Assembly (NCBI GenBank): GCA_000702085.1
Contig: KL370861.1
Location: forward strand, 126,911 to 190,910
DNA from: Lachnospiraceae bacterium P6A3
GTDB taxonomy: Bacteria; Bacillota; Clostridia; Lachnospirales; Lachnospiraceae
Reading direction: 5' to 3'
Length of the DNA stretch: 64,000 nucleotides
A program made the position numbers and the translations under genes. The notes under the pieces are model-generated. The model had not been told where the DNA came from and did no database searches. It was given only the letters and a program-made list of their open reading frames with translations. Shown here one piece after another: positions 1 through 64,000 of the stretch (positions within the stretch are counted from its first letter, which is position 1; every line of letters begins with the position of its first letter).

Positions 1-2
1 TT

Positions 3-554
3 CCCATTAAGAACCTGACTCTTAAACAGCTCAGAGGAAGCATCTCTCTTGTAATGCAGGATGTTTTCCTTTTCTCGGATACAATTGCCGAGAATATCAA
101 GATGGGACGCCGTCACAACATAAGTGACAGAGTAATACGACGTTCCAGCAAAAATGCGGGAGCAAGCGAATTTATCGATAAGATGGATAAGGGATATGAC
201 ACTGTTATCGGAGAGAGAGGAGTAGGACTTTCCGGCGGACAGAAGCAGCGTATTTCCATCGCGAGAGCATTTGCCAAGGAACTTCCCATTCTGGTAATGG
301 ATGATTCCACTTCCGCACTTGATATGGAGACGGAACGTGATATTCAGAAGAGATTAAAGGATCTTACGGAAATGACCAAAATAATCATCGCGCATCGTAT
401 CAGCTCCGTTAAGGATGCGGATGAGATCATAGTGCTTGACGAGGGCAGGATTGCGGAACGCGGAACCCACGACGAGCTGCTTGCAATGAAGGGACTCTAC
501 TACGAGACCTACGTGTCTCAGTACGGTGAGCCCGTATTAAAGGAGGTGATCTGA
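3..554 (+). CDS. ABC exporter subunit A, C-terminal part (5' end outside window)
   Basis: The reading frame is open from the left edge, so only the ATP-binding C-terminus is present. Visible motifs are the Q-loop (MQDVFLFS), a canonical signature (LSGGQKQR), Walker B (ILVMDDSTS) and the H-loop (IIAHR). The Walker B glutamate is replaced by aspartate (DD instead of DE), as in the degenerate half of heterodimeric type I exporters. The stop overlaps the next gene's ATG by one base (TGATG), so the two subunits are almost certainly translated together. Substrate unknown; multidrug- or peptide-like export is the usual role of the family. Confidence 0.93.
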   Translation, partial: PIKNLTLKQLRGSISLVMQDVFLFSDTIAENIKMGRRHNISDRVIRRSSKNAGASEFIDKMDKGYDTVIGERGVGLSGGQKQRISIARAFAKELPILVMDDSTSALDMETERDIQKRLKDLTEMTKIIIAHRISSVKDADEIIVLDEGRIAERGTHDELLAMKGLYYETYVSQYGEPVLKEVI

Positions 555-2320
555 TGGCCGCCAATTCAATAAGAGAAGATGAGGATATATCGACAGTAAA
601 AAAGTCGGTGACCATAGGAAGACTCCTCAGTTATCTTCTCAGATACAAAAAGACAATAGTAATCGTAATGTTCATCATGGCATACTGTGTAGCGGTAAGT
701 CTTATCAACCCGCTCATCATAGAATCAGCCATCGATGATTACATTACACCGGGAAATATCAAAGGCGTATTTGTGCTTGTGGGAATCGCACTTGCAATGA
801 ACGCGTTAAGAGTAGTGCTTGTTAAGATCAGAATGTATGTGATGAGTAAAATGACCAACTCCATCATACAGACGATCCGTGAAGAAGTATTTACCCATCT
901 TCAGACACTGGGGTTTAAATTCTTTGATTCACGCCCCACGGGTAAGATTCTTTCGCGTGTAATGGGTGATGTAAACTCACTCAAGCAGGTGCTTCAGAAC
1001 TTTGTCATCACACTGCTCCCCGACTTTATTACGGTTATAGCGGTAATGGTGATCATGCTGATAAAGAATCCCCGTCTTGCACTTGCCGGAATGGTCGGAC
1101 TTCCGATTCTTATCGTCGGCCTTCTTGTTATTGAGAACATGTGCCGTGTAAGATGGCAGATCCACAGAAAGAAGTCATCCAACCTGAATGCATTCCTTCA
1201 CGAGGATATCTCGGGAATCAGGATCATTAAGACTTTCGCTGCGGAGGATGAAGCCCTCGAGACGTTCGATGAACTGACCAAGGAACATCGTGACAGTTTC
1301 ATGGATGCTATCAGAGTAAATGATGCGTTCAATTCCGTTATCGAATTAAGCACTGCGGTAAGTATCATATGCATGCTTTATGTTGCTGTAACGGTTCTTC
1401 ATATGGATGCTACCAACGTGGGACTTCTTGTGGCTTTCTCAAGTTACCTGTCACTTTTCTGGCAGCCCATTGCAAACCTCGGAAATTTCTACAACCAGAT
1501 CATTACCAATCTGGCTGCGGCAGAGCGTGTTTTCGAAATTATCGATCTTGATCCCGAGATCAAGGACGGTGAGAAGGTTGGTATTATGCCCGAGATCACG
1601 GGACGCGTACGCTTCAAGGATGTAGGATTTGCATATGAGGACGGAGTTCCGGTACTTGAGAACGTAAGCTTTGATATTACACCCGGAGAAACAATAGCAC
1701 TGGTCGGACCTACGGGCGCCGGTAAGACAACCATCGTAAATCTGATCTCAAGATTTTATGATGTACAGACCGGATCCGTTATTGTAGATGACACCGATGT
1801 AAAAGATGTTTCAATCGACAGCCTCAGAAGTCAGCTTGGAATAATGACACAGGACAATTTCCTGTTTACCGGAACTATCAGAGAGAATATCAGATACGGT
1901 AAGCTTGATGCCACTGACGAAGAGATTGAGGAAGCGTGCAAGAAAGTAAATGCTCACGACTTTATCATGAATCTCGAAAAGGGATATGATACGGAACTGA
2001 CCGAAAGAGGCGGAGGACTCTCCGCAGGTCAGAAGCAGCTTCTTGCCTTTGCACGTACTATTTTGTCGGATCCCAAGATCCTTATCCTGGATGAGGCTAC
2101 TTCATCCATCGATACCAAATCAGAGATTCTTGTACAGAAAGGCATTGCGACAATCCTAAAGGGAAGAACATCATTTGTCATCGCTCACAGGCTTTCGACC
2201 ATCAGAAATGCCGACAGGATTTTCGTTATTCAAAACGGCGGTATTGCAGAGAGCGGAAATCATGAAGAGCTTATGGCCGCAAAAGGATTGTATTATAATC
2301 TGAATATGGCCCAGGCTTAA
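554..2320 (+). CDS. ABC exporter subunit B, permease-ATPase fusion
   Basis: 588 aa, the usual length for a half-size exporter: six-helix transmembrane domain (about residues 20-320) followed by a nucleotide-binding domain. Walker A (GPTGAGKTT), Walker B (ILILDEATS) and H-loop (VIAHRLS) are intact, but the signature is LSAGQ rather than LSGGQ. This complements the upstream subunit, which has a good signature and a weak Walker B. The heterodimer is therefore expected to have one consensus and one degenerate ATP site (TM287/288-type). RBS AAGGAGGTGAT lies inside the end of subunit A. Substrate cannot be told from sequence. Confidence 0.95.
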   Translation: MAANSIREDEDISTVKKSVTIGRLLSYLLRYKKTIVIVMFIMAYCVAVSLINPLIIESAIDDYITPGNIKGVFVLVGIALAMNALRVVLVKIRMYVMSKMTNSIIQTIREEVFTHLQTLGFKFFDSRPTGKILSRVMGDVNSLKQVLQNFVITLLPDFITVIAVMVIMLIKNPRLALAGMVGLPILIVGLLVIENMCRVRWQIHRKKSSNLNAFLHEDISGIRIIKTFAAEDEALETFDELTKEHRDSFMDAIRVNDAFNSVIELSTAVSIICMLYVAVTVLHMDATNVGLLVAFSSYLSLFWQPIANLGNFYNQIITNLAAAERVFEIIDLDPEIKDGEKVGIMPEITGRVRFKDVGFAYEDGVPVLENVSFDITPGETIALVGPTGAGKTTIVNLISRFYDVQTGSVIVDDTDVKDVSIDSLRSQLGIMTQDNFLFTGTIRENIRYGKLDATDEEIEEACKKVNAHDFIMNLEKGYDTELTERGGGLSAGQKQLLAFARTILSDPKILILDEATSSIDTKSEILVQKGIATILKGRTSFVIAHRLSTIRNADRIFVIQNGGIAESGNHEELMAAKGLYYNLNMAQA

Positions 2321-2354
2321 TCGGTACTTGTTTACTACAGAAAGGAAAACAGTA

Positions 2355-3647
2355 TTGAACGAACTGATAAAAGATAATGAACTTATTCCGGTTATTCTCG
2401 TAGGACTCAGGACCGACGAACGTGAAGACGAATTCGAGCATGCGATGAACGAACTTGTCTCTCTCTGCGAAGCCTGCGATCTGGAAGTGCTGGCATCAAT
2501 GACACAGAAACTTGAGCATCCAGATAATGCCACATGGATAGGCTCCGGTAAAGCACAGGAGCTTGCGGAGGAAGTGAGAGTAAATGATGCTGAGCATGTG
2601 GTATGTCTCGGAAATCTTTCTCCCGCACAGATGAAGAATCTTCAGAAGATCATAAAGGTTCCGGTATGGGACAGAACAAATCTCATACTGGAGATCTTCT
2701 CCAGAAGGGCAAGAACCCGCGAAGCAAGACTTCAGGTAGAATCCGCATATCTTCAGTATATGCTTCCCAGACTCACCGGAATGTGGCAGCATCTCGGACG
2801 TCAGGGCGGCGGCGGAGGCAGCAGAGCCAATAAAGGCGTCGGTGAAAAACAAATCGAGCTGGACAGACGTCAGATCTCGCACAGAATAACCGAATTGAAA
2901 AAAGAACTTGCGGAAGTCGAACACACAAGAGATGTTCAGAGAAACGGAAGAAAAAGGGACGGATATCCCCATGTGGCACTGGTTGGATATACCAATGCCG
3001 GTAAATCAACTCTCATGAACTGCCTCATCGAAATGACGGGTAAGTCATCGGAGAAAGCGGAAGAGAAGAAGGTTTTCGAAAAAGACATGCTCTTTGCTAC
3101 GCTTGATACTTCGGTGAGAAAGATCTCTGTTCCAGGCAAGAAGACCTTCCTTCTGTCCGATACAGTAGGTTTTATCGAGGATATTCCCCATGATCTCATC
3201 AAGGCATTCAGATCGACCCTTTCGGAACTGAAATATGCGGATGTCCTGCTTATTGTAATGGATTCATCCGACCCTAATCATAAGGAGCATTTGAAGGTTA
3301 CCGAAGATACTCTGAATGACCTTGATGCAAAGGGAATTCCCAGGATCTATGTGTATAACAAAGCGGATCTCCGTGATCCCGATATGACCGTGAAGAACGC
3401 GGAAGGCAGTGAATCGGTTTATATCTCCGCCAAAAGCGGATACGGTATTGATGACCTGTTGAATGCACTGGAGAAGATCTTTACCGAAGGAGATAAGGAT
3501 GTGGATGTCGTGATTCCTTATACCTCGGGTGACCTCCTTAACAGACTCCACAAAGAAGCAAAGGTTATCTCGGAAGATTACGTCGAAGAAGGAGTGCATA
3601 TCACTGCAAAAGTTCCCGCAGTGCTCGTTGCATCCATGGGCCTGTAA
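2355..3647 (+). CDS. hflX: HflX family ribosome-associated GTPase
   Basis: HflX binds 50S subunits and splits stalled or stressed ribosomes. The protein has the N-terminal HflX domain with the glycine-rich linker (GRQGGGGG, about residue 150), a coiled-coil segment, then a G domain with G1 (GYTNAGKS, about 211), G3 (DTVGF) and G4 (NKAD). I chose the TTG at 2355 because AAAGGA sits 8-9 bases upstream and the resulting start (NELIKDN...) fits the family; an in-frame TTG at 2328 has no ribosome site. It follows the exporter with a 34-base gap and may be co-transcribed. Confidence 0.93.
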   Translation: MNELIKDNELIPVILVGLRTDEREDEFEHAMNELVSLCEACDLEVLASMTQKLEHPDNATWIGSGKAQELAEEVRVNDAEHVVCLGNLSPAQMKNLQKIIKVPVWDRTNLILEIFSRRARTREARLQVESAYLQYMLPRLTGMWQHLGRQGGGGGSRANKGVGEKQIELDRRQISHRITELKKELAEVEHTRDVQRNGRKRDGYPHVALVGYTNAGKSTLMNCLIEMTGKSSEKAEEKKVFEKDMLFATLDTSVRKISVPGKKTFLLSDTVGFIEDIPHDLIKAFRSTLSELKYADVLLIVMDSSDPNHKEHLKVTEDTLNDLDAKGIPRIYVYNKADLRDPDMTVKNAEGSESVYISAKSGYGIDDLLNALEKIFTEGDKDVDVVIPYTSGDLLNRLHKEAKVISEDYVEEGVHITAKVPAVLVASMGL

Positions 3648-3663
3648 AGAGTATTATGTACTC

Positions 3664-6222
3664 ATGAATAACGAACCATCCAATAAAACGCATTATATAA
3701 TAATGCTTCTTGCAGAGATCGCCGCTCTGGCACTCAGAGTGTGTATGATCGATTTCAAAAGCGGAGAGTATGCAGCCTGTCTGGTATCTGCCGTATTTGA
3801 TATCATTCTGGCTCTCGGAGTATATGCTTTTGTAAAAGCTTTGTCCGGAACCAAACGCGCCGTAACCGGCTACTGCATAACCCTCTTTCTTCCCAATGTA
3901 CTTATGAATACGGCATTCGACGGAACAAACATCACCCTGTTTGTTCCGCTTGCCGTATGGTTTCTGTATTTTCTTTACCTTCAAAGGTACAAAATATCCT
4001 TCATTATTCTCGGAGCAGGTACGGCAGCTGAGCTGTATATTACCTGTCTTCTTACCGGAAAGACCCTGTCTGAGGTTATAGGTTCACGAAGATATATATC
4101 CCGTAATAATCCTTCTCTTTGGAATCTTTTTGACCTGTCTTTTGAGGCCGATGCGGTATGGTGCACAGTTTTTACCTGTGCCGTTTTGGCAGCTCTCATT
4201 TTTCTTTTCCGTAGAGAAAAAGCTGATGTTAAAGGAAAGCATTTTATATGGTGTGCTTTTCTGATCGTATATACCTGTACGATATTTTTGCCCTGCATGA
4301 ATGAAAGATCTTCGTATCTGTATGCGATACTTGCGCTTATCCTGGCATTTACGGATTTTTCCGCTGTGATCGCTACCTTTGCATTTCAGCTTATTTCCCT
4401 TAAGACTTATTCTGCCGCCTTTTTTCATACATCCATGAATCTGCAATTCTTAAGCATTGTTACCATGCTGGTCTATGCGTTCATGTTCTATGCCTTCTGC
4501 AGGGAATTGTGCGGAAGGCCTTTGAAGACAGATATCTTTGAGATTTCCGAAAAAGGTGTATCTACTGACCGCCTTTCCGTAAAAGAAAACATAAAGCCGG
4601 GCAGGAAGGACTTTATCGCAATTATCATTCTTACCGGTATTTTCCTGCTGATGGCTTCCATGCATCTCGGAAGATGCGAAGCGCCTTCCACATATGAAGA
4701 ATTCGGGCGGAAGACCGAGCAGGGAAAAGAAATCTATGTGACCCTTAAGTCCCTTCAGGATGTGGGAGCGGTTTGTATCTATTCATTTATGTCCGGAAGT
4801 GAAAGCTTCGAACTATACTATGCCGAAGACGGAGAGTGGGTAAAGATTGACGAGGAACTTGCTCTTAAGGGTGTGTTTACCTGGAGAAAGGTTGATGTGG
4901 ATGTAAGGACACATCAGTTTTGTATTATTTTCCGGGATCCGAGTGTACAGATAGCGGAGGTTGTGTGCCTGGATAAATACGGAAAAAGGATCGAACCGGC
5001 AGAAGATTGCGAACCCCGTGCCATCTTTGATGAACAGGAAATGCTGCCTTCCACACCCACTTCATATGACTCCATGATCTTTGATGAGATTTACCATGGA
5101 AGGACCGCATATGAATTCATAAACGGAATGAAGATCTACGAAAACACTCATCCGCCCCTTGGTAAGACACTTATTTCCATTGGCATCAGGCTGTTTGGAA
5201 TGAATCCTTTCGGATACAGGATCATCGTATTGCTGTTCGGCGTAATGTGCATCCCGGTAATGTATCTTCTTGCTTTAAAGGTTACCGGTGACAGCAGGTA
5301 TGCGGTTCTTGCGGGTGTGCTTCAAATCACGGAATTCATGCACTTTGTCTTATCCAGGATTTCAACGATCGATATTATCGTTGCCTTCTTTGTTCTGTGT
5401 ATGTTCTACGGATGTGTTTCATTTATCCGTGAAGAGAGATTTAAGTATATTGTTTTTGCGGGTACCGCATTTGCGTTAGGTGTATCGACCAAGTGGACTG
5501 CGCTTTATGCGGCTGCGGGGATCGCACTTATTCTTTTCGTATGGATGATTGGAAAGATACGCAGTAAGTGTAAGGCTTCGGTTATTTTTTCTTTTTTCCT
5601 GATATGCATCGGATGCTTTATCGTACTTCCCGCGATCGTTTACGTACTTTCATATATTCCGTTTGTAAAAGTGTATCCGGAGGACAATCTGATCGGGCAT
5701 GCCATATCCAACAGTATCAGCATGTATGATTACCATAAGAATGTAACAGCTCCGCATCCCTATGCTTCTCCATGGTACAGCTGGCTTGTGGACCAAATCC
5801 CTCTTATGGATTCAAGAGCCGTATGCGGTGACCGTATGGCGGCCGTTGCTACATTCGTAAATCCTCTGGTTTGTTTCGGAGGCCTTGTATCACTTCTGCA
5901 TCACGTATATATGACGGTAAAGAAGAAAGATGTCACATCCGAGCTTTTGGTAGTCTTCTATGTGAGCATGCTGCTTCCCTGGGTTTTCATTACCAGAACG
6001 GTTTTCATATACCAATACTTCATATGTACGAAAGTCCTGATACTTATGATCTGTAACAGCATCAGGTGCATAGGATTTAAAAAAGAAAATTCTGTTATAA
6101 AGTTTACCGCGGGTGTATCGGTTGCACTTTTTGTAATATACTTCCCTGTGCTTGCCGGACTTATGGTAAATATGAAATATATCAAAGAGATATTGAGTGT
6201 ACTTCCGGATTGGCGGTTTTGA
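3664..6222 (+). CDS. GT39/PMT-family membrane glycosyltransferase
   Basis: About 852 aa, many hydrophobic helices. The central part has the hallmarks of dolichyl-phosphate-mannose protein mannosyltransferases: an acidic loop motif FDEIYHGRTA followed by ENTHPPLGK, and a YHKNVTAPHPYASPW stretch. The family transfers a sugar from a lipid-phosphate carrier to an acceptor on the outer face of the membrane. An extra roughly 350-residue hydrophobic N-terminal region precedes a soluble segment and the PMT core, longer than a minimal PMT. Start at ATG 3664, 16 bases after hflX; the open frame extends upstream into hflX, but that part is a shadow. RBS is weak. Confidence 0.82.
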   Translation: MNNEPSNKTHYIIMLLAEIAALALRVCMIDFKSGEYAACLVSAVFDIILALGVYAFVKALSGTKRAVTGYCITLFLPNVLMNTAFDGTNITLFVPLAVWFLYFLYLQRYKISFIILGAGTAAELYITCLLTGKTLSEVIGSRRYISRNNPSLWNLFDLSFEADAVWCTVFTCAVLAALIFLFRREKADVKGKHFIWCAFLIVYTCTIFLPCMNERSSYLYAILALILAFTDFSAVIATFAFQLISLKTYSAAFFHTSMNLQFLSIVTMLVYAFMFYAFCRELCGRPLKTDIFEISEKGVSTDRLSVKENIKPGRKDFIAIIILTGIFLLMASMHLGRCEAPSTYEEFGRKTEQGKEIYVTLKSLQDVGAVCIYSFMSGSESFELYYAEDGEWVKIDEELALKGVFTWRKVDVDVRTHQFCIIFRDPSVQIAEVVCLDKYGKRIEPAEDCEPRAIFDEQEMLPSTPTSYDSMIFDEIYHGRTAYEFINGMKIYENTHPPLGKTLISIGIRLFGMNPFGYRIIVLLFGVMCIPVMYLLALKVTGDSRYAVLAGVLQITEFMHFVLSRISTIDIIVAFFVLCMFYGCVSFIREERFKYIVFAGTAFALGVSTKWTALYAAAGIALILFVWMIGKIRSKCKASVIFSFFLICIGCFIVLPAIVYVLSYIPFVKVYPEDNLIGHAISNSISMYDYHKNVTAPHPYASPWYSWLVDQIPLMDSRAVCGDRMAAVATFVNPLVCFGGLVSLLHHVYMTVKKKDVTSELLVVFYVSMLLPWVFITRTVFIYQYFICTKVLILMICNSIRCIGFKKENSVIKFTAGVSVALFVIYFPVLAGLMVNMKYIKEILSVLPDWRF

Positions 6223-6223
6223 T

Positions 6224-7315
6224 ATGAAAAGATTTTTGATATGCAGTTTAACAATAATGCTTCTTGCAATAACGGGGTGTTCTAAGCAGGATGCGCAGGA
6301 ATCTCCGGAGTATCCGGAATTTTCCGATTATTATCTGGTCGGAATTTCCATTGGCGGACCTTCGTATGGTGATGATGTGAGGGAAGCCGAAGGTGTAGCA
6401 ATCGTATGCACCGACCGCAGTGTGCAGGTATATCTTCCGGAAACAGACGGCACCCGGATTTTGAGGGAATATGTATTAGAGGATACATATGAACTTACAC
6501 CGGAGCAGTACACCGGTATCGAAGAGCTTATAGACAGAGAAAAACTCAGCAGGATTGAAGTGGCAGAAGGGGAAGTCACCGACGGAAGATTCTACAGCCT
6601 CGGGTTTTATGATGATAACAGAAATCCGGTGGGTTATTACGGCGGTTATGAGCCTCTCCAAAGCGAGGAAGAGTTCTGGTCAATATATTATGAAGTTCGT
6701 GACCTTGCTTCCATAGGAAAAGCTGAGGCAATCCGTGATAAGTGGATCTATGAAGCTTTGTTAAGCGAGTGTGGAGATGATTTTCCTGTTGCTCCCGGTG
6801 ATTATTCATGTCAGGAGTATGTGATAATCGGAGAAAGCGACCTATGGATGCTTTCGGATGAAGATGCCATGGATGATGACTGGTACCTCGATTATGCTGT
6901 TACGGATCTTGACGGAGACGGATTTCTCGAAATATGTAAATGTATGACATATAACAACGGTCCCGTCACACGTCTGAAATTATATGAAGTAACCGAAAAC
7001 GGCAGGATGACCGAGATAGACACCGGGCTTTTGGATGATTATCCGGATCTGACCGTCGATCACTACAGTGAACCTGTAGAGGTAAGTATGGATGAAGCTG
7101 GAAACTTCATGTATCAGGTATGCAATATCGTAAGTTATGACATTGAAGGAGCCGAGCGTCATTACGGCTTAATGTATCTAAAAGACGATGTGTTACATTT
7201 TGATGAGATTCCTGAAGAAGACCTGAAGATCACCGGTGAAAGTGTGAGCCTTGGATGGTTTTCCGAAGTGACTCCCGCAAATGTATATGTTTCATATAAT
7301 GCCTTTGTGAATTGA
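6224..7315 (+). CDS. Predicted lipoprotein, function unknown
   Basis: 363 aa. An N-terminal signal peptide (MKRFLICSLTIMLLA) ends in a lipobox ITGC, so the mature protein should be lipid-anchored outside the cell. The mature part is acidic and rich in Asp/Glu/Tyr, with a stretch DLDGDGFLEI that resembles a calcium-binding or beta-propeller-like DxDGDG motif. No family recognised. Begins one base after the glycosyltransferase stop and ends in an overlap region with the next lipoprotein gene, so it is probably the middle of an operon. ATG 6224 gives the proper signal peptide; the upstream in-frame TTG does not. Confidence 0.8.
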   Translation: MKRFLICSLTIMLLAITGCSKQDAQESPEYPEFSDYYLVGISIGGPSYGDDVREAEGVAIVCTDRSVQVYLPETDGTRILREYVLEDTYELTPEQYTGIEELIDREKLSRIEVAEGEVTDGRFYSLGFYDDNRNPVGYYGGYEPLQSEEEFWSIYYEVRDLASIGKAEAIRDKWIYEALLSECGDDFPVAPGDYSCQEYVIIGESDLWMLSDEDAMDDDWYLDYAVTDLDGDGFLEICKCMTYNNGPVTRLKLYEVTENGRMTEIDTGLLDDYPDLTVDHYSEPVEVSMDEAGNFMYQVCNIVSYDIEGAERHYGLMYLKDDVLHFDEIPEEDLKITGESVSLGWFSEVTPANVYVSYNAFVN

Positions 7316-7320
7316 GTAAG

Positions 7321-8049
7321 ATGATGATTCAAAAATCGTTGTTTAAAAGAGTACTGTCGACAATCTGTGTTGCATCAATGCTCATGCTTTCGGGCTGTGA
7401 GGATTATCCCGGTTATATCAGTGATGCTGTTATATCTCCGGACGGATCTTATCAGGCAGAGGTTGTTCAGATATCATACGGCGCAACCGGCGGAGAAAGC
7501 TGCATATATCTGGAAAGAGCCGATAACGGAGATTTTCCCGTAAGCGGTGATCAGACCACGGAAAACAGCCTCAGGATCGATGAAACCCAAAGCGGCTGGA
7601 GCACGGAGTATTCTATAGAATGGATCTCAGAAGATACTTTTACCGTAATAAGCGGAACAAGATACTTCAACTATTACAGAGTAACGCTAAATGACAGCGG
7701 TTATGGCCTGACTAGAGGGCTTGAGCTTGATGAAGATAAATGTGTTTTTTCTGAAAGAATTATAACGGGGAATACAATAGAAATACCTGTAAGAATTTAT
7801 GTACAAAACCATATAGGTGATACTGTTTATTTCACCGCCAAGGCTTATGTCACTACCGGAGGATATCCTTTGAGCTATATAAATGCGACAACCGACCGGG
7901 ACAGTAAAAGCGGTGAACTGCTGAAGCTGGGGCCATATGAAGAAGGGTATTTTGACATAGTGCTTACCGGTGAAAAAGATTCCGACGTAAACTTTAAAGA
8001 GGATGTAGATGACGTATATGTACATATCACTCGGATAGGTGAAGAATAA
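7321..8049 (+). CDS. Predicted lipoprotein, function unknown
   Basis: About 242 aa. Signal peptide with lipobox MLSGC (Cys about residue 26) predicts an exported lipid-anchored protein. The mature part starts DYPGYISDAVISPDGSY, reminiscent of beta-rich extracellular proteins, but no family is recognisable. A TTG at 7312 that overlaps the previous stop is an alternative start; ATG 7321 was chosen because it keeps a normal signal peptide. It is the last gene before a promoter-like gap. Confidence 0.75.
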   Translation: MMIQKSLFKRVLSTICVASMLMLSGCEDYPGYISDAVISPDGSYQAEVVQISYGATGGESCIYLERADNGDFPVSGDQTTENSLRIDETQSGWSTEYSIEWISEDTFTVISGTRYFNYYRVTLNDSGYGLTRGLELDEDKCVFSERIITGNTIEIPVRIYVQNHIGDTVYFTAKAYVTTGGYPLSYINATTDRDSKSGELLKLGPYEEGYFDIVLTGEKDSDVNFKEDVDDVYVHITRIGEE

Positions 8050-8055
8050 AAAAAA

Positions 8056-8091
8056 TTGACCTTTGACACCATTCATGGTCAAATACTTGTA
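8056..8091 (+). promoter_or_regulatory. Promoter region with inverted repeat upstream of GH67 gene
   Basis: Two TTGAC boxes (8056 and 8063) and an inverted repeat TTGACC (8056-8061) / GGTCAA (8077-8082) lie in the 80-base gap before the alpha-glucuronidase. A TCAAAT hexamer at 8079 is 17 bases after the first TTGACC box. The arrangement would let a regulator cover the promoter. Low information, so only a candidate. Confidence 0.4.
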
Positions 8092-8129
8092 TCGGGTAAT
8101 TAACCCACTATAAAAGCGAGGGAATTAAT

Positions 8130-10130
8130 ATGAGTGATTATGCTAAGCTTTGGCTGGGCTATAAAAGCAAGAAGGTAAATAAGGACAGTAAATGCCTTAA
8201 GAATATCCGCATTAACGGGGCGGATGAAGCAAATGCTGTGACAAAGAATGCCGTAAAGGAATTAAAAGAAGGTCTTAAGGCCATGCTTGATATAGAGCCT
8301 GAAGTAACCTTCGGGGAATCTGCGGCAGCTGTCGCAGTCACCTGCGGAAAAGACATTCAGGACAATGAAGAGTATAAGATTGCTGCGGACGGTGACGCGC
8401 TTGTGATTGATGCCAAGAGTCCTGCTGCTGCTTTATATGCTGCATTTGATATTCTCAGAACCGTTTCGACTGAGAAGAAGGTTGAGGACGTTTATGCATC
8501 CGGCAAGAGCGTCCGTCCTTCCAATCCGTTGAGAATGCTCAATCATTGGGATAACATGGATGGCAGCATCGAGAGAGGATATTCGGGTCAGTCTTTCTTT
8601 TACGTAAATAATGAGATCGTCATCGATGAGCGTACTAAGGACTACGCAAGACTTATTGCATCGGTGGGAATAAATGCGGTAGTCATCAACAATGTAAATG
8701 TTAAAAATGCGGCTTCCTATATGATTACCGACAGATATTTTGACAAACTTGCAGAACTCGGAGAGATATTTGCAGGTTACGGTATCGGATTGTACTTAAG
8801 CCTTAACTATGCGTCCACCATCGAAATCGGCGGACTTGACAGCGCGGATCCTCTTGATGAGAAGGTTATCGCATGGTGGAAGGATAAGGTTGCGGAGTGC
8901 TTTGCCAAGATTCCTACCCTTAAGGGATTTCTGGTAAAGGCGGACTCCGAGGGACGCCCCGGACCTTTTACTTACGGAAGAACCCAGGCAGACGGGGCAA
9001 ACATGCTTGCGGATATCGTCAAAGATTACGGCGGAATCATCATCTGGAGATGCTTCGTATATAACTGCAAGCAGGACTGGAGAGATTATAAGACCGACAG
9101 GGCAAGAGCCGGTTACGATAACTTTATGCCCATGGACGGAGATTATCACGACAATGTTATCCTCCAGATCAAAAACGGTCCCATGGATTTCCAGATCAGA
9201 GAGCCTATTTCTCCCCTTCTCGGAGGTCTCAGGAAAACAAACCAGATGCTGGAAGTTCAGATTGCGCAGGAGTACACCGGCCATCAGATCGATGTATGCT
9301 ATCTGATGCCCATGTTCAAGGAAATCCTCGGATTTAAAACATACTGCACCGAGAAGGATGACACTGTTGCGGATATCGTAAGCGGTAAGACGTTCGGAAA
9401 CAGATATGCGGGAGTTGCTGCGGTTACCAATACCGGTAATGATTTCAATTGGACCGGCAACTACCTTGCAGGTGCAAACCTATTCGGTTTCGGAAGACTT
9501 GCATATGATACGGATCTTTCTTCCGAGGAGATTGCGGAAGAGTTCATTAAGATGACTATCTCAGATGACAAGGAAGTTGTTGATACCATTATGTCAATTC
9601 TTCTTCCTTCGCGTGCCATCTATGAGAAATACACAAGCCCTCTGGGAATAGGATGGATGGTTACTCCCGGTGTTCACTACGGATGCAGCGTAGACGGATA
9701 TGAGTATGACAGATGGGGAACCTATCACAGAGCAGACCACTTCGGAATCGGAGTGGACAGAACTGATAAAGGCACAGGCTATGCACTCCTTTACAACGAG
9801 CCCAATGCTTCGATGTATAATTCATCTGATGAGTGCCCTGACGAGCTTGTTCTCTTTTTCCATCATCTGCCTTATACCCACAAGCTTCACAGCGGTAAGA
9901 CAGTTATCCAGCACATCTATGACACTCACTTCGAGGGATATGACGAGGCCAAGGGACTTGCCGCAAAGTGGGAAACTCTCAAGGGTAAAGTAGATGACGA
10001 TATCTATGAGAATGTAAGAGAGCGTTTCGAAAGACAGCTGGCTAATGCCCGTGAATGGTGCGACCGGGTTAATTCCTATTTCTACCGAAAGAGTGCAATC
10101 GCTGACGAGAAGGGCAGACAGATCTGGTAA
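8130..10130 (+). CDS. aguA: GH67 alpha-glucuronidase
   Basis: 666 aa, the normal length of cytoplasmic GH67 enzymes, which remove (4-O-methyl-)glucuronic acid from the non-reducing end of short xylo-oligosaccharides. Family-typical stretches are MLNHWDNMDGSIERGYSG, the acid/base region KADSEGRPGPFTYGR and the region MPMDGDY...QIKNGP...IREP, which holds the catalytic carboxylates. No signal peptide, so it acts on imported oligomers. RBS GCGAGGGAA is close to the ATG. Together with the GH115 gene (27.9 kb) it covers internal and terminal glucuronate removal from glucuronoxylan. Confidence 0.95.
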   Translation: MSDYAKLWLGYKSKKVNKDSKCLKNIRINGADEANAVTKNAVKELKEGLKAMLDIEPEVTFGESAAAVAVTCGKDIQDNEEYKIAADGDALVIDAKSPAAALYAAFDILRTVSTEKKVEDVYASGKSVRPSNPLRMLNHWDNMDGSIERGYSGQSFFYVNNEIVIDERTKDYARLIASVGINAVVINNVNVKNAASYMITDRYFDKLAELGEIFAGYGIGLYLSLNYASTIEIGGLDSADPLDEKVIAWWKDKVAECFAKIPTLKGFLVKADSEGRPGPFTYGRTQADGANMLADIVKDYGGIIIWRCFVYNCKQDWRDYKTDRARAGYDNFMPMDGDYHDNVILQIKNGPMDFQIREPISPLLGGLRKTNQMLEVQIAQEYTGHQIDVCYLMPMFKEILGFKTYCTEKDDTVADIVSGKTFGNRYAGVAAVTNTGNDFNWTGNYLAGANLFGFGRLAYDTDLSSEEIAEEFIKMTISDDKEVVDTIMSILLPSRAIYEKYTSPLGIGWMVTPGVHYGCSVDGYEYDRWGTYHRADHFGIGVDRTDKGTGYALLYNEPNASMYNSSDECPDELVLFFHHLPYTHKLHSGKTVIQHIYDTHFEGYDEAKGLAAKWETLKGKVDDDIYENVRERFERQLANAREWCDRVNSYFYRKSAIADEKGRQIW

Positions 10131-10140
10131 GGAATCATAA

Positions 10141-11283
10141 ATGAAAGAAATAACCTGTGACGAGTTAAAGGCCTTACCTGAAGACTCGTATGCATTAATC
10201 GATATAAGAGATGAAGGACTCCGGGAATACGGCATGATTCCCGGAGCTTTAAGCGTACCCACGGAAGATGTGTATAACAGTAAGACTATATCGGATATTC
10301 CCGTGGATAAAAAGGTAATCTTCTATTGCGAGATAGGAAGGGTGTCTCTTGCCATAGACGATACAGCTGAGCTTTTGAATGGCAGAGAGTGCTACAGCCT
10401 TTCCGGCGGTTATGTGGGATATGTAAGATCCGGTATTGCAAGTGATGAAGATAAGGAAGAAAAAAGAAAGAAAGCCGAAGACAGTATCCGGAAGAAATTT
10501 CATAAACAGCTTTTTTCTCCCTTTGCAAGAGCCTGCAAGACTTACAGGCTGATAGAAGAGGGCGATAAGATCGCGGTATGCATCTCCGGCGGAAAAGATT
10601 CCATGCTCATGGCCAAGCTTTTCCAGGAGATCAAAAACCACAGACAGGTGGAATTTGACCTGACATTCCTGGTAATGGATCCGGGATATAAACCGGAAAA
10701 CAGACAGCTTATCGAAAGCAACGCGGAAGCTCTCGGAATCCCCATTACAATATTTGAAAGTACGATCTTTGATACGGTTGATACTATCGAGAAAAATCCC
10801 TGTTATCTCTGTGCGAGAATGAGAAGAGGATATCTGTACAGTAAGGCTAAGGAACTGGGATGTAATAAGATAGCTCTCGGTCATCATTATGATGATGTTA
10901 TAGAGACCATACTTATGGGTATGCTCCATGGCGCGCAGATCCAGACCATGATGCCCAAGCTTCACAGCACCAATTTCGAGGGGATGGAACTCATAAGGCC
11001 GCTCTATTTTGTAAGGGAAAGTGACATATGCGCATGGCGAGATTACAATGATCTTCATTTTCTGCAGTGTGCGTGCCATTTCACAGATACCTGCACCACA
11101 TGTCACACCGACGGAACGACGTCATCAAAGAGGCTTGAGACCAAGAAGCTTATCGCAGAACTTAAGAAGACCAATCCTTTTGTTGAATCCAATATTTTCA
11201 GAAGCATGGAGAATGTAAATCTCGATACGGTTATTGAGTACAAACAAAAGGGAGTCAGACATAATTTCCTGGATGAGTATTGA
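10141..11283 (+). CDS. Rhodanese / TtcA-like tRNA thiolation fusion protein
   Basis: 380 aa with two domains. Residues 1-100 form a rhodanese domain with active-site loop FYCEIGRVS (Cys about 62-63). The rest is a PP-loop ATPase of the TtcA family: SGGKDS loop, CYLCARMRRG (the CxxC that binds the Fe-S cluster in TtcA), and LGHHYDDVIET. TtcA makes 2-thiocytidine in tRNA. A cysteine-rich segment (CACHFTDTCTTC) near residue 305 may supply the remaining cluster ligand. The fusion suggests that the rhodanese half hands persulfide sulfur to the PP-loop half. Starts 10 bases after the GH67 stop. Confidence 0.85.
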   Translation: MKEITCDELKALPEDSYALIDIRDEGLREYGMIPGALSVPTEDVYNSKTISDIPVDKKVIFYCEIGRVSLAIDDTAELLNGRECYSLSGGYVGYVRSGIASDEDKEEKRKKAEDSIRKKFHKQLFSPFARACKTYRLIEEGDKIAVCISGGKDSMLMAKLFQEIKNHRQVEFDLTFLVMDPGYKPENRQLIESNAEALGIPITIFESTIFDTVDTIEKNPCYLCARMRRGYLYSKAKELGCNKIALGHHYDDVIETILMGMLHGAQIQTMMPKLHSTNFEGMELIRPLYFVRESDICAWRDYNDLHFLQCACHFTDTCTTCHTDGTTSSKRLETKKLIAELKKTNPFVESNIFRSMENVNLDTVIEYKQKGVRHNFLDEY

Positions 11284-11330
11284 GATGTTTTTTCTGTAAT
11301 TGATAATAAAATGCAAATAAGTTAAAATAT

Positions 11331-11370
11331 TACCGGGATATGTTAAAAAATTAACTATCCCGGTATTTTT
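11331..11370 (+). terminator. Rho-independent terminator
   Basis: TACCGGGATA (11331-11340) pairs perfectly with TATCCCGGTA (11356-11365), continued inwards by GTTAA/TTAAC around an AAAA loop, and is followed by a T tract (11366-11370). It ends the GH67/TtcA transcript. Confidence 0.85.
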
Positions 11371-11389
11371 ATTGTATTTGGAGGTAAAT

Positions 11390-12355
11390 ATGGAATTACA
11401 AAATGTAGTAGTAGCCGGCGGTGGGGTGCTGGGAACACAAATCGGACTTATGTGTGCCTATACGGGACATAAGGTGACGTTCTGGCTGAGAAGCGAAAGT
11501 TCTATCGGAAGAACCACACCTAAGATTGAGAGATATTCTGAATTAATGCTTCGGGATCTTGAAGCTGCCAAAGCGCTTATCACCAATCCTGTCGGAAAGA
11601 TGCTGTACCCCAGAGGAATGATCAAATCATGGGACGGTATTACCGAAGAGAAGATTGATGAACTTCTTAAGACCGGAGGGGATAATCTCAAAAACAATAT
11701 CAGCATTGAACTTGATATGGCCAAGGCTGTTGCAGATGCTGACATCGTTATCGAATCAATGTCGGAAGATCCCGATGCCAAGATAGCGGTTTACGAACAG
11801 ATGAAGGATCTTCTTCCGGAGAAGACAATTCTCGTAACCAACTCTTCAACAATGCTTCCCAGCCGATTTGCTCAGCATACCGGAAGACCTGAGAAGTATC
11901 TCTCACTTCACTTTGCAAATACTATTTGGAAAAACAACACTGCAGAGGTGATGGGACATCCCGGAACCGATCAGGCTATATATGATAAGGTTGTTGCTTT
12001 TGCTTCGGACATCAATATGGTTCCTTTACAGCTTCATAAGGAACAGCCCGGATATATCCTTAACTCTATGCTGGTGCCTTTTTTAAGCGCCGCACAGGAA
12101 TTATGGGCTAAGGAAGTGGCAGATCCCGAAACCATCGATCTGACTTGGAAGCTGGCGACAAGTGCACCTGCAGGACCTTTCCAGATCCTTGATATCGTGG
12201 GACTTGAGACCGCTTATAACATCCATATTATGAAGCCTGAATCAAAGATTGAGGGATCTCTTGAAAATAAGATCTGTACTCTTCTGAAAGAGAAGATCGA
12301 CAAGGGTGAGACCGGTGTTAATGCAGGTAAAGGTTTCTACGATTATAAGAAATAA
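11390..12355 (+). CDS. 3-hydroxyacyl-CoA dehydrogenase family protein
   Basis: 321 aa. N-terminal Rossmann fold (VVVAGGGVLGTQIG), acidic mid-region DADIVIESMSEDP, then NSSTMLPS and LHFANTIWKNN, where the His is the catalytic base of 3-hydroxy(butyryl)-CoA dehydrogenases; C-terminal helical domain with GPFQILDIVGLETAY. Expected reaction: NAD(P)-dependent oxidation/reduction of 3-hydroxyacyl-CoA, as in butyrate formation or a related hydroxy acid. It stands alone, not beside crotonase or thiolase genes, so the true substrate is uncertain. Start ATG 11390 has GGAGG six bases upstream. Confidence 0.85.
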   Translation: MELQNVVVAGGGVLGTQIGLMCAYTGHKVTFWLRSESSIGRTTPKIERYSELMLRDLEAAKALITNPVGKMLYPRGMIKSWDGITEEKIDELLKTGGDNLKNNISIELDMAKAVADADIVIESMSEDPDAKIAVYEQMKDLLPEKTILVTNSSTMLPSRFAQHTGRPEKYLSLHFANTIWKNNTAEVMGHPGTDQAIYDKVVAFASDINMVPLQLHKEQPGYILNSMLVPFLSAAQELWAKEVADPETIDLTWKLATSAPAGPFQILDIVGLETAYNIHIMKPESKIEGSLENKICTLLKEKIDKGETGVNAGKGFYDYKK

Positions 12356-12375
12356 TATTTTACATGATATAAGAA

Positions 12376-12404
12376 AAGTGCCCGCATTTTGCGGGCACTT
12401 TTTT
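12376..12404. terminator. Bidirectional terminator between convergent genes
   Basis: AAGTGCCCGC (12376-12385) / GCGGGCACTT (12391-12400) forms a 10-bp GC-rich stem, with T runs on the right (+ strand) and AAAA on the left (T run on the - strand). It serves both the dehydrogenase and the convergent chemotaxis gene. Confidence 0.88.
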
Positions 12405-12418
12405 GTATGTTTTGTTTG

Positions 12419-14092
12419 TTATCTGAAGAATGCCATTTCCTCATCAAGAACCTTGGCGATTTCGTTAAGCTCGTTGGCTTTCTCGGAAAGGGCCTCCATT
12501 GTAGCGGAAAGATCCTGCATAGATGATTTTGTTTCGATTGAGCTTGCGGCGTTTTCTTCGGAGATGGCAGAGAGATTGGAGATGGTCTCTGCGATAACAT
12601 TACTTGCCTTTTCGGTTTTATCAACATTGGCCACGATTTCTTTGGTGATGGCTATGGACTTGTTGATATCCGAGATAAGCATGTCAACCTGATCGATGGT
12701 GTCATGGATGGTAGCTCTCTGATTGCCGATCTTCTCCTGAACACTTCCGGCTTCTTCCATCGTCTTATTGGAATCGGAAGCAAGTCCCTTCATGGCTTCC
12801 TGAATATTCTTGGCAGCATCTGCCGACTGGTCCGCAAGAATTCGTATTTCGTCCGCAACAACCGCAAAGCCTCTTCCCGCTTCACCTGCTCTTGCTGCTT
12901 CGATACTTGCATTCAGCGATAACAGATTGGTCTGTGATGCGATGGAATCGATTATGGTGACGGCCTCACTGATGGTGGTAACCGCAGTGTTGGTATTGCC
13001 GATAAGCTCAACAATACTTTCTATAGCTGCGTTACTTTCTCTTGTGGAGACTCTGAGCTGAGCAAGCTTATCCTGGCTGGCCTTTGAGTTCTGTTGCATC
13101 ATATCTGCTGTGGTGCGCATTTCGTCAGTGCTTTGGATGATCTGACTGATTGACTCGTTGATGTTGTTAACACTTTCGACTGCTTCCTGAAGAGACTCAG
13201 CCTGACTTGATGCACCGTCTGCTACATGCGATACGGATGCGGTTACGTTGTCCGCGGTTTCCGAAACGCTCTTTGAAGTGCTGTAAAGGTAACCTGCGGA
13301 TTCATCCACCTGATTGGAAGATGTTCTTGCATTACCTATTACGCTTCTGATCTTGGCAGCCATGTCGAAGAGCGCGGTGGACATTTCGCCCAGTTCATCG
13401 GCACGGTCTTTAACCCTGTCGCTCAGTCTGATATCAAGGTCACCGGTAGCCATCTGACGGACCGCCTTAACATTTTCGTCCAGAGCTTTAACGATTCTCA
13501 GAACATACAGTATGGTTACTATGGTGAAAGCGATGATCAATAATCCCGCAAATGTGATCATTATCTTGACACGGTCACTGATGTATTCACTGATCTTGAC
13601 CTTTTTTAATCCTACGAAAGCCATACCGTAGACTTCGCCGCTATCATCGGTAAGAGGCTCATAGGCAACGTAATATTTTTCACCGTTAATAACGACGTTT
13701 TGAGCCTGATAGCTTTGTCCGTGTTTGAGAACGGCGTCAATAACGGCATCTCCGGCCTTCGTTCCGATGACACCGTCGATACTGGATCTTACACGGGTAT
13801 CACCTATAAAATACGTATAGTCATACCCGGTTTTATCATGCATATCAATCTCAAGATTATCCGTGGACCCGTCATCGGTATCTGCCGTATATTGCAGTAC
13901 CATGGAATATGTCTGGCACGTAGCTTTAACACCCTGCTCAACTTCATCTTCCATGCCTCTTCTGAGGTTGACAACTGCAATCAGCGTGATAATTGATCCG
14001 ATGAGAACAAGAGACAAGAGAACCATACCTGTGAGGATGATCTTGATGGACATTTTTCTGCTTTTGTTGTCCATTTTGTCGACACCAGCCAT
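12419..14092 (-). CDS. Methyl-accepting chemotaxis protein
   Basis: About 557 aa. Short cytoplasmic N-terminus, first membrane helix (about residues 14-37), an extracellular single-Cache-like sensor domain, second helix (about 180-205), HAMP domain ([13 protein letters not shown]) and the cytoplasmic signalling domain with the conserved hairpin ([16 protein letters not shown]). It should sense an external ligand and drive CheA/CheW. Start at 14092 has a strong RBS (AAAGGGGGG on the minus strand); the upstream 40 in-frame residues are not plausible. No CheW-type pentapeptide tail was seen. Ligand unknown. Confidence 0.93.
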
Positions 14093-14197
14093 AAGAGCCC
14101 CCCTTTCAAATGAACAGGATAAAATATTAAAGTACAAATTTATCCTAACATAGTATTTGTATGGATAGAAAGCGTTATTTCTTATTACTCGACAAAT

Positions 14198-14265
14198 CAG
14201 GTATTGCAGCAATACCTGTAGTATGTATAATTAACTTATGGTTAAGTGTTTGTGTAATACTTAAC
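14198..14265. promoter_or_regulatory. Operator-like palindromes upstream of the NrtR/Nudix gene
   Basis: A perfect 10-1-10 palindrome CAGGTATTGC-A-GCAATACCTG lies at 14198-14218, and a second dyad GTTAAGT (14241-14247) / ACTTAAC (14259-14265) follows, in the divergent gap between the chemotaxis gene and the Nudix regulator. The natural reading is an autoregulatory or divergent operator; which protein binds is not shown by sequence. Confidence 0.55.
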
Positions 14266-14313
14266 ACTGCAATCCGGATTAATCGAAATTATCTATTTTG
14301 AAGGGAAACGGAT

Positions 14314-15132
14314 ATGAATAATAAGAAAAACAAAGACGGTCTGACCGAAAAGCAATTTCTAAAGCAGTACAATCCCGGTAATTACAAGAGGCCATCCGTT
14401 ACAACGGACATTCTGATTATCGGTGCGGGTGAGAAGCATTCAGGGCTTAAACTCCTTCTCATCAAAAGAGGGAATCATCCGTATATTGACTGCTGGGCGC
14501 TTCCGGGAGGATTTATAGAGGAAAATGAAACCGCATATCAGGCCGCGGCAAGGGAACTCGAAGAAGAAACAGGACTTAAAGGCATCTATCTGGATCAGAT
14601 ATATACATTTACCAAGCCCGGAAGAGATCCCAGGACATGGGTTATGAGTATAGCTTATTTGGCACTTGTTCCTGAGCTTCAGGAAGTAAAAGGTCTTGAT
14701 GATGCCGGGGATGCGGCATGGTTTGATCTTGAGTTTGGTGATTCGGAGATTGTCCTTACAAACAGTGAAAAGGATGTCAGGATTGTTTACGGTCTGAAGA
14801 AAGAAAACTTCCGAAACGGTGCTGTCCGGTATGACAATTACATACCGGCACTTAAGAGCGAAGAAAGGCTTGCATTTGATCATGTGGAGATTCTGATCGA
14901 AGCTATGAAGAAACTAAGGGAACAGGTCTTTTATAACAACCAGGCTTTCTGCCTCGTTGATGAAACTTTTACTCTGCCTGAATTACAAGCGGTATATGAA
15001 GCAGTTTTAAATCGCCCGCTTTATAAGAAGAGCTTCCGTGACATGATAAGTGACAGAATCGAAGAGACCGGAAAAGAGAAAAGGTCTGATGTAAAAGGCG
15101 GAAGACTAAGTAAGGAGTACAGACTTAAATGA
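14314..15132 (+). CDS. nrtR: NrtR-type regulator: Nudix domain plus winged-helix
   Basis: 272 aa. Residues 28-150 are a Nudix hydrolase domain with a complete box (GGFIEENE...[11 protein letters not shown]5EX7REUXEEXGU). The C-terminus ([18 protein letters not shown]...) matches the winged-helix DNA-binding tail of NrtR proteins, which sense ADP-ribose-type metabolites and control NAD or sugar genes. The Nudix box is intact here, so enzymatic activity may be retained. The next gene overlaps by 4 bases. Targets are unknown: no NAD salvage genes are nearby, which leaves the upstream palindromes as the only candidate site. Confidence 0.8.
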
Positions 15133-15512
15133 AGATTGAACATGTGGCAATGTTTGTAAATGATCTTGAAGCAGCCAGAGATTTTTTTGTCAAATACTTA
15201 GGCGGAAGATCGAATGACGGATATCACAATCCCAAAACGGATTTCAGATCGTTTTTCATATCATTTGATGATGGGGCCAGACTTGAGATAATGAATAAGC
15301 CCGGCGTGAGTGATGTGGAAAAATCTAAGGAATGTACGGGGTTTGTTCATGTTGCTTTTTCTGTCGGAAGCAAAGAAAAAGTAGATGAACTGACAGAAAG
15401 ATTTAAAGAAGACGGATATGAAGTAATAAGCGGTCCACGTTATACCGGAGACGGATATTATGAAAGCTGTATAGTTGGGATTGAAGGAAATCGGATTGAG
15501 ATAACTGTTTGA
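15129..15512 (+). CDS. VOC (glyoxalase/bleomycin-resistance) family protein
   Basis: 127 aa, single vicinal-oxygen-chelate domain: start [19 protein letters not shown], metal-ligand-type residues HV near residues 4-5 and 74, and C-terminal GNRIEITV. Members isomerise or sequester small molecules (glyoxalase I, antibiotic binding). Overlaps the NrtR gene by 4 bases, so they are coupled. Substrate unknown. Confidence 0.85.
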
Positions 15513-15531
15513 GAAACGCAGGGGGATAGAA

Positions 15532-16554
15532 ATGAGAAAAAGTGATAAGAAATTCAGAGTTTCAAAAAACAAGCTGATGACTTCCGTACTGGCTTTTTTC
15601 GGAGGTTTTATCGCAACAGGATTAATAGAAAACTCAGTAACCGATTTCGATGAGAATCTTGTTCCATGCATGATAATTGCTGTAAGCGTGGGAGTGCTGG
15701 GGGCCGCATTATGCATTGCATTCGTCAAGGAATTCTATATGCAGATCCTGGATGATGGCTTTGAACTCGTAAAGGGTAAGAAAGTAACAAAGTATGATTT
15801 TACTGCTTTCGCAGGTTCCAACGTTACCAGACATTACATGAACGGTATTTACACGGGAACTTCCCGTGAGATTAAAATTCAGGAAGCATCCGGCAAAACT
15901 TTGAAGATCAATGCCAACAATCTGTCAAAGGGATCATTTGCCGAACTGGTAACTTATCTCGGACAGGCAAGATTTACGGAATCTCATGATATAGAGGCCT
16001 CTGCGGAGTACTTCAAAAACGGAATAGAGTTCCGCATACCGAATGATGAGATGATAAAGGCCAATAAAAGTAAGTATATATGTTGGCTTGTTTTCACAAT
16101 TTCTTTGTTTGTTGTCTTTATCGGTATGCTGGTCTATTTTTTAATCGCACATCTGGATTCTGCGGGATCAGCAGGCTATTTTACCATAATGATCCTTGCA
16201 GGGCTTGGCGGATTGATGACCGTTTTCATGGAGGTTATTCCCGCGGGAATCTTATATCATAAGATGAAAAATCTTCCCGATCGTATATTACTTGATGAAT
16301 ACACACTTACGATAGGTAATCAGGCACTTAGTAACGGAAATGTTCTCAACATCATGGTGGTCCCTGCCAATTATGACATCCTGACAAGAGATGTGATCAT
16401 CGTCACCAAGGATAATACAAAATATAAATTTAATTTTGGCAAGAGAGATTTGAAAAAGACCAAAGCTACATATGCGGGTTATGATAAGTTGTGCAGTGCT
16501 TTGGAACTTTGGTGCATCATTAACCATATTAACTTTATGCAGATACTCGGATAA
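15532..16554 (+). CDS. Four-helix membrane protein, function unknown
   Basis: 340 aa. Hydrophobic pairs at about residues 14-34/43-65 and 180-205/215-240, each pair followed by a soluble beta-rich segment that looks like a small PH-like domain (FELVKGKKVTKYDF; LLDEYTLTIGN). The two halves may be an internal duplication: membrane pair plus beta domain, twice. RBS GGGGGA. No recognised family. Confidence 0.7.
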   Translation: MRKSDKKFRVSKNKLMTSVLAFFGGFIATGLIENSVTDFDENLVPCMIIAVSVGVLGAALCIAFVKEFYMQILDDGFELVKGKKVTKYDFTAFAGSNVTRHYMNGIYTGTSREIKIQEASGKTLKINANNLSKGSFAELVTYLGQARFTESHDIEASAEYFKNGIEFRIPNDEMIKANKSKYICWLVFTISLFVVFIGMLVYFLIAHLDSAGSAGYFTIMILAGLGGLMTVFMEVIPAGILYHKMKNLPDRILLDEYTLTIGNQALSNGNVLNIMVVPANYDILTRDVIIVTKDNTKYKFNFGKRDLKKTKATYAGYDKLCSALELWCIINHINFMQILG

Positions 16555-16576
16555 GTAATCCGTTTAGGTGAGCAAT

Positions 16577-17899
16577 ATGGCGTCGAGCGTTATTCATTAT
16601 GCAATCACATCTGAATTGATAAAGCAAAGACATTTTAATGATCCTGACAGACTGAAACTGGGATCTGTACTTCCTGATGCAGGTTACAACGGAAACAGCC
16701 ATATGAAAATATCTGTATCCGGAGGGCATAAGAAAACTTATGATTTTGAGTCTTTTCGAAGAGAATATGGGGAATTACTTAACCGGGATGATCTATATTT
16801 GGGATATTATCTTCACCTGATTCAGGATGTTGTCCACAGACATTTTGTTTACGATAAGTATCATTGGGATCCTACAATCCCCGGGAATGTTGAGAAACTT
16901 CACAAGGACTATGCGATAGGAAATTATTATGTGGTCCGGAAATATGGATTAAAAAATGATCTTCGCGTTCCTGAGGGATTTGAAAACGAATCCATAAACC
17001 GGATATGTAACTTTGATATTGATAAATTGGTTCGCGATATGGAATCCTATTTCATTCCTGTTCCGGATGAAACTGTCTTTTTCTTTACCAAAGAAATGAC
17101 GGATGAGTATATAGCCGAAGCTGTTGATGCATGTTTATGTGAGATGGATAATCTTGAAAAGCATAAAAATGGTATGGATGGATATTCAGCAGCGTGGGAA
17201 AGCACCAGGAAGTCAATCCTTGAGGGAACTATGAATACCAGAGATTTAGGACTATACAGAATCTGCGGTACAGACAAATATACAATTCCCGAGAGAATAT
17301 ACCGAAGTGACAGATGTGAGACGTTAAACTCGCATGATAAAGAACTTTTACTTAACAGAGATATAACAACGGTAGTGGATCTCAGGTGTGACTCGGAGAC
17401 AGCAAAAGCTCCCGCCGCATTTAACGGCGATAAGGATTTCGCTTTTTATAATTTTCCTATCGCAGAGGGCGAGGAACCACCGAAAAAATTAAAAGATGTA
17501 CCTGATTCATATATGAAAATCGCAGCTTCTGCTTCGATGAAGGATGTTTTTTTGGCAATTGCAGGCGCACCGAGCGGAGTTCTGATTAATTGTGCCGCCG
17601 GTAAAGACAGAACAGGAGTTGTAAGTGCCGTGCTTTTGGCACTGGCCGGTGTCTCGGATGAAGATATAATCTATGATTATGCTATAAGTCGTGAATTTAC
17701 TAAAAACAGATTAGAGATTTTCCTGAAAGATCATCCTGAAATTGACAGAGAAGTGGTTATGTCCAATGAAAAATCTATGATTGGTTTTCTTCGATTATTC
17801 AGGGACAAATATAAATCGGCAGAGGAGTATTTGCGAAATTTGGGTCTTGAGGATGATGCTGTAAAGAAAATAAGAGACAAATTGGTAAGTGCCCGGTGA
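16577..17899 (+). CDS. Phospholipase C-like / tyrosine phosphatase fusion
   Basis: About 440 aa. The N-terminal ~210 residues resemble zinc-dependent phospholipase C-type helical domains (HYAITSELI..., LGYYLHLIQDVVHRHF with spaced His/Asp). The C-terminal half is a dual-specificity/Tyr phosphatase of the Y_phosphatase3 type with P-loop CAAGKDRTG, preceded by VVDLRCDSE. The usual His before the catalytic Cys is Asn (NCAAGKDRTG). A lipid-phosphate or phosphoinositide substrate would suit both halves, but that is inference. ATG 16577 chosen over GTG 16568 because AGGTGA precedes it. Confidence 0.75.
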   Translation: MASSVIHYAITSELIKQRHFNDPDRLKLGSVLPDAGYNGNSHMKISVSGGHKKTYDFESFRREYGELLNRDDLYLGYYLHLIQDVVHRHFVYDKYHWDPTIPGNVEKLHKDYAIGNYYVVRKYGLKNDLRVPEGFENESINRICNFDIDKLVRDMESYFIPVPDETVFFFTKEMTDEYIAEAVDACLCEMDNLEKHKNGMDGYSAAWESTRKSILEGTMNTRDLGLYRICGTDKYTIPERIYRSDRCETLNSHDKELLLNRDITTVVDLRCDSETAKAPAAFNGDKDFAFYNFPIAEGEEPPKKLKDVPDSYMKIAASASMKDVFLAIAGAPSGVLINCAAGKDRTGVVSAVLLALAGVSDEDIIYDYAISREFTKNRLEIFLKDHPEIDREVVMSNEKSMIGFLRLFRDKYKSAEEYLRNLGLEDDAVKKIRDKLVSAR

Positions 17900-17961
17900 C
17901 CGGAGATGTAGTCTAATATATGGATTAGTTTTTTCCGGATTGGAAACTGCTGCTGATTATT

Positions 17962-18369
17962 ATGGATATTTATTCTGAAGCAAAAAAAATAGAAGAATCA
18001 AACAAAGGACATGAACACATCGAGGGGCAGGTAGGGTTCTATTTTGTTTCAAGTAAGGTGGAAATGACTTTGGATGATACTAAGAAACTTAAAGAGGTTC
18101 TTGTGGATCATAAAGTCATCGGGAGAGAAGATGATATCTTCCTGATAAAAGAGGATGATCCGGTTTCCGATATAAAAGCAGTTTGCAAAGATTATTATAT
18201 TAATGCCGGCGTGACAGAAGCTTTTGTTAATCTGATCAAAGAATCCGACGGTTACTATAAAGTGGATGCAAACGGCTCTTATGCGAGAGACGGATATTTA
18301 TGGTCTTCCTGCAGGGTCATATGCAAAGGCTCCGAATATGTTTTACTGGAATTTTTTATATGCGACTAA
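17962..18369 (+). CDS. Hypothetical protein
   Basis: 135 aa, charged, no signal peptide or membrane helix. No family recognised. Alternating predicted helix and strand segments with a C-terminal aromatic stretch (YVLLEFFICD). Weak RBS. Located directly upstream (11 bases) of a methyltransferase gene and probably co-transcribed. Confidence 0.6.
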   Translation: MDIYSEAKKIEESNKGHEHIEGQVGFYFVSSKVEMTLDDTKKLKEVLVDHKVIGREDDIFLIKEDDPVSDIKAVCKDYYINAGVTEAFVNLIKESDGYYKVDANGSYARDGYLWSSCRVICKGSEYVLLEFFICD

Positions 18370-18380
18370 AGGTGAATTAT

Positions 18381-19178
18381 ATGGAAAAATATATTGAAGG
18401 AAATAAGGAAGCCTGGGAAGAGGCTTTTGATAACAGAGATGCTTCCTGGGGGGCTGATATTACAGAACGTATAAAGAAAGAGGAATATCCTTTCTTTGAA
18501 AAGGAAATGATTGAGGTTCTGCGAACTGTCGACACAGAAGGAAAGGTAATCGGTCAGTTCTGCTGTAACAACGGACGGGAACTGCTTTCTCTTGTAAATA
18601 GCGGAAAGGCCTCTAAGGGAGTTGGATTTGATATTGCTGAAAATCAGGTTGCTTTTGCTAACGAAAAAGCAAAAGAACTGAACCTTCCTTGCACATTTGA
18701 GGCTGTAAATATATATGATATTGATGATTGTTTTAAAGAATATTTTGACGTTGTGATCATCACTATCGGAGCATTATGCTGGTTTGAAGATTTGAAGCGT
18801 TTTTTTGAAATCGTGTCAAAATGCATGAAGCCCGGAGCTGTCATCATACTTAATGAACAACATCCCTGCACTAATATGCTGGCCACGGAGGGCGATGCCG
18901 AGTTTGATCCGGAACATAGAACAGAATGCCATTTTTCCTATTTTGAACATGAATGGACCGGGAATGGCGGCATGTATTACATAACGAAGAAGAGCTATCA
19001 TTCGAAGACATTTACCGATTTTACACATTCGATGTCGGAGATAATATCCGGAATGTGCAGCAACGGAATTGTTATCACGGGTCTTAAAGAATTTGATTAT
19101 GATACAAGCGGTGGCTTTACCTCAATAGATCACAGCGGATTTCCACTGTCGATGATCATACAGGGCAGGAAGGAATGA
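18381..19178 (+). CDS. Class I SAM-dependent methyltransferase
   Basis: 265 aa. Motif I IGQFCCNNGRELLSL, acidic motif II (GVGFDIAENQ), and DVVIITIGALCWF near post-motif positions define a class I Rossmann methyltransferase. Small-molecule type by overall length; substrate not assignable. Start ATG 18381 has AAGGTGA upstream; the longer open frame overlapping the previous gene is not needed. Confidence 0.82.
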   Translation: MEKYIEGNKEAWEEAFDNRDASWGADITERIKKEEYPFFEKEMIEVLRTVDTEGKVIGQFCCNNGRELLSLVNSGKASKGVGFDIAENQVAFANEKAKELNLPCTFEAVNIYDIDDCFKEYFDVVIITIGALCWFEDLKRFFEIVSKCMKPGAVIILNEQHPCTNMLATEGDAEFDPEHRTECHFSYFEHEWTGNGGMYYITKKSYHSKTFTDFTHSMSEIISGMCSNGIVITGLKEFDYDTSGGFTSIDHSGFPLSMIIQGRKE

Positions 19179-19179
19179 G

Positions 19180-19701
19180 ATGGAAAAGCTTTATATTACA
19201 CACTACTATTATCCCGGAACAGATCCCTGGAAAAACATAATGAATCTTCCGGAGGATGAAGCTTATCGCATGGCTAAGACTCTTTCAGATGCACATCCGG
19301 ATATTACCAGTTTCGGACGATTTGCTGACTTTGAGAATTATTATCCTGCCAGGAAGAAAGCTGATGCATTCGTTCGTGAGAGATTTATACAATTAGGCGG
19401 AAAGCCTAAGCTGAGTCATCCTTATTCGTTCACACTTATGGAATGTGAATATTTGAGAGAGTGGTTTGACAGTAGCGACAAGATTGTTTTCGATTTAGAA
19501 GACATTCCCGAGGATCGGGTCAGTTTTACACTTGGAGACAGCTGTGCTCTGATAGTACATGGAAGTGAGCCGGTGGTTCTGACGAAGAAGGATCTTCTTG
19601 AGCGGATTGTAGAATGTGGTGGTTCGACCGAGGTATTTTTCAAGGAATCTCTCGGGAAGTATGCTTATGTTGAAGTGCAATTATGGGACAGAATTTATTG
19701 A
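19180..19701 (+). CDS. Hypothetical protein
   Basis: 173 aa, soluble. No recognised domain. Starts two bases after the methyltransferase stop with an AAGGA ribosome site inside that gene, so it belongs to the same operon. Contains a His-Tyr-rich start (YITHYYYPG) and a DUF-like beta-rich C-terminus. Confidence 0.65.
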   Translation: MEKLYITHYYYPGTDPWKNIMNLPEDEAYRMAKTLSDAHPDITSFGRFADFENYYPARKKADAFVRERFIQLGGKPKLSHPYSFTLMECEYLREWFDSSDKIVFDLEDIPEDRVSFTLGDSCALIVHGSEPVVLTKKDLLERIVECGGSTEVFFKESLGKYAYVEVQLWDRIY

Positions 19702-19719
19702 AGATTAGGAGGTATAAAT

Positions 19720-20064
19720 ATGAAATTCGACGATAAGCTTGGCCGTTATGTGAATGAATACAAGGATTTGATATTTACTTGGGAAAATCCGGATGAAGAC
19801 AGATCTGATGATGAAAAGAGACTAGCCGAAAATTATTATTCTCATATCGATGACATAGCGAACTTTATGCTTCCTGATCTGATTGAAATATATGGTGATG
19901 TAACCATCGATGATGTGAAAGAAAAACTGGGCAAACCTTTGATTGATTACGACAATGGAACAGTCACTTATTTTGAGCAGTCATTTGACGGTGATCATAT
20001 ATTTGAATTTGAATTTCTGGACGATGAGTTTGAAGAATTAGAGTACTTTTCAATAGACGGATGA
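19720..20064 (+). CDS. Small acidic hypothetical protein
   Basis: 114 aa, strongly acidic (many Asp/Glu), with a C-terminal FDGDHIFEFEFLDDEFEEL. Good RBS TTAGGAGG. Acidic small proteins of this kind often act as immunity or inhibitor proteins, but nothing here proves it. Unrecognised family. Confidence 0.65.
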   Translation: MKFDDKLGRYVNEYKDLIFTWENPDEDRSDDEKRLAENYYSHIDDIANFMLPDLIEIYGDVTIDDVKEKLGKPLIDYDNGTVTYFEQSFDGDHIFEFEFLDDEFEELEYFSIDG

Positions 20065-20097
20065 ATCATGTGAATTGCAGGGTTAAGGCGGTTTGAG

Positions 20098-20625
20098 ATG
20101 ACGATATATTATGATGACGGAACGATCAGGATCAGGAGCATGATCCACGAAGATGCCAAAGTTCTTTACGATACATATTTATCGTATGGCTGGCATCCTT
20201 CTTTGGAAACATATGAAACCTATTATAAGGAACAGGAAGAGAGGACAAGGATAGTTTGCATAGCGGAGTATGAAGGCAGAGTATCCGGACAATGTACTCT
20301 TGTTATGAATCCTGCGGAAGGACCGTGGGGGAATCTGGGTTATCCTGAGATACAGGATCTGACAGTTTTCTTTGATGTACATAATAAAGGCATCGGAAAC
20401 AGACTCCTGGATGCTGCCGAGCAAGAAGCATCTAAAATCTCCGATAAAGTGTATCTGGCCGTGGGTGTTCATTCGGGATATGGACCTGCACAGAGAATGT
20501 ATGTGAAAAGAGGATACAATTTTGATGGCAGCGGAGTCTGGTATCAGGGCAAGCAGTTAGAACAATATGCTCCCTGTGTCAATGACGATGATCTTTTACT
20601 TTATATGGCAAAGGAATTGAAATGA
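20098..20625 (+). CDS. GNAT-family N-acetyltransferase
   Basis: 175 aa. GNAT fold with the acetyl-CoA loop region VHNKGIGNRLLDAAEQ (Q/RxxGxG/A type) and C-terminal GYGPAQRMYVKRGYNFDG. First of six GNAT genes in this accessory run. Overlaps the next gene by 4 bases. Substrate unknown. Confidence 0.87.
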   Translation: MTIYYDDGTIRIRSMIHEDAKVLYDTYLSYGWHPSLETYETYYKEQEERTRIVCIAEYEGRVSGQCTLVMNPAEGPWGNLGYPEIQDLTVFFDVHNKGIGNRLLDAAEQEASKISDKVYLAVGVHSGYGPAQRMYVKRGYNFDGSGVWYQGKQLEQYAPCVNDDDLLLYMAKELK

Positions 20626-21146
20626 AACTGATAGTTGTGGATATACAAAAGGGAATAACGGATGAAAGGCTGTATGATTTTGAGACATTCATTAAGAATG
20701 TAACAAATATCATTGATGCCGCCAGAGAGAATGGCGTTGAGGTGATTTATGTACGGCATGATGACGGCCCCGGAAGCGGATTCTCTTTTGGCGATAAGGA
20801 TTTTGATATTGCAGATCAGGTAACACCGGAAGAAAATGAGAAAATATATACCAAGATGATAAACAGCTGCTTTGGAAATGCTGATTTTGCTGATTATCTA
20901 AGTGAATCCGGAGAAAAGGATTTGATGGTAGTCGGATTACAGACTAATTTTTGTATAGATGCAACCGTAAAGTCTGCTTTTGAAAGAGGCTACCATGTGA
21001 TAATACCCAAAGGAACAAATTCCACTTTCGACAATGATTACATGGATGGCGAAACTACCTATAAGTACTACAACGAAATGATGTGGCCCGAAAGATTTGC
21101 AAGCTGCATATCTGTTGATGAAGCAATTGAGATGATTAAGAATTAA
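20622..21146 (+). CDS. Isochorismatase-like cysteine hydrolase
   Basis: 174 aa. Catalytic triad visible: Asp in VVDIQKG (about residue 7), Lys in YTKMINSCF (about 87) and nucleophilic Cys in LQTNFCIDATV (about 110). Family members hydrolyse amides or vinyl ethers (nicotinamidase, isochorismatase and others). Overlaps the preceding acetyltransferase gene, suggesting that they act on related small molecules. Confidence 0.88.
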   Translation: MKLIVVDIQKGITDERLYDFETFIKNVTNIIDAARENGVEVIYVRHDDGPGSGFSFGDKDFDIADQVTPEENEKIYTKMINSCFGNADFADYLSESGEKDLMVVGLQTNFCIDATVKSAFERGYHVIIPKGTNSTFDNDYMDGETTYKYYNEMMWPERFASCISVDEAIEMIKN

Positions 21147-21182
21147 TGGAACGGCTTCATTATTTTCAATGGAGAAAAAACG

Positions 21183-21767
21183 ATGAAGAGAGTATTGTCC
21201 TGGATTGTAATTATCCTATCATTTATGTGCGTCATCGTATTGTCATCATGCGGGACTTACAGAGTAGAAAATGAAGACCAAAGTGTAAAAACATATACCT
21301 GTCCAAATGACAATATGTTCGGCCTTGAAAAGGTTGTTGTGTTTGAAAACAGTGTGGTAGCCGTTTTCGATAAAGATATCTGTGACAGGTCGGAATATGG
21401 CAGTATGTCATATGACGAAGAAAGGGTTAAATATCCTGCCGCAGCAAATTATACGAATGTCTCTGTCTCCAGGATCACGAAAAGCACCATCGAAATAAAA
21501 AACGGTAAATATATTGTATCGATGATGTTTGAATATGATGAAGCCGATAAATTCAATCCTGACGAAGAAGTCGAAATTACGGGCTTTAACGTTCTTGGTA
21601 TGACCGTCACATTCAACGATGGCGATATAGAACTGCTTTATACAATAGAAGGCGGTGAGAGTTTTGATGATTACCGGCAGGTTTATTCTCAGAGTTCGGG
21701 AGAATGGGGAAACATTGAGCACGAATTGATTTCCTGGCCATTAGTAGGAACTGATGATCCTGATTAA
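21183..21767 (+). CDS. Predicted lipoprotein
   Basis: 194 aa. Signal peptide ending LSSCG (Cys about residue 23) predicts lipid anchoring outside the cell. Beta-rich, acidic mature part, no family recognised. RBS TGGAGAA. The last codons (DDPD) run into the start of a 150-bp repeat (21763-21912), so the original 3' end may have been replaced by a recombination event. Confidence 0.7.
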   Translation: MKRVLSWIVIILSFMCVIVLSSCGTYRVENEDQSVKTYTCPNDNMFGLEKVVVFENSVVAVFDKDICDRSEYGSMSYDEERVKYPAAANYTNVSVSRITKSTIEIKNGKYIVSMMFEYDEADKFNPDEEVEITGFNVLGMTVTFNDGDIELLYTIEGGESFDDYRQVYSQSSGEWGNIEHELISWPLVGTDDPD

Positions 21768-21912
21768 TCTTTTTTCAGCTCCGATATGATAAGATTTATC
21801 AACTTATATAGTCATATATCAACGATGACGGCATTTCGATCAACAAATATCCATTAAAACATATAATCATAGATTCTATTACATTCTTCTGTTTTTGATT
21901 AATTTCGGCAAG
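21763..21912. repeat. 150-bp repeat, copy 1 (AbiE upstream region)
   Basis: This segment and 34967-35116 are near-identical and equally long, from ATTAATC and CAGCTCCGATATGAT through ATCAACGATGACGG to TTTCGGCAAG. At 34.97 kb it is the upstream region of an AbiE locus; here it runs directly into an AbiEii C-terminal remnant, so the intervening genes have been deleted. The deletion breakpoint lies in the loop of the operator dyad that is complete in copy 2. Confidence 0.85.
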
Positions 21913-21920
21913 AATCTTTT

Positions 21921-22157
21921 AGAAATCGACATACTGAATTAAGCAAAGAATCTGCAGCGTTTTCTGTGGACTTCATAAATGATCCTTTGCATCAGACCAG
22001 ATGGATGTCATTTTTGTCCAAAAAGAAGGCACTTCTTCAGGTATCACTGGAAGAAGTACTGGATAGTATAAAAACATTTGTATTTCCGCTTCTGGAAGGT
22101 GAAGTGAAAACAAAATGGAATCCCGAAAAGGGCGAATGGGATGAAAAACCGTTTTGA
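21921..22157 (+). pseudogene. abiEii: AbiEii toxin remnant (C-terminal part only)
   Basis: An open frame of about 78 codons ends in a C-terminus (DSIKTFVFPLLEGEV... EKPF) that is identical in its last ~35 residues to the tail of the second AbiEii copy at 35.9-36.0 kb. It also retains more upstream sequence (DPLHQTRWMSFLSK), typical of the end of AbiEii-type nucleotidyltransferases. The catalytic N-terminus is absent, so it is inactive. A GTG at 21966 could start translation of 63 aa, but no function is expected. Confidence 0.8.
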
Positions 22158-22194
22158 ATTAATTAAGGAGTGTAAATGAAAAGATTAGGGGTAA

Positions 22195-22252
22195 ATCGTT
22201 AAAAGGTTGGGGCATATCGTTAAAAGGTTGTCGGATGATAATTACATCCGAC
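22195..22252. repeat. Direct repeat plus hairpin upstream of GNAT gene
   Basis: ATCGTTAAAAGGTTG occurs twice, 21 bases apart (22195-22209 and 22216-22230). It is followed at once by a perfect hairpin GTCGGATG (22230-22237) / CATCCGAC (22245-22252) with a 7-base loop, ending 3-4 bases before the next gene's ribosome site. This could be a translational control hairpin or an excision scar. Confidence 0.5.
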
Positions 22253-22264
22253 TTTAGGAGAAAA

Positions 22265-22678
22265 ATGATAAGACAAGTTGAAAGGCAAGATAAAGAAGCA
22301 TGGTATGCTCTCGACAGGCACCTGCCGGAATCCGTGTTTAATGAAAAGGTAAGGTGCGGGCAGGGGTATGTTTGTATTGAGAATGAAAAGATCATAGGGG
22401 TGCTCAGGTATAATCTTTTCTGGGACAATACGCCGTTTTGCACGATGCTGTTTATAGATTCTGATTATCGTAAGCAGGGATACGGAAAGTTACTTATGGA
22501 ACAATGGGAGCAGGATATGAAATCCCAAGGATACGGAATGTTGATGACATCCACTCAAGTTGATGAGGATGCACAACATTTCTATAGGAAACTGGGATAT
22601 AAAGACTGCGGTGGGTTTGTTGTTGATGTTCCGGGATATGAGCAACCGATGGAAATGATCATGATAAAGGCGGTGTAA
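22265..22678 (+). CDS. GNAT-family N-acetyltransferase
   Basis: 137 aa. Contains FIDSDYRKQGYGKLLMEQ (acetyl-CoA loop) and HFYRKLGYKDCGGFV. ATG 22265 has AGGAG eight bases before it; an upstream ATG at 22235 lies inside the hairpin. The last ~40 bases of this gene recur at 25192-25232. Substrate unknown. Confidence 0.87.
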   Translation: MIRQVERQDKEAWYALDRHLPESVFNEKVRCGQGYVCIENEKIIGVLRYNLFWDNTPFCTMLFIDSDYRKQGYGKLLMEQWEQDMKSQGYGMLMTSTQVDEDAQHFYRKLGYKDCGGFVVDVPGYEQPMEMIMIKAV

Positions 22679-22679
22679 T

Positions 22680-22991
22680 ATGGCATCAAGTAAAGAATAT
22701 TTGGCATTCATTTTGGAACAACTTTCGGAACTTGATGATATTTCTTATCGGGCGATGATGGGAGAATACATTATCTATTATCGCGGCAAGGTGGTCGGCG
22801 GTATCTATGATGACCGCTTTCTGGTAAAGCCGACAAAATCCGCTGTATCAATGATGCCGGATGCGGACATGGAACTTCCGTATGAAGGCGCAAAGGAAAT
22901 GATCCTCGTGGATGATATTGAAAACAAGGAGTTCCTGCGGGATTTACTGGAAGCAATGTACTGCGAACTACCGGCACCAAAGAAGAAATAA
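22680..22991 (+). CDS. TfoX N-terminal domain protein
   Basis: 103 aa. Matches the TfoX/Sxy N-terminal domain: MMGEYIIYYRGKVVGGIYDDRFLVKPT followed by PYEGAKEMILVDDIENKEFL. In proteobacteria the full TfoX activates competence; stand-alone domains in Firmicutes have no known role. Starts two bases after the acetyltransferase stop. Confidence 0.82.
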   Translation: MASSKEYLAFILEQLSELDDISYRAMMGEYIIYYRGKVVGGIYDDRFLVKPTKSAVSMMPDADMELPYEGAKEMILVDDIENKEFLRDLLEAMYCELPAPKKK

Positions 22992-23042
22992 AATTATTCC
23001 GGGTTAGCGACAAAGGTAAATTTTTAATTTAATGGGGGGACT

Positions 23043-23618
23043 ATGTTAAAAGATTATGAAATAGATAAGCCGATTCTTGAAACAGACAGGTTGATCATTC
23101 GTGTGCTTAACGAAAACGATACGGATGATTTAAAAGAGTGGTTGGGAAGAGATGAAATATATACATATTGGGGAAGAAAGGCAAGCAAGGGAGAGAAAAA
23201 TCCTGAACTTCTGTTTATCGATCCCCGCCCTTGGGTAAAAAGAAAACCTTCTCCTGATTTTGATTGGGGAATTGTATTGAAAGAAACCAATAAAGTTGTA
23301 GGTATGATCGCGGTATTTGATATCCAAAATTCCAGAATGGGCGATATAGCATACAGGGTTAATCCTGAGTACTGGAATATGGGAATTACGACTGAGGCTT
23401 TGAAGGAAGTGCTGCGGTTTGTATTTGAGAACACGGAAATAGACCGATTGAATGGGCGTGCGGATGTAAGAAATATTGCTTCAAACAGAGTTATGGAAAA
23501 ATGTGGTTTTGTAAAAGAAGGAACCGTTCGCCAAGGGAAAATGGTTTCGGTTTATTGCGACTATAATATCTACGGATTGCTTAGAGAAGATTATATGAGC
23601 ATACCCGGAATAATATGA
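23043..23618 (+). CDS. GNAT acetyltransferase, RimJ/RimL type
   Basis: 191 aa. LETDRLIIRVLNENDTDDL start, IAYRVNPEYWNMGITTEALKEVL and ENTEIDRLNGRADVRNIASNRVMEKCGF are characteristic of the RimJ/RimL-like GNAT_3 group, which acetylates protein N-termini or small amines. Strong purine RBS (GGGGGGA). Substrate unknown. Confidence 0.88.
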   Translation: MLKDYEIDKPILETDRLIIRVLNENDTDDLKEWLGRDEIYTYWGRKASKGEKNPELLFIDPRPWVKRKPSPDFDWGIVLKETNKVVGMIAVFDIQNSRMGDIAYRVNPEYWNMGITTEALKEVLRFVFENTEIDRLNGRADVRNIASNRVMEKCGFVKEGTVRQGKMVSVYCDYNIYGLLREDYMSIPGII

Positions 23619-23633
23619 GGAGTAGGTACTGCT

Positions 23634-24146
23634 ATGGCATTGGAATTATTACAGGCATCTACAGCAGATGCTTTGACAATAACAGGAATTTCAAGAAGGG
23701 CCTTTCACAGTGATGTGGAGGTCGGCGCCAATGAGAAAATGGGACCGCCGGGATATATGTCAGTTCCGTATTATACGAAGATGGCCAGATCAAATCATCT
23801 GTTCAAGTTGGTAGATAACGGGCTGATCATCGGCGGAGCGGTTCTCTTTTTGGAAAATGAAAAACTGAATATCGGCAGGATATTTATCGGACCCGAGAAT
23901 TATCGAAAAGGCTATGGAGTATTCTTGATGCAGGAAATTGAAGCCTTATATCCGTCGGCAAAGGAATTTACACTTGATACGCCGATCTGGAACGTCAGAA
24001 CAAACACATTTTATACGAAACTTGGCTATACGGAAGTAAGACGTGACAATGATTTCATTTACTATTCCAAACATAACTTACAGTTAAATACACAAGAGAA
24101 TAGATATGATAAGGATATGAAAAATGCTTACACATGTAGGAACTAA
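23634..24146 (+). CDS. GNAT-family N-acetyltransferase
   Basis: 170 aa. GNAT loop IGPENYRKGYGVFLMQEIE and WNVRTNTFYTKLGYTEVRR. RBS TGAGGAGTAGG. Its 3' end overlaps the next acetyltransferase by 23 bases, and the C-terminal tail (about 20 residues after YYSKHN) looks like read-through into former intergenic DNA. Confidence 0.85.
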   Translation: MALELLQASTADALTITGISRRAFHSDVEVGANEKMGPPGYMSVPYYTKMARSNHLFKLVDNGLIIGGAVLFLENEKLNIGRIFIGPENYRKGYGVFLMQEIEALYPSAKEFTLDTPIWNVRTNTFYTKLGYTEVRRDNDFIYYSKHNLQLNTQENRYDKDMKNAYTCRN

Positions 24147-24669
24147 AAAAATTGAAACCAAGCGGCTATTGTTGAGGGAGTATACGTTTGATGATTTCAA
24201 TGCGCTTTACGAAATAATGTCTGATCCGGAAACTATGCAGCATTATCCTGCACCATTTGATGAGGACAGAACTAAAAGATGGATTACATGGAATCTGGAT
24301 AATTATGAAAAGTACGGGTTCGGATTATGGGCTGTTGTTCTTAAGGAAACAAATGAATTTATCGGTGATTGTGGAATTACTATACAAAACATTGACGGAG
24401 AAATGCTTCCAGAGATTGGATATCATATTCATAAAAAATACTGGAGACGTGGATTTGCAAAGGAGGCTGCGCGGGCAGTGAGAGATTGGGCATTCCAGAA
24501 CACACAGTATGATACGATTTACTCCTATATGAAGTACACAAATGTAGGTTCCTATTCCACGGCAATAGCTAATGGCATGAGAAAAGTAAAAGAATATGAT
24601 GATCCCAAAAATACCATTTCTTATGCTTACGCTATTACACGTTCTGAATGGAAAGATATAAAAAAGTAA
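24124..24669 (+). CDS. GNAT acetyltransferase, RimJ/RimL type
   Basis: 181 aa. IETKRLLLREYTFDDFNALYEI start, EIGYHIHKKYWRRGFAKEAARAV as the acetyl-CoA loop. Overlaps the preceding gene out of frame, with AAGGAT upstream inside that gene. Substrate unknown. Confidence 0.88.
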   Translation: MLTHVGTKKIETKRLLLREYTFDDFNALYEIMSDPETMQHYPAPFDEDRTKRWITWNLDNYEKYGFGLWAVVLKETNEFIGDCGITIQNIDGEMLPEIGYHIHKKYWRRGFAKEAARAVRDWAFQNTQYDTIYSYMKYTNVGSYSTAIANGMRKVKEYDDPKNTISYAYAITRSEWKDIKK

Positions 24670-24685
24670 ATTTCAGGATAATGAA

Positions 24686-25198
24686 ATGACAAAAAAGATG
24701 AATATTGTATACAGATTAGGAACAAAACAGGATATAGATGCCATTTGTTTGTTGATTCAGCATGCTATAAATGAGATGGAAAGTCACGGCATATATCAGT
24801 GGGACGATATCTATCCTGTGCGAAAAGATTTTGAAGAAGATGTTGAAAAACAATCTTTGTATCTGGCCTATTTGAATGAGAATTTGGTTGCCGTATATGT
24901 GATCAGCGATGAGAGCTATGAGCAATACAAAAATGGGCAGTGGAGATATGATGAGAAAACTGCTTATATATTGCACCGGTTTTGTGTTTCTCCGTTTTTC
25001 CAGAACCAAGGTATAGGAAAGTCGGTCTTACAGCATGTTGAAGAGCAAATCAAAGAGATGGGATACCAATCCGTTAGGCTGGACACTTTTACGGAGAACC
25101 CCTTTGCACAAAAATTGTATTTGCATAACGGATATGAATCCAGAGGATATGCAAACTGGCGCAAGGGTAAGTTTGATCTGATGGAGAAGAAGATATGA
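24686..25198 (+). CDS. GNAT-family N-acetyltransferase
   Basis: 170 aa. Contains LHRFCVSPFFQNQGIGKSVLQHVE and FTENPFAQKLYLHNGYESRG. The stop codon lies inside a 41-base stretch that duplicates the end of the acetyltransferase at 22.6 kb, so its extreme C-terminus (KKI) was probably set by recombination. Confidence 0.88.
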   Translation: MTKKMNIVYRLGTKQDIDAICLLIQHAINEMESHGIYQWDDIYPVRKDFEEDVEKQSLYLAYLNENLVAVYVISDESYEQYKNGQWRYDEKTAYILHRFCVSPFFQNQGIGKSVLQHVEEQIKEMGYQSVRLDTFTENPFAQKLYLHNGYESRGYANWRKGKFDLMEKKI

Positions 25199-25232
25199 GC
25201 AATCCATGGAAATGATCATGATTAAGGTGGTA
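25192..25232. repeat. Duplicated GNAT 3' end (copy of 22635-22675)
   Basis: About 36 of 41 bases match 22635-22675 (GATATGAGCAA ... GGAAATGATCATGAT). At 22.6 kb this codes the C-terminus EQPMEMIMIKAV; here it lies between two other GNAT genes. It marks a past insertion, duplication or gene replacement inside the acetyltransferase cluster. Confidence 0.75.
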
Positions 25233-25237
25233 TGAGA

Positions 25238-25789
25238 ATGATTTTTCTTACAGAAGCAGATGAACAGTATGCTGATGAACTTCAGAATTTTAAAGATGAA
25301 GTGCTTGAAGCAGATAAAGACAATGATGATCAGTTTGCAGGTTGCATGGGGCTAAGAGATTGCGCTACTTCCAAGGAATGGATAGACATTTGTAAATTGC
25401 GAAAGTCTTCCGAGACTTGTGAACAGGCCGGTACAACGGTGCCATCAACAACATATTTTGCAATAAGGGAATATGACCGGAGACTGGTAGGAGTAATAGA
25501 TTTACGTCATCATATAAATCATCCAATCCTTAGTACTTGGGGCGGTCATTGCGGGTATTCAGTCAGGCCGTCTGAAAGAGGAAAAGGATACGCTACAGAA
25601 ATGCTACGTCTAAACGTGATAAATGCTGAAAAAATGGGAATTGATAAAATGCTTGTAGTATGTGATGCAGATAATTTTGCCAGTGAAAAAACAATTCTTG
25701 CAAATGGAGGTCAGTTGGAAAACATCATAGAAGTAGACGGTTGCAAAATGAAGCGATATTGGATAAAGACAGGGAAAGCGAAAAGTTGA
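25238..25789 (+). CDS. GNAT-family N-acetyltransferase
   Basis: About 183 aa. HCGYSVRPSERGKGYATEMLRL is the acetyl-CoA loop and CDADNFASEKTILANGGQLEN the end of the fold; similar to small-molecule acetyltransferases annotated in many Firmicutes. ATG 25238 sits 8 bases after AAGGTGG; an ATG two codons earlier is too close. Substrate unknown. Confidence 0.87.
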   Translation: MIFLTEADEQYADELQNFKDEVLEADKDNDDQFAGCMGLRDCATSKEWIDICKLRKSSETCEQAGTTVPSTTYFAIREYDRRLVGVIDLRHHINHPILSTWGGHCGYSVRPSERGKGYATEMLRLNVINAEKMGIDKMLVVCDADNFASEKTILANGGQLENIIEVDGCKMKRYWIKTGKAKS

Positions 25790-25863
25790 AAATCTGCGGC
25801 GATTTGTATACAATACTATGTTAAGCTGTTTTTTTAAAAAGATCATAGGAAGGGTTGATACTT

Positions 25864-27324
25864 ATGGATAAGAAGGCATCTGTGGACAGCATTGATAAGG
25901 GTATTGGCCGGTTCGCCGCCGAAGACAGCGCGGCGGTAGACGATCTGACGCCGTTGTTTGAAATTTCCGATTACCCGGAGGAGATGCGGGAACTTCTGGC
26001 CGAGTGCAACAGAAGGATTGATGAGGCAAACAGCAAATACCGCATCGCCAAATACAGAGAGGATATGTTTGCCAAGGGTATGAAAGCCGGCATGTATTTC
26101 TGCACGTTTGACCGCAACGAGAACATGCTTGGTTTTGAGTTCAACGACGAGACGAGACAGATGCTCGGCTATGACGGCCTGGAGGATCTGCCGAATGAAT
26201 TTGACAGCTGGGTTAAGACGCTTGTTCCGGAAGAACGGGACGCCATAGTCAAGCTTTTCTGGGATTCGGTCCGGATCCACAGGGATCTGCCGGATATCAC
26301 GCACGCCACCTATCGGATGCAGAAAAAGGATGGCAGCATCATCTGGGTGACCGGAGCGGGAAGATTCATCAGACGTCCGGATGACGGCTCTTTGGAGATT
26401 TATATGGGCTGCTATCGCGATATCACGGCGCAGCAGGAGCTGGAGGAGTATTTAAAGATCATCGAGGCGGTCGGGAAGGTTTTCAATTTCTCGCTGTTTA
26501 TCGATGTCAGCGATATGAGTTACCGCATGATCAGCACCAACAAATATGTGGAAATGGTTGATAAGGATCCGGACGCGCTGCAGTTTTTGAGAAACAATGT
26601 TACGGCTTCCGTGGCCGAGAGCTTCCGCGCCGGTTTATACGAATGGCTGGATAAGGACAGGATCCTTGCGGCTGTTGAAGAGCACGGATCGACAAGTATG
26701 GAATTTTACAGTGAAGGCGCGCATCGCTGGTTTGAAGGTATCTTCATGGTAGGCGACAGGAATGAAGACGGAAGCCTCGCGCACCTAGTATACGGCTGCC
26801 AGGATACCACGAAGGCCAAGCTGCAGAACCTGGATCAGCTGAAAAAGATCTCCGAATTCGAAAAGGAGATCTATATCGATTCGCTTTCCGGGATCCGGAA
26901 CCGAAGATTCCTGAATGAAAAGCTCATTTATGAACCGTGCAAAGCGGTGGTCATGGCGGACATCGACCTGTTCAAGGAAGTCAACGACACAGCCGGTCAC
27001 CAGGGCGGCGATGAAGCGATCCAAAAGGTCGCGAAGATACTGGAACAGTCAGTCCGGGATGACGACGTGGTCATCCGTTACGGCGGCGATGAGTTCATGA
27101 TGGTTTTCCTTGATATTACGCGTGCAGGCCTGGAAAGCAAGTTCTCAAAACTGAAGACGGAGCTGGCAAAGATCAGGATCGCTAGCAGCCCGGATGTACG
27201 GATCAGCATGAGTTTCGGAGCGGCGTTCGGAACAGGGCTAGTCAACGATCTGATCGTGACGGCGGATAAGGCGCTGTATGAATCGAAAAAGACGCGGGGG
27301 ACTTATACGCTGATCGAGGTATAG
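25864..27324 (+). CDS. PAS-GGDEF diguanylate cyclase
   Basis: About 486 aa. A PAS-type sensor domain (about residues 70-195: MLGYDGLEDLPNEF, GCYRDITAQQE), a second ligand-binding-like segment, then a GGDEF domain with intact active site (IRYGGDEFMMVF, about residue 405) that would make cyclic di-GMP from two GTP. No membrane helix, so a cytoplasmic signal is expected. The gene uses many more GC-rich codons than both neighbours, which suggests separate acquisition. ATG 25864 has AGGAAGG upstream. Confidence 0.9.
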   Translation: MDKKASVDSIDKGIGRFAAEDSAAVDDLTPLFEISDYPEEMRELLAECNRRIDEANSKYRIAKYREDMFAKGMKAGMYFCTFDRNENMLGFEFNDETRQMLGYDGLEDLPNEFDSWVKTLVPEERDAIVKLFWDSVRIHRDLPDITHATYRMQKKDGSIIWVTGAGRFIRRPDDGSLEIYMGCYRDITAQQELEEYLKIIEAVGKVFNFSLFIDVSDMSYRMISTNKYVEMVDKDPDALQFLRNNVTASVAESFRAGLYEWLDKDRILAAVEEHGSTSMEFYSEGAHRWFEGIFMVGDRNEDGSLAHLVYGCQDTTKAKLQNLDQLKKISEFEKEIYIDSLSGIRNRRFLNEKLIYEPCKAVVMADIDLFKEVNDTAGHQGGDEAIQKVAKILEQSVRDDDVVIRYGGDEFMMVFLDITRAGLESKFSKLKTELAKIRIASSPDVRISMSFGAAFGTGLVNDLIVTADKALYESKKTRGTYTLIEV

Positions 27325-27332
27325 AGTGAAGA

Positions 27333-27422
27333 TCACAAAGCATCCGTCATTCCACTTTTACGGGCTTCCTGGATGAGAGCAAACCACTTATCCTTGGTAC
27401 GATAAGGTTTTTAATCTGACAT
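27333..27422 (-). pseudogene. Remnant of IS66-type accessory ORF
   Basis: On the minus strand a ribosome site (AAAGGAG) precedes ATG-Ser-Asp and then, after a one-base shift, KPYRTKDKWFALIQEARKSG, which resembles the N-terminus of the small first ORF of IS66-family elements. It stops after about 26 codons. Frameshifted and truncated; no transposase is next to it. Confidence 0.6.
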
Positions 27423-27481
27423 AATAGCTCCTTTCTGTGTGACACCAAAACGTAGTGCATTGTGTCAATAAGTAACACCGA

Positions 27482-27614
27482 AATGTGGTATCTTAGTCAG
27501 ATCCATTATGAACTGATATATCTGCGGAATCTATCCGCCGGATTTTTTAGCGCTTACGATTGTGGAGCTATTACTCAGGAAGAGTATGAGATGAAGAAAC
27601 AAGATTTATTGTAG
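27482..27614 (+). pseudogene. Short decayed ORF with SHOCT-like end
   Basis: ATG 27482 opens WYLSQIHYELIYLRNL and stops at 27550; a shifted frame continues SAYDCGAITQEEYEMKKQDLL to a stop at 27614. The end (GAITQEEYEMKKQDLL) looks like the short C-terminal SHOCT oligomerisation motif. The break shows that it is not a working gene. Confidence 0.4.
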
Positions 27615-27633
27615 TAAAACTGAGAACGTGATC

Positions 27634-27660
27634 AAGGGGGGGCATTTTGAACCCCCTTTT
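27634..27660 (+). terminator. Rho-independent terminator
   Basis: AAGGGGG (27634-27640) pairs with CCCCCTT (27652-27658), followed by a T run. It lies in the 600-bp non-genic stretch after the diguanylate cyclase and insulates the att-like scar behind it. Confidence 0.7.
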
Positions 27661-27673
27661 TGCGTCTTAGGGG

Positions 27674-27828
27674 TTCATATGCTGGGCACCGCGGTTAGAA
27701 AAAGGCTGAAAGCCGCATGAATGCTAGTTTTCACAACATTGAGTGTTTGGGTTCGCACCCGATTTGCACCCGTTTCCAAATAACCGGAATTTGAAGGTAA
27801 CAGTTAATCTTTTTTCAGCTCCGATATG
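27674..27828. repeat. att-like scar, copy A, with CAGCTCCGATATG repeat
   Basis: The stretch GCTGGGCACCGCGGTTAGAA to GTTCGCACCCGATTTGCACC (27751-27770) is homologous to 43153-43243, including GTTAGAAAAA, CTGAA, GCCGCATGAAT and the tandem TTTGCACC motif. It is followed at 27804-27828 by a copy of the TTAATCTTTTTTCAGCTCCG repeat. The 5' phosphatase-like part seen in the other copies is missing here. Taken with copies B-D, it marks a former integration or excision junction. Confidence 0.7.
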
Positions 27829-27924
27829 GTTTTTTCTTTTTAATCAGTTTAGGTTCTAGTTGCATATTCGCATATTCAAGCATGGGTTTAGGAAGTTAAC
27901 GAATGAAGGAGATCGTGTTAAAAA

Positions 27925-30849
27925 ATGAAGTGCCCGATAATTGATGCGCATACGAGAATTATTTGTGATGAAAATGATTTTGCAGGTGTCAGGGAGGTTG
28001 CTGAATGGGTCAGAAATGACCTTCGCCTTGTTTTCGGCGACAGAGTATCCGACTCAGGTGAAGGGACAACCATTCTTGTGGGAAGCCTTGAAAAGAGTGA
28101 CCTTCTTAGAGTAAAGCGTGAAGAAGGAATCCTGTCTGCAGATGGATTGAGAAATGAGGATGGAAGCATAAAGCGGGAGGTCTACAGAGTGGACCTGGTT
28201 AAAGAAGGTGATGCGGATAGGATCGTAATACAGGGGGCAGACAAACGTGGCACTATGTATGGGCTGCTTGCTGTATCGGAAAGCTGTGGAGTATCTCCGC
28301 TTGTTAACTGGTCCGGAGCTAAGCCGGCAGCTCGGGATAAGATATATCTTTCGGAATCGTTTTTTGGCATTTCGAAGGAACCATCCGTTAAGTACAGGGG
28401 GATATTTATCAACGATGAATGGCCGGCTTTTGGCAATTGGGCAAAGAGGCGTTTTGGTGGAATCAATGCCGAATGCTATGCGGAAGTTTTTGAATTGATG
28501 GTTCGTCTGAGGGCAAATTATCTATGGCCTGCTATGTGGAATTCGAATTTTTCATTGGATGGCCCCGGACTTGAGAGTGCTGAACTGGCTGATAAACTGG
28601 GAATAGTTATGAGTACGTCCCATCACGAACCATGTATGCGTACCGGTGAAGAATACAGAATGGTCAGGGGACCGAAATCTGTTTATGGAGACGCGTGGGA
28701 TTTCAGGGAAAACAGAGAAGGTATCATACGCTTCTGGGAGGATGGACTGAAGCGTAATGCGCCGTTTGAAAATGTCATCACAATGGGTATGCGTGGCGAG
28801 AGGGATACCGCAATCATGGCTCAGGCATCGCTTGAAGACAATATTGCACTTTTGAGGGACATCATTAAGACACAGAACGATTTGATTCGCAAATGTGTTA
28901 ATTCGGATCTTTCGAAAGTGGCAAGACAGTTTGTTCTTTTTACGGAGGTTGAAAAATTTTATTACGGTGATGAAAATACTCCTGGTTTAATCGATGATCC
29001 GGAGATGGATGGAATAACGGTTATGTTCAGTGACACCAATTTCGGTTATACCAGGACTCTTCCTGCTAAAGAGCGCAGAGAACGTAATGGCGGATATGGT
29101 TTGTATTATCATGTCGATATGCATGGCGGACCTTATGCATATGAGTGGATAGGGTCAACCTATCTTCCGCGCATCTGGGATCAGCTCGGCACTGCTTATG
29201 ATTATGGAATTCAGGACATCCTTGTTGTCAATGTCGGAGATCTGGTATCTCAGGAATTGGAACTTTCCTACATAATGAAAATGGCATTTGATATGGAGAA
29301 TTACGGTTCCGCCCGGCTCAACAACGCTTTTTGTTTCGTACAGGACTGGGTGGAGAGAATCTTCGGAGACTATTATTCCAAAGAAGACAGGGTTTCCATA
29401 TGCGAAATCATATCTGAATACACTCTGATTAATGAACGTCGCAAGCATGAGATTATGAACGACAGAGTCTATCATCCTGCACATTATGATGAATCCAAGG
29501 ATTTGTATGAAAAATGTGTGAAGATACAGAAAATTTGTGATGAGCTTTTGGAACGCTCTCCGAAAGAAATCCGTACGGCGTTCTATGAACTTATTTATTA
29601 TCCGGCTTACGGTACGGCGAATCTGCACAAGACCTGGATTGCATCTGCTTGGAACAAGTATTATGCGAATCAGAACAGAAATACTGCCAACGACCTGTGT
29701 GTGGAGATTGAGGCGGGCCTTGAGGCAGATCGAAAGCTGATTGATGATTTCCATGCACTTGCAGACGGGAAATACTATGGACACGCCCTCTCGGAGCATT
29801 TCGGTTTCCGAAACTGGAATGATTCCGGCTGTCAGTTCCCAATGAGAACTTATGTTTATCCTTCAAGGAAAAGCAGGATGCTGGTTACTAAATCAGATGA
29901 TTCCTGGTTCTATGACGGCAGGGAATATACGAAGCGAGAGGACACCCTTTACGATTTTCTAAGGCCGGATATAGATGATATTACTTTGGAGATTTCCTGC
30001 GGAAGTGAAAACGCCATATCTTATACCGTAACGACAGATAAGGATTGGATTGGTGTTGCTTCGGAGGGAACTGATGGATGCATACGAAACTTCTCCAATC
30101 TGATCGAGGGAAAAACATACAGAACAGACCGAATTCGGGTAAGGGTGGATAGAAAACTTATTCCGAGCGATGTCGTTTCAAGCGGTACCATCATTATCAG
30201 CGACGGTGATGAGTGTTTCGTGACGCTTACAGTAAGGGCATGCGGAAAAGAATACTATGAAGGCGTCTGCCGTGCGAAAAGCGGAAAGGAAATTTCAAAG
30301 GGAAGCATACTGGTTCATGCAGGGCATGCCGTGGCGGAAGGCCGTGATTTTGCGAAAATGACGGCAACCGACAGTGCTTGTTACAGAGTTATGGAACCGT
30401 ATGGCAGACATGGCAGCGGTTTGAAGCTTTATCCCAATACGATAGATCTTACAAACGAAGACAGCGGTTCGCTTCCATATGCAGAGTATTTGTTTTTTGC
30501 AGAGGATGCGGGTGAATATGATGCGGAATTCATTTTTGCGCCGTCTTTTCCGGTATATGACGAGAGTTTTCAGTTTTTTGAGATCAGTGTTAATGGGGAG
30601 GAACCGGCTCGAATCAATACAATCTATGATTCTTCAAGGCCGGTTTTCCTGAGCGCCCAGTGGACAGAAGACAACAGGCGGAATGCCAAAATCGTATCTG
30701 CCCGTATTCACTTCAAGGCCGGAGTGAACAGATTGTCATATTGCCAACTGAGTCCCAATCTGATTCTGGAGAGAATTGTTCTGTGGGATACAAAATGGCC
30801 CCCAAAAGAATCATATCTGGGCCCAAAGAACAGTTATGTTTTTGAATGA
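27925..30849 (+). CDS. GH115 alpha-glucuronidase
   Basis: 974 aa, normal for GH115 xylan alpha-1,2-glucuronidases, which remove (4-O-methyl-)glucuronic acid from internal xylose units. Family-type stretches: GTMYGLLAVSE, VKYRGIFINDEWPAFGNWA, ANYLWPAMWNSNF, MSTSHHEPCMR and VVNVGDLVSQELEL. A beta-sandwich region follows at the C-terminus. No signal peptide is visible (starts MKCPIIDAHT), so it acts on imported oligomers or is released otherwise. AAGGAGA is 13-18 bases upstream of ATG. It sits back to back with debris of a mobile element and faces a GH31 gene. Confidence 0.92.
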   Translation: MKCPIIDAHTRIICDENDFAGVREVAEWVRNDLRLVFGDRVSDSGEGTTILVGSLEKSDLLRVKREEGILSADGLRNEDGSIKREVYRVDLVKEGDADRIVIQGADKRGTMYGLLAVSESCGVSPLVNWSGAKPAARDKIYLSESFFGISKEPSVKYRGIFINDEWPAFGNWAKRRFGGINAECYAEVFELMVRLRANYLWPAMWNSNFSLDGPGLESAELADKLGIVMSTSHHEPCMRTGEEYRMVRGPKSVYGDAWDFRENREGIIRFWEDGLKRNAPFENVITMGMRGERDTAIMAQASLEDNIALLRDIIKTQNDLIRKCVNSDLSKVARQFVLFTEVEKFYYGDENTPGLIDDPEMDGITVMFSDTNFGYTRTLPAKERRERNGGYGLYYHVDMHGGPYAYEWIGSTYLPRIWDQLGTAYDYGIQDILVVNVGDLVSQELELSYIMKMAFDMENYGSARLNNAFCFVQDWVERIFGDYYSKEDRVSICEIISEYTLINERRKHEIMNDRVYHPAHYDESKDLYEKCVKIQKICDELLERSPKEIRTAFYELIYYPAYGTANLHKTWIASAWNKYYANQNRNTANDLCVEIEAGLEADRKLIDDFHALADGKYYGHALSEHFGFRNWNDSGCQFPMRTYVYPSRKSRMLVTKSDDSWFYDGREYTKREDTLYDFLRPDIDDITLEISCGSENAISYTVTTDKDWIGVASEGTDGCIRNFSNLIEGKTYRTDRIRVRVDRKLIPSDVVSSGTIIISDGDECFVTLTVRACGKEYYEGVCRAKSGKEISKGSILVHAGHAVAEGRDFAKMTATDSACYRVMEPYGRHGSGLKLYPNTIDLTNEDSGSLPYAEYLFFAEDAGEYDAEFIFAPSFPVYDESFQFFEISVNGEEPARINTIYDSSRPVFLSAQWTEDNRRNAKIVSARIHFKAGVNRLSYCQLSPNLILERIVLWDTKWPPKESYLGPKNSYVFE

Positions 30850-30856
30850 ATTTGAC

Positions 30857-30943
30857 ATGAACACCATGGCGACCATGACTGCGGACATGGAGGGGGTGCA
30901 TGGGATCCGATCACTGCCCTGTGGAGCTTGTCATCAAGTGTAG
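30857..30943 (+). pseudogene. Possible fragment resembling a cytidine deaminase
   Basis: A 28-codon open frame between the two convergent hydrolase genes ends SLPCGACHQV-stop. PCGACxQ is the zinc-ligand motif of cytidine deaminases (PCGACRQ). The fragment is too short to be functional, and the match may be chance. Confidence 0.25.
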
Positions 30944-30946
30944 ATA

Positions 30947-33220
30947 TCATCTCTCTATCTTCGTCATGGTGTACTTTCCGATTTCATATCCGTACCCGTC
31001 ACCGTCATCTTCGTACAGTTCATATGAAGCCTTGCCTTCGCCGAATTTCTTCCATTCTGTCTCATCTGCCTGCTCTTCAGTAGAAAGGGCAGGCTTTCTT
31101 ACAGGGATGAGGCTTCCTTCCTTCACAAACAGAGGGATCTTATCAAGTTCGGCACTGACCTCACATTCGGTGCCGCCTTCATATTTTTCACCTGTATAGA
31201 AATCAAACCAGTTGCAGCCTGCGGGGAAGCAAACCTTCCTGACGCCCACAGATGCAGCCTCCTGCTGCGATACACCGTAGTACATGGGGGATGTCACAGG
31301 GCACACCATCATATTTTCGCCGAACATAAACTGGTCGGTGATGTCCCAGGTGCGTCTGTCTCCGGTGAAATCAAAAGCAAGCCATCTTATAAGGGATCTG
31401 TCCTCAAGCCACACCTTGCCGGCTTCTGAGTATATGTAAGGCATCAGGCTGTAACGGAGTCTGTTGGCCTTAAGCATGGCATCATAGAATTCACCGGTGA
31501 AGTTCCACATCTCCCTGTCGAAGTCGGTTCCGTGAGCACGGAACATGGGAAGGAATGCGGCATACTGATACCACCTGGTATAAAGCTCCTGATATGCGGG
31601 ATCCTCCACGGTATTGTCATACTTTCCGTTCCAGTACCAGTACTCTCCCTGCTTTACGAAAAATGCACCTGTATCCATGGTCCAGTAAGGAAGCCCCGAA
31701 GCACTGAAATGAAGTCCTATTGCGATCTGGTCGCGGTAGGTCTCCCAGCTTGCATCGGTATCTCCCGACCACATGATGGTACCGAACCTCTGCTGTCCGG
31801 TGTATGCGCTCCTTGTAAGATTTACGACACGCTTGTCACATCCTGACTCTTCCATGGCTATACGCTGGTTCTCATATATACCCTTTGCATGGAAAAGAGG
31901 ATATGAATTGCAGTATTCATAAGGCATGCGGAGTCCCGCTTCCTCACAGAAATCCTTGTACAGGTCACTCTCCTCGGGTCTTACCCGGTGATTCCATTCA
32001 GGAGTAAAGGGCTCGGAGCTGTCGCACCACCAGGCATCGGTTCCGTATGAAAAGTGGGTTCTCTTCAGCTGGTCAAAATACAGCTTCCTTGCCTCTTCCT
32101 TAAAAGCATCATAAACAGAGCATCCGGGAAGGAAAAGATCTCTATCGGCGAACTCCTTATGATTCGGAGTATTACCTGCCATGGTGGGCCAGAGCGAGAT
32201 CATGAAGTGTACGTGATCTTCATGAAGCTTATCTATCATCTCTTTAGGAGCCGGGAATCTTGCGGGATCGTATGATTTCTGACCCCACTCGCCGTCCGGC
32301 CAGCTTATCCAGTCGAGCACGATGCAGTCCATTCCGATACCAAGCTCTCTGGACTTTTTCACGGTATCAAGTATCTGCTCCTGCGTCTCGTAGCGCTCCT
32401 TGGACTGGACATATCCGAATGCCCATCTGGGAAGGAGTGCAGCCTTTCCGGTAAGGGATCTGTATCCCTTTACAACCTCGTTCATGCTGCCTGCAATGAA
32501 GTAAATATCGGATTCCTGAGCACTTTCCGTGTAAAGATATGTGCCGTTTTCATTATCGTTGAAAATAAGGGGACTGTAGCAGTCTGTGAGGATTCCGTAG
32601 CCTGCGGTTGATACAAAGAAGGGAACAGCTATCTTTCTGTTGCCCTGATGGATATATAGTCTCTTTCCGCGAAGTGATGCACAACCCTTTTCCTGCTGAC
32701 CGAATCCGTAAACAGCCTCATCCCCGAGATTAAAATGATATCTGATGTGGAAGCTTTTTCCTGTGGAAACCTTAAGTGCATCCTCAAGTACTTCCTTCTT
32801 ACCGTCAGCGGTATCGATCATCCTCGTCTTCTGGGGAACACCTGCAAGATGGAAGGTCTCAAACTCTTCGAACTCTCTCGGTTCATCCGCTCCTTCAGCA
32901 AAAAGAAGCTTCCCGGTATTATCGTAATATCTGACAGAGCCGTCACATCTGTTAACGGATACAGTAAGTCCCGGAAGCTTTACCTCAATCGCAAGGTCGG
33001 GACCATTGTCAAATGTCCAGTCTCCGAATACATCCTCACAGGTGACACCGGGCTTCTTTACTTCGGAGAAAGCATCCTGTACCGTATAGGTAACCCTGAC
33101 GATACTGCCGGACTTCGGTTCTATGCGCATGGTTCCGTGCTTGGAATACAGAAAAAGTGCGTTTCCATTTCTCTCTACTCTGTCGATCTTCCTGCTCTTT
33201 GGTGCTATGGCTGTTAACAT
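30947..33220 (-). CDS. GH31 alpha-xylosidase / alpha-glucosidase
   Basis: 757 aa. GH31 signatures: GMDCIVLDWISWPDGEWG, the nucleophile region TDAWWCDSSEPF (Asp in WCDSSE), and later NLTRSAYTGQQRFGTIMWSGD with the acid/base Asp in the WSGD part. The length and N-terminal beta-sandwich fit intracellular YicI-like alpha-xylosidases; alpha-glucosidase is the alternative. No signal peptide. Divergent from an AraC-type regulator gene, with a 203-bp shared promoter region. Minus-strand start has GAGGGAG upstream. Confidence 0.9.
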   Translation of the reverse strand: MLTAIAPKSRKIDRVERNGNALFLYSKHGTMRIEPKSGSIVRVTYTVQDAFSEVKKPGVTCEDVFGDWTFDNGPDLAIEVKLPGLTVSVNRCDGSVRYYDNTGKLLFAEGADEPREFEEFETFHLAGVPQKTRMIDTADGKKEVLEDALKVSTGKSFHIRYHFNLGDEAVYGFGQQEKGCASLRGKRLYIHQGNRKIAVPFFVSTAGYGILTDCYSPLIFNDNENGTYLYTESAQESDIYFIAGSMNEVVKGYRSLTGKAALLPRWAFGYVQSKERYETQEQILDTVKKSRELGIGMDCIVLDWISWPDGEWGQKSYDPARFPAPKEMIDKLHEDHVHFMISLWPTMAGNTPNHKEFADRDLFLPGCSVYDAFKEEARKLYFDQLKRTHFSYGTDAWWCDSSEPFTPEWNHRVRPEESDLYKDFCEEAGLRMPYEYCNSYPLFHAKGIYENQRIAMEESGCDKRVVNLTRSAYTGQQRFGTIMWSGDTDASWETYRDQIAIGLHFSASGLPYWTMDTGAFFVKQGEYWYWNGKYDNTVEDPAYQELYTRWYQYAAFLPMFRAHGTDFDREMWNFTGEFYDAMLKANRLRYSLMPYIYSEAGKVWLEDRSLIRWLAFDFTGDRRTWDITDQFMFGENMMVCPVTSPMYYGVSQQEAASVGVRKVCFPAGCNWFDFYTGEKYEGGTECEVSAELDKIPLFVKEGSLIPVRKPALSTEEQADETEWKKFGEGKASYELYEDDGDGYGYEIGKYTMTKIER

Positions 33221-33423
33221 ATGTACTCCCTCGTTTAATACGTGATCTGCCTTACATGACGATCAGTAAATGTGCTGATACATTTTCTCTTATATTGTTT
33301 TGGAATGTATGCGGCACCATTCCGCAGTTTCTATGAAAATATTATATTATTACGCTTTTTTGCACTTGAAGTATTATGTTTATTTATTGCACTATTTTGC
33401 TTTTTTTCATATAATCAGCCTTG

Positions 33424-34293
33424 ATGAAAAAAATATCCCCCGTGGAAAACATCATACACAAGACGGGATCAAGCCCTTTTTCCATTCACAAGACATTGGT
33501 GGGCCCCGAAACCGAAAATGCATTATATTTTCACTGTCATGTGGAGGCAGAATTCTTCTACCTGGAAAGAGGCAGGCTTGATATGTATATCGAATCGGAA
33601 TGCTTCAGGCTTTCCGGGGGAGACGGCATCTTCATTCCTCCCGGAATGCTCCATTATGCCATCCAGCCTAAGGGCTGCAGGCAGGTGGTGGAATACTCCG
33701 CAATCGTTTTTTCAACAGAGCCGCTGGAGCGCATTTTTCCTGCTAACAGCCCGTATTTCGAAGCACTTTATTCAAGGCGGAAGGATAGCGTGTACCACTT
33801 CTCCGGAAGCCTTCGACAAAACAGGACATTACTGAAGCTGATAAGGGATATACTGGATATGAATACAGACTCTCCCGATTCATGTGAGCTTTCCATACAG
33901 GGCCGTCTGTTTGTTTGCTGGCAGGAGCTGTACAATCTGCACCTTTCAAAGCTCAGCGAAACGCCGGAAGATAATTCCCTTTCCAAGAACCTTATCAGAA
34001 GCATGGATTACATGCAGGAGCATTACCAGGAAGCACTGACGTTGCCGCTTCTTGCGGGCATATCCGGCTACAGCGAAAGTTACTACTGCCACAATTTTAG
34101 CACCTTCACCGGCAGCACTCCATTCGAATATCTGAACCGCATACGTATCGTCAAGGCATGCGAGCTTCTGAATTCGAGCGACAAAAAAATAACTGATATC
34201 GCCTCCCTTGTGGGATATAACAATATCAGCTATTTTAACCGTACATTCGTAAAGATAATGGGATTCACACCGTCATCGTACCGAAAGAACTGA
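33424..34293 (+). CDS. AraC-family transcriptional regulator
   Basis: About 289 aa. N-terminal cupin-type sugar-sensing domain (HCHVEAEFFYLERG, GIFIPPGMLHYAI) and C-terminal double helix-turn-helix (LPLLAGISGYSESYYCHNF..., ITDIASLVGYNNISYFNRTF). Such proteins activate sugar-use genes on binding an oligosaccharide. It is divergent from the GH31 gene, the likely target. A TTG at 33421 directly in front is an alternative start; RBS is weak either way. Confidence 0.92.
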   Translation: MKKISPVENIIHKTGSSPFSIHKTLVGPETENALYFHCHVEAEFFYLERGRLDMYIESECFRLSGGDGIFIPPGMLHYAIQPKGCRQVVEYSAIVFSTEPLERIFPANSPYFEALYSRRKDSVYHFSGSLRQNRTLLKLIRDILDMNTDSPDSCELSIQGRLFVCWQELYNLHLSKLSETPEDNSLSKNLIRSMDYMQEHYQEALTLPLLAGISGYSESYYCHNFSTFTGSTPFEYLNRIRIVKACELLNSSDKKITDIASLVGYNNISYFNRTFVKIMGFTPSSYRKN

Positions 34294-34299
34294 TGGTAA

Positions 34300-34653
34300 T
34301 CATCTATTCAGATACTTCACGAAAATTGTTTCTGCGATGAAGGTAGTAATTTCATGCATCAGACATACAGCAGAATCATTGACGGAAATATAATATGTGA
34401 AAACTATGCCCTGAAGGTCATAGAAAGACAGGCAAATGTCAGTGCAGCCAATTTTTTGATGCCGACAGAGCTGACAATAAAAGAATATAAGGATAGATAT
34501 TATAGCGCCGGTTTTGAGAGACTGAATTACGGATTTATGTGGGATCTGATAAGAGAAATGGCAAAAGATTTTTCTGTTTCAAAGCAGGCTATGTCATACC
34601 GGCTTCGAAATCTTGGACTAATAGATGAAAACGAGGAAAATTTATTAAAATGA
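34300..34653 (+). pseudogene. ImmA/IrrE metallopeptidase fragment
   Basis: The frame ending at 34653 reads LHENCFCDEG...GNIICENYALKVIERQANVSAANFLMP, the region just after the HEXXH zinc site of ImmA/IrrE peptidases (ERQANxFAAxLLMP). The complete HEXXH and the N-terminus are missing; about 100 codons from ATG 34354 could still be read. The C-terminus has a HTH-like segment (DFSVSKQAMSYRLRNLG). These peptidases normally cleave repressors of mobile elements, so this is probably element debris. Confidence 0.7.
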
Positions 34654-34671
34654 ATTAGTTATTTATAAATT

Positions 34672-34943
34672 GTTTTTACCACGATTTTTACCATTTTTTA
34701 GTGGAAAAATATGCGAAAACTTGAAAAGATTTGAGAAGATAAGCCTCCAAAAGGCACTTTCGAATATGCCATGAAACATGCATCACACCTGAGTTTTGCT
34801 TAAAAATACGGAGTTTTAGAGAAATGATAAAAATACTGTTCGTCTGCTGGGGCATAGACATTAGACGACAGCTGAAAACCTTGTAAATACTGGGGGTTGC
34901 GAGGCGGTACAGTGTATATTTGCACCCGGTTTGCACCTTTTGA
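34672..34943. repeat. att-like scar, copy B
   Basis: Contains a tandem TTTTTACCA motif (34672-34695), then ATGATAAAAATACTGTTCGT... at 34824-34853, coding MIKILFVCWG, the start of a low-molecular-weight tyrosine phosphatase (VCxG...R loop). After a stop it reaches tandem TTTGCACC (34919-34943), and the 150-bp repeat starts 24 bases on. The same order is present in copy D, and partly in A and C. Confidence 0.75.
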
Positions 34944-34966
34944 AAAGACGATTTTTGATCGAAACT

Positions 34967-35116
34967 ATTAATCTTTTTTCAGCTCCGATATGATAAGTTT
35001 TATCAACATTTATAGTCATATATCAACGATGACGGTATTTTGATCAACGGATTTCCATTAAAACAAACAATCATAGATTCTATTGCATTTTTATGTTTTT
35101 AATCAATTTCGGCAAG
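34967..35116. repeat. 150-bp repeat, copy 2 (complete, upstream of abiE)
   Basis: Near-identical to 21763-21912. Here it leads into a complete operator dyad and AbiEi gene. Shorter versions of its first ~25 bases occur at 27804 and 43277. Confidence 0.85.
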
Positions 35117-35166
35117 TTTCATAACTGCCGAAATTAGTTGAAAGCCATTTTTTATTGATGTATAGT
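35105..35166 (+). promoter_or_regulatory. abiE promoter with inverted-repeat operator
   Basis: A perfect 10-bp inverted repeat AATTTCGGCA (35105-35114) / TGCCGAAATT (35126-35135) precedes -35 TTGAAA (35138-35143), 17 bases, then -10 TATAGT (35161-35166). AbiEi antitoxins of this family repress their own promoter by binding inverted repeats, so this is the likely AbiEi operator. Confidence 0.75.
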
Positions 35167-35183
35167 ATTTACAGGTGGAAAAA

Positions 35184-35762
35184 GTGAATACTATAGGTGA
35201 AACAAAAAAATTCATAACAATATCTGAACTGAAGGAAATGGGGTATTCCTATTACAAGATTGGTCAACTCGAGGACTGCGGATTCCTTTCCAGGGTAAAT
35301 AGGAGTACGTTTGAGAACCTTTCATACAGTGGGGATGAAAATGATTTCTTTAGTGCTGAGGCATATGTACCGGATGGTGTTATATGCCTGCTTAGTGCTG
35401 CGCGATATTATGAACTGACTAATTATCTTCCGGATGCTGTTGATGTTGCAATCGAACGAAAGAAAAAAGTTGTAACCCTTCCTGATTGGCCTTCTATAAA
35501 AATTTATTATTTTGATCCGGTACGAATGGATATTGGAATTAGAGAGATTCATGATGGAGATAACCGTTTTCATATTTTCGATATAGAGAAGACGGTTGTG
35601 GATATTATCTATTATAGGAATAAGGTTGGAATAGAAGAGACCTCTGAGATACTCAAAAACTATCTTAAGAGAAATAATCGAAATATTGACAAACTCTATT
35701 CATATGCAAAACAGCTTAGAAGTGAAAAGATTGTCAGAACATATCTGGAGGTGCTTATTTGA
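35184..35762 (+). CDS. abiEi: AbiEi-type antitoxin/autorepressor
   Basis: About 192 aa. N-terminal winged-helix-like part (ISELKEMGYSYYKIGQLEDCGFL...) and the conserved middle (VPDGVICLLSAARYYELTNYLP, VAIERKK) plus RFHIFDIEKTVVDIIYYRNKVG are typical of AbiEi antitoxins. It neutralises AbiEii indirectly (type IV) and represses the operon. GTG 35184 has AGGTGG five bases upstream; GTG 35175 is the alternative. The gene is intact although its toxin partner is broken. Confidence 0.85.
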   Translation: MNTIGETKKFITISELKEMGYSYYKIGQLEDCGFLSRVNRSTFENLSYSGDENDFFSAEAYVPDGVICLLSAARYYELTNYLPDAVDVAIERKKKVVTLPDWPSIKIYYFDPVRMDIGIREIHDGDNRFHIFDIEKTVVDIIYYRNKVGIEETSEILKNYLKRNNRNIDKLYSYAKQLRSEKIVRTYLEVLI

Positions 35763-36038
35763 TGAATGTAGCTTCAGTAAAAGCCAGACTGAAGAACTTT
35801 GCATCTGAATCCGGGAGAACTTTTCAGGATGCACTTACATATTATGGTTTGGAGAGAACTATTTACAGAATCTTCGTATCGAATTATGCAGATAATTTCG
35901 TCTTGAAAGGTGGTATTTCAGGTATCACTGGAAGAAGTAATGGATAGTATAAAAACATTTGTATTTCCGCTTCTGGAAGGTGAAGTGAAAACAAAATGGA
36001 ATCCCGAAAAGGGTGAATGGGATGAAAAACCGTTTTGA
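35762..36038 (+). pseudogene. abiEii: AbiEii toxin, internally deleted and frameshifted
   Basis: Starts like AbiEii (LERTIYRIFVSNYADNFVLKGGI, the beginning of the nucleotidyltransferase fold). It then jumps at about 35914-35920 directly to the C-terminal segment also found at 22.03-22.15 kb, in a different frame, so translation stops at 35947. The active-site region of the nucleotidyltransferase is gone. Good RBS (GGAGGTG). The locus keeps an antitoxin without a toxin. Confidence 0.85.
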
Positions 36039-36055
36039 ATTAATTAAGGAGTGTA

Positions 36056-36244
36056 AGGAGAATCGACAAAGTGCGGCTCTCAGATGCCAAGGAGTGGCTG
36101 ATCAGATTACAGCAGGTTGATAAGAAGAGTTTCTCAACAATCCATACCATCAGAGGTATGGTGAGGCCGGCTTTTCAGTTAGCTGTGGACGATGATCTTT
36201 TAAGGAAGTGGTTATTTCATCTGCAGTATGGTCAGTTGTTGTGA
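36056..36244 (+). pseudogene. Tyrosine recombinase (integrase) fragment
   Basis: Open frame RIDKVRLSDAKEWLIRLQQ ... FSTIHTIRGMVRPAFQLAVDDDLLRK resembles the core-binding region of Tn916-like tyrosine integrases, then breaks at a stop. No catalytic domain (R...HxxR...Y) follows. The remaining bases up to 36448 show no gene. This is direct evidence that the AbiE module was carried by, or hit by, an integrative element. Confidence 0.75.
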
Positions 36245-36448
36245 TTGTATCCTACAGTATTGCAGGGAATAGAGCGTACCAGCTATCTGATGTTTATAGT
36301 ATTGCCGATGACTCTAATCACATACTTCAGGAGAATTAGTAGCACATATTAACAGAAAAGAATATAGACGACTATGGAATGATTATACTGATGGAAAAAT
36401 GACTGTGACGGAATTGACAACCATTTTGATTAGAAACTAGATATTTTA

Positions 36449-39445
36449 ATGGATGTAAATACTATGAACGAAGAACAGTACTTATCGAGAATAAGTCAAC
36501 TTGAAAATGAAATTGAATATTTGCACGGACTTCTCGATAATGCTGGGATTTCATACAAACGGGAGGCAAAGGAGTTAGATGATTTGTCACCAGACAGGAA
36601 TCTTGCTTTTGAAGAGGATCAAGGAGCTCGTATTCTTCCGGTTACTATTACTAAGCAGCATATCCAGTATTACTATCATCTGTTCAAGGGTAGAAATGAT
36701 GTGTATAGTAAACGTTCCGGAAAAGCTAACAAGAAAACAGGAAAGCATGGATACTATACGCAATGTTGGAATTTCTGGAAAGATGGAATATGTCCGAAGA
36801 AGAATAATCCTCAGTTCAATTGCGGAGAGTGCCAGAATCAGCGATATAAAGAATTGACCGGGCAGGTACTGTATGAGCACTTAATCGGTGCGAAGGAAGA
36901 TGCCTCGGATGTAATCGGATTATATCCGATGTTTCCTGACGAAACGGTCAACTTTCTTGTATTTGATTTTGATTGTCATGACGACAAAATTGGTGGAGAT
37001 GACGGTGCAAACCTTGATCAGGAATGGATGGCAGAGGTTAATGCTTTCAGGAAGATCTGTGAAAACAATGATGTTCCGGTTTTGGTTGAACGTTCACGGT
37101 CCGGAAAAGGAGCTCATATTTGGATGTTCTTCGAAAAGCCGATACTTGCCGTTACAGCTAGAAAATTCGGGACGGCTCTTTTAACTAAAGGCGCTGAGTC
37201 TGTTAATATGAGAAACTTCATGTATTATGACAGAATGCTTCCGGCTCAGGATCATATACCGATTAATACAAAAACAGGCAAGCCGGGACTGGGTAATCTT
37301 GTAGCACTGCCATTACAAGGACAGGCTTTGAAGTATGGAAATAGCGCTTTTATTGATGAAAACTGGAATGCATATCCCCATCAATGGGATTGTTTAAAAG
37401 AGGTGAAAAAACTTTCTTCTGAAACCGTAGAAGAAAGAATAAAAGAATGGTCAGCAGAAGGAATCCTTGGTGTTCTTAGCAATGAGTTTGAAGCGAATTC
37501 TGAGTCTTCGAACGATACTAAGCCTTGGGACAAAGCTAAACATCCTTTGCATAAAGAAGACGTTTCCTCTGCTGTTGAGATTGTAATTGCTGACAAGGTT
37601 TACATAAATACAAAGAACATGAAACCACGGATGCAAAATGCATTGCGGCGCATGGCAGCTTTTAGCAATTCGGATTTTTATAAGAAGGCTGCAATGGGAT
37701 TATCAACAAAAGGTATACCGCGAATAGCTTTCTGCGGTTACGATGACTCGGGTTATATTTGTATTCCTCGCGCTTTGCTTGATTCTGTGGTTGATAGATT
37801 CAATGAGGTGGATATTCCTTTTTCGCTGACTGATAATAGGTGCACCGGAACACCTTTGGATGTTTCTTTCAATGGAATACTATATGAAGAGCAGATGAGG
37901 GGAGCATCGACTATTCTGGAACACGATAATGGTATTCTCGCTGCAACTACTTCTTTTGGCAAGACGGTTGTAGGCGCATATATGATAGCGCAAAGAAAAA
38001 CTAATACCCTTATTCTGGTACATAATACAGAAATTCAAAAGAACTGGATAGAGGATTTAACTAGGTTCTTGGATATAAATGCTGAGCTGCCGGAATATAA
38101 GACCAAAACAGGAAGGGTAAAGAAGAGAAAAAGCATAATTGGAAAGCTATATGCCGGACATAATTCTATGACGGGGATTATTGATGTGGCTATATTCTCA
38201 TCTCTGGGTAAGGGAGATGATATCAATCCGATTATTGAACAGTATGGAATGGTGATTATGGACGAATGTCACCATGGGGCGGCACAAACTGTCGAGGATG
38301 TTATAGGATCGGCAAAAGCAAAGTACGTTTATGGATTGACCGCAACGCCTAAGAGGGAAGATGGACTCGAAAAGAAAGTATTTATGCAGTTCGGTCCGAT
38401 TAGATTCCGTTATACAGCTAAAGAAAGAGCTGAAAAACAGGGCATTGATCATTTTGTCTATCCGAGATTTACAAGGCTTGTTAGTGCATCTGATCTTAAA
38501 GTTACCGAAGCAAACAGAGCGGTTATTGAATGTGATTCTAGAAACGAACAGATTATTGCAGACGTTGAAAAATGTGTTCAAAATGGTAGGACTCCACTTG
38601 TTTTGACTAAGTATAAAGAGCATGCGGATCTTCTGTATCAGAGACTGCAAGGGAAAGCGGACCATATTTATCTTCTTCAGGGTGGAGGCAGTAGAAAAGC
38701 CAAGGATGAAATGAGATTGCAAATGCGGTCGGTTCCGGATGAGGAGTCAGTCATCCTGGTAGCGATAGATAAGTATATTGGTGAAGGATTCAATTACCCA
38801 AGGCTTGATACAATGATGCTTACAATGCCTGCGGCAGCTGAAGGGAATATCGAGCAGTTTGCCGGACGCCTCCATCGAGACTATGAAACTAAGACAGAGG
38901 TTATCATTTACGACTATGTAGATTCTCATATTCGTGTACTTGAAAAAATGTATCATAAACGCCTTCGAACATATAAGAAGATAGGATACAAAATATGCAA
39001 TAATGTCATTGCCGAAAAGCAAAATGCAAATGCAATCTTTGGCATGGATACTTATGAAAAAGTATACGAAAGAGATCTGCTGGAGGCAAACAAAGAAATC
39101 ATTATTTCCAGTCCGGGATTAAATCAGACTAAGGTAAATGCATTTGTAGGGCTTATAAAGAAAAGGCAAGAAGATGGGGTGAAGATTACTGTTGTTACAC
39201 TTGATCCCGAAGGATATCCGGAAGAAAAGATTGAAGATACAAAGGCTCTTGTACAGGTATTAGAAAACTGTAGCGTAAAGGTTAGACTCCAGGATCATAT
39301 GCATGAACATTTTGCCATCATTGACGATGAAATAGTATGGTACGGAAGCATGAATTTACTTTCGAGGGCAAAGCTTGATGATAATCTGATGCGTGTTAAG
39401 AGCAAAGATGCAGCTCAGGAATTATTGGAAAAGACCTTCGGATAA
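36449..39445 (+). CDS. TOTE-type conflict protein: primase, SF2 helicase, PLD-like
   Basis: 998 aa, three parts. About residues 60-330: an archaeo-eukaryotic primase-like domain with a cysteine cluster (C...C...CGEC, about 108-132) and catalytic FDFDCHD (about 170-176), GKGAHIW (about 210). About 490-850: a superfamily 2 helicase with degenerate Walker A TTSFGKT, DECHHG (about 605) and the later motif EQFAGRLHR. About 870-998: a single PLD-like phosphodiesterase half (HEHFAIID, where HxK is HxH). This order matches the primase-helicase-nuclease fusions described as TOTE conflict systems. Target unknown; a role against foreign nucleic acid or R-loops is inference. Confidence 0.82.
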   Translation: MDVNTMNEEQYLSRISQLENEIEYLHGLLDNAGISYKREAKELDDLSPDRNLAFEEDQGARILPVTITKQHIQYYYHLFKGRNDVYSKRSGKANKKTGKHGYYTQCWNFWKDGICPKKNNPQFNCGECQNQRYKELTGQVLYEHLIGAKEDASDVIGLYPMFPDETVNFLVFDFDCHDDKIGGDDGANLDQEWMAEVNAFRKICENNDVPVLVERSRSGKGAHIWMFFEKPILAVTARKFGTALLTKGAESVNMRNFMYYDRMLPAQDHIPINTKTGKPGLGNLVALPLQGQALKYGNSAFIDENWNAYPHQWDCLKEVKKLSSETVEERIKEWSAEGILGVLSNEFEANSESSNDTKPWDKAKHPLHKEDVSSAVEIVIADKVYINTKNMKPRMQNALRRMAAFSNSDFYKKAAMGLSTKGIPRIAFCGYDDSGYICIPRALLDSVVDRFNEVDIPFSLTDNRCTGTPLDVSFNGILYEEQMRGASTILEHDNGILAATTSFGKTVVGAYMIAQRKTNTLILVHNTEIQKNWIEDLTRFLDINAELPEYKTKTGRVKKRKSIIGKLYAGHNSMTGIIDVAIFSSLGKGDDINPIIEQYGMVIMDECHHGAAQTVEDVIGSAKAKYVYGLTATPKREDGLEKKVFMQFGPIRFRYTAKERAEKQGIDHFVYPRFTRLVSASDLKVTEANRAVIECDSRNEQIIADVEKCVQNGRTPLVLTKYKEHADLLYQRLQGKADHIYLLQGGGSRKAKDEMRLQMRSVPDEESVILVAIDKYIGEGFNYPRLDTMMLTMPAAAEGNIEQFAGRLHRDYETKTEVIIYDYVDSHIRVLEKMYHKRLRTYKKIGYKICNNVIAEKQNANAIFGMDTYEKVYERDLLEANKEIIISSPGLNQTKVNAFVGLIKKRQEDGVKITVVTLDPEGYPEEKIEDTKALVQVLENCSVKVRLQDHMHEHFAIIDDEIVWYGSMNLLSRAKLDDNLMRVKSKDAAQELLEKTFG

Positions 39446-39473
39446 TAAAAGTATGTGACTATTGACTAATTGC

Positions 39474-39632
39474 TTGGAGGTTTTTGGTACTTCTGATGAT
39501 GAAATAGAACAAACGGTTTCAACATTTGAAGGCTTGAACCGTGGAAGTTATGATACAAATGGCCGAATAACATGTACTTTGTATCATACAGGTACTAATC
39601 AAAGAATGGAAATAGTTTGTGTATCGTATTGA
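39474..39632 (+). pseudogene. Gene fragment without start
   Basis: An open frame of 52 codons (from TTG 39474; ...DDEIEQTVSTFEGLNRGSYDTNG...) ends at 39632. No family recognised and no clear ribosome site; it looks like the 3' end of a gene truncated upstream. The rest of the 39633-39840 stretch shows no gene. Confidence 0.4.
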
Positions 39633-39848
39633 TTTTATTCTACGAAATTCATTCTAAGGGGTTCATTTTTGAGTAGTTTTTTCTACGGATTCGTACTACG
39701 TTTTGACTACTATTGACGACTGTAATATGCCAGATTATGCCGGGTTTTGCGCTTTTCGCATATTTTCTGTAAAATAGATGCGTTATTACACGATTGGCAA
39801 AAAGGCGCATAATACGGCATATTTTGCCATTTTGAAGAGGTTTTTTAA

Positions 39849-39965
39849 ATGATCAAAATATTGTTCGTCTGCTGGGGCAAGAGATTTCAGCAAAGCGAAA
39901 AACCTTGAAAATACGGCATTTTGAAGATTTATCAAACGGATTAACCCCCGTTTACACCTTTTAAG
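39849..39965. repeat. att-like scar, copy C
   Basis: ATGATCAAAATATTGTTCGT... at 39849-39878 again codes MIKILFVCWG, followed by a stop and, at about 39947-39962, CCCGTTTACACCTTTT. It lies between the TOTE gene and the ATPase gene, so it bounds a module on both sides. Only one TTTACACC unit is kept. Confidence 0.7.
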
Positions 39966-39988
39966 GTGAACTACCCGATGAGATGAGA

Positions 39989-40016
39989 GCACTCTGCATT
40001 ATGCAGGGTGCTTTTT
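39989..40016 (+). terminator. Rho-independent terminator
   Basis: GCACTCTGCAT (39989-39999) / ATGCAGGGTGC (40001-40011), one G-T pair, followed by TTTTT. It closes the att-like region before the iterated repeats. Confidence 0.75.
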
Positions 40017-40028
40017 GGCAGTAATTTG

Positions 40029-40134
40029 GAAGAAACGGTATAAAATGCAGAAATAGATCTTGAAGAAACGGAATGATGCTCTTGAAATATTGAAGAAATG
40101 GTACTATAATCCATTTAAAAGTTTGAAGAAATGG
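40029..40134. repeat. Four regularly spaced GAAGAAAYGG repeats
   Basis: GAAGAAACGG at 40029 and 40062, GAAGAAATGG at 40092 and 40125, most within TTGAAGAAAYGGWAY. Spacings are 33, 30 and 33 bases, about three helical turns each, ending 25 bases before the ATPase start codon. Such phasing suggests cooperative protein binding (operator array) or an iteron-like element. Confidence 0.7.
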
Positions 40135-40159
40135 AACTGTGTTGTTTTGAGGAGATAGT

Positions 40160-41497
40160 ATGTTTAAGAGAAAAGCTTTAGAAAAGCTAAAATATTGGAA
40201 AGAAAAAAAGGCACCAAAGTATTCTGTGCTTCTGGAAGGAGCCAGACGTGTTGGAAAATCGACAATTGCCGAAGAATTTGCAAAGCAAGAGTATAGGTCA
40301 TATATAAAAGTGGATTTTGCTAACATAACGCAGGATGTTCTTGATGTGTTCGATGACATAGCAAATCTGGATATTTTTTTTCTTAGACTGCAAACTGCAA
40401 CTGGGATAACGTTGTATAAAAGAGAATCCGTTATTATATTTGACGAGATCCAGCTTATGCCTAAAGTGCGCCAGGCTATAAAGTATCTGGTTGAGGACGG
40501 AAGATATGACTATATTGAGACCGGTTCTCTGATCAGTATAAAAAAGAATGTCAAGGATATAGTGCTTCCATCTGAGGAGATGAAAATACAGATATATCCG
40601 ATGGACTATGAAGAATTTATGTGGGCCATCGGAAATGATACCTATGGTGTATTGCGGGATTTATATAAGCTTGGGAAGCCGGTTGGAAATTCCTTGAACA
40701 GAAAGCTCATGCGGGACTTTAGAATCTATATGGCGGTAGGTGGAATGCCTCAGGCTGTAGAAGCTTATGTGGAAGGCAGGAATTTTACAGAAATCGATGA
40801 AGTAAAGAGAGAAATCATAGATTTGTACAAAGACGATTTCTTCAAGATCGATGATACTGGACTGATTGGAAGAATGTATGATTCTGTTCCGACGCAGTTG
40901 GCAACGGATAAAAGAAGCTATGTTATTTCGGCAGCTACAGGCAAAAAAAAGATTGATAAAGATTTAGAGCGTTTACATGATTTGCTAGATTCAAAGACGG
41001 TATTATCATGTCATAATGTCCTTAATCCGAGCGTTGCTTTGCCTCAAACGAGAGATGATGATACGTTCAAACTCTATTTGGCTGATACAGGGTTATTTAC
41101 TACCATGATTTTCAGATCATCAGGAAAGACGGATGAAAATATTTATACGAAATTGTTGAGCGATTCACTTCCTGCAGATTTGGGATATTTATACGAAAAT
41201 GCAGTTGCTCAGATAATTGCCGGATCGGATATAGACCTTTATTATCACACATGGGAGAAAGAAAACAGTTCCCACTACTATGAGGTTGACTTTTTGCTTG
41301 CTTCGAAAACAAAGATAGTTTCGATTGAAGTTAAGTCATCCGGAATCGGTAAGCATGAATCAATTACAGAATTTCAGAAAAAGTATTCTAAGCATGTTTC
41401 GAAGGAAATATTGTTATCACAAAAAGATATAGGCAATAGTGAAATGTTGAAATTATATCCAATATACATGTTGCCATTTTTAATTGAAGACCTATGA
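40160..41497 (+). CDS. AAA_14 / DUF4143 family ATPase
   Basis: 445 aa. P-loop GARRVGKST (about residue 30), Walker B VIIFDEIQ (about 93), and the C-terminal DUF4143 restriction-endonuclease-like region (VDFLLASKTKIVSIEVKSS; E...D...ExK pattern). These common bacterial ATPases have no settled function; the C-terminal nuclease-like fold suggests DNA interaction. ATG 40160 follows GAGGAGA. Preceded by the phased repeats. Confidence 0.88.
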   Translation: MFKRKALEKLKYWKEKKAPKYSVLLEGARRVGKSTIAEEFAKQEYRSYIKVDFANITQDVLDVFDDIANLDIFFLRLQTATGITLYKRESVIIFDEIQLMPKVRQAIKYLVEDGRYDYIETGSLISIKKNVKDIVLPSEEMKIQIYPMDYEEFMWAIGNDTYGVLRDLYKLGKPVGNSLNRKLMRDFRIYMAVGGMPQAVEAYVEGRNFTEIDEVKREIIDLYKDDFFKIDDTGLIGRMYDSVPTQLATDKRSYVISAATGKKKIDKDLERLHDLLDSKTVLSCHNVLNPSVALPQTRDDDTFKLYLADTGLFTTMIFRSSGKTDENIYTKLLSDSLPADLGYLYENAVAQIIAGSDIDLYYHTWEKENSSHYYEVDFLLASKTKIVSIEVKSSGIGKHESITEFQKKYSKHVSKEILLSQKDIGNSEMLKLYPIYMLPFLIEDL

Positions 41498-41514
41498 AAG
41501 GATGAGAAAGAGTT

Positions 41515-42294
41515 ATGAGGTTGGCGGCTTATCAATTTGCCGTATGTGGTGATATTGATCATAATCTTGAAATAATAAAAAAAGCTATAGTGAGCGCATC
41601 AGAGAATAAGGTGGATTTGATCATATTTCCTGAATGTGCTTTGACAGGGTATCCGCCTCGTGATATTGCCGGTTCAGACAGAATCAATGTCAATGTGGTT
41701 TCGGAAGCTATACAGGAGTTACAGAAACTGGCAGACGAACTGGATATTCACATTATAGTAGGAACAATCAACTACGTTGATTCAAAATACTATAACAGAG
41801 CATACTTGGTTTCACCTAACAAAGGCAAACGCTGGTACGACAAACGGGCACTCTATGGGTGGGATGAGGATAATTTTGCACCCGGCGATGAAAATGGAAT
41901 ATATGAAATAGACGGGATAAAGATTGGCGTAAGAATTTGCTTTGAAGTACGGTTCCCTGAGTATTTTAGAGAACTGTATCGGGAAAATACCGATTTGGAT
42001 ATTGTACTGTTTTATGATGTGGCTGATAAAGAGGATGAGACTCGATACCAGATGATTCGAGGACATCTGATTACAAGAGCTGTAGAAAATATCACACCCG
42101 TATTGTCTGTAAATGCGATTCATCCCTATCAGACAGCGCCTACCTGCTTTATCAATGCATCAGGGGGAGTATGTAAAGAACTGGATAAAAATAATGAGGG
42201 CATGCTCATATACGATTTTGAAAAACAGGAATTAAACTTTGGCGAAATTGGGCGTAAGCGCTATTCGGATCAATTGTCAGGATCTTCGACCTGA
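41515..42294 (+). CDS. Carbon-nitrogen hydrolase (nitrilase superfamily)
   Basis: 259 aa. Catalytic Glu in IIFPECALTGYPP (about residue 41), Lys in YDKRALYGWDE (about 105-110) and Cys in VRICFEVRFPE (about 142) form the Glu-Lys-Cys triad. Hydrolyses an amide or nitrile; small-amidase type by length. Follows the ATPase by 17 bases and precedes a GNAT gene. Substrate unknown. Confidence 0.9.
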   Translation: MRLAAYQFAVCGDIDHNLEIIKKAIVSASENKVDLIIFPECALTGYPPRDIAGSDRINVNVVSEAIQELQKLADELDIHIIVGTINYVDSKYYNRAYLVSPNKGKRWYDKRALYGWDEDNFAPGDENGIYEIDGIKIGVRICFEVRFPEYFRELYRENTDLDIVLFYDVADKEDETRYQMIRGHLITRAVENITPVLSVNAIHPYQTAPTCFINASGGVCKELDKNNEGMLIYDFEKQELNFGEIGRKRYSDQLSGSST

Positions 42295-42313
42295 AGTTTA
42301 TGGAGTTGAGAAA

Positions 42314-42883
42314 ATGGAAATTGTTACGGATTATTCAGAGGTCGTGATAGAGACAAGTAATCTGATCATGAAAAAGGCTGTATTTGGTGACTGGGAGCAG
42401 CTGTACCGAAATATAACAAGCCGACCGGAGTCTGCCAAATATATGCTATGGAAGATCGATGATTCTGAGGAAGAATCAAAGGACAGGATGCTTCGGACTC
42501 TTGATTTTCAAAGTAAAGAAAAGTATGCGCTTACCGTATATCTGAAAACGGAAAGCGGATTAGAGGCCATTGGATGGGCATCCATGCGTGAGGTCAATCC
42601 TGGTGTATATGAGGATATGGGAATCGCCATTGGACCGGACTTTGTCGGAAAAGGATATGGAAAACAGATTCTAAATGCATTGTGCGATGAGGCAAGAAAT
42701 CAAGGAGCAAAAGAATTTCACTGTAGTTATCGTGAAAAGAATCTGGCTTCAAAAAGATTGCAGGATGCATGTGGTTTTAAGTTTGACTATAAATCTAAAG
42801 AGAAAATAGATCCAAGAACGGACGAAAAATACGTGGTGGTGAACACCAAAAAAGATTTAAATGATGAAAGAGGAATGATATAG
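42314..42883 (+). CDS. GNAT acetyltransferase, RimJ/RimL type
   Basis: About 189 aa. TSNLIMKKAVFGDWEQLYRN start, MGIAIGPDFVGKGYGKQILNAL as acetyl-CoA loop and CSYREKNLASKRLQDACGF. ATG 42314 chosen (start after the nitrilase stop); the open frame upstream overlaps the nitrilase and is a shadow. Substrate unknown. Confidence 0.87.
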   Translation: MEIVTDYSEVVIETSNLIMKKAVFGDWEQLYRNITSRPESAKYMLWKIDDSEEESKDRMLRTLDFQSKEKYALTVYLKTESGLEAIGWASMREVNPGVYEDMGIAIGPDFVGKGYGKQILNALCDEARNQGAKEFHCSYREKNLASKRLQDACGFKFDYKSKEKIDPRTDEKYVVVNTKKDLNDERGMI

Positions 42884-42887
42884 GCGG

Positions 42888-43088
42888 ATGAATGAAATTA
42901 TTGTTAAAAACCGAAGCGGTTGGACTCTTCATGAATATATAGATATCCCTGAAGAAAAGATATCAGGGTATCCGAACGTTACCGGTGCATATGCCATGGT
43001 AGGATTTAATGCCAAAGCGAGGAATGGCGGGAATAAGCCATTTGTGGGCAGAATGGTATCTGATTTACACCTTATTTACACCTTTTGA
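42888..43088 (+). pseudogene. ORF truncated by att-like repeat
   Basis: 66 codons: an apparently normal N-terminal part (WTLHEYIDIPEEKISGYPNVTGAYA) ends in DLHLIYTF, which is the translation of the tandem TTTACACC repeat at 43064-43088. The original gene therefore lost its 3' end at a recombination junction. Family not recognised. Confidence 0.65.
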
Positions 43089-43303
43089 TTTGGGAAGGAA
43101 CACACCTCTGAAAGAGAGAGAGACAAAGATATGATCAAAATACTGTTCGTCTGCTGGGGCAGCGCAGTTAGAAAAATGCTGAAACCCGCATGAATACTGG
43201 GTTTCACGGCATCGAGATTTTCGGTTTGCACCCGATTTGCACCTTTTGAAAAAAGGGCGATTTTTGAACGAAACTATTAATCTTTTTTCAGCTCCGATAT
43301 GAT
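43064..43303. repeat. att-like scar, copy D (most complete)
   Basis: In order: tandem TTTACACC (43064-43088), the phosphatase-start segment ATGATCAAAATACTGTTCGT... (43131-43160; reads MIKILFVCWGSAVRK..., with the C-x5-R phosphate loop still visible), tandem TTTGCACC (43224-43249), and the CAGCTCCGATATGAT repeat (43276-43303). The two flanking TTTRCACC pairs look like paired integrase-binding sites around a core. It marks the left edge of the dyad-regulated island. Confidence 0.75.
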
Positions 43304-43351
43304 TATTCTAACATATTTTATTCAGTTATACGAACTTATAAGCTAAAGCGT

Positions 43352-43615
43352 TTATTCAATGATAATAATCTGATCAATCCATAGCTGCATCAACTTCTCA
43401 CCGAATTCTTTGTCCGTTATATCGTCCATACACTCAGATTCACCGAGCCATACAGTTTCGTTAGGATCCCACGCTGCGGGCGCTGTTCTTAGGGTGTATT
43501 GACCGAATCCGATTTTTGAGCTCCAGGAAATTACAACCCCTTTACAATCGTCCATAACAAAAGGTTCAATACTGTCTATTCTAAGATCAATTTCATTTAC
43601 ATTGTATTTACGCAT
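43352..43615 (-). CDS. Small hypothetical protein, dyad-controlled
   Basis: 87 aa, acidic, beta-rich (IDSIEPFVMDDCKGVVISWSS, GFGQYTLRTAP). Resembles small immunity-like proteins, but no family recognised. Start at 43615 has GAAAGGAG upstream; the longer frame reads through the dyad and is not real. Its promoter is the left-facing side of dyad 1. Confidence 0.7.
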   Translation of the reverse strand: MRKYNVNEIDLRIDSIEPFVMDDCKGVVISWSSKIGFGQYTLRTAPAAWDPNETVWLGESECMDDITDKEFGEKLMQLWIDQIIIIE

Positions 43616-43652
43616 ATTATTTCTCCTTTCGTACGATTTGCTATCTGAACGG

Positions 43653-43702
43653 ATGATATGACAATGGATGTGCATGTTCATGTACATCTGTTTTGTTATT
43701 CT
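43653..43702. promoter_or_regulatory. Dyad 1: shared divergent operator-promoter
   Basis: GGATGTGCA-N6-TGTACATCT at 43666-43689. To the right, 7 bases, then TATTCT (43697-43702); to the left on the minus strand, 7 bases, then TATCAT (43658-43653). One dyad therefore fits both the minus gene (start 43615) and the plus gene (start 43726). Confidence 0.8.
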
Positions 43703-43725
43703 GTAATCAAAATGGAGGGCTGATT

Positions 43726-44190
43726 ATGCTGATTACAGCTGCACTAATGGTGTGCACCAAAAAGTACCCTGATATTTCTGAAGAAGAAGTAAAAAAAAGT
43801 ATATGGACTAGTTTGTGGATTACGTTAAGTGAAGAACCTGATATACAGTTTATTGCGGGGATCAACTGTATCTCACAAATATGGGCAGCGGAGGAGTTGA
43901 TACGGGTTGCTAAGAAAGAAGACGGATGCCAAGTGTCTATTATTTGTTCTTATCCGGGGATGGAAAACAAGTGGGACACTATAATGAAAAAACGGATAAA
44001 GAAAATTCTAAAAGCTGCTGACGAAGTCGTTTATTTGGCCAAGAATCCAAATAAGCAGTCTTTTGAATTGTGTAATGAATGGCTTTTAAAGCATTCTGAT
44101 ATGCTGATACCAATTTATATAGGAAACAAAGAGCAATATGATAAAATAATACAGATGGCAATAAGTACGGATCGTGGTTATACAGGGTAA
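43726..44190 (+). CDS. SLOG-like protein (DUF1273 relative, shortened)
   Basis: 154 aa. [27 protein letters not shown]...[15 protein letters not shown] aligns with the DUF1273 protein at 50687 (FITGMQRGVDIWAAEL...FRGMENQWEKDWQKR), but the N-terminal TGHRP motif of that protein is missing. SLOG proteins bind nucleotide-like ligands and often work with conflict effectors. Strong RBS TGGAGGG. First gene after dyad 1. Confidence 0.72.
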
Positions 44191-44197
44191 AAGGACT

Positions 44198-44731
44198 ATG
44201 GCTAATGATTATAGAGAAACAAGTAAATATATTGCACTTATCCTTCGCCATAAACCTGAAACTATAGGAATTAAGCTAGATGAACATGGTTGGGCGGATG
44301 TGTCTGAATTGATTTCAGGAATAAGCAAAACCCACCTGATTGACATGGAAATTCTTGAAAAGATTGTTTCCGAGGATGAAAAGCAGAGATATTCATTTAA
44401 CGAGGATAAAACACTGATCCGAGCTAATCAGGGACATTCCATTCCAGTTGATGTTGAACTTGAAGAAGCAGAACCACCTGAGATTCTGTATCATGGAACA
44501 GGTGAAAAATACGTTTCATCAATTGATGATCAGGGGCTGATTCCAAAATCTAGGTTATACGTTCACTTGTCCAAAGATATTGAAACGGCTGTAAAGGTTG
44601 GACAAAGACATGGAAAACCTGTAGTTTACGAGGTGAGAAGCGGAGACATGAATAGAGCCGGATATAAGTTTTATATATCTGTAAATGGGGTATGGCTGAC
44701 CAAATCGGTTCCGGCGGAGTATCTTATCTGA
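44198..44731 (+). CDS. kptA: RNA 2'-phosphotransferase (KptA/Tpt1)
   Basis: 177 aa, standard size. Conserved blocks: [30 protein letters not shown]-type [11 protein letters not shown] and [23 protein letters not shown] hold the Arg-His-Arg-Arg residues that transfer an internal 2'-phosphate from RNA to NAD+. In bacteria the natural substrate is uncertain, but it is an RNA-end/RNA-repair enzyme. Starts 8 bases after the SLOG-like gene with AAAAGGA; same unit. Confidence 0.93.
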
Positions 44732-44899
44732 TTATTCTCAGATGAAAGAAAAGCTTGCGATGGAAGTTGTTTCTGCGGAAGTTAATTGGAAACTTCGTTG
44801 AAACTGACAGAATGGGCAGTGGGGCAGCTTACGTTAATAGTCGGAGCGACATATATACGAGTGATGTTACGATGTTATGTCAAGGGAAGGATTACACAA

Positions 44900-45979
44900 A
44901 TGTCTCTTTCGATGAATAATAAGGAATCAAAAGTAATGATAACTGAAGAAATGCAAAAGAAGATTCAAGCTCAGAAAGTTATAAATGAACAGGTCAAGGC
45001 TGCACGTGAGGCTTGTAAGCCAACAACATGTATTATGTGCGGGAAACCCTTAAATGGGGGAATATGTAATTCCCATTCAGTTCCGCAAATGGTTCTTAAA
45101 ACGCTAACAGAAAAGGGAATGATTTATAATAAGAATAGAATAGCAGATGTTAATTATTTTAAAGGGGAAGTTGGATTAAACCAAGCTGGAACATTTAGAA
45201 TCATTTGTAGAGAGTGTGACAGTAATGCATTTAAGGAATATGAAGATCCGGAAAAGATTCTACAAAAGCCCGATACAATTATGCTTGCTGAGATTGCTAT
45301 AAAAGATGTGATTTTAATGTTAAGTACTAGAGACTATGAGTATGAGACATATGTAAAGATGTTAGATGAACACAAGATATTAAACCTGCCTCAATTGATG
45401 AAGGTAAACAGGCTGGATTTTAGAGACTATTGTTCGGATTTTAATGATTTCATGACTATAGCAACAGGTGTATCTAATTATGGTTTTAATGTCTTGTATT
45501 GGAATGTTCTTCAATATGTAGTTCCGATTGCTGTTCAGGGAATGTTTACGATATATAAGGACATGTATGGTGAAATAATAAATGATCCCCATGATATAGA
45601 TGAAAACAAAAAAATCGAGTCAGTGCATTTGGCTATTTTTCCCTATGATGGGAAGACTGCAATAACGCTCTTTAGTTTAAAAAAAGATAAAAGTTATAGA
45701 ATAATAATGCATCAAATGAACTCATCATCAGAAGAAGAAAAATTGAGATTCATAAATTATTTAGTATTTGCCTTGGCAGATAATTACTACATGTCAAAAT
45801 CGATTAGTGATGAGTTTCTAAATAATGAATATGTGATTAAGCTTAGCAGAGAGTATTTGGAGCACCCAAACTACGGTATGCCTATTATTGAGAAAAAGGA
45901 TATTAAGTATTTTTCAAATGCACCGGTAAGTCCACAGGATCTTCCGGTAATATTTGATGAAAAATATGCGCTTACATAG
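44900..45979 (+). CDS. Hypothetical protein with HNH-like zinc-binding start
   Basis: About 359 aa. Near residue 40: CIMCGKPLNGGICNSHSVPQ and, 50 residues later, ICRECDS. CxxC...SHxxP...CxxC is the layout of zinc-structured HNH-like nucleases, but catalytic residues cannot be assigned. The rest is helical and unrecognised. ATG 44900 is preceded by AAGGGAAGGA; the upstream TTG frame is not credible. AT-rich codon use compared with neighbours. Confidence 0.6.
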   Translation: MSLSMNNKESKVMITEEMQKKIQAQKVINEQVKAAREACKPTTCIMCGKPLNGGICNSHSVPQMVLKTLTEKGMIYNKNRIADVNYFKGEVGLNQAGTFRIICRECDSNAFKEYEDPEKILQKPDTIMLAEIAIKDVILMLSTRDYEYETYVKMLDEHKILNLPQLMKVNRLDFRDYCSDFNDFMTIATGVSNYGFNVLYWNVLQYVVPIAVQGMFTIYKDMYGEIINDPHDIDENKKIESVHLAIFPYDGKTAITLFSLKKDKSYRIIMHQMNSSSEEEKLRFINYLVFALADNYYMSKSISDEFLNNEYVIKLSREYLEHPNYGMPIIEKKDIKYFSNAPVSPQDLPVIFDEKYALT

Positions 45980-45989
45980 TTCTGCCTCC

Positions 45990-46050
45990 ATTTTGAAAAA
46001 GTAGGTTTTTGGTAGGAAAGTGGTAGGTTTTGAGTATTCTTTTTCAAAAT
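45990..46050. repeat. 12-bp inverted repeat with GGTAGG repeats
   Basis: ATTTTGAAAAAG (45990-46001) is perfectly inverted at 46039-46050 (CTTTTTCAAAAT). Between them GTAGG, GGTAGG and GGTAGG occur in the same direction. It resembles a recombinase site or mobile-element end, and it is followed by two short ORFs typical of element cargo. Confidence 0.55.
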
Positions 46051-46068
46051 AGGGGTGATATATTTACA

Positions 46069-46260
46069 ATGGACAAAGCGAACGGGAAAACAAAAAAACA
46101 CTCGATCCGCCGAGTTCATTTTCTTTTGCAAAAGAATATCGGCATTGATGAGCGTCAGATCTTGACTTCGAAAGAGGTTGTGAGCCTGGCACTTTTTTCA
46201 TGCCATCAACCCAAGGCCGAGGATGACGATCCGGAGATGACACAAAAAGCGAAAGGATAA
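46069..46260 (+). CDS. Small hypothetical protein
   Basis: 63 aa, basic start and acidic end (SIRRVHFLLQKNIGIDERQ ... DDDPEM). RBS GGGGTGA. No family recognised. It sits directly behind the inverted-repeat structure and in front of a truncated ORF. Confidence 0.5.
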   Translation: MDKANGKTKKHSIRRVHFLLQKNIGIDERQILTSKEVVSLALFSCHQPKAEDDDPEMTQKAKG

Positions 46261-46269
46261 AAACACACT

Positions 46270-46329
46270 ATGGATTATGAATCATTCAAAGAGAAGTTTG
46301 TAGAGGACTTAAAGGACAGGCTTGAATGA
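46270..46329 (+). pseudogene. N-terminal stub resembling DUF5688
   Basis: 19 codons, MDYESFKEKFVEDLKDRLE then stop. The start resembles DUF5688 proteins, common in Lachnospiraceae elements, but more than nine tenths of a normal gene is missing. Confidence 0.4.
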
Positions 46330-46363
46330 ATAATTAGATCTGAGGAAAAATATACTTGCTGAT

Positions 46364-46400
46364 GGATGTGCATATTTGTGCACATCCATTTTTTTATTAT
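46364..46400 (+). promoter_or_regulatory. Dyad 2 with -10 box
   Basis: GGATGTGCA-N6-TGCACATCC (46364-46387), 7 bases, TATTAT (46395-46400). The start codon of the next gene is about 50 bases further. A T run in the spacer also lets the RNA hairpin act as a terminator for upstream transcripts. Confidence 0.82.
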
Positions 46401-46452
46401 TACATCAACAAATATGAAGACGCGATAGGAATGGCTTAATACGGAGGTATAT

Positions 46453-47424
46453 ATGGCATTAATAAATGATAATGACATGGAAGTGATTATGAAAGCTAAT
46501 CAGGAAGAAGTAATACGAAAAATGCTCAATGACCGACTTTATAGTCTTATCAAACTTCCGGTAAAAAAGCCTGACAAAATCATTGGTAAGAGTTCATCAA
46601 GCATATTTGTCTCGTATATGAATGATTACCTGGAGAGATCACTTGCAATAAGAGAAGTTGGATCGAAAGCGTTGTATGAAGATTGTGAATATTACTTGTT
46701 TATGTACCATACTAGGGGGATTGATGAAGAAAAAAAGGGTATATTTCAACATATTCTGGACAGGCACATGACTCAAATTGGCGAAGTGACGTATCCATCA
46801 ATAGATGAATTGATAGACTTCCTTAAGGGTAAAGAGTTTGCTCTTATAACCAATTATATGCATTACGGGAACATGGAAGCATTGAAAACCGACGATTTTA
46901 TTGAGGATATATTGCTCTTGTGGGAAAACCGTGAGGATGAATTTATCCGTCGGGAAGAAAAATGCGAAATCAGAATATATCTAACCGGGATGGATGATGG
47001 ACAGGTGAATGATTTAAACCTTATGAGACCTATGGATGTTCGTAAACTGAAGTTGGAACAGCAAATATTACGTCTTCTTAAGGATAAAAGTCAAAAGTTC
47101 AATCCTGAAGAGTATTACTCCGTAGAATACGCGACTTGGTCTGAAATTGTTCAGTCTTCTAACTTCACGACCAGATTTCATAGTAATACAGCCTGGGAGG
47201 CTGATCCGATTAATTATGTTTATGTGAGAATATCTGCTTTTGTTCTGCCGGGCAAGGTATCTTTAGAGGACATTGATAATACACCACAAAAGAGTGTCAC
47301 AACAGATTGTGATGGAAAGAATTATTTTATTGATTCAATTCATTTTAATTCAGATATCTTTTCTGATATTGCGGAATTCGAAAAATATATGGATTCATAT
47401 TTTTGCTATTTTGGAATGGATTAA
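46453..47424 (+). CDS. Hypothetical protein, dyad-controlled
   Basis: 323 aa, soluble. No recognised family. Features: charged N-terminus, tyrosine-rich middle (EDCEYYLFMYHTRGID), a WENREDEFIRREEKCEIRIYLTGMDDGQVNDL segment and a C-terminal beta-rich part. Excellent RBS (ACGGAGG). First gene of the unit behind dyad 2. Confidence 0.65.
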   Translation: MALINDNDMEVIMKANQEEVIRKMLNDRLYSLIKLPVKKPDKIIGKSSSSIFVSYMNDYLERSLAIREVGSKALYEDCEYYLFMYHTRGIDEEKKGIFQHILDRHMTQIGEVTYPSIDELIDFLKGKEFALITNYMHYGNMEALKTDDFIEDILLLWENREDEFIRREEKCEIRIYLTGMDDGQVNDLNLMRPMDVRKLKLEQQILRLLKDKSQKFNPEEYYSVEYATWSEIVQSSNFTTRFHSNTAWEADPINYVYVRISAFVLPGKVSLEDIDNTPQKSVTTDCDGKNYFIDSIHFNSDIFSDIAEFEKYMDSYFCYFGMD

Positions 47425-47438
47425 TGGAGGAAAACTAT

Positions 47439-47870
47439 ATGTATAAAGGTATATTTTGGTGTTATTTAACCTGTTTTGATGACGATATGTTTGGGGTTAC
47501 GGTTCTACCGGTAAAGGTAAAATGCGATCTTTCAGGAAGTGCTTTGGAGGATGCGGAGTTTAGCTCAAAATCCGGAGATAACTTCAATCATGAAATTGAA
47601 TGGGAAAAAAGAAAGGATTCAGAAAGGATTTGTAGGAGACATCCGTATAATTATTATCCACGTGGACGAGTGGAGATTAAAAATGGCAAAATCAAGATCT
47701 TTGCTAATCCGGTGATAATGGAAGAGCCTGATGCTATGGAAAGCATTATCAATGCCTTTGAACTTGAGGAAGTTAAGGACAATGTTTCCTGGATAGCGGA
47801 TGGATCAAAGCATTATTGTTTTGCCGTGGATGCAATGAGTGGAGCTTTCTTGGATGATGAGGATGATTAA
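47439..47870 (+). CDS. Hypothetical protein
   Basis: 143 aa, acidic, Cys- and Trp-containing start (YKGIFWCYLTCFDDDMFG). ATG 47439 is preceded by GGAGGA inside the last codons of the previous gene, so it is translationally linked. Family unknown; size and acidity would fit an immunity-type or accessory protein. Confidence 0.62.
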   Translation: MYKGIFWCYLTCFDDDMFGVTVLPVKVKCDLSGSALEDAEFSSKSGDNFNHEIEWEKRKDSERICRRHPYNYYPRGRVEIKNGKIKIFANPVIMEEPDAMESIINAFELEEVKDNVSWIADGSKHYCFAVDAMSGAFLDDEDD

Positions 47871-47962
47871 GATAATGCATCCTGTAGAACAAAAGCCTTA
47901 AAACATAAGGAAACAGAGTTTTGGTGGGCCCTGGATTGAGGCGTCATAGGAGAGACCGGATC

Positions 47963-49093
47963 ATGGATTATATTGATTTTATTAATTCTAAGGATATCAG
48001 ATCTTATTTACGATCAATAGAATATAAGCCTAGCTTGCTTGAGTCTGCTTTTTTTATCTATTCTTCACGAATCAAGTCACTTGATGAAAAACATGAGGGA
48101 TGGAAAAAACTTGTTAAAGAAACAGATGATCTGATCCTGGATGAAAAGGCCGGCAGCAGGTGGGCTAAGACTGACAGGCACATTCCGGAAACTTATGGTA
48201 TGAGCGCACATAAATTGATTATCAGGCACATGGAGGATGAAGAGCTCATTCTGGAGTATTTCTGTTCAAGTAGTGCTGATTGTGTCTTTGTGCCTGAGTT
48301 TACGTTTTATAGAAGCAGATATGTCGGAGATACACGTCCCGTATATTATAACAGTGAATCCGGTCTGTATTTCAAGTGTTACGAAGATGCCAGAGATTAC
48401 TGCCTGAAGGAAGTGGAAGAAGACGGGGAGATTGTGGACTATTCGATTAAAAAGTATCTCTTTTCTTCATCATCCGATGAGCATTCTAATTATGTTGAAG
48501 CTCATTTTAATCTATCCGGAGAGGTGATGAGTATAGATATTTCTGCATGTAATTATGATCGTTTTCCGGATAAAATGCGGGATTATCTCACCTCAAGAGA
48601 GAAGTTTGCTGCCGATTGTGACTTTTTCGATAGAATGTGGTTCGATATTCCAACTCCTTTCCGAAAGGGGGATGTAGTAGTTTCAAGTACCGGTATATGG
48701 GGAAGCGGTAATCCCTTCGTCTTACTTAGCACTGATCCACAGTGGCGAAAATCGATGGCTGAATCAGGCAAATCGTATCGGGAGGGCAGTGATCTGAGTG
48801 ACATGATCGCAACCGGATGGAGTATTGGATTTGGAGATAAGCCCACAGAGATATTTGATGATGAGATGACCAATTACCTCGATATAGAATACTACAGGGA
48901 AGATTTCAAGGGCTTGGAGCGTCTTCTGCCACTTTTGGCATCACAAATAAAAGGTAATATCGACCTTTGGGAGTGGGATATTCTTAAGAATGAGATAATT
49001 AAGACCTCCTTACCAAACTATAAACTTGATTATATGAAGTCTTTTCCTGAAGTATCTATGATCTTAGATGGTTCTCCGGTGAATTCCAATTAG
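47963..49093 (+). CDS. Hypothetical protein (architecture shared with 51181 gene)
   Basis: 376 aa, no signal or membrane segment. N-terminal helical half, central tyrosine-rich beta region and TPFRKGDVVVSS (about residue 230), matching TPFSSGDIVAID in the protein at 51181-52224; both then have a long beta segment and an acidic helical tail. The shared layout suggests a distant paralogue pair. Family not recognised. RBS AGGAGA. No dyad directly upstream, so probably part of the dyad 2 unit. Confidence 0.6.
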   Translation: MDYIDFINSKDIRSYLRSIEYKPSLLESAFFIYSSRIKSLDEKHEGWKKLVKETDDLILDEKAGSRWAKTDRHIPETYGMSAHKLIIRHMEDEELILEYFCSSSADCVFVPEFTFYRSRYVGDTRPVYYNSESGLYFKCYEDARDYCLKEVEEDGEIVDYSIKKYLFSSSSDEHSNYVEAHFNLSGEVMSIDISACNYDRFPDKMRDYLTSREKFAADCDFFDRMWFDIPTPFRKGDVVVSSTGIWGSGNPFVLLSTDPQWRKSMAESGKSYREGSDLSDMIATGWSIGFGDKPTEIFDDEMTNYLDIEYYREDFKGLERLLPLLASQIKGNIDLWEWDILKNEIIKTSLPNYKLDYMKSFPEVSMILDGSPVNSN

Positions 49094-49107
49094 TCATTTT
49101 TCTGATA

Positions 49108-49144
49108 GGATGTGCGCAAATATGCACATCCTATAGTTTATCTT
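49108..49144 (+). promoter_or_regulatory. Dyad 3 with -10 box
   Basis: GGATGTGCG-N6-TGCACATCC (49108-49131), 7 bases, TATCTT (49139-49144). The downstream sequence TTTACATCAACA is also present behind dyad 2, showing that leader DNA was copied as well as the dyad. Confidence 0.82.
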
Positions 49145-49189
49145 TACATCAACAGATAGGAAAACACTAAGAAAGGAAAAGGTGACTAT

Positions 49190-50185
49190 ATGCAGATGAA
49201 CATGGGTATGTTTGCTATCACAGCAAGAAAAATTGAAAAAGAAGAATTTGATCATATTATGGCAGAGCATGCTAAATGGCTTTTGGATAAAGAAACCGGG
49301 AAAAGAGCAGATCTTAGTGATAAAAGCTTCAGCAAATGGGATCTTTCAGGACTTGATTTGTCGTATGCAGTTTTAGACGGAGCGGACTTATCGTTTGCCA
49401 ATCTGAGAGGAACTAATCTTACTCATGCTTCATTAAGACATGCTTTTATGCATGGTGTTAATCTTTCCGAAGCAAATATTGAGGATGCAGATTTAGCTTT
49501 GGTAGATGCATGCGAAGCAGTTCTGGATGGTGTTAAGGGAAAAGGAGCTATTTTCTCATTCTCAACCATGTGGAATTGTGATGTTAAAGGGGCTTATTTG
49601 GATGATGCTGCATTTATGGAGGCCAAATTATGTGATTGTGATTTTACCGGATCTAATCTTGAGAATGCTGTTTTTGCAGGTGCTGATCTTGATGATGCTA
49701 TTTTTGTCGGCACAAATCTGAAAAATGCAGATTTTATGTATGCCATAAGATCTTTTTGGTGTGATTTTACTAATGCCGAAATGACCGGAGTGAGACTTGA
49801 AGATGTTGATATTGATCCCAAGAATCTTAAGGGAGCAAAGGGATACAGTATTCCTTTATATTGCCCCGAGGAAGGTTCATTCATTGCATGGAAGAAGTGC
49901 AGAGATGGAAAAGTCCTCAAGCTGATGATACCTGAGGATGCAAAGAGAAAAGGAGAGTCCATATGCTCCTGCAGAGCTTCAAAGGTTGTGGTTCTGGATA
50001 TATTTGACAAGGACGGAAAATCTGTTGATCAGGCATTTAGTTTATATGATCCTTCTTTTGAATATGTTAAGGGAGCAACAGTATTCCCTAAGGTGATGGA
50101 TTATCACAATCTGGGTGATGTTGAGGGTATATATTTTGTGCTGTCTCGCTCGGAAACTGATCGTTATCACGAAAAAGATGAATAG
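49190..50185 (+). CDS. Pentapeptide-repeat protein with extra C-terminal domain
   Basis: 331 aa. Residues about 40-210 are A(D/N)LxX pentapeptide repeats (LSGLDLSYAVLDGADLSFANLRGTNL and following), forming a right-handed quadrilateral helix. The C-terminal ~110 residues (FIAWKKCRDGKVLKLMIPEDAKR..., CRASKVVVLDI) match the domain often fused to such repeats (DUF5758-like). Some pentapeptide proteins mimic DNA; here the role is unknown. RBS AAAGGAAAAGG. Confidence 0.85.
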   Translation: MQMNMGMFAITARKIEKEEFDHIMAEHAKWLLDKETGKRADLSDKSFSKWDLSGLDLSYAVLDGADLSFANLRGTNLTHASLRHAFMHGVNLSEANIEDADLALVDACEAVLDGVKGKGAIFSFSTMWNCDVKGAYLDDAAFMEAKLCDCDFTGSNLENAVFAGADLDDAIFVGTNLKNADFMYAIRSFWCDFTNAEMTGVRLEDVDIDPKNLKGAKGYSIPLYCPEEGSFIAWKKCRDGKVLKLMIPEDAKRKGESICSCRASKVVVLDIFDKDGKSVDQAFSLYDPSFEYVKGATVFPKVMDYHNLGDVEGIYFVLSRSETDRYHEKDE

Positions 50186-50194
50186 AGAGGTCTT

Positions 50195-50671
50195 ATGAAG
50201 TATATCTTTCTGGATGTAGACGGTGTTTTGAACAATGAAAATACAAAAGAGAGTAATCCGAGCGGGTATGTCGGCGTTTCTATGAAACTCATTCGCAATC
50301 TGGCTAAGATTGTAAAAGCCACTGATGCAAAGATTATCTTAACGAGTGATTGGAAGCACGGCTGGAGTGAGATCCGTTTCTGCTGTGATGATGATGTCAA
50401 TTATCTCCTGGATAAACTAAAAAAGTGTGGCTTGAGAATCCATAATCGTACTTATGACGAGAAACTTGAGGATTACTTTTTTACGGACAGAGGCGTGGGA
50501 ATACGGCATTTTTTGGAATCTCGCAATGATGTGGATGGATACGTGATAATTGACGATCACGTATTTGCTGATTTCGATGTGGAACAAAAGACTCATTTTA
50601 TACATACTGATTCGAAAAATGGGCTTACGGAAGATGATGTAAAAAAAGCAATTGAAATTCTATCGGAATAG
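50195..50671 (+). CDS. HAD-family phosphatase of the RNA-repair (SAK) type
   Basis: 158 aa. HAD motif I FLDVDGVLNNE, motif II TSD (IILTSDWKHG), and acidic motif IV VIIDDHVFADF. Short cap-less HADs with this DGVLN start occur in the RNA-repair Swiss Army knife proteins, where they process RNA end phosphates; a simple small-molecule phosphatase is the alternative. Nine bases after the pentapeptide gene, RBS AGAGAGG. Confidence 0.82.
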   Translation: MKYIFLDVDGVLNNENTKESNPSGYVGVSMKLIRNLAKIVKATDAKIILTSDWKHGWSEIRFCCDDDVNYLLDKLKKCGLRIHNRTYDEKLEDYFFTDRGVGIRHFLESRNDVDGYVIIDDHVFADFDVEQKTHFIHTDSKNGLTEDDVKKAIEILSE

Positions 50672-50686
50672 GGAAGGAAAAAAATC

Positions 50687-51184
50687 ATGAAAAAGATCGA
50701 TATAGAACATGCAGTTTCATTTACCGGGCACAGGCCAGAACGACTTGATATGTCTGAAGAGAAGGTTTTCAGCTGGTTGGATGAACAGATTCGAAAAGCT
50801 GTAGATGATGGCTATACAGATTTTATTACTGGAATGCAAAGAGGAGTAGATATTTGGGCTGCAGAGTTAGTGATGAAACTTAAGGAAGAAAGAAAAGATG
50901 TAAGTATCCGCTTATTTGCTGCTGTTGCGTTCAGAGGAATGGAGAATCAGTGGGAGAAAGACTGGCAGAAAAGATATCATGCCATTTTAAAAGCCTCGGA
51001 TGATATTACTTATGTCAGCGACAGGCCGGGGCGAGCGGCGTTCTTTAAACGCAATGAGTGGATGGTAGATAGATCCTCCAAAATTCTTGGTGTATACACC
51101 GGTGCTCCTGGTGGAACGAAGGAAACCATTATTTATGCGAGAAATCATGGAAAAGATGTAATTCTTATAGAGGACAAATTATGA
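50687..51184 (+). CDS. SLOG family protein, DUF1273-like
   Basis: 165 aa. Full DUF1273/YpsA-type sequence: FTGHRPERLD, FITGMQRGVDIWAAEL and DRSSKILGVYTGAPGGT, a Rossmann-like nucleotide-sensor fold. SLOG proteins act as nucleotide-ligand sensors or nucleosidases in conflict systems. A shortened relative lies at 43726. Overlaps the next gene by 4 bases. Confidence 0.85.
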   Translation: MKKIDIEHAVSFTGHRPERLDMSEEKVFSWLDEQIRKAVDDGYTDFITGMQRGVDIWAAELVMKLKEERKDVSIRLFAAVAFRGMENQWEKDWQKRYHAILKASDDITYVSDRPGRAAFFKRNEWMVDRSSKILGVYTGAPGGTKETIIYARNHGKDVILIEDKL

Positions 51185-52224
51185 AAACAGCAAATATGGG
51201 TATAACAGCTAGGATGTACATTCTCTTGAAAAGATGTGGAATGTCTGAGCAGATGGTAGACCATCTTATGGTTTTCGGAGATGTGTCAGAATGGACATTT
51301 AATCATATTATTTGCGGTGCACCAATCAGTTTGTATGAAAAGGTTCGTACAATCGAAGAATATATGGCACTTCATCAGATTGAGAAAGGAATTCTTGAGA
51401 ATACTTATCATGAAATGCTATCTGCACAGGGTGAATTGGAATTGTTATCTGAATGGGAAGATTCAGATGGAATGCTTTATTTGTTTGCTGAATGGTATGA
51501 CTTGGACGTATATATTGAAAAGAGCAGCCCCGTAGGGATGTTTACTACTGCGAAAGACGCCTTCGAATATATCAAAAATGAGGACAGAATGGAACAGGAA
51601 GATCTTTCTGAAGACGATGACCGTACAAATGGCGATTGGTATCGTTTGGAATTGTGGGAAAAGGATCCGGAAGGGCGAATGGAGCATACGTATGATTATT
51701 ATATTTATAATGGGCAAATTTGCTGGTTTAATGAGATGAAAGGTGTGCCTCAGAATCATGGGAATATATACTACTGGCCTGAAAGCCTTGCATATTCCCG
51801 CGGTGTTACAGATCTAAATCTTTCCACACCATTTAGCAGTGGAGATATTGTCGCGATTGACTGCAGGCCGTTTGGACCATGGTTTCCTGCGATAATACTT
51901 GAGGATTATGACCAATTTGACTGTTGCCTCCCTACAATACTGTTTAATGTTCCTTATACGCAAGTTTGGAGATGCAGTAGCCTTGTTCATAAACATCTGT
52001 TTTATGATTCAGAATGTCATTCCTATGAACCATTATTGTCTCCGTTGTATCGTTTGAGAAAGTTGGATGAATCAGAATTGGAGAAAATTGATACTCGGCT
52101 TCTTAAACTGAAGGAGTTAATTGACAAAGATTCGAATCACGGAATGAAGATATGGACCAAGCTTGATTGGGACGATATGACATATGAAAAATTGATTGAG
52201 CTGATTGAAAAGGCAGTTGTTTGA
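51181..52224 (+). CDS. Hypothetical protein (paralogous layout with 47963 gene)
   Basis: 347 aa, soluble. N-terminal helical segment (DHLMVFGDVSEWTFNHIICGAPISLYEKV), then Glu/Trp-rich regions and TPFSSGDIVAIDCRPFGPWFPAI, followed by a C-terminal helical tail. Coupled to the SLOG gene by a 4-base overlap, so the two proteins probably work together. No family recognised. Confidence 0.65.
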   Translation: MKTANMGITARMYILLKRCGMSEQMVDHLMVFGDVSEWTFNHIICGAPISLYEKVRTIEEYMALHQIEKGILENTYHEMLSAQGELELLSEWEDSDGMLYLFAEWYDLDVYIEKSSPVGMFTTAKDAFEYIKNEDRMEQEDLSEDDDRTNGDWYRLELWEKDPEGRMEHTYDYYIYNGQICWFNEMKGVPQNHGNIYYWPESLAYSRGVTDLNLSTPFSSGDIVAIDCRPFGPWFPAIILEDYDQFDCCLPTILFNVPYTQVWRCSSLVHKHLFYDSECHSYEPLLSPLYRLRKLDESELEKIDTRLLKLKELIDKDSNHGMKIWTKLDWDDMTYEKLIELIEKAVV

Positions 52225-52234
52225 TTTGCAAAAG

Positions 52235-52271
52235 GGATGTGCAAGATAATGCACATCCCCTTTTTTATGAT
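52235..52271 (+). promoter_or_regulatory. Dyad 4 with -10 box
   Basis: GGATGTGCA-N6-TGCACATCC (52235-52258), 7 bases, TATGAT (52266-52271). The next start codon is 39 bases after the -10 box. Confidence 0.83.
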
Positions 52272-52310
52272 TAGTACAACAGAAGATGATTGTGGCTATG
52301 GAGGTTGCTT

Positions 52311-54383
52311 ATGATATTTAGAAAATATGACATTTTAATTGATTCAGACGAGACTTTTCGTAAGGCAGGCGATATCGAAAGCGAGGAGTCGGATTTATTG
52401 TCTGCTCCCAGAAGAATAAGAAGATCAAGATTATCTGTTCCCGAAAAGCTTAACTCTGATTTTGGGAAGGATTTTTCTAAAAATGGATTGTTCTTCCCGA
52501 TAATAACCAATCATTATTTAGAACCGGAGCTGGGAGATGTATTTACCGTTCATTTAGCATATGCACCGGAACTTATAGATGTGCATAATTGCGAGCGGGA
52601 AATACTTCGTGCTATTAATGGGATAAGAATAATAAGTTCTGAGGAAATGATTATCCGATCTTTTCTTTCAGATATACGTGAGTCACCGTATTTGAATGGT
52701 GGGGACCTTTCTTTTGCTGAAAGTGAACTGGGGATTGATTCTTTGTTTAGAAGACGCGGTGGAAGCTGCCTAGCGAAAGAGGATATGGTGCAGGAATCCC
52801 ATGTTGGATTAACGGCAATAAAAAAACGTGCCTCAGAGATAATGGGATCTTCTTCTTTGTTTGACGAAATAAGTCGGATTTATTCTAAGGATAATGAAAG
52901 AAAGTATTATGGACACCCTGTACATTACCTGATAACCGCCTGTGGGTTTTCTATGGCGCAGGATATTATCGATATTCTTCTAGTTTCGCTTAAGTCAAAC
53001 AAAAGGCTTTTGGGGAATAGGGTTATTTGCCTTAGCGATATCGAAAGATTTGCTTTTGATGAGGCGGATTTTCAAAGCTACTTTGAGGTGTCTTCAGGGT
53101 CGATTCTTGTTATTGATGTAACGGATAAGAATTCGAATAATAATCACGCTGTAGGCAATAATGGATTATATGAATTTTATGGAAAGATGTTAAGAAAGTA
53201 TGGAAAGAATACTTTGTTTATTTTTATCGATACCTCGGCAAATGCTGAGTCATCTGTGGGTATGATGGGAAATATTTTATCTGCTGCAGATATTGTAAGA
53301 ATTACGGAAGGGGAGGGGAATTATGAAACCTCGCTCAAGTATCTTAAGAAACTGATTAACAAATCTGGATTTTCGAGCCTCGATAAGTGTGATTATAAAA
53401 GTTTACTGCCCCGTAGATCTTTTTATAAGGTGAGCGAGATATATGACATATACAATAATTGGTATTCTAATGGTTTAAGAAGCCATGTATATCGCGCATA
53501 TCGAAATTTTGAGACATATAAGATTGAGAAAAAGGAATGCAAAACCAAGGCTTACGAGCAACTCAAAGAGATGATCGGTCTTTCCGAAATCAAGGCAGTC
53601 GTGGATGAAATTATCGACACTGCTAAAATTCGAGGAATAAGAAAAAGCATGGGGTTTGATGATTCCAATCAATCCTTGCATATGCTTTTTGCAGGGAATC
53701 CGGGTACAGCTAAAACGACAGTTGCAAGGCTGTTATCGGAGATTTTAAGGGATGAAGGTGTTCTTGAAAATGGTCATCTCGTTGAATGCGGGAGAGCAAA
53801 TCTAATTGGTAAATATGTTGGATGGACTGCGAAGATAGTCGAAGAGAAGTTCAGAAGTGCCAGAGGCGGGATTCTGTTTATAGATGAAGCCTATTCATTG
53901 GTGGATGACAGCCATACTTATGGTGATGAGGCAATCAATACTATAGTTCAGCTGATGGAGAACTACAGGGAGAATGTAATAGTTATATTTGCCGGATATC
54001 CCGATAAAATGAAAGCATTTCTTGAGCAGAATGAAGGGTTGAACAGCAGAATATCCTTCCATCTGAATTTTCCAGATTATTCAGCTGACGAATTGACAGA
54101 AATAATGAAATTGATGTCGAAAACCAGGGGATATACGTTGTCTGATGAGGCAATTGGTAAATGTCATGATATTTGTTCTGAAGCCTGTTCTCAAAAGGAC
54201 TATGGTAACGGAAGATTTGTTAGAAATATGCTTGAACAGGCTTCTATGAGGCAGGCAAGGCGCATTTTGAGAGATCATGATGGTAAGAACATAGATAAGA
54301 AGATTGCTGCAGAGCTGATTGCAGATGATCTTGAAATGCCACATATTGCCCAAAGTAGAAGTACTCGGGTTATAGGCTTTTAG
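52311..54383 (+). CDS. CbxX/CfqX-type AAA ATPase with long N-terminal region
   Basis: 690 aa. The C-terminal third is a CbxX AAA+ module: SLHMLFAGNPGTAKTTVAR (P-loop about 462), ILFIDEAYSLVDD (Walker B about 521), VIFAGYPDKM and arginine-finger region GLNSRISFHLNF. Such ATPases remodel protein complexes (Rubisco activase, type VII secretion EccA, SpoVK). The first ~420 residues are unrecognised and may carry the substrate specificity. ATG 52311 has GGAGG upstream; the open frame from 52290 is too far from an RBS. Confidence 0.87.
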   Translation: MIFRKYDILIDSDETFRKAGDIESEESDLLSAPRRIRRSRLSVPEKLNSDFGKDFSKNGLFFPIITNHYLEPELGDVFTVHLAYAPELIDVHNCEREILRAINGIRIISSEEMIIRSFLSDIRESPYLNGGDLSFAESELGIDSLFRRRGGSCLAKEDMVQESHVGLTAIKKRASEIMGSSSLFDEISRIYSKDNERKYYGHPVHYLITACGFSMAQDIIDILLVSLKSNKRLLGNRVICLSDIERFAFDEADFQSYFEVSSGSILVIDVTDKNSNNNHAVGNNGLYEFYGKMLRKYGKNTLFIFIDTSANAESSVGMMGNILSAADIVRITEGEGNYETSLKYLKKLINKSGFSSLDKCDYKSLLPRRSFYKVSEIYDIYNNWYSNGLRSHVYRAYRNFETYKIEKKECKTKAYEQLKEMIGLSEIKAVVDEIIDTAKIRGIRKSMGFDDSNQSLHMLFAGNPGTAKTTVARLLSEILRDEGVLENGHLVECGRANLIGKYVGWTAKIVEEKFRSARGGILFIDEAYSLVDDSHTYGDEAINTIVQLMENYRENVIVIFAGYPDKMKAFLEQNEGLNSRISFHLNFPDYSADELTEIMKLMSKTRGYTLSDEAIGKCHDICSEACSQKDYGNGRFVRNMLEQASMRQARRILRDHDGKNIDKKIAAELIADDLEMPHIAQSRSTRVIGF

Positions 54384-54431
54384 TCGGAAATGATATAATA
54401 ACGGTATATATGACATTTGAGGATAAATGTA

Positions 54432-54719
54432 ATGAAAATCTGGGTTGATGATCTGAGAGAAGTTCCAAAAGGATATATAGGAACAAAATCGGTTAATGAG
54501 ACCATATCTCTTATAGAGAAGATGGAAATAGAAGGTGAACAGATAGAACTTATAGATCTGGATCATGATCTTGGAGATTATGTATCTCAGGGTGGTGATG
54601 CCATAAAGATTCTTGATTACCTTGCAGAAAGGGGGACTTTTTACCCTATTTTAATTCATACTGCTAATCCTGTTGGAAGAGCAAATATGGAAAGAATGAT
54701 CCAAAGGTATTGGCCATGA
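54432..54719 (+). CDS. cREC: cyclic-phosphate processing receiver-like protein
   Basis: 95 aa. KIWVDDLREVPKGYIGTKSVNE, LIDLDHDLGDYVSQGGDAIKI and PILIHTANPVGRANMERMI match the cyclic-phosphate processing receiver domain, described from RNA-repair gene neighbourhoods. The acidic cluster DLDHDLGD would bind metal. Likely acts on or senses 2',3'-cyclic phosphate RNA ends, as inferred for the family. Short gap after the AAA gene, with a TATAAT-like box at about 54396. Confidence 0.85.
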   Translation: MKIWVDDLREVPKGYIGTKSVNETISLIEKMEIEGEQIELIDLDHDLGDYVSQGGDAIKILDYLAERGTFYPILIHTANPVGRANMERMIQRYWP

Positions 54720-54741
54720 CTATCAAGTGAGGAGAATGTGC

Positions 54742-55371
54742 ATGAAGGATGAAATTCGTTTTTTGATTCAGTGTTATTTCGGATCTGAAGTAGACCCTAT
54801 ATTGATGGCAATTGATCGCGCATACAGGGATATGGCAACACATACTCTTTATGGTGATGCTGAAAAAGAATTATATCCGGGGAGAAAAACAGTTACGGAA
54901 TATCTTTATGGACAGATAAATGTATTAACTAAAGATCATGCAGATTTTAATGTATGGCATGAAGAAACTTCAAGGGGTATAAAAGCTAAGTATCAAACAC
55001 TTTCTTATGGGCAGATTCAGAAATGGATTAACATGACCATAAAATATTTATATACACTTAGAAAGCTAGGCGTAGATTTGGTAGATGAATACTTTGGTGC
55101 AACTGAAAATGTCAAAAAGTTCCACGCTCCTTTAGACTCCTATGTTTTGAATGCCATTGATGAACCTGAACCAACATGGAGTAATATAGAGACTTATGAA
55201 ACTTACAAGGAACGTGTAGGAAAAATCAGTTTTTTGGAAGAGTATAAAAACTGGCCTAAATATGCCGGGGAATCCATGCTGAAGAAAGATGGAGAACCTA
55301 ATCTTGCAGATAAGGGTACGTATAAGAGATTTGTTCATGATGATGGCGGATATGATTTAGTTAATAAATAG
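54742..55371 (+). CDS. Hypothetical protein
   Basis: 209 aa, helical, no membrane segment. Distinct stretches: AIDRAYRDMATHTLYGDAEKE, KWINMTIKYLYTLRKLGV and the C-terminal DGGYDLVNK. It has the look of helical proteins found near abortive-infection loci, but no family is recognised. RBS GAGGAG, 22 bases after the cREC gene. Confidence 0.65.
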   Translation: MKDEIRFLIQCYFGSEVDPILMAIDRAYRDMATHTLYGDAEKELYPGRKTVTEYLYGQINVLTKDHADFNVWHEETSRGIKAKYQTLSYGQIQKWINMTIKYLYTLRKLGVDLVDEYFGATENVKKFHAPLDSYVLNAIDEPEPTWSNIETYETYKERVGKISFLEEYKNWPKYAGESMLKKDGEPNLADKGTYKRFVHDDGGYDLVNK

Positions 55372-55387
55372 AAAGTAGACTAAGAAG

Positions 55388-56899
55388 ATGATTAGTTTAT
55401 CCAAATCCAAATACTGTAATTTCTGGCAATGCCCCAAAATGGCCTGGCTTAATAAGTATAAACCGGAGGAAAAGACTGAAGATTCCGGTTTGGAAGCTGT
55501 GCTTACAAGAGGAAATGAAGTTGGCGATCTCGCCATGAGCCTGTTTGGTGATTATGCAGAGGTTACAGTATTCTCAGAGGATAAACTTGATCTATCTGCA
55601 ATGATTAAAAGAACAAAAGAAGAGATTGAAAAGGGTACGGAAGTAATCTGTGAAGCCTCTTTTTCATATAATGGCCTTTATTGCGCTGTTGATATCCTGA
55701 AAAAAGAAGATGATGGATATGCAATATATGAGGTAAAGAGCTCAAGTGAAGGCGAAGAAGAGCCTGAACCTAAGGCGGTATATGTTGCCGATATCTCATA
55801 TCAGAAGTATGTTCTTGAACATTGCGGAATAAAGGTAACAGATACTAATCTGGTAACTCTTAATAAAGACTATATTCGAGAAGATGAACTTGACATTCAA
55901 AAGCTGTTTCTGATTATCAATGTGGATGATCGCGTCAGGGATGAGATTGCTAATGTAGAAACTAATCTGGCAAAGGCAGAAATAATCCTTAATGATGAAA
56001 CTGAGCCGGATTACAATCTGGCTGAAAGATGTCATGATCCTTATGATTGTCAATTCTGGAATTATTGCACCAAAAAGTTGCCTGAGAAGAACGTATTTAG
56101 CCTCTACCGTATGCCTTTTAAAAAGAAAATCGAATTCTACAGAAAAGGCATCATAGACTATAAGGATCTGCTAATATGTGAAGATATCACAAACAATACA
56201 CAGATCCGTCAGATGGAGTTTTCCTTATATGATAAAGGAACATATGTTGAACCGGATAATATAAGGGATTTCCTGAAGAGTCTGTCATATCCTTTATATT
56301 TCCTGGATTTTGAAACAATGCAGCCAGCAGTACCGCAGTTTAAAGGAACTAAGCCTTATCAGCAGATTCCTTTCCAGTATTCCCTTCATTATATTGAAAA
56401 AGAAGGAGATAAACTGAAGCATAAGGAGTTCTTGGCTGTGTCTGGAGAGGATCCTCGAAGGGCAATTGCTGAAGCACTTTGCAGGGATATACCGATGAAT
56501 GTGTGTACAACTGCATACAACAGATCCTTTGAATGTACCCGTCTCAAGGAGTTGGCTGAAACATATCCGGATCTGTCAGAACATTTGCTTAATATACGTG
56601 ATCATATAGTTGACCTGCTCATACCATTCCAGAGCGGATATTATTACAATAAAGCTATGGGTGGATCGTTCTCAATAAAAAGCGTTCTTCCTGCTATCTT
56701 CCCCGATGATCCGGAACTGGATTATCACAACTTGGAAGGGGTTCATAACGGATCTGAGGCTATGAATATCTTCCCTCAGATTCAGTTCATGGAACCTGAG
56801 GAGCAGGAGAGGGCAAGACGTAATCTTTTGAAATATTGCGAACTTGATACCTATGCCATGGTTAAGGTGTGGCAAGAATTGATTAGAGTCATCAAGTAA
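55388..56899 (+). CDS. DUF2779 nuclease: Cas4-like part plus DnaQ-like exonuclease part
   Basis: 503 aa. N-terminal half resembles PD-(D/E)XK/Cas4 proteins: Cys in KYCNFWQCP, EVKSS (about residue 118) and a second Cys cluster CHDPYDCQFWNYC (about 220-230), which could hold an Fe-S cluster. C-terminal half begins YFLDFETMQPAVP (about 304), a DnaQ-like DxE motif, with later TAYNRSFECTRL and the final LLKYCELDTYAMV, the typical DxxxD end of RNase H-fold exonucleases. Probably processes DNA or RNA ends. Weak RBS. Last gene of the dyad 4 unit. Confidence 0.8.
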   Translation: MISLSKSKYCNFWQCPKMAWLNKYKPEEKTEDSGLEAVLTRGNEVGDLAMSLFGDYAEVTVFSEDKLDLSAMIKRTKEEIEKGTEVICEASFSYNGLYCAVDILKKEDDGYAIYEVKSSSEGEEEPEPKAVYVADISYQKYVLEHCGIKVTDTNLVTLNKDYIREDELDIQKLFLIINVDDRVRDEIANVETNLAKAEIILNDETEPDYNLAERCHDPYDCQFWNYCTKKLPEKNVFSLYRMPFKKKIEFYRKGIIDYKDLLICEDITNNTQIRQMEFSLYDKGTYVEPDNIRDFLKSLSYPLYFLDFETMQPAVPQFKGTKPYQQIPFQYSLHYIEKEGDKLKHKEFLAVSGEDPRRAIAEALCRDIPMNVCTTAYNRSFECTRLKELAETYPDLSEHLLNIRDHIVDLLIPFQSGYYYNKAMGGSFSIKSVLPAIFPDDPELDYHNLEGVHNGSEAMNIFPQIQFMEPEEQERARRNLLKYCELDTYAMVKVWQELIRVIK

Positions 56900-56918
56900 T
56901 AGAATTACATGCTAGTAG

Positions 56919-56955
56919 GGATGTGCAGAGTGATGCACATCCTTTTTGTTATGTT
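56919..56955 (+). promoter_or_regulatory. Dyad 5 with -10 box, in front of WYL regulator 1
   Basis: GGATGTGCA-N6-TGCACATCC (56919-56942), 7 bases, TATGTT (56950-56955). It precedes a WYL regulator gene, which suggests autoregulation. The stem plus TTTTT also fits a terminator for the DUF2779 unit. Confidence 0.83.
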
Positions 56956-57035
56956 CTATGTATACGAGGCACAAAAGTGCTAAAATAAGGGAGGAAATGC
57001 GTACCATGAACCGTTCTTTTTCGAAAGGGGCATAT

Positions 57036-58091
57036 ATGGCGTCTAATCAGAACAAAAACCTCAGTTTATTCTATATTCTTAAAATTCTTCAGATGTATTC
57101 CGATGAAAACCACAGATTATCTCAAAAGGAGATCGTAGATCTTCTCAGACGAGATTTTGATATGGAAGTTGATCGACGAACTGTAAAGAGTAGGTTAATG
57201 GATCTAGTGGATCTTGGGTATGAAATTGAATCCCAGGAGACTAATCGAATGACTATGAACCCTAAGACTGGTGACAGGGAGGATAGTAATATCACGTCCA
57301 ATTACTACCTGATTAGGGACTTTTCAAATCCGGAACTGAGACTGCTTATAGATTCTTTGCTATTCTCTAAGCATTTACCCTACAGCCAGTGCAAGGAACT
57401 TGTAGAAAAGCTGGAAACTCTGTCGAATAAATACTTCAAGTCTCATATGGCATATATTTCCACTATGCCGGAGGATAAGACAAACAATAAGCAGGTATTT
57501 TACAACGTAGATGCACTTGATGAAGCTATCCAGGCAAAAAAGAAGGTCTCATTCAAGTATCTTGAATACGGTACTGATAAAAAACAGCACGTGAAGTGTA
57601 CAGAAGATGGAACGGAAAGAGTTTACGTGGTTAGTCCTTATCAGATGGCGGCAAAAGAAGGCAAATACTATCTGATCTGTAATTATGACCCTTATGGAGA
57701 TGTTTCAAACTACAGAATTGATCGAATTAAAGATATAAAGATACTTGACGAGAAGATTAAACCTTTTAAGAATCTTGAGTGGGCGAATAAGAATGATCTA
57801 AATTTGGCGGAATACATGAAAAGACATGTATATATGTATTCAAGTCCAGATTCACTTGTTAAGTTTAGAATTACTAAACCAATGATAAGCGATATCATTG
57901 ATATGTTTGGAAAAGACGTCAGATTCTCTGATGAAACTGAAAAGACCGTGTGTGTTTCTGTAAATGTAAATGAACAGTCCATGATACAGTTTGCCAAGAA
58001 TTATGCTCCGGATGTGGTTATACTAGAACCGGAATCCTTAAGAAAAAAGGTAAAAGACGAGCTGAAAAATGGATTTAAGGCATATGAATGA
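57036..58091 (+). CDS. WYL-domain transcriptional regulator 1
   Basis: About 351 aa. N-terminal winged helix (RLSQKEIVDLLRRDFDMEVDRRTVKSRL), WYL domain (YVVSPYQMAAKEGKYYLICNYDPYG...NYRIDRIKDI) and a WCX-type C-terminal extension. WYL proteins sense nucleic-acid-like or nucleotide ligands and regulate DNA-damage, phage-defence and CRISPR genes. ATG 57036 has AAAGGGG upstream and makes the N-terminus line up with its relative at 61516; ATG 57006 behind GGAGG is the alternative. Confidence 0.9.
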   Translation: MASNQNKNLSLFYILKILQMYSDENHRLSQKEIVDLLRRDFDMEVDRRTVKSRLMDLVDLGYEIESQETNRMTMNPKTGDREDSNITSNYYLIRDFSNPELRLLIDSLLFSKHLPYSQCKELVEKLETLSNKYFKSHMAYISTMPEDKTNNKQVFYNVDALDEAIQAKKKVSFKYLEYGTDKKQHVKCTEDGTERVYVVSPYQMAAKEGKYYLICNYDPYGDVSNYRIDRIKDIKILDEKIKPFKNLEWANKNDLNLAEYMKRHVYMYSSPDSLVKFRITKPMISDIIDMFGKDVRFSDETEKTVCVSVNVNEQSMIQFAKNYAPDVVILEPESLRKKVKDELKNGFKAYE

Positions 58092-58108
58092 CTAAGTGAG
58101 GATTTCAA

Positions 58109-58969
58109 ATGACCGAAATAGAGTTTTACAACTATACAAAAGAAAAATTGAACTCTTTGGCTGAAGAGAGAGGGGTAAAGAATCTCAATCGATATTACGA
58201 ACTGACAGATTTTGCTAAAGGAAGTTTTCTTAATGCTTATGAAGGAATAAATCAGGTATTTGCTCAATTGGCATTCCATGCACAGAATGCAACAATGCTT
58301 TCGAATATTGTGAAATTTGAAAGTAATATTAGTTTTTTGGATAGTGTATTATGCGGTTTTGATCCTGCTGAGTTTCTGAATAAATATAGCAAATCTTCAG
58401 AAGTGGTTGAAACATTACGATATTCAGATGCTAATCCAGATGGTCTCAGGTGGAATACTCAAAAATCTAATACACGACCGGATCAGTTGATTATCAGATA
58501 TGCTGAGGCTTTAATATATGGAGCAATATATTTAAGGTCTTTTAAAACAAAAAAAGACGTTCTTGATGATCTGCTTAGTCATTATCCAAATAAAGACTAT
58601 GAGAAACTGATTAGATATTTTAGAACTAACAATCCAAAAGGATTTAGTGTTGCATTAACATGTGATTTCCTTAAAGAATTAGACGAGGCCTTTTCTGATT
58701 TGCCTAAGCCTGATGTTCACATAAAACATACTTTGTGTGCGTTTTATAATCGTGATAAGAATTATTATTCTTCAGAAAAACGGGAATTGGAATGCATACA
58801 GGATATGCAGAATATAACTAAGGTGGTTAATGAATCGCTGCCAAATGAACACTTAACTGTATACAAATTAGATAAAATGATATGGTTGATATGTTCGAGT
58901 AAGTTCTACCTTGATCATATCGAGGATCCTAAGAGTGATTATTTAAGTGGTATTAGAGCAAACAATTAG
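58109..58969 (+). CDS. Hypothetical protein, possibly HhH-GPD-like
   Basis: 286 aa. The segment GFSVALTCDFLKELDEAFSDLPKPDVHIKHTL resembles the region around the catalytic Asp of HhH-GPD DNA glycosylases (PxD-hxxxh), followed by KLDKMIWLICSSKFYLD. The N-terminal two thirds are helical and unrecognised. No iron-sulfur Cys cluster. A base-excision role would be inference. Starts 17 bases after WYL 1; same unit. Confidence 0.6.
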   Translation: MTEIEFYNYTKEKLNSLAEERGVKNLNRYYELTDFAKGSFLNAYEGINQVFAQLAFHAQNATMLSNIVKFESNISFLDSVLCGFDPAEFLNKYSKSSEVVETLRYSDANPDGLRWNTQKSNTRPDQLIIRYAEALIYGAIYLRSFKTKKDVLDDLLSHYPNKDYEKLIRYFRTNNPKGFSVALTCDFLKELDEAFSDLPKPDVHIKHTLCAFYNRDKNYYSSEKRELECIQDMQNITKVVNESLPNEHLTVYKLDKMIWLICSSKFYLDHIEDPKSDYLSGIRANN

Positions 58970-58992
58970 ATGAAAAATATGTTTATATTAAA

Positions 58993-59016
58993 GGATGTGT
59001 ACATTTGTACACATCC
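58993..59016. promoter_or_regulatory. Dyad 6 between convergent genes, no good -10 box
   Basis: Perfect dyad GGATGTGTA-N6-TACACATCC, bounded by A/T, between a plus gene (ends 58969) and a minus gene (ends 59028). At the fixed 7-base distance only ATCCTT (right) and TAAACA (left) occur. This copy probably works as a terminator or is a leftover of an earlier gene arrangement. Confidence 0.65.
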
Positions 59017-59027
59017 TATCTTTATCC

Positions 59028-59423
59028 TTATTCTTTTTCCTCGAAGCTGTAATCATCTACTTTAGAGACTCTGTTTTCGAGAATGGCTATTTTCTCTTCA
59101 TATTCTTCAATTACTTCTTTCATTGGACGTTTCTTTTTTTCACGTTCGAGGATTTGTCCCTTTTTCTCATAACCTTCCGACAAAGGAATTTTGCCGCTTA
59201 GCATATCATATCTGTTGACATAAAGATCCCAATAGTAACCATTGAGGATGTTAATAGCTTCTATAGGCTGAATATGACATCTTTCCTGAAGTTCGATTCT
59301 AAGCTTTCTTCTTTCTCCAAGATCTTTTCCATCGTTTAATGGTAGCATATCAGCCCTTCTCTTATACTCGCGACATATTTCAATCGTCAGCCATTCAAAA
59401 TCTTCATTATTATTTGTTTCCAT
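59028..59423 (-). CDS. Hypothetical protein with C-terminal coiled coil
   Basis: 131 aa. Highly charged; residues about 95-131 (MKEVIEEYEEKIAILENRVSKVD) form a likely coiled coil. The middle (LRIELQERCHIQPIEAINILNGYYWDLYVNRYD) has a conserved look, but no family recognised. RBS CGGAGGAAAAA on the minus strand. Its own dyad (7, reversed) lies upstream. Confidence 0.65.
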   Translation of the reverse strand: METNNNEDFEWLTIEICREYKRRADMLPLNDGKDLGERRKLRIELQERCHIQPIEAINILNGYYWDLYVNRYDMLSGKIPLSEGYEKKGQILEREKKKRPMKEVIEEYEEKIAILENRVSKVDDYSFEEKE

Positions 59424-59480
59424 TTTTTCCTCCGATTCTATTGAAAAATTCATTTTTTTAGTGAATCAATTTCTTTAAAG

Positions 59481-59517
59481 ATGATAGGAAATTGAATATG
59501 CATTTTTATGTACATCT
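59481..59517 (-). promoter_or_regulatory. Dyad 7 (minus) with -10 box
   Basis: On the minus strand AGATGTACA-N6-TGCATATTC (59517-59494), 7 bases, TATCAT (59486-59481). The most diverged right arm of the set, but the 6-base centre and 7-base distance are kept. It points at the coiled-coil gene. Confidence 0.75.
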
Positions 59518-59529
59518 ATAGAAAGGGAA

Positions 59530-59566
59530 GTATGCGCAAAAAAATGCACATCGATTTGAATAATAT
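59530..59566 (+). promoter_or_regulatory. Dyad 8 (plus) with -10 box
   Basis: GTATGCGCA-N6-TGCACATCG (59530-59553), 7 bases, TAATAT (59561-59566). Lies back to back with dyad 7, one for each divergent gene, and leads into the FtsH-like gene. Confidence 0.77.
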
Positions 59567-59608
59567 GTAGTCAGTAAACAAACACTGATTATGTAAAGGA
59601 GACTTATT

Positions 59609-60877
59609 ATGAGCGAATTTGATAAGATTCTTGGTTATGAGAATACAAAATTGGAACTTGAGCGTTTGAGTGATATTCTCAAAAATCCATCAAAGTACAA
59701 GAAACTTGGAGTGAGCATTCCCAGCGGAATTATGCTGGCAGGAGATCCCGGTTTGGGCAAGACTCTTATGGCAAAATGCCTCATTGCTGAAGCTGGCTGT
59801 AAAGCTTTTACCCTAAGGAAAGATAGGCCTAACGGTTCGTTTGTTGATGAAATAAGAAAAACATTTGACGAAGCTAAGACTGTGACACCTTCTATTGTGT
59901 TTCTTGATGATATGGATAAGTTCGCAAATGAAGATGATTATCATAGAAATGCAGAGGAATATGTGACAATTCAGTCCTGTATAGATGATTGCAAGGGCTT
60001 AGGAATATTTGTTATTGCCACAGTTAATGAAAAGCACCAGCTTCCCGATTCGCTGTGCAGGAGAGGAAGGTTTGACAGAATCATAGACATTGATGTCCCT
60101 GAAGATGAGGATTCGAGTAAGATCATTGAATTCTATCTTTCTAATAAAAAAATAGAAAAGAAAGTCGATCTTGAAGAAATATCAAGAATTATGGCTGGCA
60201 ATTCATGTGCTGATATTGAGAGTATGATAAATGAAGCTGGAATATATGCAGGGTTTGAAAATAGAAAGGCGATTGGGCGTAATGACTTAATTGATGCAGT
60301 TTTGAAGCATGTTTATGATTCGGGAGAGTGCCAGGTTAATGAAGGAGATGAGGCTGACATAGGCGTGCTTATCCACGAAGCAGGCCATGCGGTTGTATCT
60401 GAAGTGCTTGATCCCGGAAGTGTTACTATGATTTCTGCTGCTAAAATTGCCGGTAACATTGGAGGGTTTGTGAAGACAAAGCATATTCCTGCTAGAAAAA
60501 GAACTGTGAAAACCAGTGAAATCGGTATTATGAGAGCGCTCGGCGGGAAGGCGGCGACGGAAGTAGTATTGGATGTTGCTGACTTTGGCTGCAATTCGGA
60601 TATACGTAAAGCATATGATAACGTTTATGAAATAATTGATGATGTCTGCGCTTATGGATTTGAATCTTTTGAGAGAATGGATGGCTCTAATTTCTTGAGT
60701 GAAAATAAAGATAGGAGAGCAGTCTCTGAACTCGATAATTACTATCGCAAGGTGAAAAATATTTTAATCAGCAATAGACCTTTTCTCGATGCTATTGTAG
60801 ATGCTTTGAAGGAAAAGCGCGTTTTGACGTATAAGGATATTGAGAAAGTTAAAACTATGGTTTCTATTGTTGCATAG
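59609..60877 (+). CDS. Soluble FtsH-like AAA protease
   Basis: 422 aa. AAA+ domain: GDPGLGKT (about residue 45), IVFLDDMDK (Walker B, Asp in place of the usual Glu), arginine-finger region RRGRFDRIIDIDVPDE-like. It is followed by an M41 zinc peptidase domain with HEAGHAVV (His about 256) and the third-ligand region GCNSDIRKAYDN. Unlike FtsH (about 600-650 aa), it has no N-terminal membrane segments, so it should be a cytoplasmic protease or unfoldase with a private target. RBS AAAGGAG. Confidence 0.88.
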   Translation: MSEFDKILGYENTKLELERLSDILKNPSKYKKLGVSIPSGIMLAGDPGLGKTLMAKCLIAEAGCKAFTLRKDRPNGSFVDEIRKTFDEAKTVTPSIVFLDDMDKFANEDDYHRNAEEYVTIQSCIDDCKGLGIFVIATVNEKHQLPDSLCRRGRFDRIIDIDVPEDEDSSKIIEFYLSNKKIEKKVDLEEISRIMAGNSCADIESMINEAGIYAGFENRKAIGRNDLIDAVLKHVYDSGECQVNEGDEADIGVLIHEAGHAVVSEVLDPGSVTMISAAKIAGNIGGFVKTKHIPARKRTVKTSEIGIMRALGGKAATEVVLDVADFGCNSDIRKAYDNVYEIIDDVCAYGFESFERMDGSNFLSENKDRRAVSELDNYYRKVKNILISNRPFLDAIVDALKEKRVLTYKDIEKVKTMVSIVA

Positions 60878-60913
60878 TGATTAAATAAATTATGTAATAC
60901 AAGTGTTTCTAAC

Positions 60914-60950
60914 GGATGTGCAAGTCTCTGCACATCCGTTTATTTATTGT
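60914..60950 (+). promoter_or_regulatory. Dyad 9 with -10 box
   Basis: GGATGTGCA-N6-TGCACATCC (60914-60937), extended by AAC/GTT to a 12-bp arm, 7 bases, TATTGT (60945-60950). Confidence 0.82.
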
Positions 60951-60983
60951 ATAAAAGAAATAATTACAATAAGGAGGCTGACA

Positions 60984-61352
60984 ATGAGTATTAAAAAAGA
61001 ATGTAAAACAAAGGACTATGAAAATAATAGAAATCATTCAAAGATAAGATATCGGAAAGGCGACATGGTTATTTATGATGGTAGATATTCTGTTCATCTC
61101 CGATATTCCCCATGGAAATATGACGCTCCATATGTTGTTGGGAAGTATGATCGTTTACCACATTTGAAATTGAATGAACTAGCAGAAACAAACAAAACCA
61201 TTGTAATTCATAAGAATAATCATGAAGAAGCAGATGCTGTGTGCAGGATGTTATATGCAAATTGTAATATTTCCGACTTTATACCGCCGGAAACATATGC
61301 ATCAGTGGCTCGAATTTATGCTTGGGCATATTACTATATGGGATTGCTTTAA
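60984..61352 (+). CDS. Hypothetical protein
   Basis: 122 aa, basic, Tyr- and His-rich. RYRKGDMVIYDGRYSVHLRYSPW has a small beta-domain look; the C-terminus is helical and aromatic (IYAWAYYYMGLL). No family recognised. RBS AAGGAGG. Alone between dyad 9 and a terminator. Confidence 0.62.
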   Translation: MSIKKECKTKDYENNRNHSKIRYRKGDMVIYDGRYSVHLRYSPWKYDAPYVVGKYDRLPHLKLNELAETNKTIVIHKNNHEEADAVCRMLYANCNISDFIPPETYASVARIYAWAYYYMGLL

Positions 61353-61409
61353 TGATTATATACTTGTTCTCCCTGATTATTGTTGAATAACCATTGGGTT
61401 TGCAGTTCC

Positions 61410-61435
61410 AGCACCCTGCTATATGCAGGGTGTTT
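61410..61435 (+). terminator. Rho-independent terminator
   Basis: CACCCTGC (61412-61419) / GCAGGGTG (61425-61432), 5-base loop, then TTT. The stem sequence is nearly the same as that of the terminator at 39989. Confidence 0.7.
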
Positions 61436-61473
61436 GTATGTACAAAAAAATGTACTTGAGATATGATTATAAT
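61436..61473 (+). promoter_or_regulatory. Dyad 10 with -10 box, in front of WYL regulator 2
   Basis: GTATGTACA-N6-TGTACTTGA (61436-61459); here the best -10, TATAAT (61468-61473), is 8 bases away instead of 7. It is the most diverged copy and precedes the second WYL gene. Confidence 0.68.
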
Positions 61474-61515
61474 TAGACAAGTCAACTAAACAATGTCTTG
61501 TGAGAGGATGCATAA

Positions 61516-62499
61516 ATGTACGCTACCGGAAATAAGAAAATGTTGAATATGCTCATCCTGGATATTCTTCGTGAATATACCGATGAAAATCATTCTCTGA
61601 CTCAGCAGGAGATTATTAGACTGCTGAAACAAAATTATGGCATGGAATGCGATAGAAGATCTGTGAAGAACAACATTCAATCCCTTAAGGATATGGATTA
61701 TGATATTTCAATGGATCATGGATATAAACTTCTTTCTAGAGAGTTTGATGATGCCGAACTGCGTATTTTAATTGACAGTGTCTTGTTTTCTAAGTCTATA
61801 TCCACTAAACAGGCAAAAGGACTTATTGAGAAGATCAGATCTCTTTCCAGCAGGTTCTTTAATGCCAAGGTCACTCACGTCAGTAACCTTCCGGAACTGA
61901 ATCGTACGGTCAACAAACAGGCAATGTATTCCTTGGACAAGATCAATGATGCCATATCTGACAAGAGGCAGATAAGCTTTATCTACAATACCGTTGGAAC
62001 TGATTTTAAACTTCATCCCAAAAGAGAACGGGAATATATCGTTAATCCTTATCAAATAGTGGCCAATAATGGAAGGTTTTATCTTATCTGTAATTACGAC
62101 AAATATGATAACGTGAGCCATTATCGTATTGATCGTATGACAGATGTAAGAGTCCTTGATAAGAAGGTTAAGCCAATGAAAGAAGTTCCGGAACTGGCTC
62201 ATGGTTTAAAGCTTCCCAAACATATGGCTGAGCATGTCTATATGTTTAGTGGGGAGAGCGTGGATGTAACTATACAGGTTGAAAAGTTCCTTATGGATGA
62301 CCTAGTGGACTGGTTTGGATCGGATTTTCATATTGTTGAGGAGAATGATGATATGCTTAAAATCAGAGTCAGAATGAATCCTCAGGCTATGAGATTCTGG
62401 GCTCTGCAGTATGGACCATATGCAGAGGTACTTAAACCGGAAAGTCTTAGGGAACAGATAAAAGAAGATGTTATAAAAATGTCAAAAAAATATAAATGA
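61516..62499 (+). CDS. WYL-domain transcriptional regulator 2
   Basis: 327 aa. Same layout as WYL 1: winged helix (SLTQQEIIRLLKQNYGMECDRRSVKNNI), WYL core (YIVNPYQIVANNGRFYLICNYDKYDNVSHYRIDRM) and C-terminal extension. The recognition helices of the two proteins (RRTVKSRL, RRSVKNNI) are similar, so they may read the same or sister dyads. The next start lies 17 bases after its stop. RBS GAGAGGATG. Confidence 0.9.
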   Translation: MYATGNKKMLNMLILDILREYTDENHSLTQQEIIRLLKQNYGMECDRRSVKNNIQSLKDMDYDISMDHGYKLLSREFDDAELRILIDSVLFSKSISTKQAKGLIEKIRSLSSRFFNAKVTHVSNLPELNRTVNKQAMYSLDKINDAISDKRQISFIYNTVGTDFKLHPKREREYIVNPYQIVANNGRFYLICNYDKYDNVSHYRIDRMTDVRVLDKKVKPMKEVPELAHGLKLPKHMAEHVYMFSGESVDVTIQVEKFLMDDLVDWFGSDFHIVEENDDMLKIRVRMNPQAMRFWALQYGPYAEVLKPESLREQIKEDVIKMSKKYK

Positions 62500-62516
62500 T
62501 AAAGGAGGAGAATACT

Positions 62517-63209
62517 ATGCGCAAACAATACGAAGAATATGATTCTGAACTTAAGAAAAATGGATTCATAAAGCGGCACTATGAATGCCTTCCTTTTATT
62601 GGTGAAAAGTATAAAAAAAGTAGATTATTGCTAATTGGCGAGAGTCATTATGTTCCAGAAAAAGAGATTCATTGCGTTAATAGAAATGATTTCTATGATG
62701 TTTCATTTGATGATTTATCAGATGGAGATTATAAGACCTGGATTAATACAAGGAATGTCTTTGAGTATCGTGTATATGACAGAGGAGATTTTAAGAACTT
62801 TTTCTCAGGACCTGCTACTGAAATTGCCAGAGTTATTAATAAAACTGATGACTTGACGAAGGATCAAAGAATAGATGCTATGCATCAGTATGCCTTTATG
62901 AATTATTTTAAAAGACCCTCATACGATGAAGGTAAAACTATAAAAGGCTTAACAGAAAAGGATTATAAATATGCATATGACATTTCTTGTTATATTATTG
63001 ATGTTTTGAAACCATCTCTCATTATTTTTCTTTCAAAGAAGGCATATGATGCCTTCTATAGCAGTGATAATGAGCATGATTTTGGTTCAAAATACAATAT
63101 AAAATGTGTTAGTCATCCTAGTAGTTGTTGGTGGAATAGAATGAGAACCAGTGATAACAGATGTGCTAGGCAGGATTTCCACGATTATGTAGAAACTCTT
63201 TTAGGATGA
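62517..63209 (+). CDS. Hypothetical protein, possibly uracil-DNA-glycosylase fold
   Basis: 230 aa. LLLIGESHYVP near residue 30 and CVSHPSSCWWNRM near the end correspond in placement to the first and last motifs of the UDG-fold superfamily (GxxPG/S and HPS). The middle is unusual, with an insertion of about 100 residues. Function (DNA base removal or RNA/nucleotide recognition) is inferred only. Excellent RBS (AAAGGAGGAG). Follows WYL 2 in the same unit. Confidence 0.6.
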   Translation: MRKQYEEYDSELKKNGFIKRHYECLPFIGEKYKKSRLLLIGESHYVPEKEIHCVNRNDFYDVSFDDLSDGDYKTWINTRNVFEYRVYDRGDFKNFFSGPATEIARVINKTDDLTKDQRIDAMHQYAFMNYFKRPSYDEGKTIKGLTEKDYKYAYDISCYIIDVLKPSLIIFLSKKAYDAFYSSDNEHDFGSKYNIKCVSHPSSCWWNRMRTSDNRCARQDFHDYVETLLG

Positions 63210-63242
63210 TATGTTAGACAAGATCGCAAGGAGTACAACCAG

Positions 63243-64000
63243 ATGAACTCAAGTAAGAAACCAAATGTATGGACCGTGGTTGTTCTTATCTCGCTAGCAA
63301 TTTTATTGCTGATGGGGCTTATTAGTAATGCATTGGAGATAGGTGAAAGATTAGGGAATGTCCATATCTCTTTGGAAATTCTGTTTTATGTATTGATTGC
63401 TGTTGTTTTGTTCGGCGGGGTAATCTATCCGATTGTTGGAGTGTTCTTTGCACCTATCTTTTCGTTAAAAGATCTTCACAATGCTGAGGGAAAGGCACGC
63501 CAGAAATGGTGCAAGAAACTGGTAAATAATCTTCTTGAAAACGTAGAATTGACTCCTGAAGAGCAGGAAGAAGTGAAAGGATTTCTGAAGTTTGAAGATC
63601 AAACCGATGATAAACTTATAGAATTTTTTGATAGAAAAATAACTCCGAGATTGAATGCAGAGATATACGATACTGCTAAAAAGGTATTTATTGTTACAGC
63701 AGTATCTCAGAATTCTGTATATGATATGCTCGGAATGGCTTCAGCAAACTTTAGCTTGATAAAAAGGATTGTAGAAATTTGTGGATTTAGACCCAATAAC
63801 TTACAGGTATTCAGATTATACATAAGGGTATTGTCTATAACCCTTGTGGCTGGAAATTTGGAAGATATGAATATTGAGGAATTGATTCCAGAAGTGACGG
63901 AGGGTGCTCTAGGGAAAACTTTAGGCATTGTAGCCGCTTCGGCTACTCAGGGTATAGTAAATGCGTTAACCACGCTCAGAATGGCAGCAATATGTAAGAA
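63243..64000 (+). CDS. DUF697/YcjF-like membrane protein (3' end outside window)
   Basis: 252 codons present and open to the right edge. Two membrane helices at about residues 9-30 and 45-72 precede a helical cytoplasmic part. The end (NFSLIKRIVEICGFRPNN...LYIRVLSITLVAGNLEDM) is the DUF697 core, found in YcjF and often next to GTPases. RBS CAAGGAG, 33 bases after the UDG-like gene, so it belongs to the WYL 2 unit. Confidence 0.8.
   Translation, partial: MNSSKKPNVWTVVVLISLAILLLMGLISNALEIGERLGNVHISLEILFYVLIAVVLFGGVIYPIVGVFFAPIFSLKDLHNAEGKARQKWCKKLVNNLLENVELTPEEQEEVKGFLKFEDQTDDKLIEFFDRKITPRLNAEIYDTAKKVFIVTAVSQNSVYDMLGMASANFSLIKRIVEICGFRPNNLQVFRLYIRVLSITLVAGNLEDMNIEELIPEVTEGALGKTLGIVAASATQGIVNALTTLRMAAICK

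Follow-up and report, generated by a model that had tools for sequence, protein, structure and literature searches.

Several transcription regulators with a WYL domain bear on the locus analysed here, and what is said of them in this report follows excerpts of the published accounts. DriD of Caulobacter crescentus is a homodimeric WYL activator of wHTH-helical-WYL-WCX architecture, which in these excerpts binds a palindrome over the -35 position of a divergent promoter region, at a constant distance from the -10 and where the -35 is poor (PMC12340889). SiwR of Mycobacterium smegmatis, also a homodimeric WYL activator, is described as using a 19-bp imperfect palindrome between -35 and -10 (PMC10693628) and as controlling its adjacent operon. 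The mycobacterial WYL activator PafBC works by sigma adaptation, placed between sigma region 4 and the promoter DNA with ssDNA as ligand; it is a heterodimer that sets a single HTH on a -26 motif. CapW (PMC9122588) and BrxR (PMC9122601) are WYL dimers encoded in defence islands, which bind palindromes and repress. RtcR, a ligand-sensing activator dedicated to the genes of the rtc RNA repair operon, carries a CARF domain (PMC7790460) and acts with sigma-54. One excerpt also predicts that WYL regulators govern nucleic-acid repair, with damaged RNA as the signal they sense (PMC9503650).

Here we describe an accessory island of RNA- and DNA-processing genes in the window (the whole 64,000-nucleotide stretch that was analysed) in which a 24-bp dyad of the form 9-N6-9 occurs ten times between 43.6 and 61.5 kb, with a centre of 6 bases in each copy and ahead of almost all gene groups. 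Transcription start sites (TSS) were predicted from an alignment of 70 promoters. The dyads and their promoter elements are:

43666..43689, both directions: dyad 1, divergent; -10 TATTCT at 43697-43702 (+), predicted TSS 43709
43666..43689, minus side of dyad 1: -10 TATCAT at 43658-43653 (-), predicted TSS 43646
46364..46387, plus: dyad 2; -10 TATTAT at 46395-46400, predicted TSS 46407; operon from ATG 46453
49108..49131, plus: dyad 3; -10 TATCTT at 49139-49144, predicted TSS 49151; pentapeptide/DUF5758 operon, ATG 49190
52235..52258, plus: dyad 4; -10 TATGAT at 52266-52271, predicted TSS 52278; AAA/AAA_lid_6 operon, ATG 52311
56919..56942, plus: dyad 5; -10 TATGTT at 56950-56955, predicted TSS 56962; WYL1 operon
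58993..59016, no strand: dyad 6, a terminator-like hairpin between convergent gene ends
59494..59517, minus: dyad 7, weak; -10 TATCAT at 59486-59481, predicted TSS 59474; gene w18 (59453-59028)
59530..59553, plus: dyad 8, A6 centre; -10 TAATAT at 59561-59566, predicted TSS 59573; AAA/M41 gene at 59609
60914..60937, plus: dyad 9; -10 TATTGT at 60945-60950, predicted TSS 60957 (a G); FlhB-C-like gene, ATG 60984
61436..61459, plus: dyad 10, degenerate, A6 centre; -10 TATAAT at 61468-61473, at +8; WYL2 gene at 61516

All ten positions of the original prediction were confirmed, as was its statement that a -10 hexamer follows at exactly 7 bases in eight copies and at 8 in the last: TANNNT stands at +7 in 8/10 dyads and at +8 in one (61436). 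The exception, which it had passed over, is dyad 58993, where neither strand has TANNNT at +7; flanked by the convergent stops at 58969 (+) and 59028 (-), this copy is no promoter of the common form. The divergent pair at 43.6 kb is indeed served by one dyad, with TATTCT and TATCAT both at +7 of 43666, and the pair at 59.5 kb by one each, on the minus strand (59494, TATCAT) and the plus strand (59530, TAATAT). By hand count dyad 61436 has 5 mismatches to the main pattern. With 3 mismatches allowed at most, an 18-base pattern matched eight times in the window, always inside the island (0.03 expected), and a 16-base pattern ten times, nine in the island and one at 4894 (0.22 expected).

The same confinement was seen over the whole genome (2.98 Mb), where 25 sites have up to 3 mismatches. 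All eight with at most 2 mismatches lie in the island, against 1 of the 17 with exactly 3 (59494), the other 16 being scattered; when the -10 was added to the pattern (3 mismatches overall), 13/13 oriented matches fell inside it. Beyond this genome, the dyad with its -10 at +7 recurs in independent Lachnospiraceae genomes. Exact dyads, searched for without the -10, have TANNNT at +7 in 16 of 22 sites in Lachnospiraceae, to which we take the records to belong (among them Hespellia, Oribacterium and Pseudobutyrivibrio), the remaining 6/22 being without it, and in 0 of 15 other sites (Fisher p 6e-6, with several sites coming from one genome); one minus-strand flank in this search, at L025, runs past its contig end. 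Among the genomes from this search, a WYL1 homolog at E <=1e-30 is present in 10/12 with a +7 dyad and in 1/5 without.

A sequence-blind scan for inverted repeats was made over 41 loci, comprising the section of the window that holds the island together with 40 fetched regions; some of the loci are dyad-free. It placed 54 repeats in the cell with gap 6 and offset 7 (centre 19 bp before TATNNT), with a mean of 5.7 in the other cells, 13 in the top cell with a different centre, and 1 at this gap and offset in control DNA. Nine stretches with a dyad on viral contigs were used solely as control DNA. Among sequence-defined dyads, TANNNT stands at +7 in 69/78; many loci were gathered partly with a pattern containing the -10, which inflates this count and that of the blind scan. 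The spacing is constant although the half-site sequence varies among loci; the own promoters of WYL2-type genes have +8 in 5 of the 10 with a recognisable core.

The 70 aligned promoters are the unique 37-mers from 74 dyad orientations, some of them near-identical across sister genomes. A -35 matching at least 4/6 positions is found in 4/70, compared with 14% of shuffles, which supports over this set the statement that no TTGACA-like box fits. Two island dyads do contain a partial match: 43666 has TGAACA at 43680 (minus) and 61436 has TGTACA at 61439 (plus), both 4/6 matches, the latter paired with TATGAT beside TATAAT. Seven nucleotides past the -10 the base is A in 55/70 promoters and the preceding one a pyrimidine in 60/70. 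This conserved pyrimidine-A is the likely start; counted from it, the dyad lies where the absent -35 would be. In 64/70 promoters an open frame with a loosely matching ribosome site follows. Per position, the left half-site is conserved in 31-35 of 35 and the right in 25-35 of 35, and conservation of both halves is as expected for a homodimer.

Genes were called with a simple longest-ORF script. Those of the island that matter here are:

43726..44190, plus: YspA-type SLOG protein
44195..44731, plus: KptA/Tpt1 RNA 2'-phosphotransferase (E 7e-46)
49190..50185, plus: pentapeptide repeats with DUF5758
50195..50671, plus: HAD_SAK_2 domain protein (in Pfam, HAD domain in Swiss Army Knife RNA repair proteins)
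50687..51184, plus: second YspA-type SLOG protein
52311..54383, plus: CbbX/SpoVK-like AAA ATPase (scanned from 52290)
54417..54719, plus: cREC_REC, cyclic-phosphate-processing receiver domain
55388..56899, plus: DUF2779 protein with a weak Cas4-like match
56946..58091, plus: WYL1 regulator (first-start ORF), wHTH, helices, WYL and WCX
59028..59453, minus: w18, without a Pfam match; in loci L123 and L126 its relatives immediately precede WYL2-type genes
59609..60877, plus: AAA and M41-like protein, an IetA-like AAA in PADLOC
61516..62499, plus: WYL2 regulator, with sequence matches to DriD structures

The island thus holds an RNA-repair end-healing set (KptA, HAD_SAK_2, cREC and SLOG), and among its 22 proteins scanned neither an RNA ligase family (Pfam) nor RtcA/RtcB was found. 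PADLOC, run on 20 island proteins, returned no complete defence system; its strongest matches were to WYL and IetA-like AAA models, with weak ones to Cas3c, Cas4, TRIP13, mad8 and two PDC candidates.

WYL1 and WYL2 are paralogs (41% identical) in which Pfam finds WYL and WCX domains, the WCX of WYL1 slightly below the cut-off. The true start of WYL1 lies after the predicted TSS, at 56997, 57006 or 57036. Its structure model (pTM 0.58) shows an HTH, three helices, WYL and WCX. In Foldseek the model matched DriD and PafBC best (8e-13 to 1e-8, DriD at 8e-13) and the repressors BrxR and CapW lower (4e-6 to 4e-4); TM-scores against DriD are low, about 0.35. The WYL1 sequence alone gave no meaningful match in the PDB, and the family profile matched structure chains of DriD and PafBC exclusively (9/9).

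The original prediction that a single regulator switches all units fared well as to a shared, dyad-controlled regulon in which the dyad takes the -35 region at a set distance from the -10, which independent genomes support; one regulator is too simple, given two WYL paralogs and three deviating sites. The deviating dyads are 59494 at w18, 59530 at the AAA/M41 gene and 61436 at WYL2. Relatives of these three genes in L122, L123 and L126 accompany WYL2-type regulators and A-tract dyads. Counting against a division into two sets, AAA/M41 relatives (46-47%) also occur in the WYL1 islands L111 and L115. Half-site flavour mostly tracks the local WYL clade: in WYL1 islands 25/26 promoters have A/G at dyad position 9, in WYL2b islands 17/20 have T/C, and the rule extends to two islands of one genome (C44 vs C74 of G333, C23 vs C27 of G345). 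Loci L118 and L119 have the GGATGTGCA dyad with WYL2a, and no WYL1 was found in them. There are probably two overlapping site sets for the two paralogs, in which WYL1 would serve the GGATGTGCA sites and WYL2 would serve 59494, 59530 and 61436.

We consider it likely that the dyads are operators of homodimeric WYL activators encoded in the island itself, acting at -35-less promoters of an RNA/DNA-repair island; these regulators would probably switch gene groups on by replacing half of each promoter. The half-sites would flank the expected place of the -35 (dyad positions 9-14 for a 17-bp spacer), two wHTH domains would contact the DNA to the left and right of sigma region 4, and the WYL dimer would hold RNA polymerase on the -10 fixed 7 bp downstream, with transcription beginning at the pyrimidine-A. 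By analogy with DriD and PafBC, both responsive to ssDNA, the WYL domain may recognise nucleic-acid damage, with ssDNA or damaged RNA as its ligand, and the genes that respond would be the RNA/DNA-processing set; WYL binding, activation and ligand are what we infer within this reading. The prediction of damaged-RNA sensing cited above would thereby gain a concrete regulon, for which operators, promoters and start sites are predicted and in which the dyads mark candidate damage-response genes among Pfam-unmatched proteins. Counting against this reading are the 6/22 exact Lachnospiraceae dyads that lack the -10, loci L118 and L119, the genomes G336 and G330 described below, the frequent +8 at WYL2-type genes, the missing dyad around homologs in other families and on the E. 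eligens plasmid, and the low TM-scores and pTM.

The island combines regulators built of wHTH, linker helices, WYL and WCX with palindromes over a poor -35 slot at a fixed distance from the -10, as in the DriD/SiwR type, and a divergent promoter region is likewise shared with DriD. Unlike here, the DriD half-site is ATACGAC-N7-GTCGTAT, as against GGATGTGCA with a 6-bp gap, and the targets named for DriD in the excerpts are DNA-damage genes, as against 8-10 sites in one island. SiwR differs in its control of an adjacent operon, PafBC in that here both half-sites are conserved, and RtcR, though similarly dedicated to RNA repair genes, in its CARF domain and sigma-54. A half-site code that changes on a constant frame offers a natural experiment, both on DNA reading by WYL activators and on the constraints that -35-less activation sets on promoter geometry.

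A further role for the same element is possible and is put forward tentatively: each 24-bp copy may be at once WYL operator, -35 substitute for the next operon and terminator hairpin of the preceding one. Between 43.0 and 62.7 kb there are 18 terminator-like sites, the six most GC-paired of which are dyads, and a T-rich stretch follows many dyads, which may thus also terminate the operon before them. This stretch would then be both U-tract and -10 spacer, the same DNA would punctuate and switch each operon, and the 58993 copy would retain the terminator job alone. By automatic split the 7-nt spacers average 5.19 T in 59 tandem cases and 2.71 in 7 divergent ones; another comparison used a tandem set of 65 that includes two divergent spacers and a hand-picked divergent list of 9. 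As read from the list, however, the T-richness of tandem promoters is the same whether the upstream gene is near or far, and this makes the terminator reading less convincing. On the same tentative view, different WYL clades would have evolved half-site codes of their own on one unchanged frame, with insulated, parallel repair regulons in one genome as the result.

It is unlikely that the WYL proteins instead repress, a dimer on the dyad blocking RNA polymerase and departing when a ligand binds. CapW and BrxR do act so, a dyad covering -43 to -20 would occlude sigma region 4, and an operator overlapping the core promoter could keep a fixed spacing too. The CapW site, however, overlaps the -10 and that of BrxR follows it, neither lying a constant 19 bp before it in the excerpts, whereas the dyad ends 7 bp upstream. 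Few of the promoters have a -35 usable by unaided polymerase, the distance does not shift when the half-site sequence does, and WYL1 is nearer DriD and PafBC in structure and profile. Geometry and fold thus resemble the activator DriD more than the repressors, and between operator and activator site, a choice that the original prediction did not make, the fixed distance, the lack of a -35 and the similarity to DriD point to activation.

That a CRP/FNR-type or other non-WYL dimer encoded elsewhere binds the dyad is very improbable. The CRP site is TGTGA-N6-TCACA, which the dyad core resembles, and in one genome (G336) three such dyads occur with no close WYL in the assembly: its best WYL scores 277 bits, about the level of the non-island WYLs of the source genome (265 and 255 bits), with the island starting at a contig end. 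A second genome, G330, has one site with a weak -10 and no close WYL was found there. Against such a regulator, none is encoded among the 22 island proteins scanned, half-site flavour follows the WYL clade even within one genome, and to our knowledge a centre at -31.5 is no usual position for CRP activation. A MerR-type long-spacer promoter was rejected, as there is no good -35 at 16-18 bp and longer spacers would reach into the conserved left half. Ordinary intrinsic terminators with chance -10 hexamers are scarcely credible: hairpins, T-rich stretches and the convergent position of 58993 suit them, but no operon ends on the divergent copies (43666 minus side, 59494, 59530), a hexamer at exactly +7 and conserved start and stem letters would be unexpected, and the island confinement of sites with <=2 mismatches excludes generic terminators spread over the genome.

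Eight loci of other families around 44-50% WYL1 homologs (L160-L165, L167, L169) showed by eye no recurrent intergenic dyad of this frame, and the E. eligens plasmid has no recurrent one either. L163, L164 and L167 share one repeat, which lies inside the WYL gene, and in L165 a single different dyad fits in both directions. A version of the regulon is present on plasmid pCY186 of Butyrivibrio proteoclasticus B316, found by protein search, where six promoters of this kind surround the second WYL gene; the gene headed by the dyad at L170:22972 is BPR_RS19050 and not the MBL gene.

Pattern searches of the window recovered all ten dyads of the original prediction (24-bp 9-N6-9 inverted repeats at 43.6-61.5 kb, a region here called the island). 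In the whole-genome motif search proposed with that prediction, the dyad with at most two mismatches occurs at 8 sites in the 2.98-Mb genome, all 8 inside the island, and 13 of 13 oriented matches to the dyad plus -10 pattern fall there too. Exactly three mismatches gave 17 sites, of which the island holds only 59494, the other 16 being scattered. The dyad with at most one mismatch was found in 1 of 30 same-genus genomes searched, and the dyad plus -10 (at most one mismatch) in 8 of 397 family genomes, P6A3 included, four of these 8 with a single match; the reversed control pattern matched in 1 of the 397. Since so few genomes carry it, the dyad element is accessory.

The -10 hexamer had been claimed to follow eight of the ten dyads at exactly 7 bases (+7), and this spacing is borne out. 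TANNNT stands at +7 in 69 of 78 sequence-defined dyads. The exact 18-base dyad was also searched without a -10 requirement in 84,980 species genomes, which gave 36 stretches with 37 sites; TANNNT lies at exactly +7, in one direction, at 16 of 22 sites in Lachnospiraceae records and at 0 of 15 in other records (Fisher p 6e-6, some genomes contributing several sites). A sequence-blind scan of 41 loci (613 kb) counted 9-bp inverted repeats with at least 8 pairs, for gaps of 3-10 and TATNNT distances of 0-20. The cell for gap 6 and offset 7 held 54 against a mean of 5.7 for the other cells; the other high cells (36, 58, 48) are registers of the same centre, the next highest held 13, and in 312 kb of control DNA the gap 6/offset 7 cell held 1. 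Because some of the 41 loci were found with a pattern containing the -10, the fairest tests are the search with the dyad only and the loci that were found purely through their WYL protein. Both show the same frame, the WYL-derived loci with one promoter in L166, two in L168 and six in plasmid pCY186 of Butyrivibrio proteoclasticus (L-numbers denote fetched loci of other genomes).

Seven nucleotides after the -10, an A is present in 55 of 70 unique promoters, preceded by a pyrimidine in 60 of 70, and this pyrimidine-A is the likely transcription start. The dyad would then cover -43 to -20 with its centre at -31.5 and N6 in the -35 slot, as had been proposed from the lack of a fitting -35 box; matches of at least 4/6 to a -35 box occur in 4 of 70 promoters versus 14% in shuffled sequences. 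A loose ribosome-site match and open frame follow the predicted start in 64 of 70 promoters, at 25-60 nt in 51 of those 64. For several ORFs of the window, the first possible start codon precedes the predicted transcription start, and better starts follow it:

43726, better start
52311, better start
60984, better start
56997, 57006 or 57036, better start of WYL1 (56946..58091)

The island codes for two paralogous WYL regulators, WYL1 and WYL2 (61516..62499), and the genome for two more distant ones outside it. The WYL1 structure model comprises a wHTH, three helices, WYL and WCX (mean pLDDT 80, pTM 0.58). Foldseek ranked the activators DriD and PafBC above the repressors BrxR and CapW, and the WYL1 family profile matched DriD and PafBC chains only among PDB entries. 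Passages of a DriD preprint (PMC12340889) describe a site that overlaps a poor -35, with sigma region 4 at its centre, at constant distance from the -10, and the island dyads have this promoter frame. At CapW-controlled promoters, in contrast, the site overlaps the -10, and the BrxR box comes after its -10, according to excerpts of their published descriptions, whereas most island dyads precede the -10 by 7 bp. We infer that a WYL protein would bind the dyad and activate the promoter in response to a ligand.

A single regulator had been proposed for all units; two overlapping regulons now appear likelier, because half-site flavour mostly follows WYL clade and the A6-centre or weak sites stand at genes with WYL2b-associated relatives. 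In a tree of 41 WYL proteins, WYL1 groups with seven orthologs, every one in islands with GGATGTGCA dyads, and WYL2 falls in a separate clade, WYL2a. A third clade, WYL2b, is accompanied by C(A/G)ATGTGC(T/C) half-sites and an A-tract centre. The promoters of WYL1 islands have A/G at position 9 of the dyad in 25 of 26 cases, those of WYL2b islands T/C in 17 of 20, a split that holds also within single genomes having both (G333, G345). Dyads 59530 and 61436, both with an A6 centre, lie at the AAA/M41 gene and WYL2, and the weak dyad 59494 lies at w18 (gene 59453-59028). In L122, L123 and L126, relatives of these genes occur together with WYL2b regulators and A-tract dyads. Against a neat code, however, AAA/M41 relatives (46-47%) occur also in WYL1 islands L111 and L115, in L118 and L119 the GGATGTGCA dyad is accompanied solely by a WYL2a protein, and genome G336 carries dyads, yet no island-clade WYL was found in its assembly. 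A recognisable core lies upstream of 10 of 17 WYL2-type genes examined, with +8 spacing in five (window 61436, L122, L126, L127, L166), +7 in three (L156, L157 and pCY186, the last classed by its site and outside the 41-protein tree) and no TANNNT in two (L123, L168). At L125 (G252:C22:110000-124000), whose island belongs to a WYL1 homolog of 61% identity, the same frame carries CGATGCACA-N6-TGTGCATCG and AGATGGGAA-N6-TACCCATCT, possibly further operator codes.

A further reading, not the preferred one, is that dyads may also act as terminators of the preceding operon. The six most GC-paired of 18 terminator-like sites in the region are dyads (hairpins of -12.7 to -14.8 kcal/mol), and 35 of 45 tandem dyads at most 80 bp from the upstream stop fit a terminator by themselves. 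A separate terminator intervenes in 1 of these 45, where short gaps leave little room, and in 5 of 15 tandem dyads farther away. Dyad-to--10 spacers are T-rich in tandem promoters and less so in divergent ones; as T-richness is also seen in tandem promoters at a distance from upstream genes, the T-tract may serve the promoter. Dyad 58993-59016 is a perfect palindrome with 11-base arms; it lies between convergent stops, has no -10 at +7 and fits a terminator best. A GC-rich hairpin, GCACCCTGC...GCAGGGTG then TTTG (61415-61436), directly precedes weak dyad 61436, which cannot make a strong hairpin, and seems to be a separate terminator.

Burroughs and Aravind 2016 is reportedly a study on RNA repair. 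Besides KptA, HAD_SAK_2 and cREC_REC, the island encodes two SLOG proteins and two AAA ATPases, together with DUF2779 and a pentapeptide/DUF5758 protein; scans of 22 island proteins turned up no RNA ligase. Sections of PMC9503650 attribute to KptA, cREC and SLOG a known or predicted action on RNA ends and ADP-ribose products, and predict WYL control of RNA repair in general terms, without operators. No prior description of such a regulon is known from full-text searches of the open PubMed Central subset, where none of the titles listed concerns one; a listed paper on WYL domains and Lachnospiraceae deals with Cas12a2. Gene content points to repair of nucleic-acid damage or conflict. Other islands contain:

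L109 and L122, DnaE/PHP-like proteins, directly behind a dyad
L116, SNF2 helicase and PcfJ protein, behind dyads
L114, UvrD-PDDEXK, in the island, not directly behind a dyad found
L121, another DnaE/PHP, in the island, not directly behind a dyad found
L126, metallo-beta-lactamase/RMMBL protein, two genes past WYL, not directly behind a dyad found

Plasmid pCY186 of strain B316 (L170, NC_014390.1:124067-155047, reversed) carries an A-tract dyad regulon with six +7 promoters, whose dyads head:

BPR_RS19115, AAA, upstream of mcrC
BPR_RS19065, WYL gene
BPR_RS19050
BPR_RS19045, then dnaX
BPR_RS19035
BPR_RS19030, AAA gene

Outside the dyad island, window 36449-39445 encodes an AEP-TOTE primase/helicase/PLD protein like those of TOTE conflict systems.
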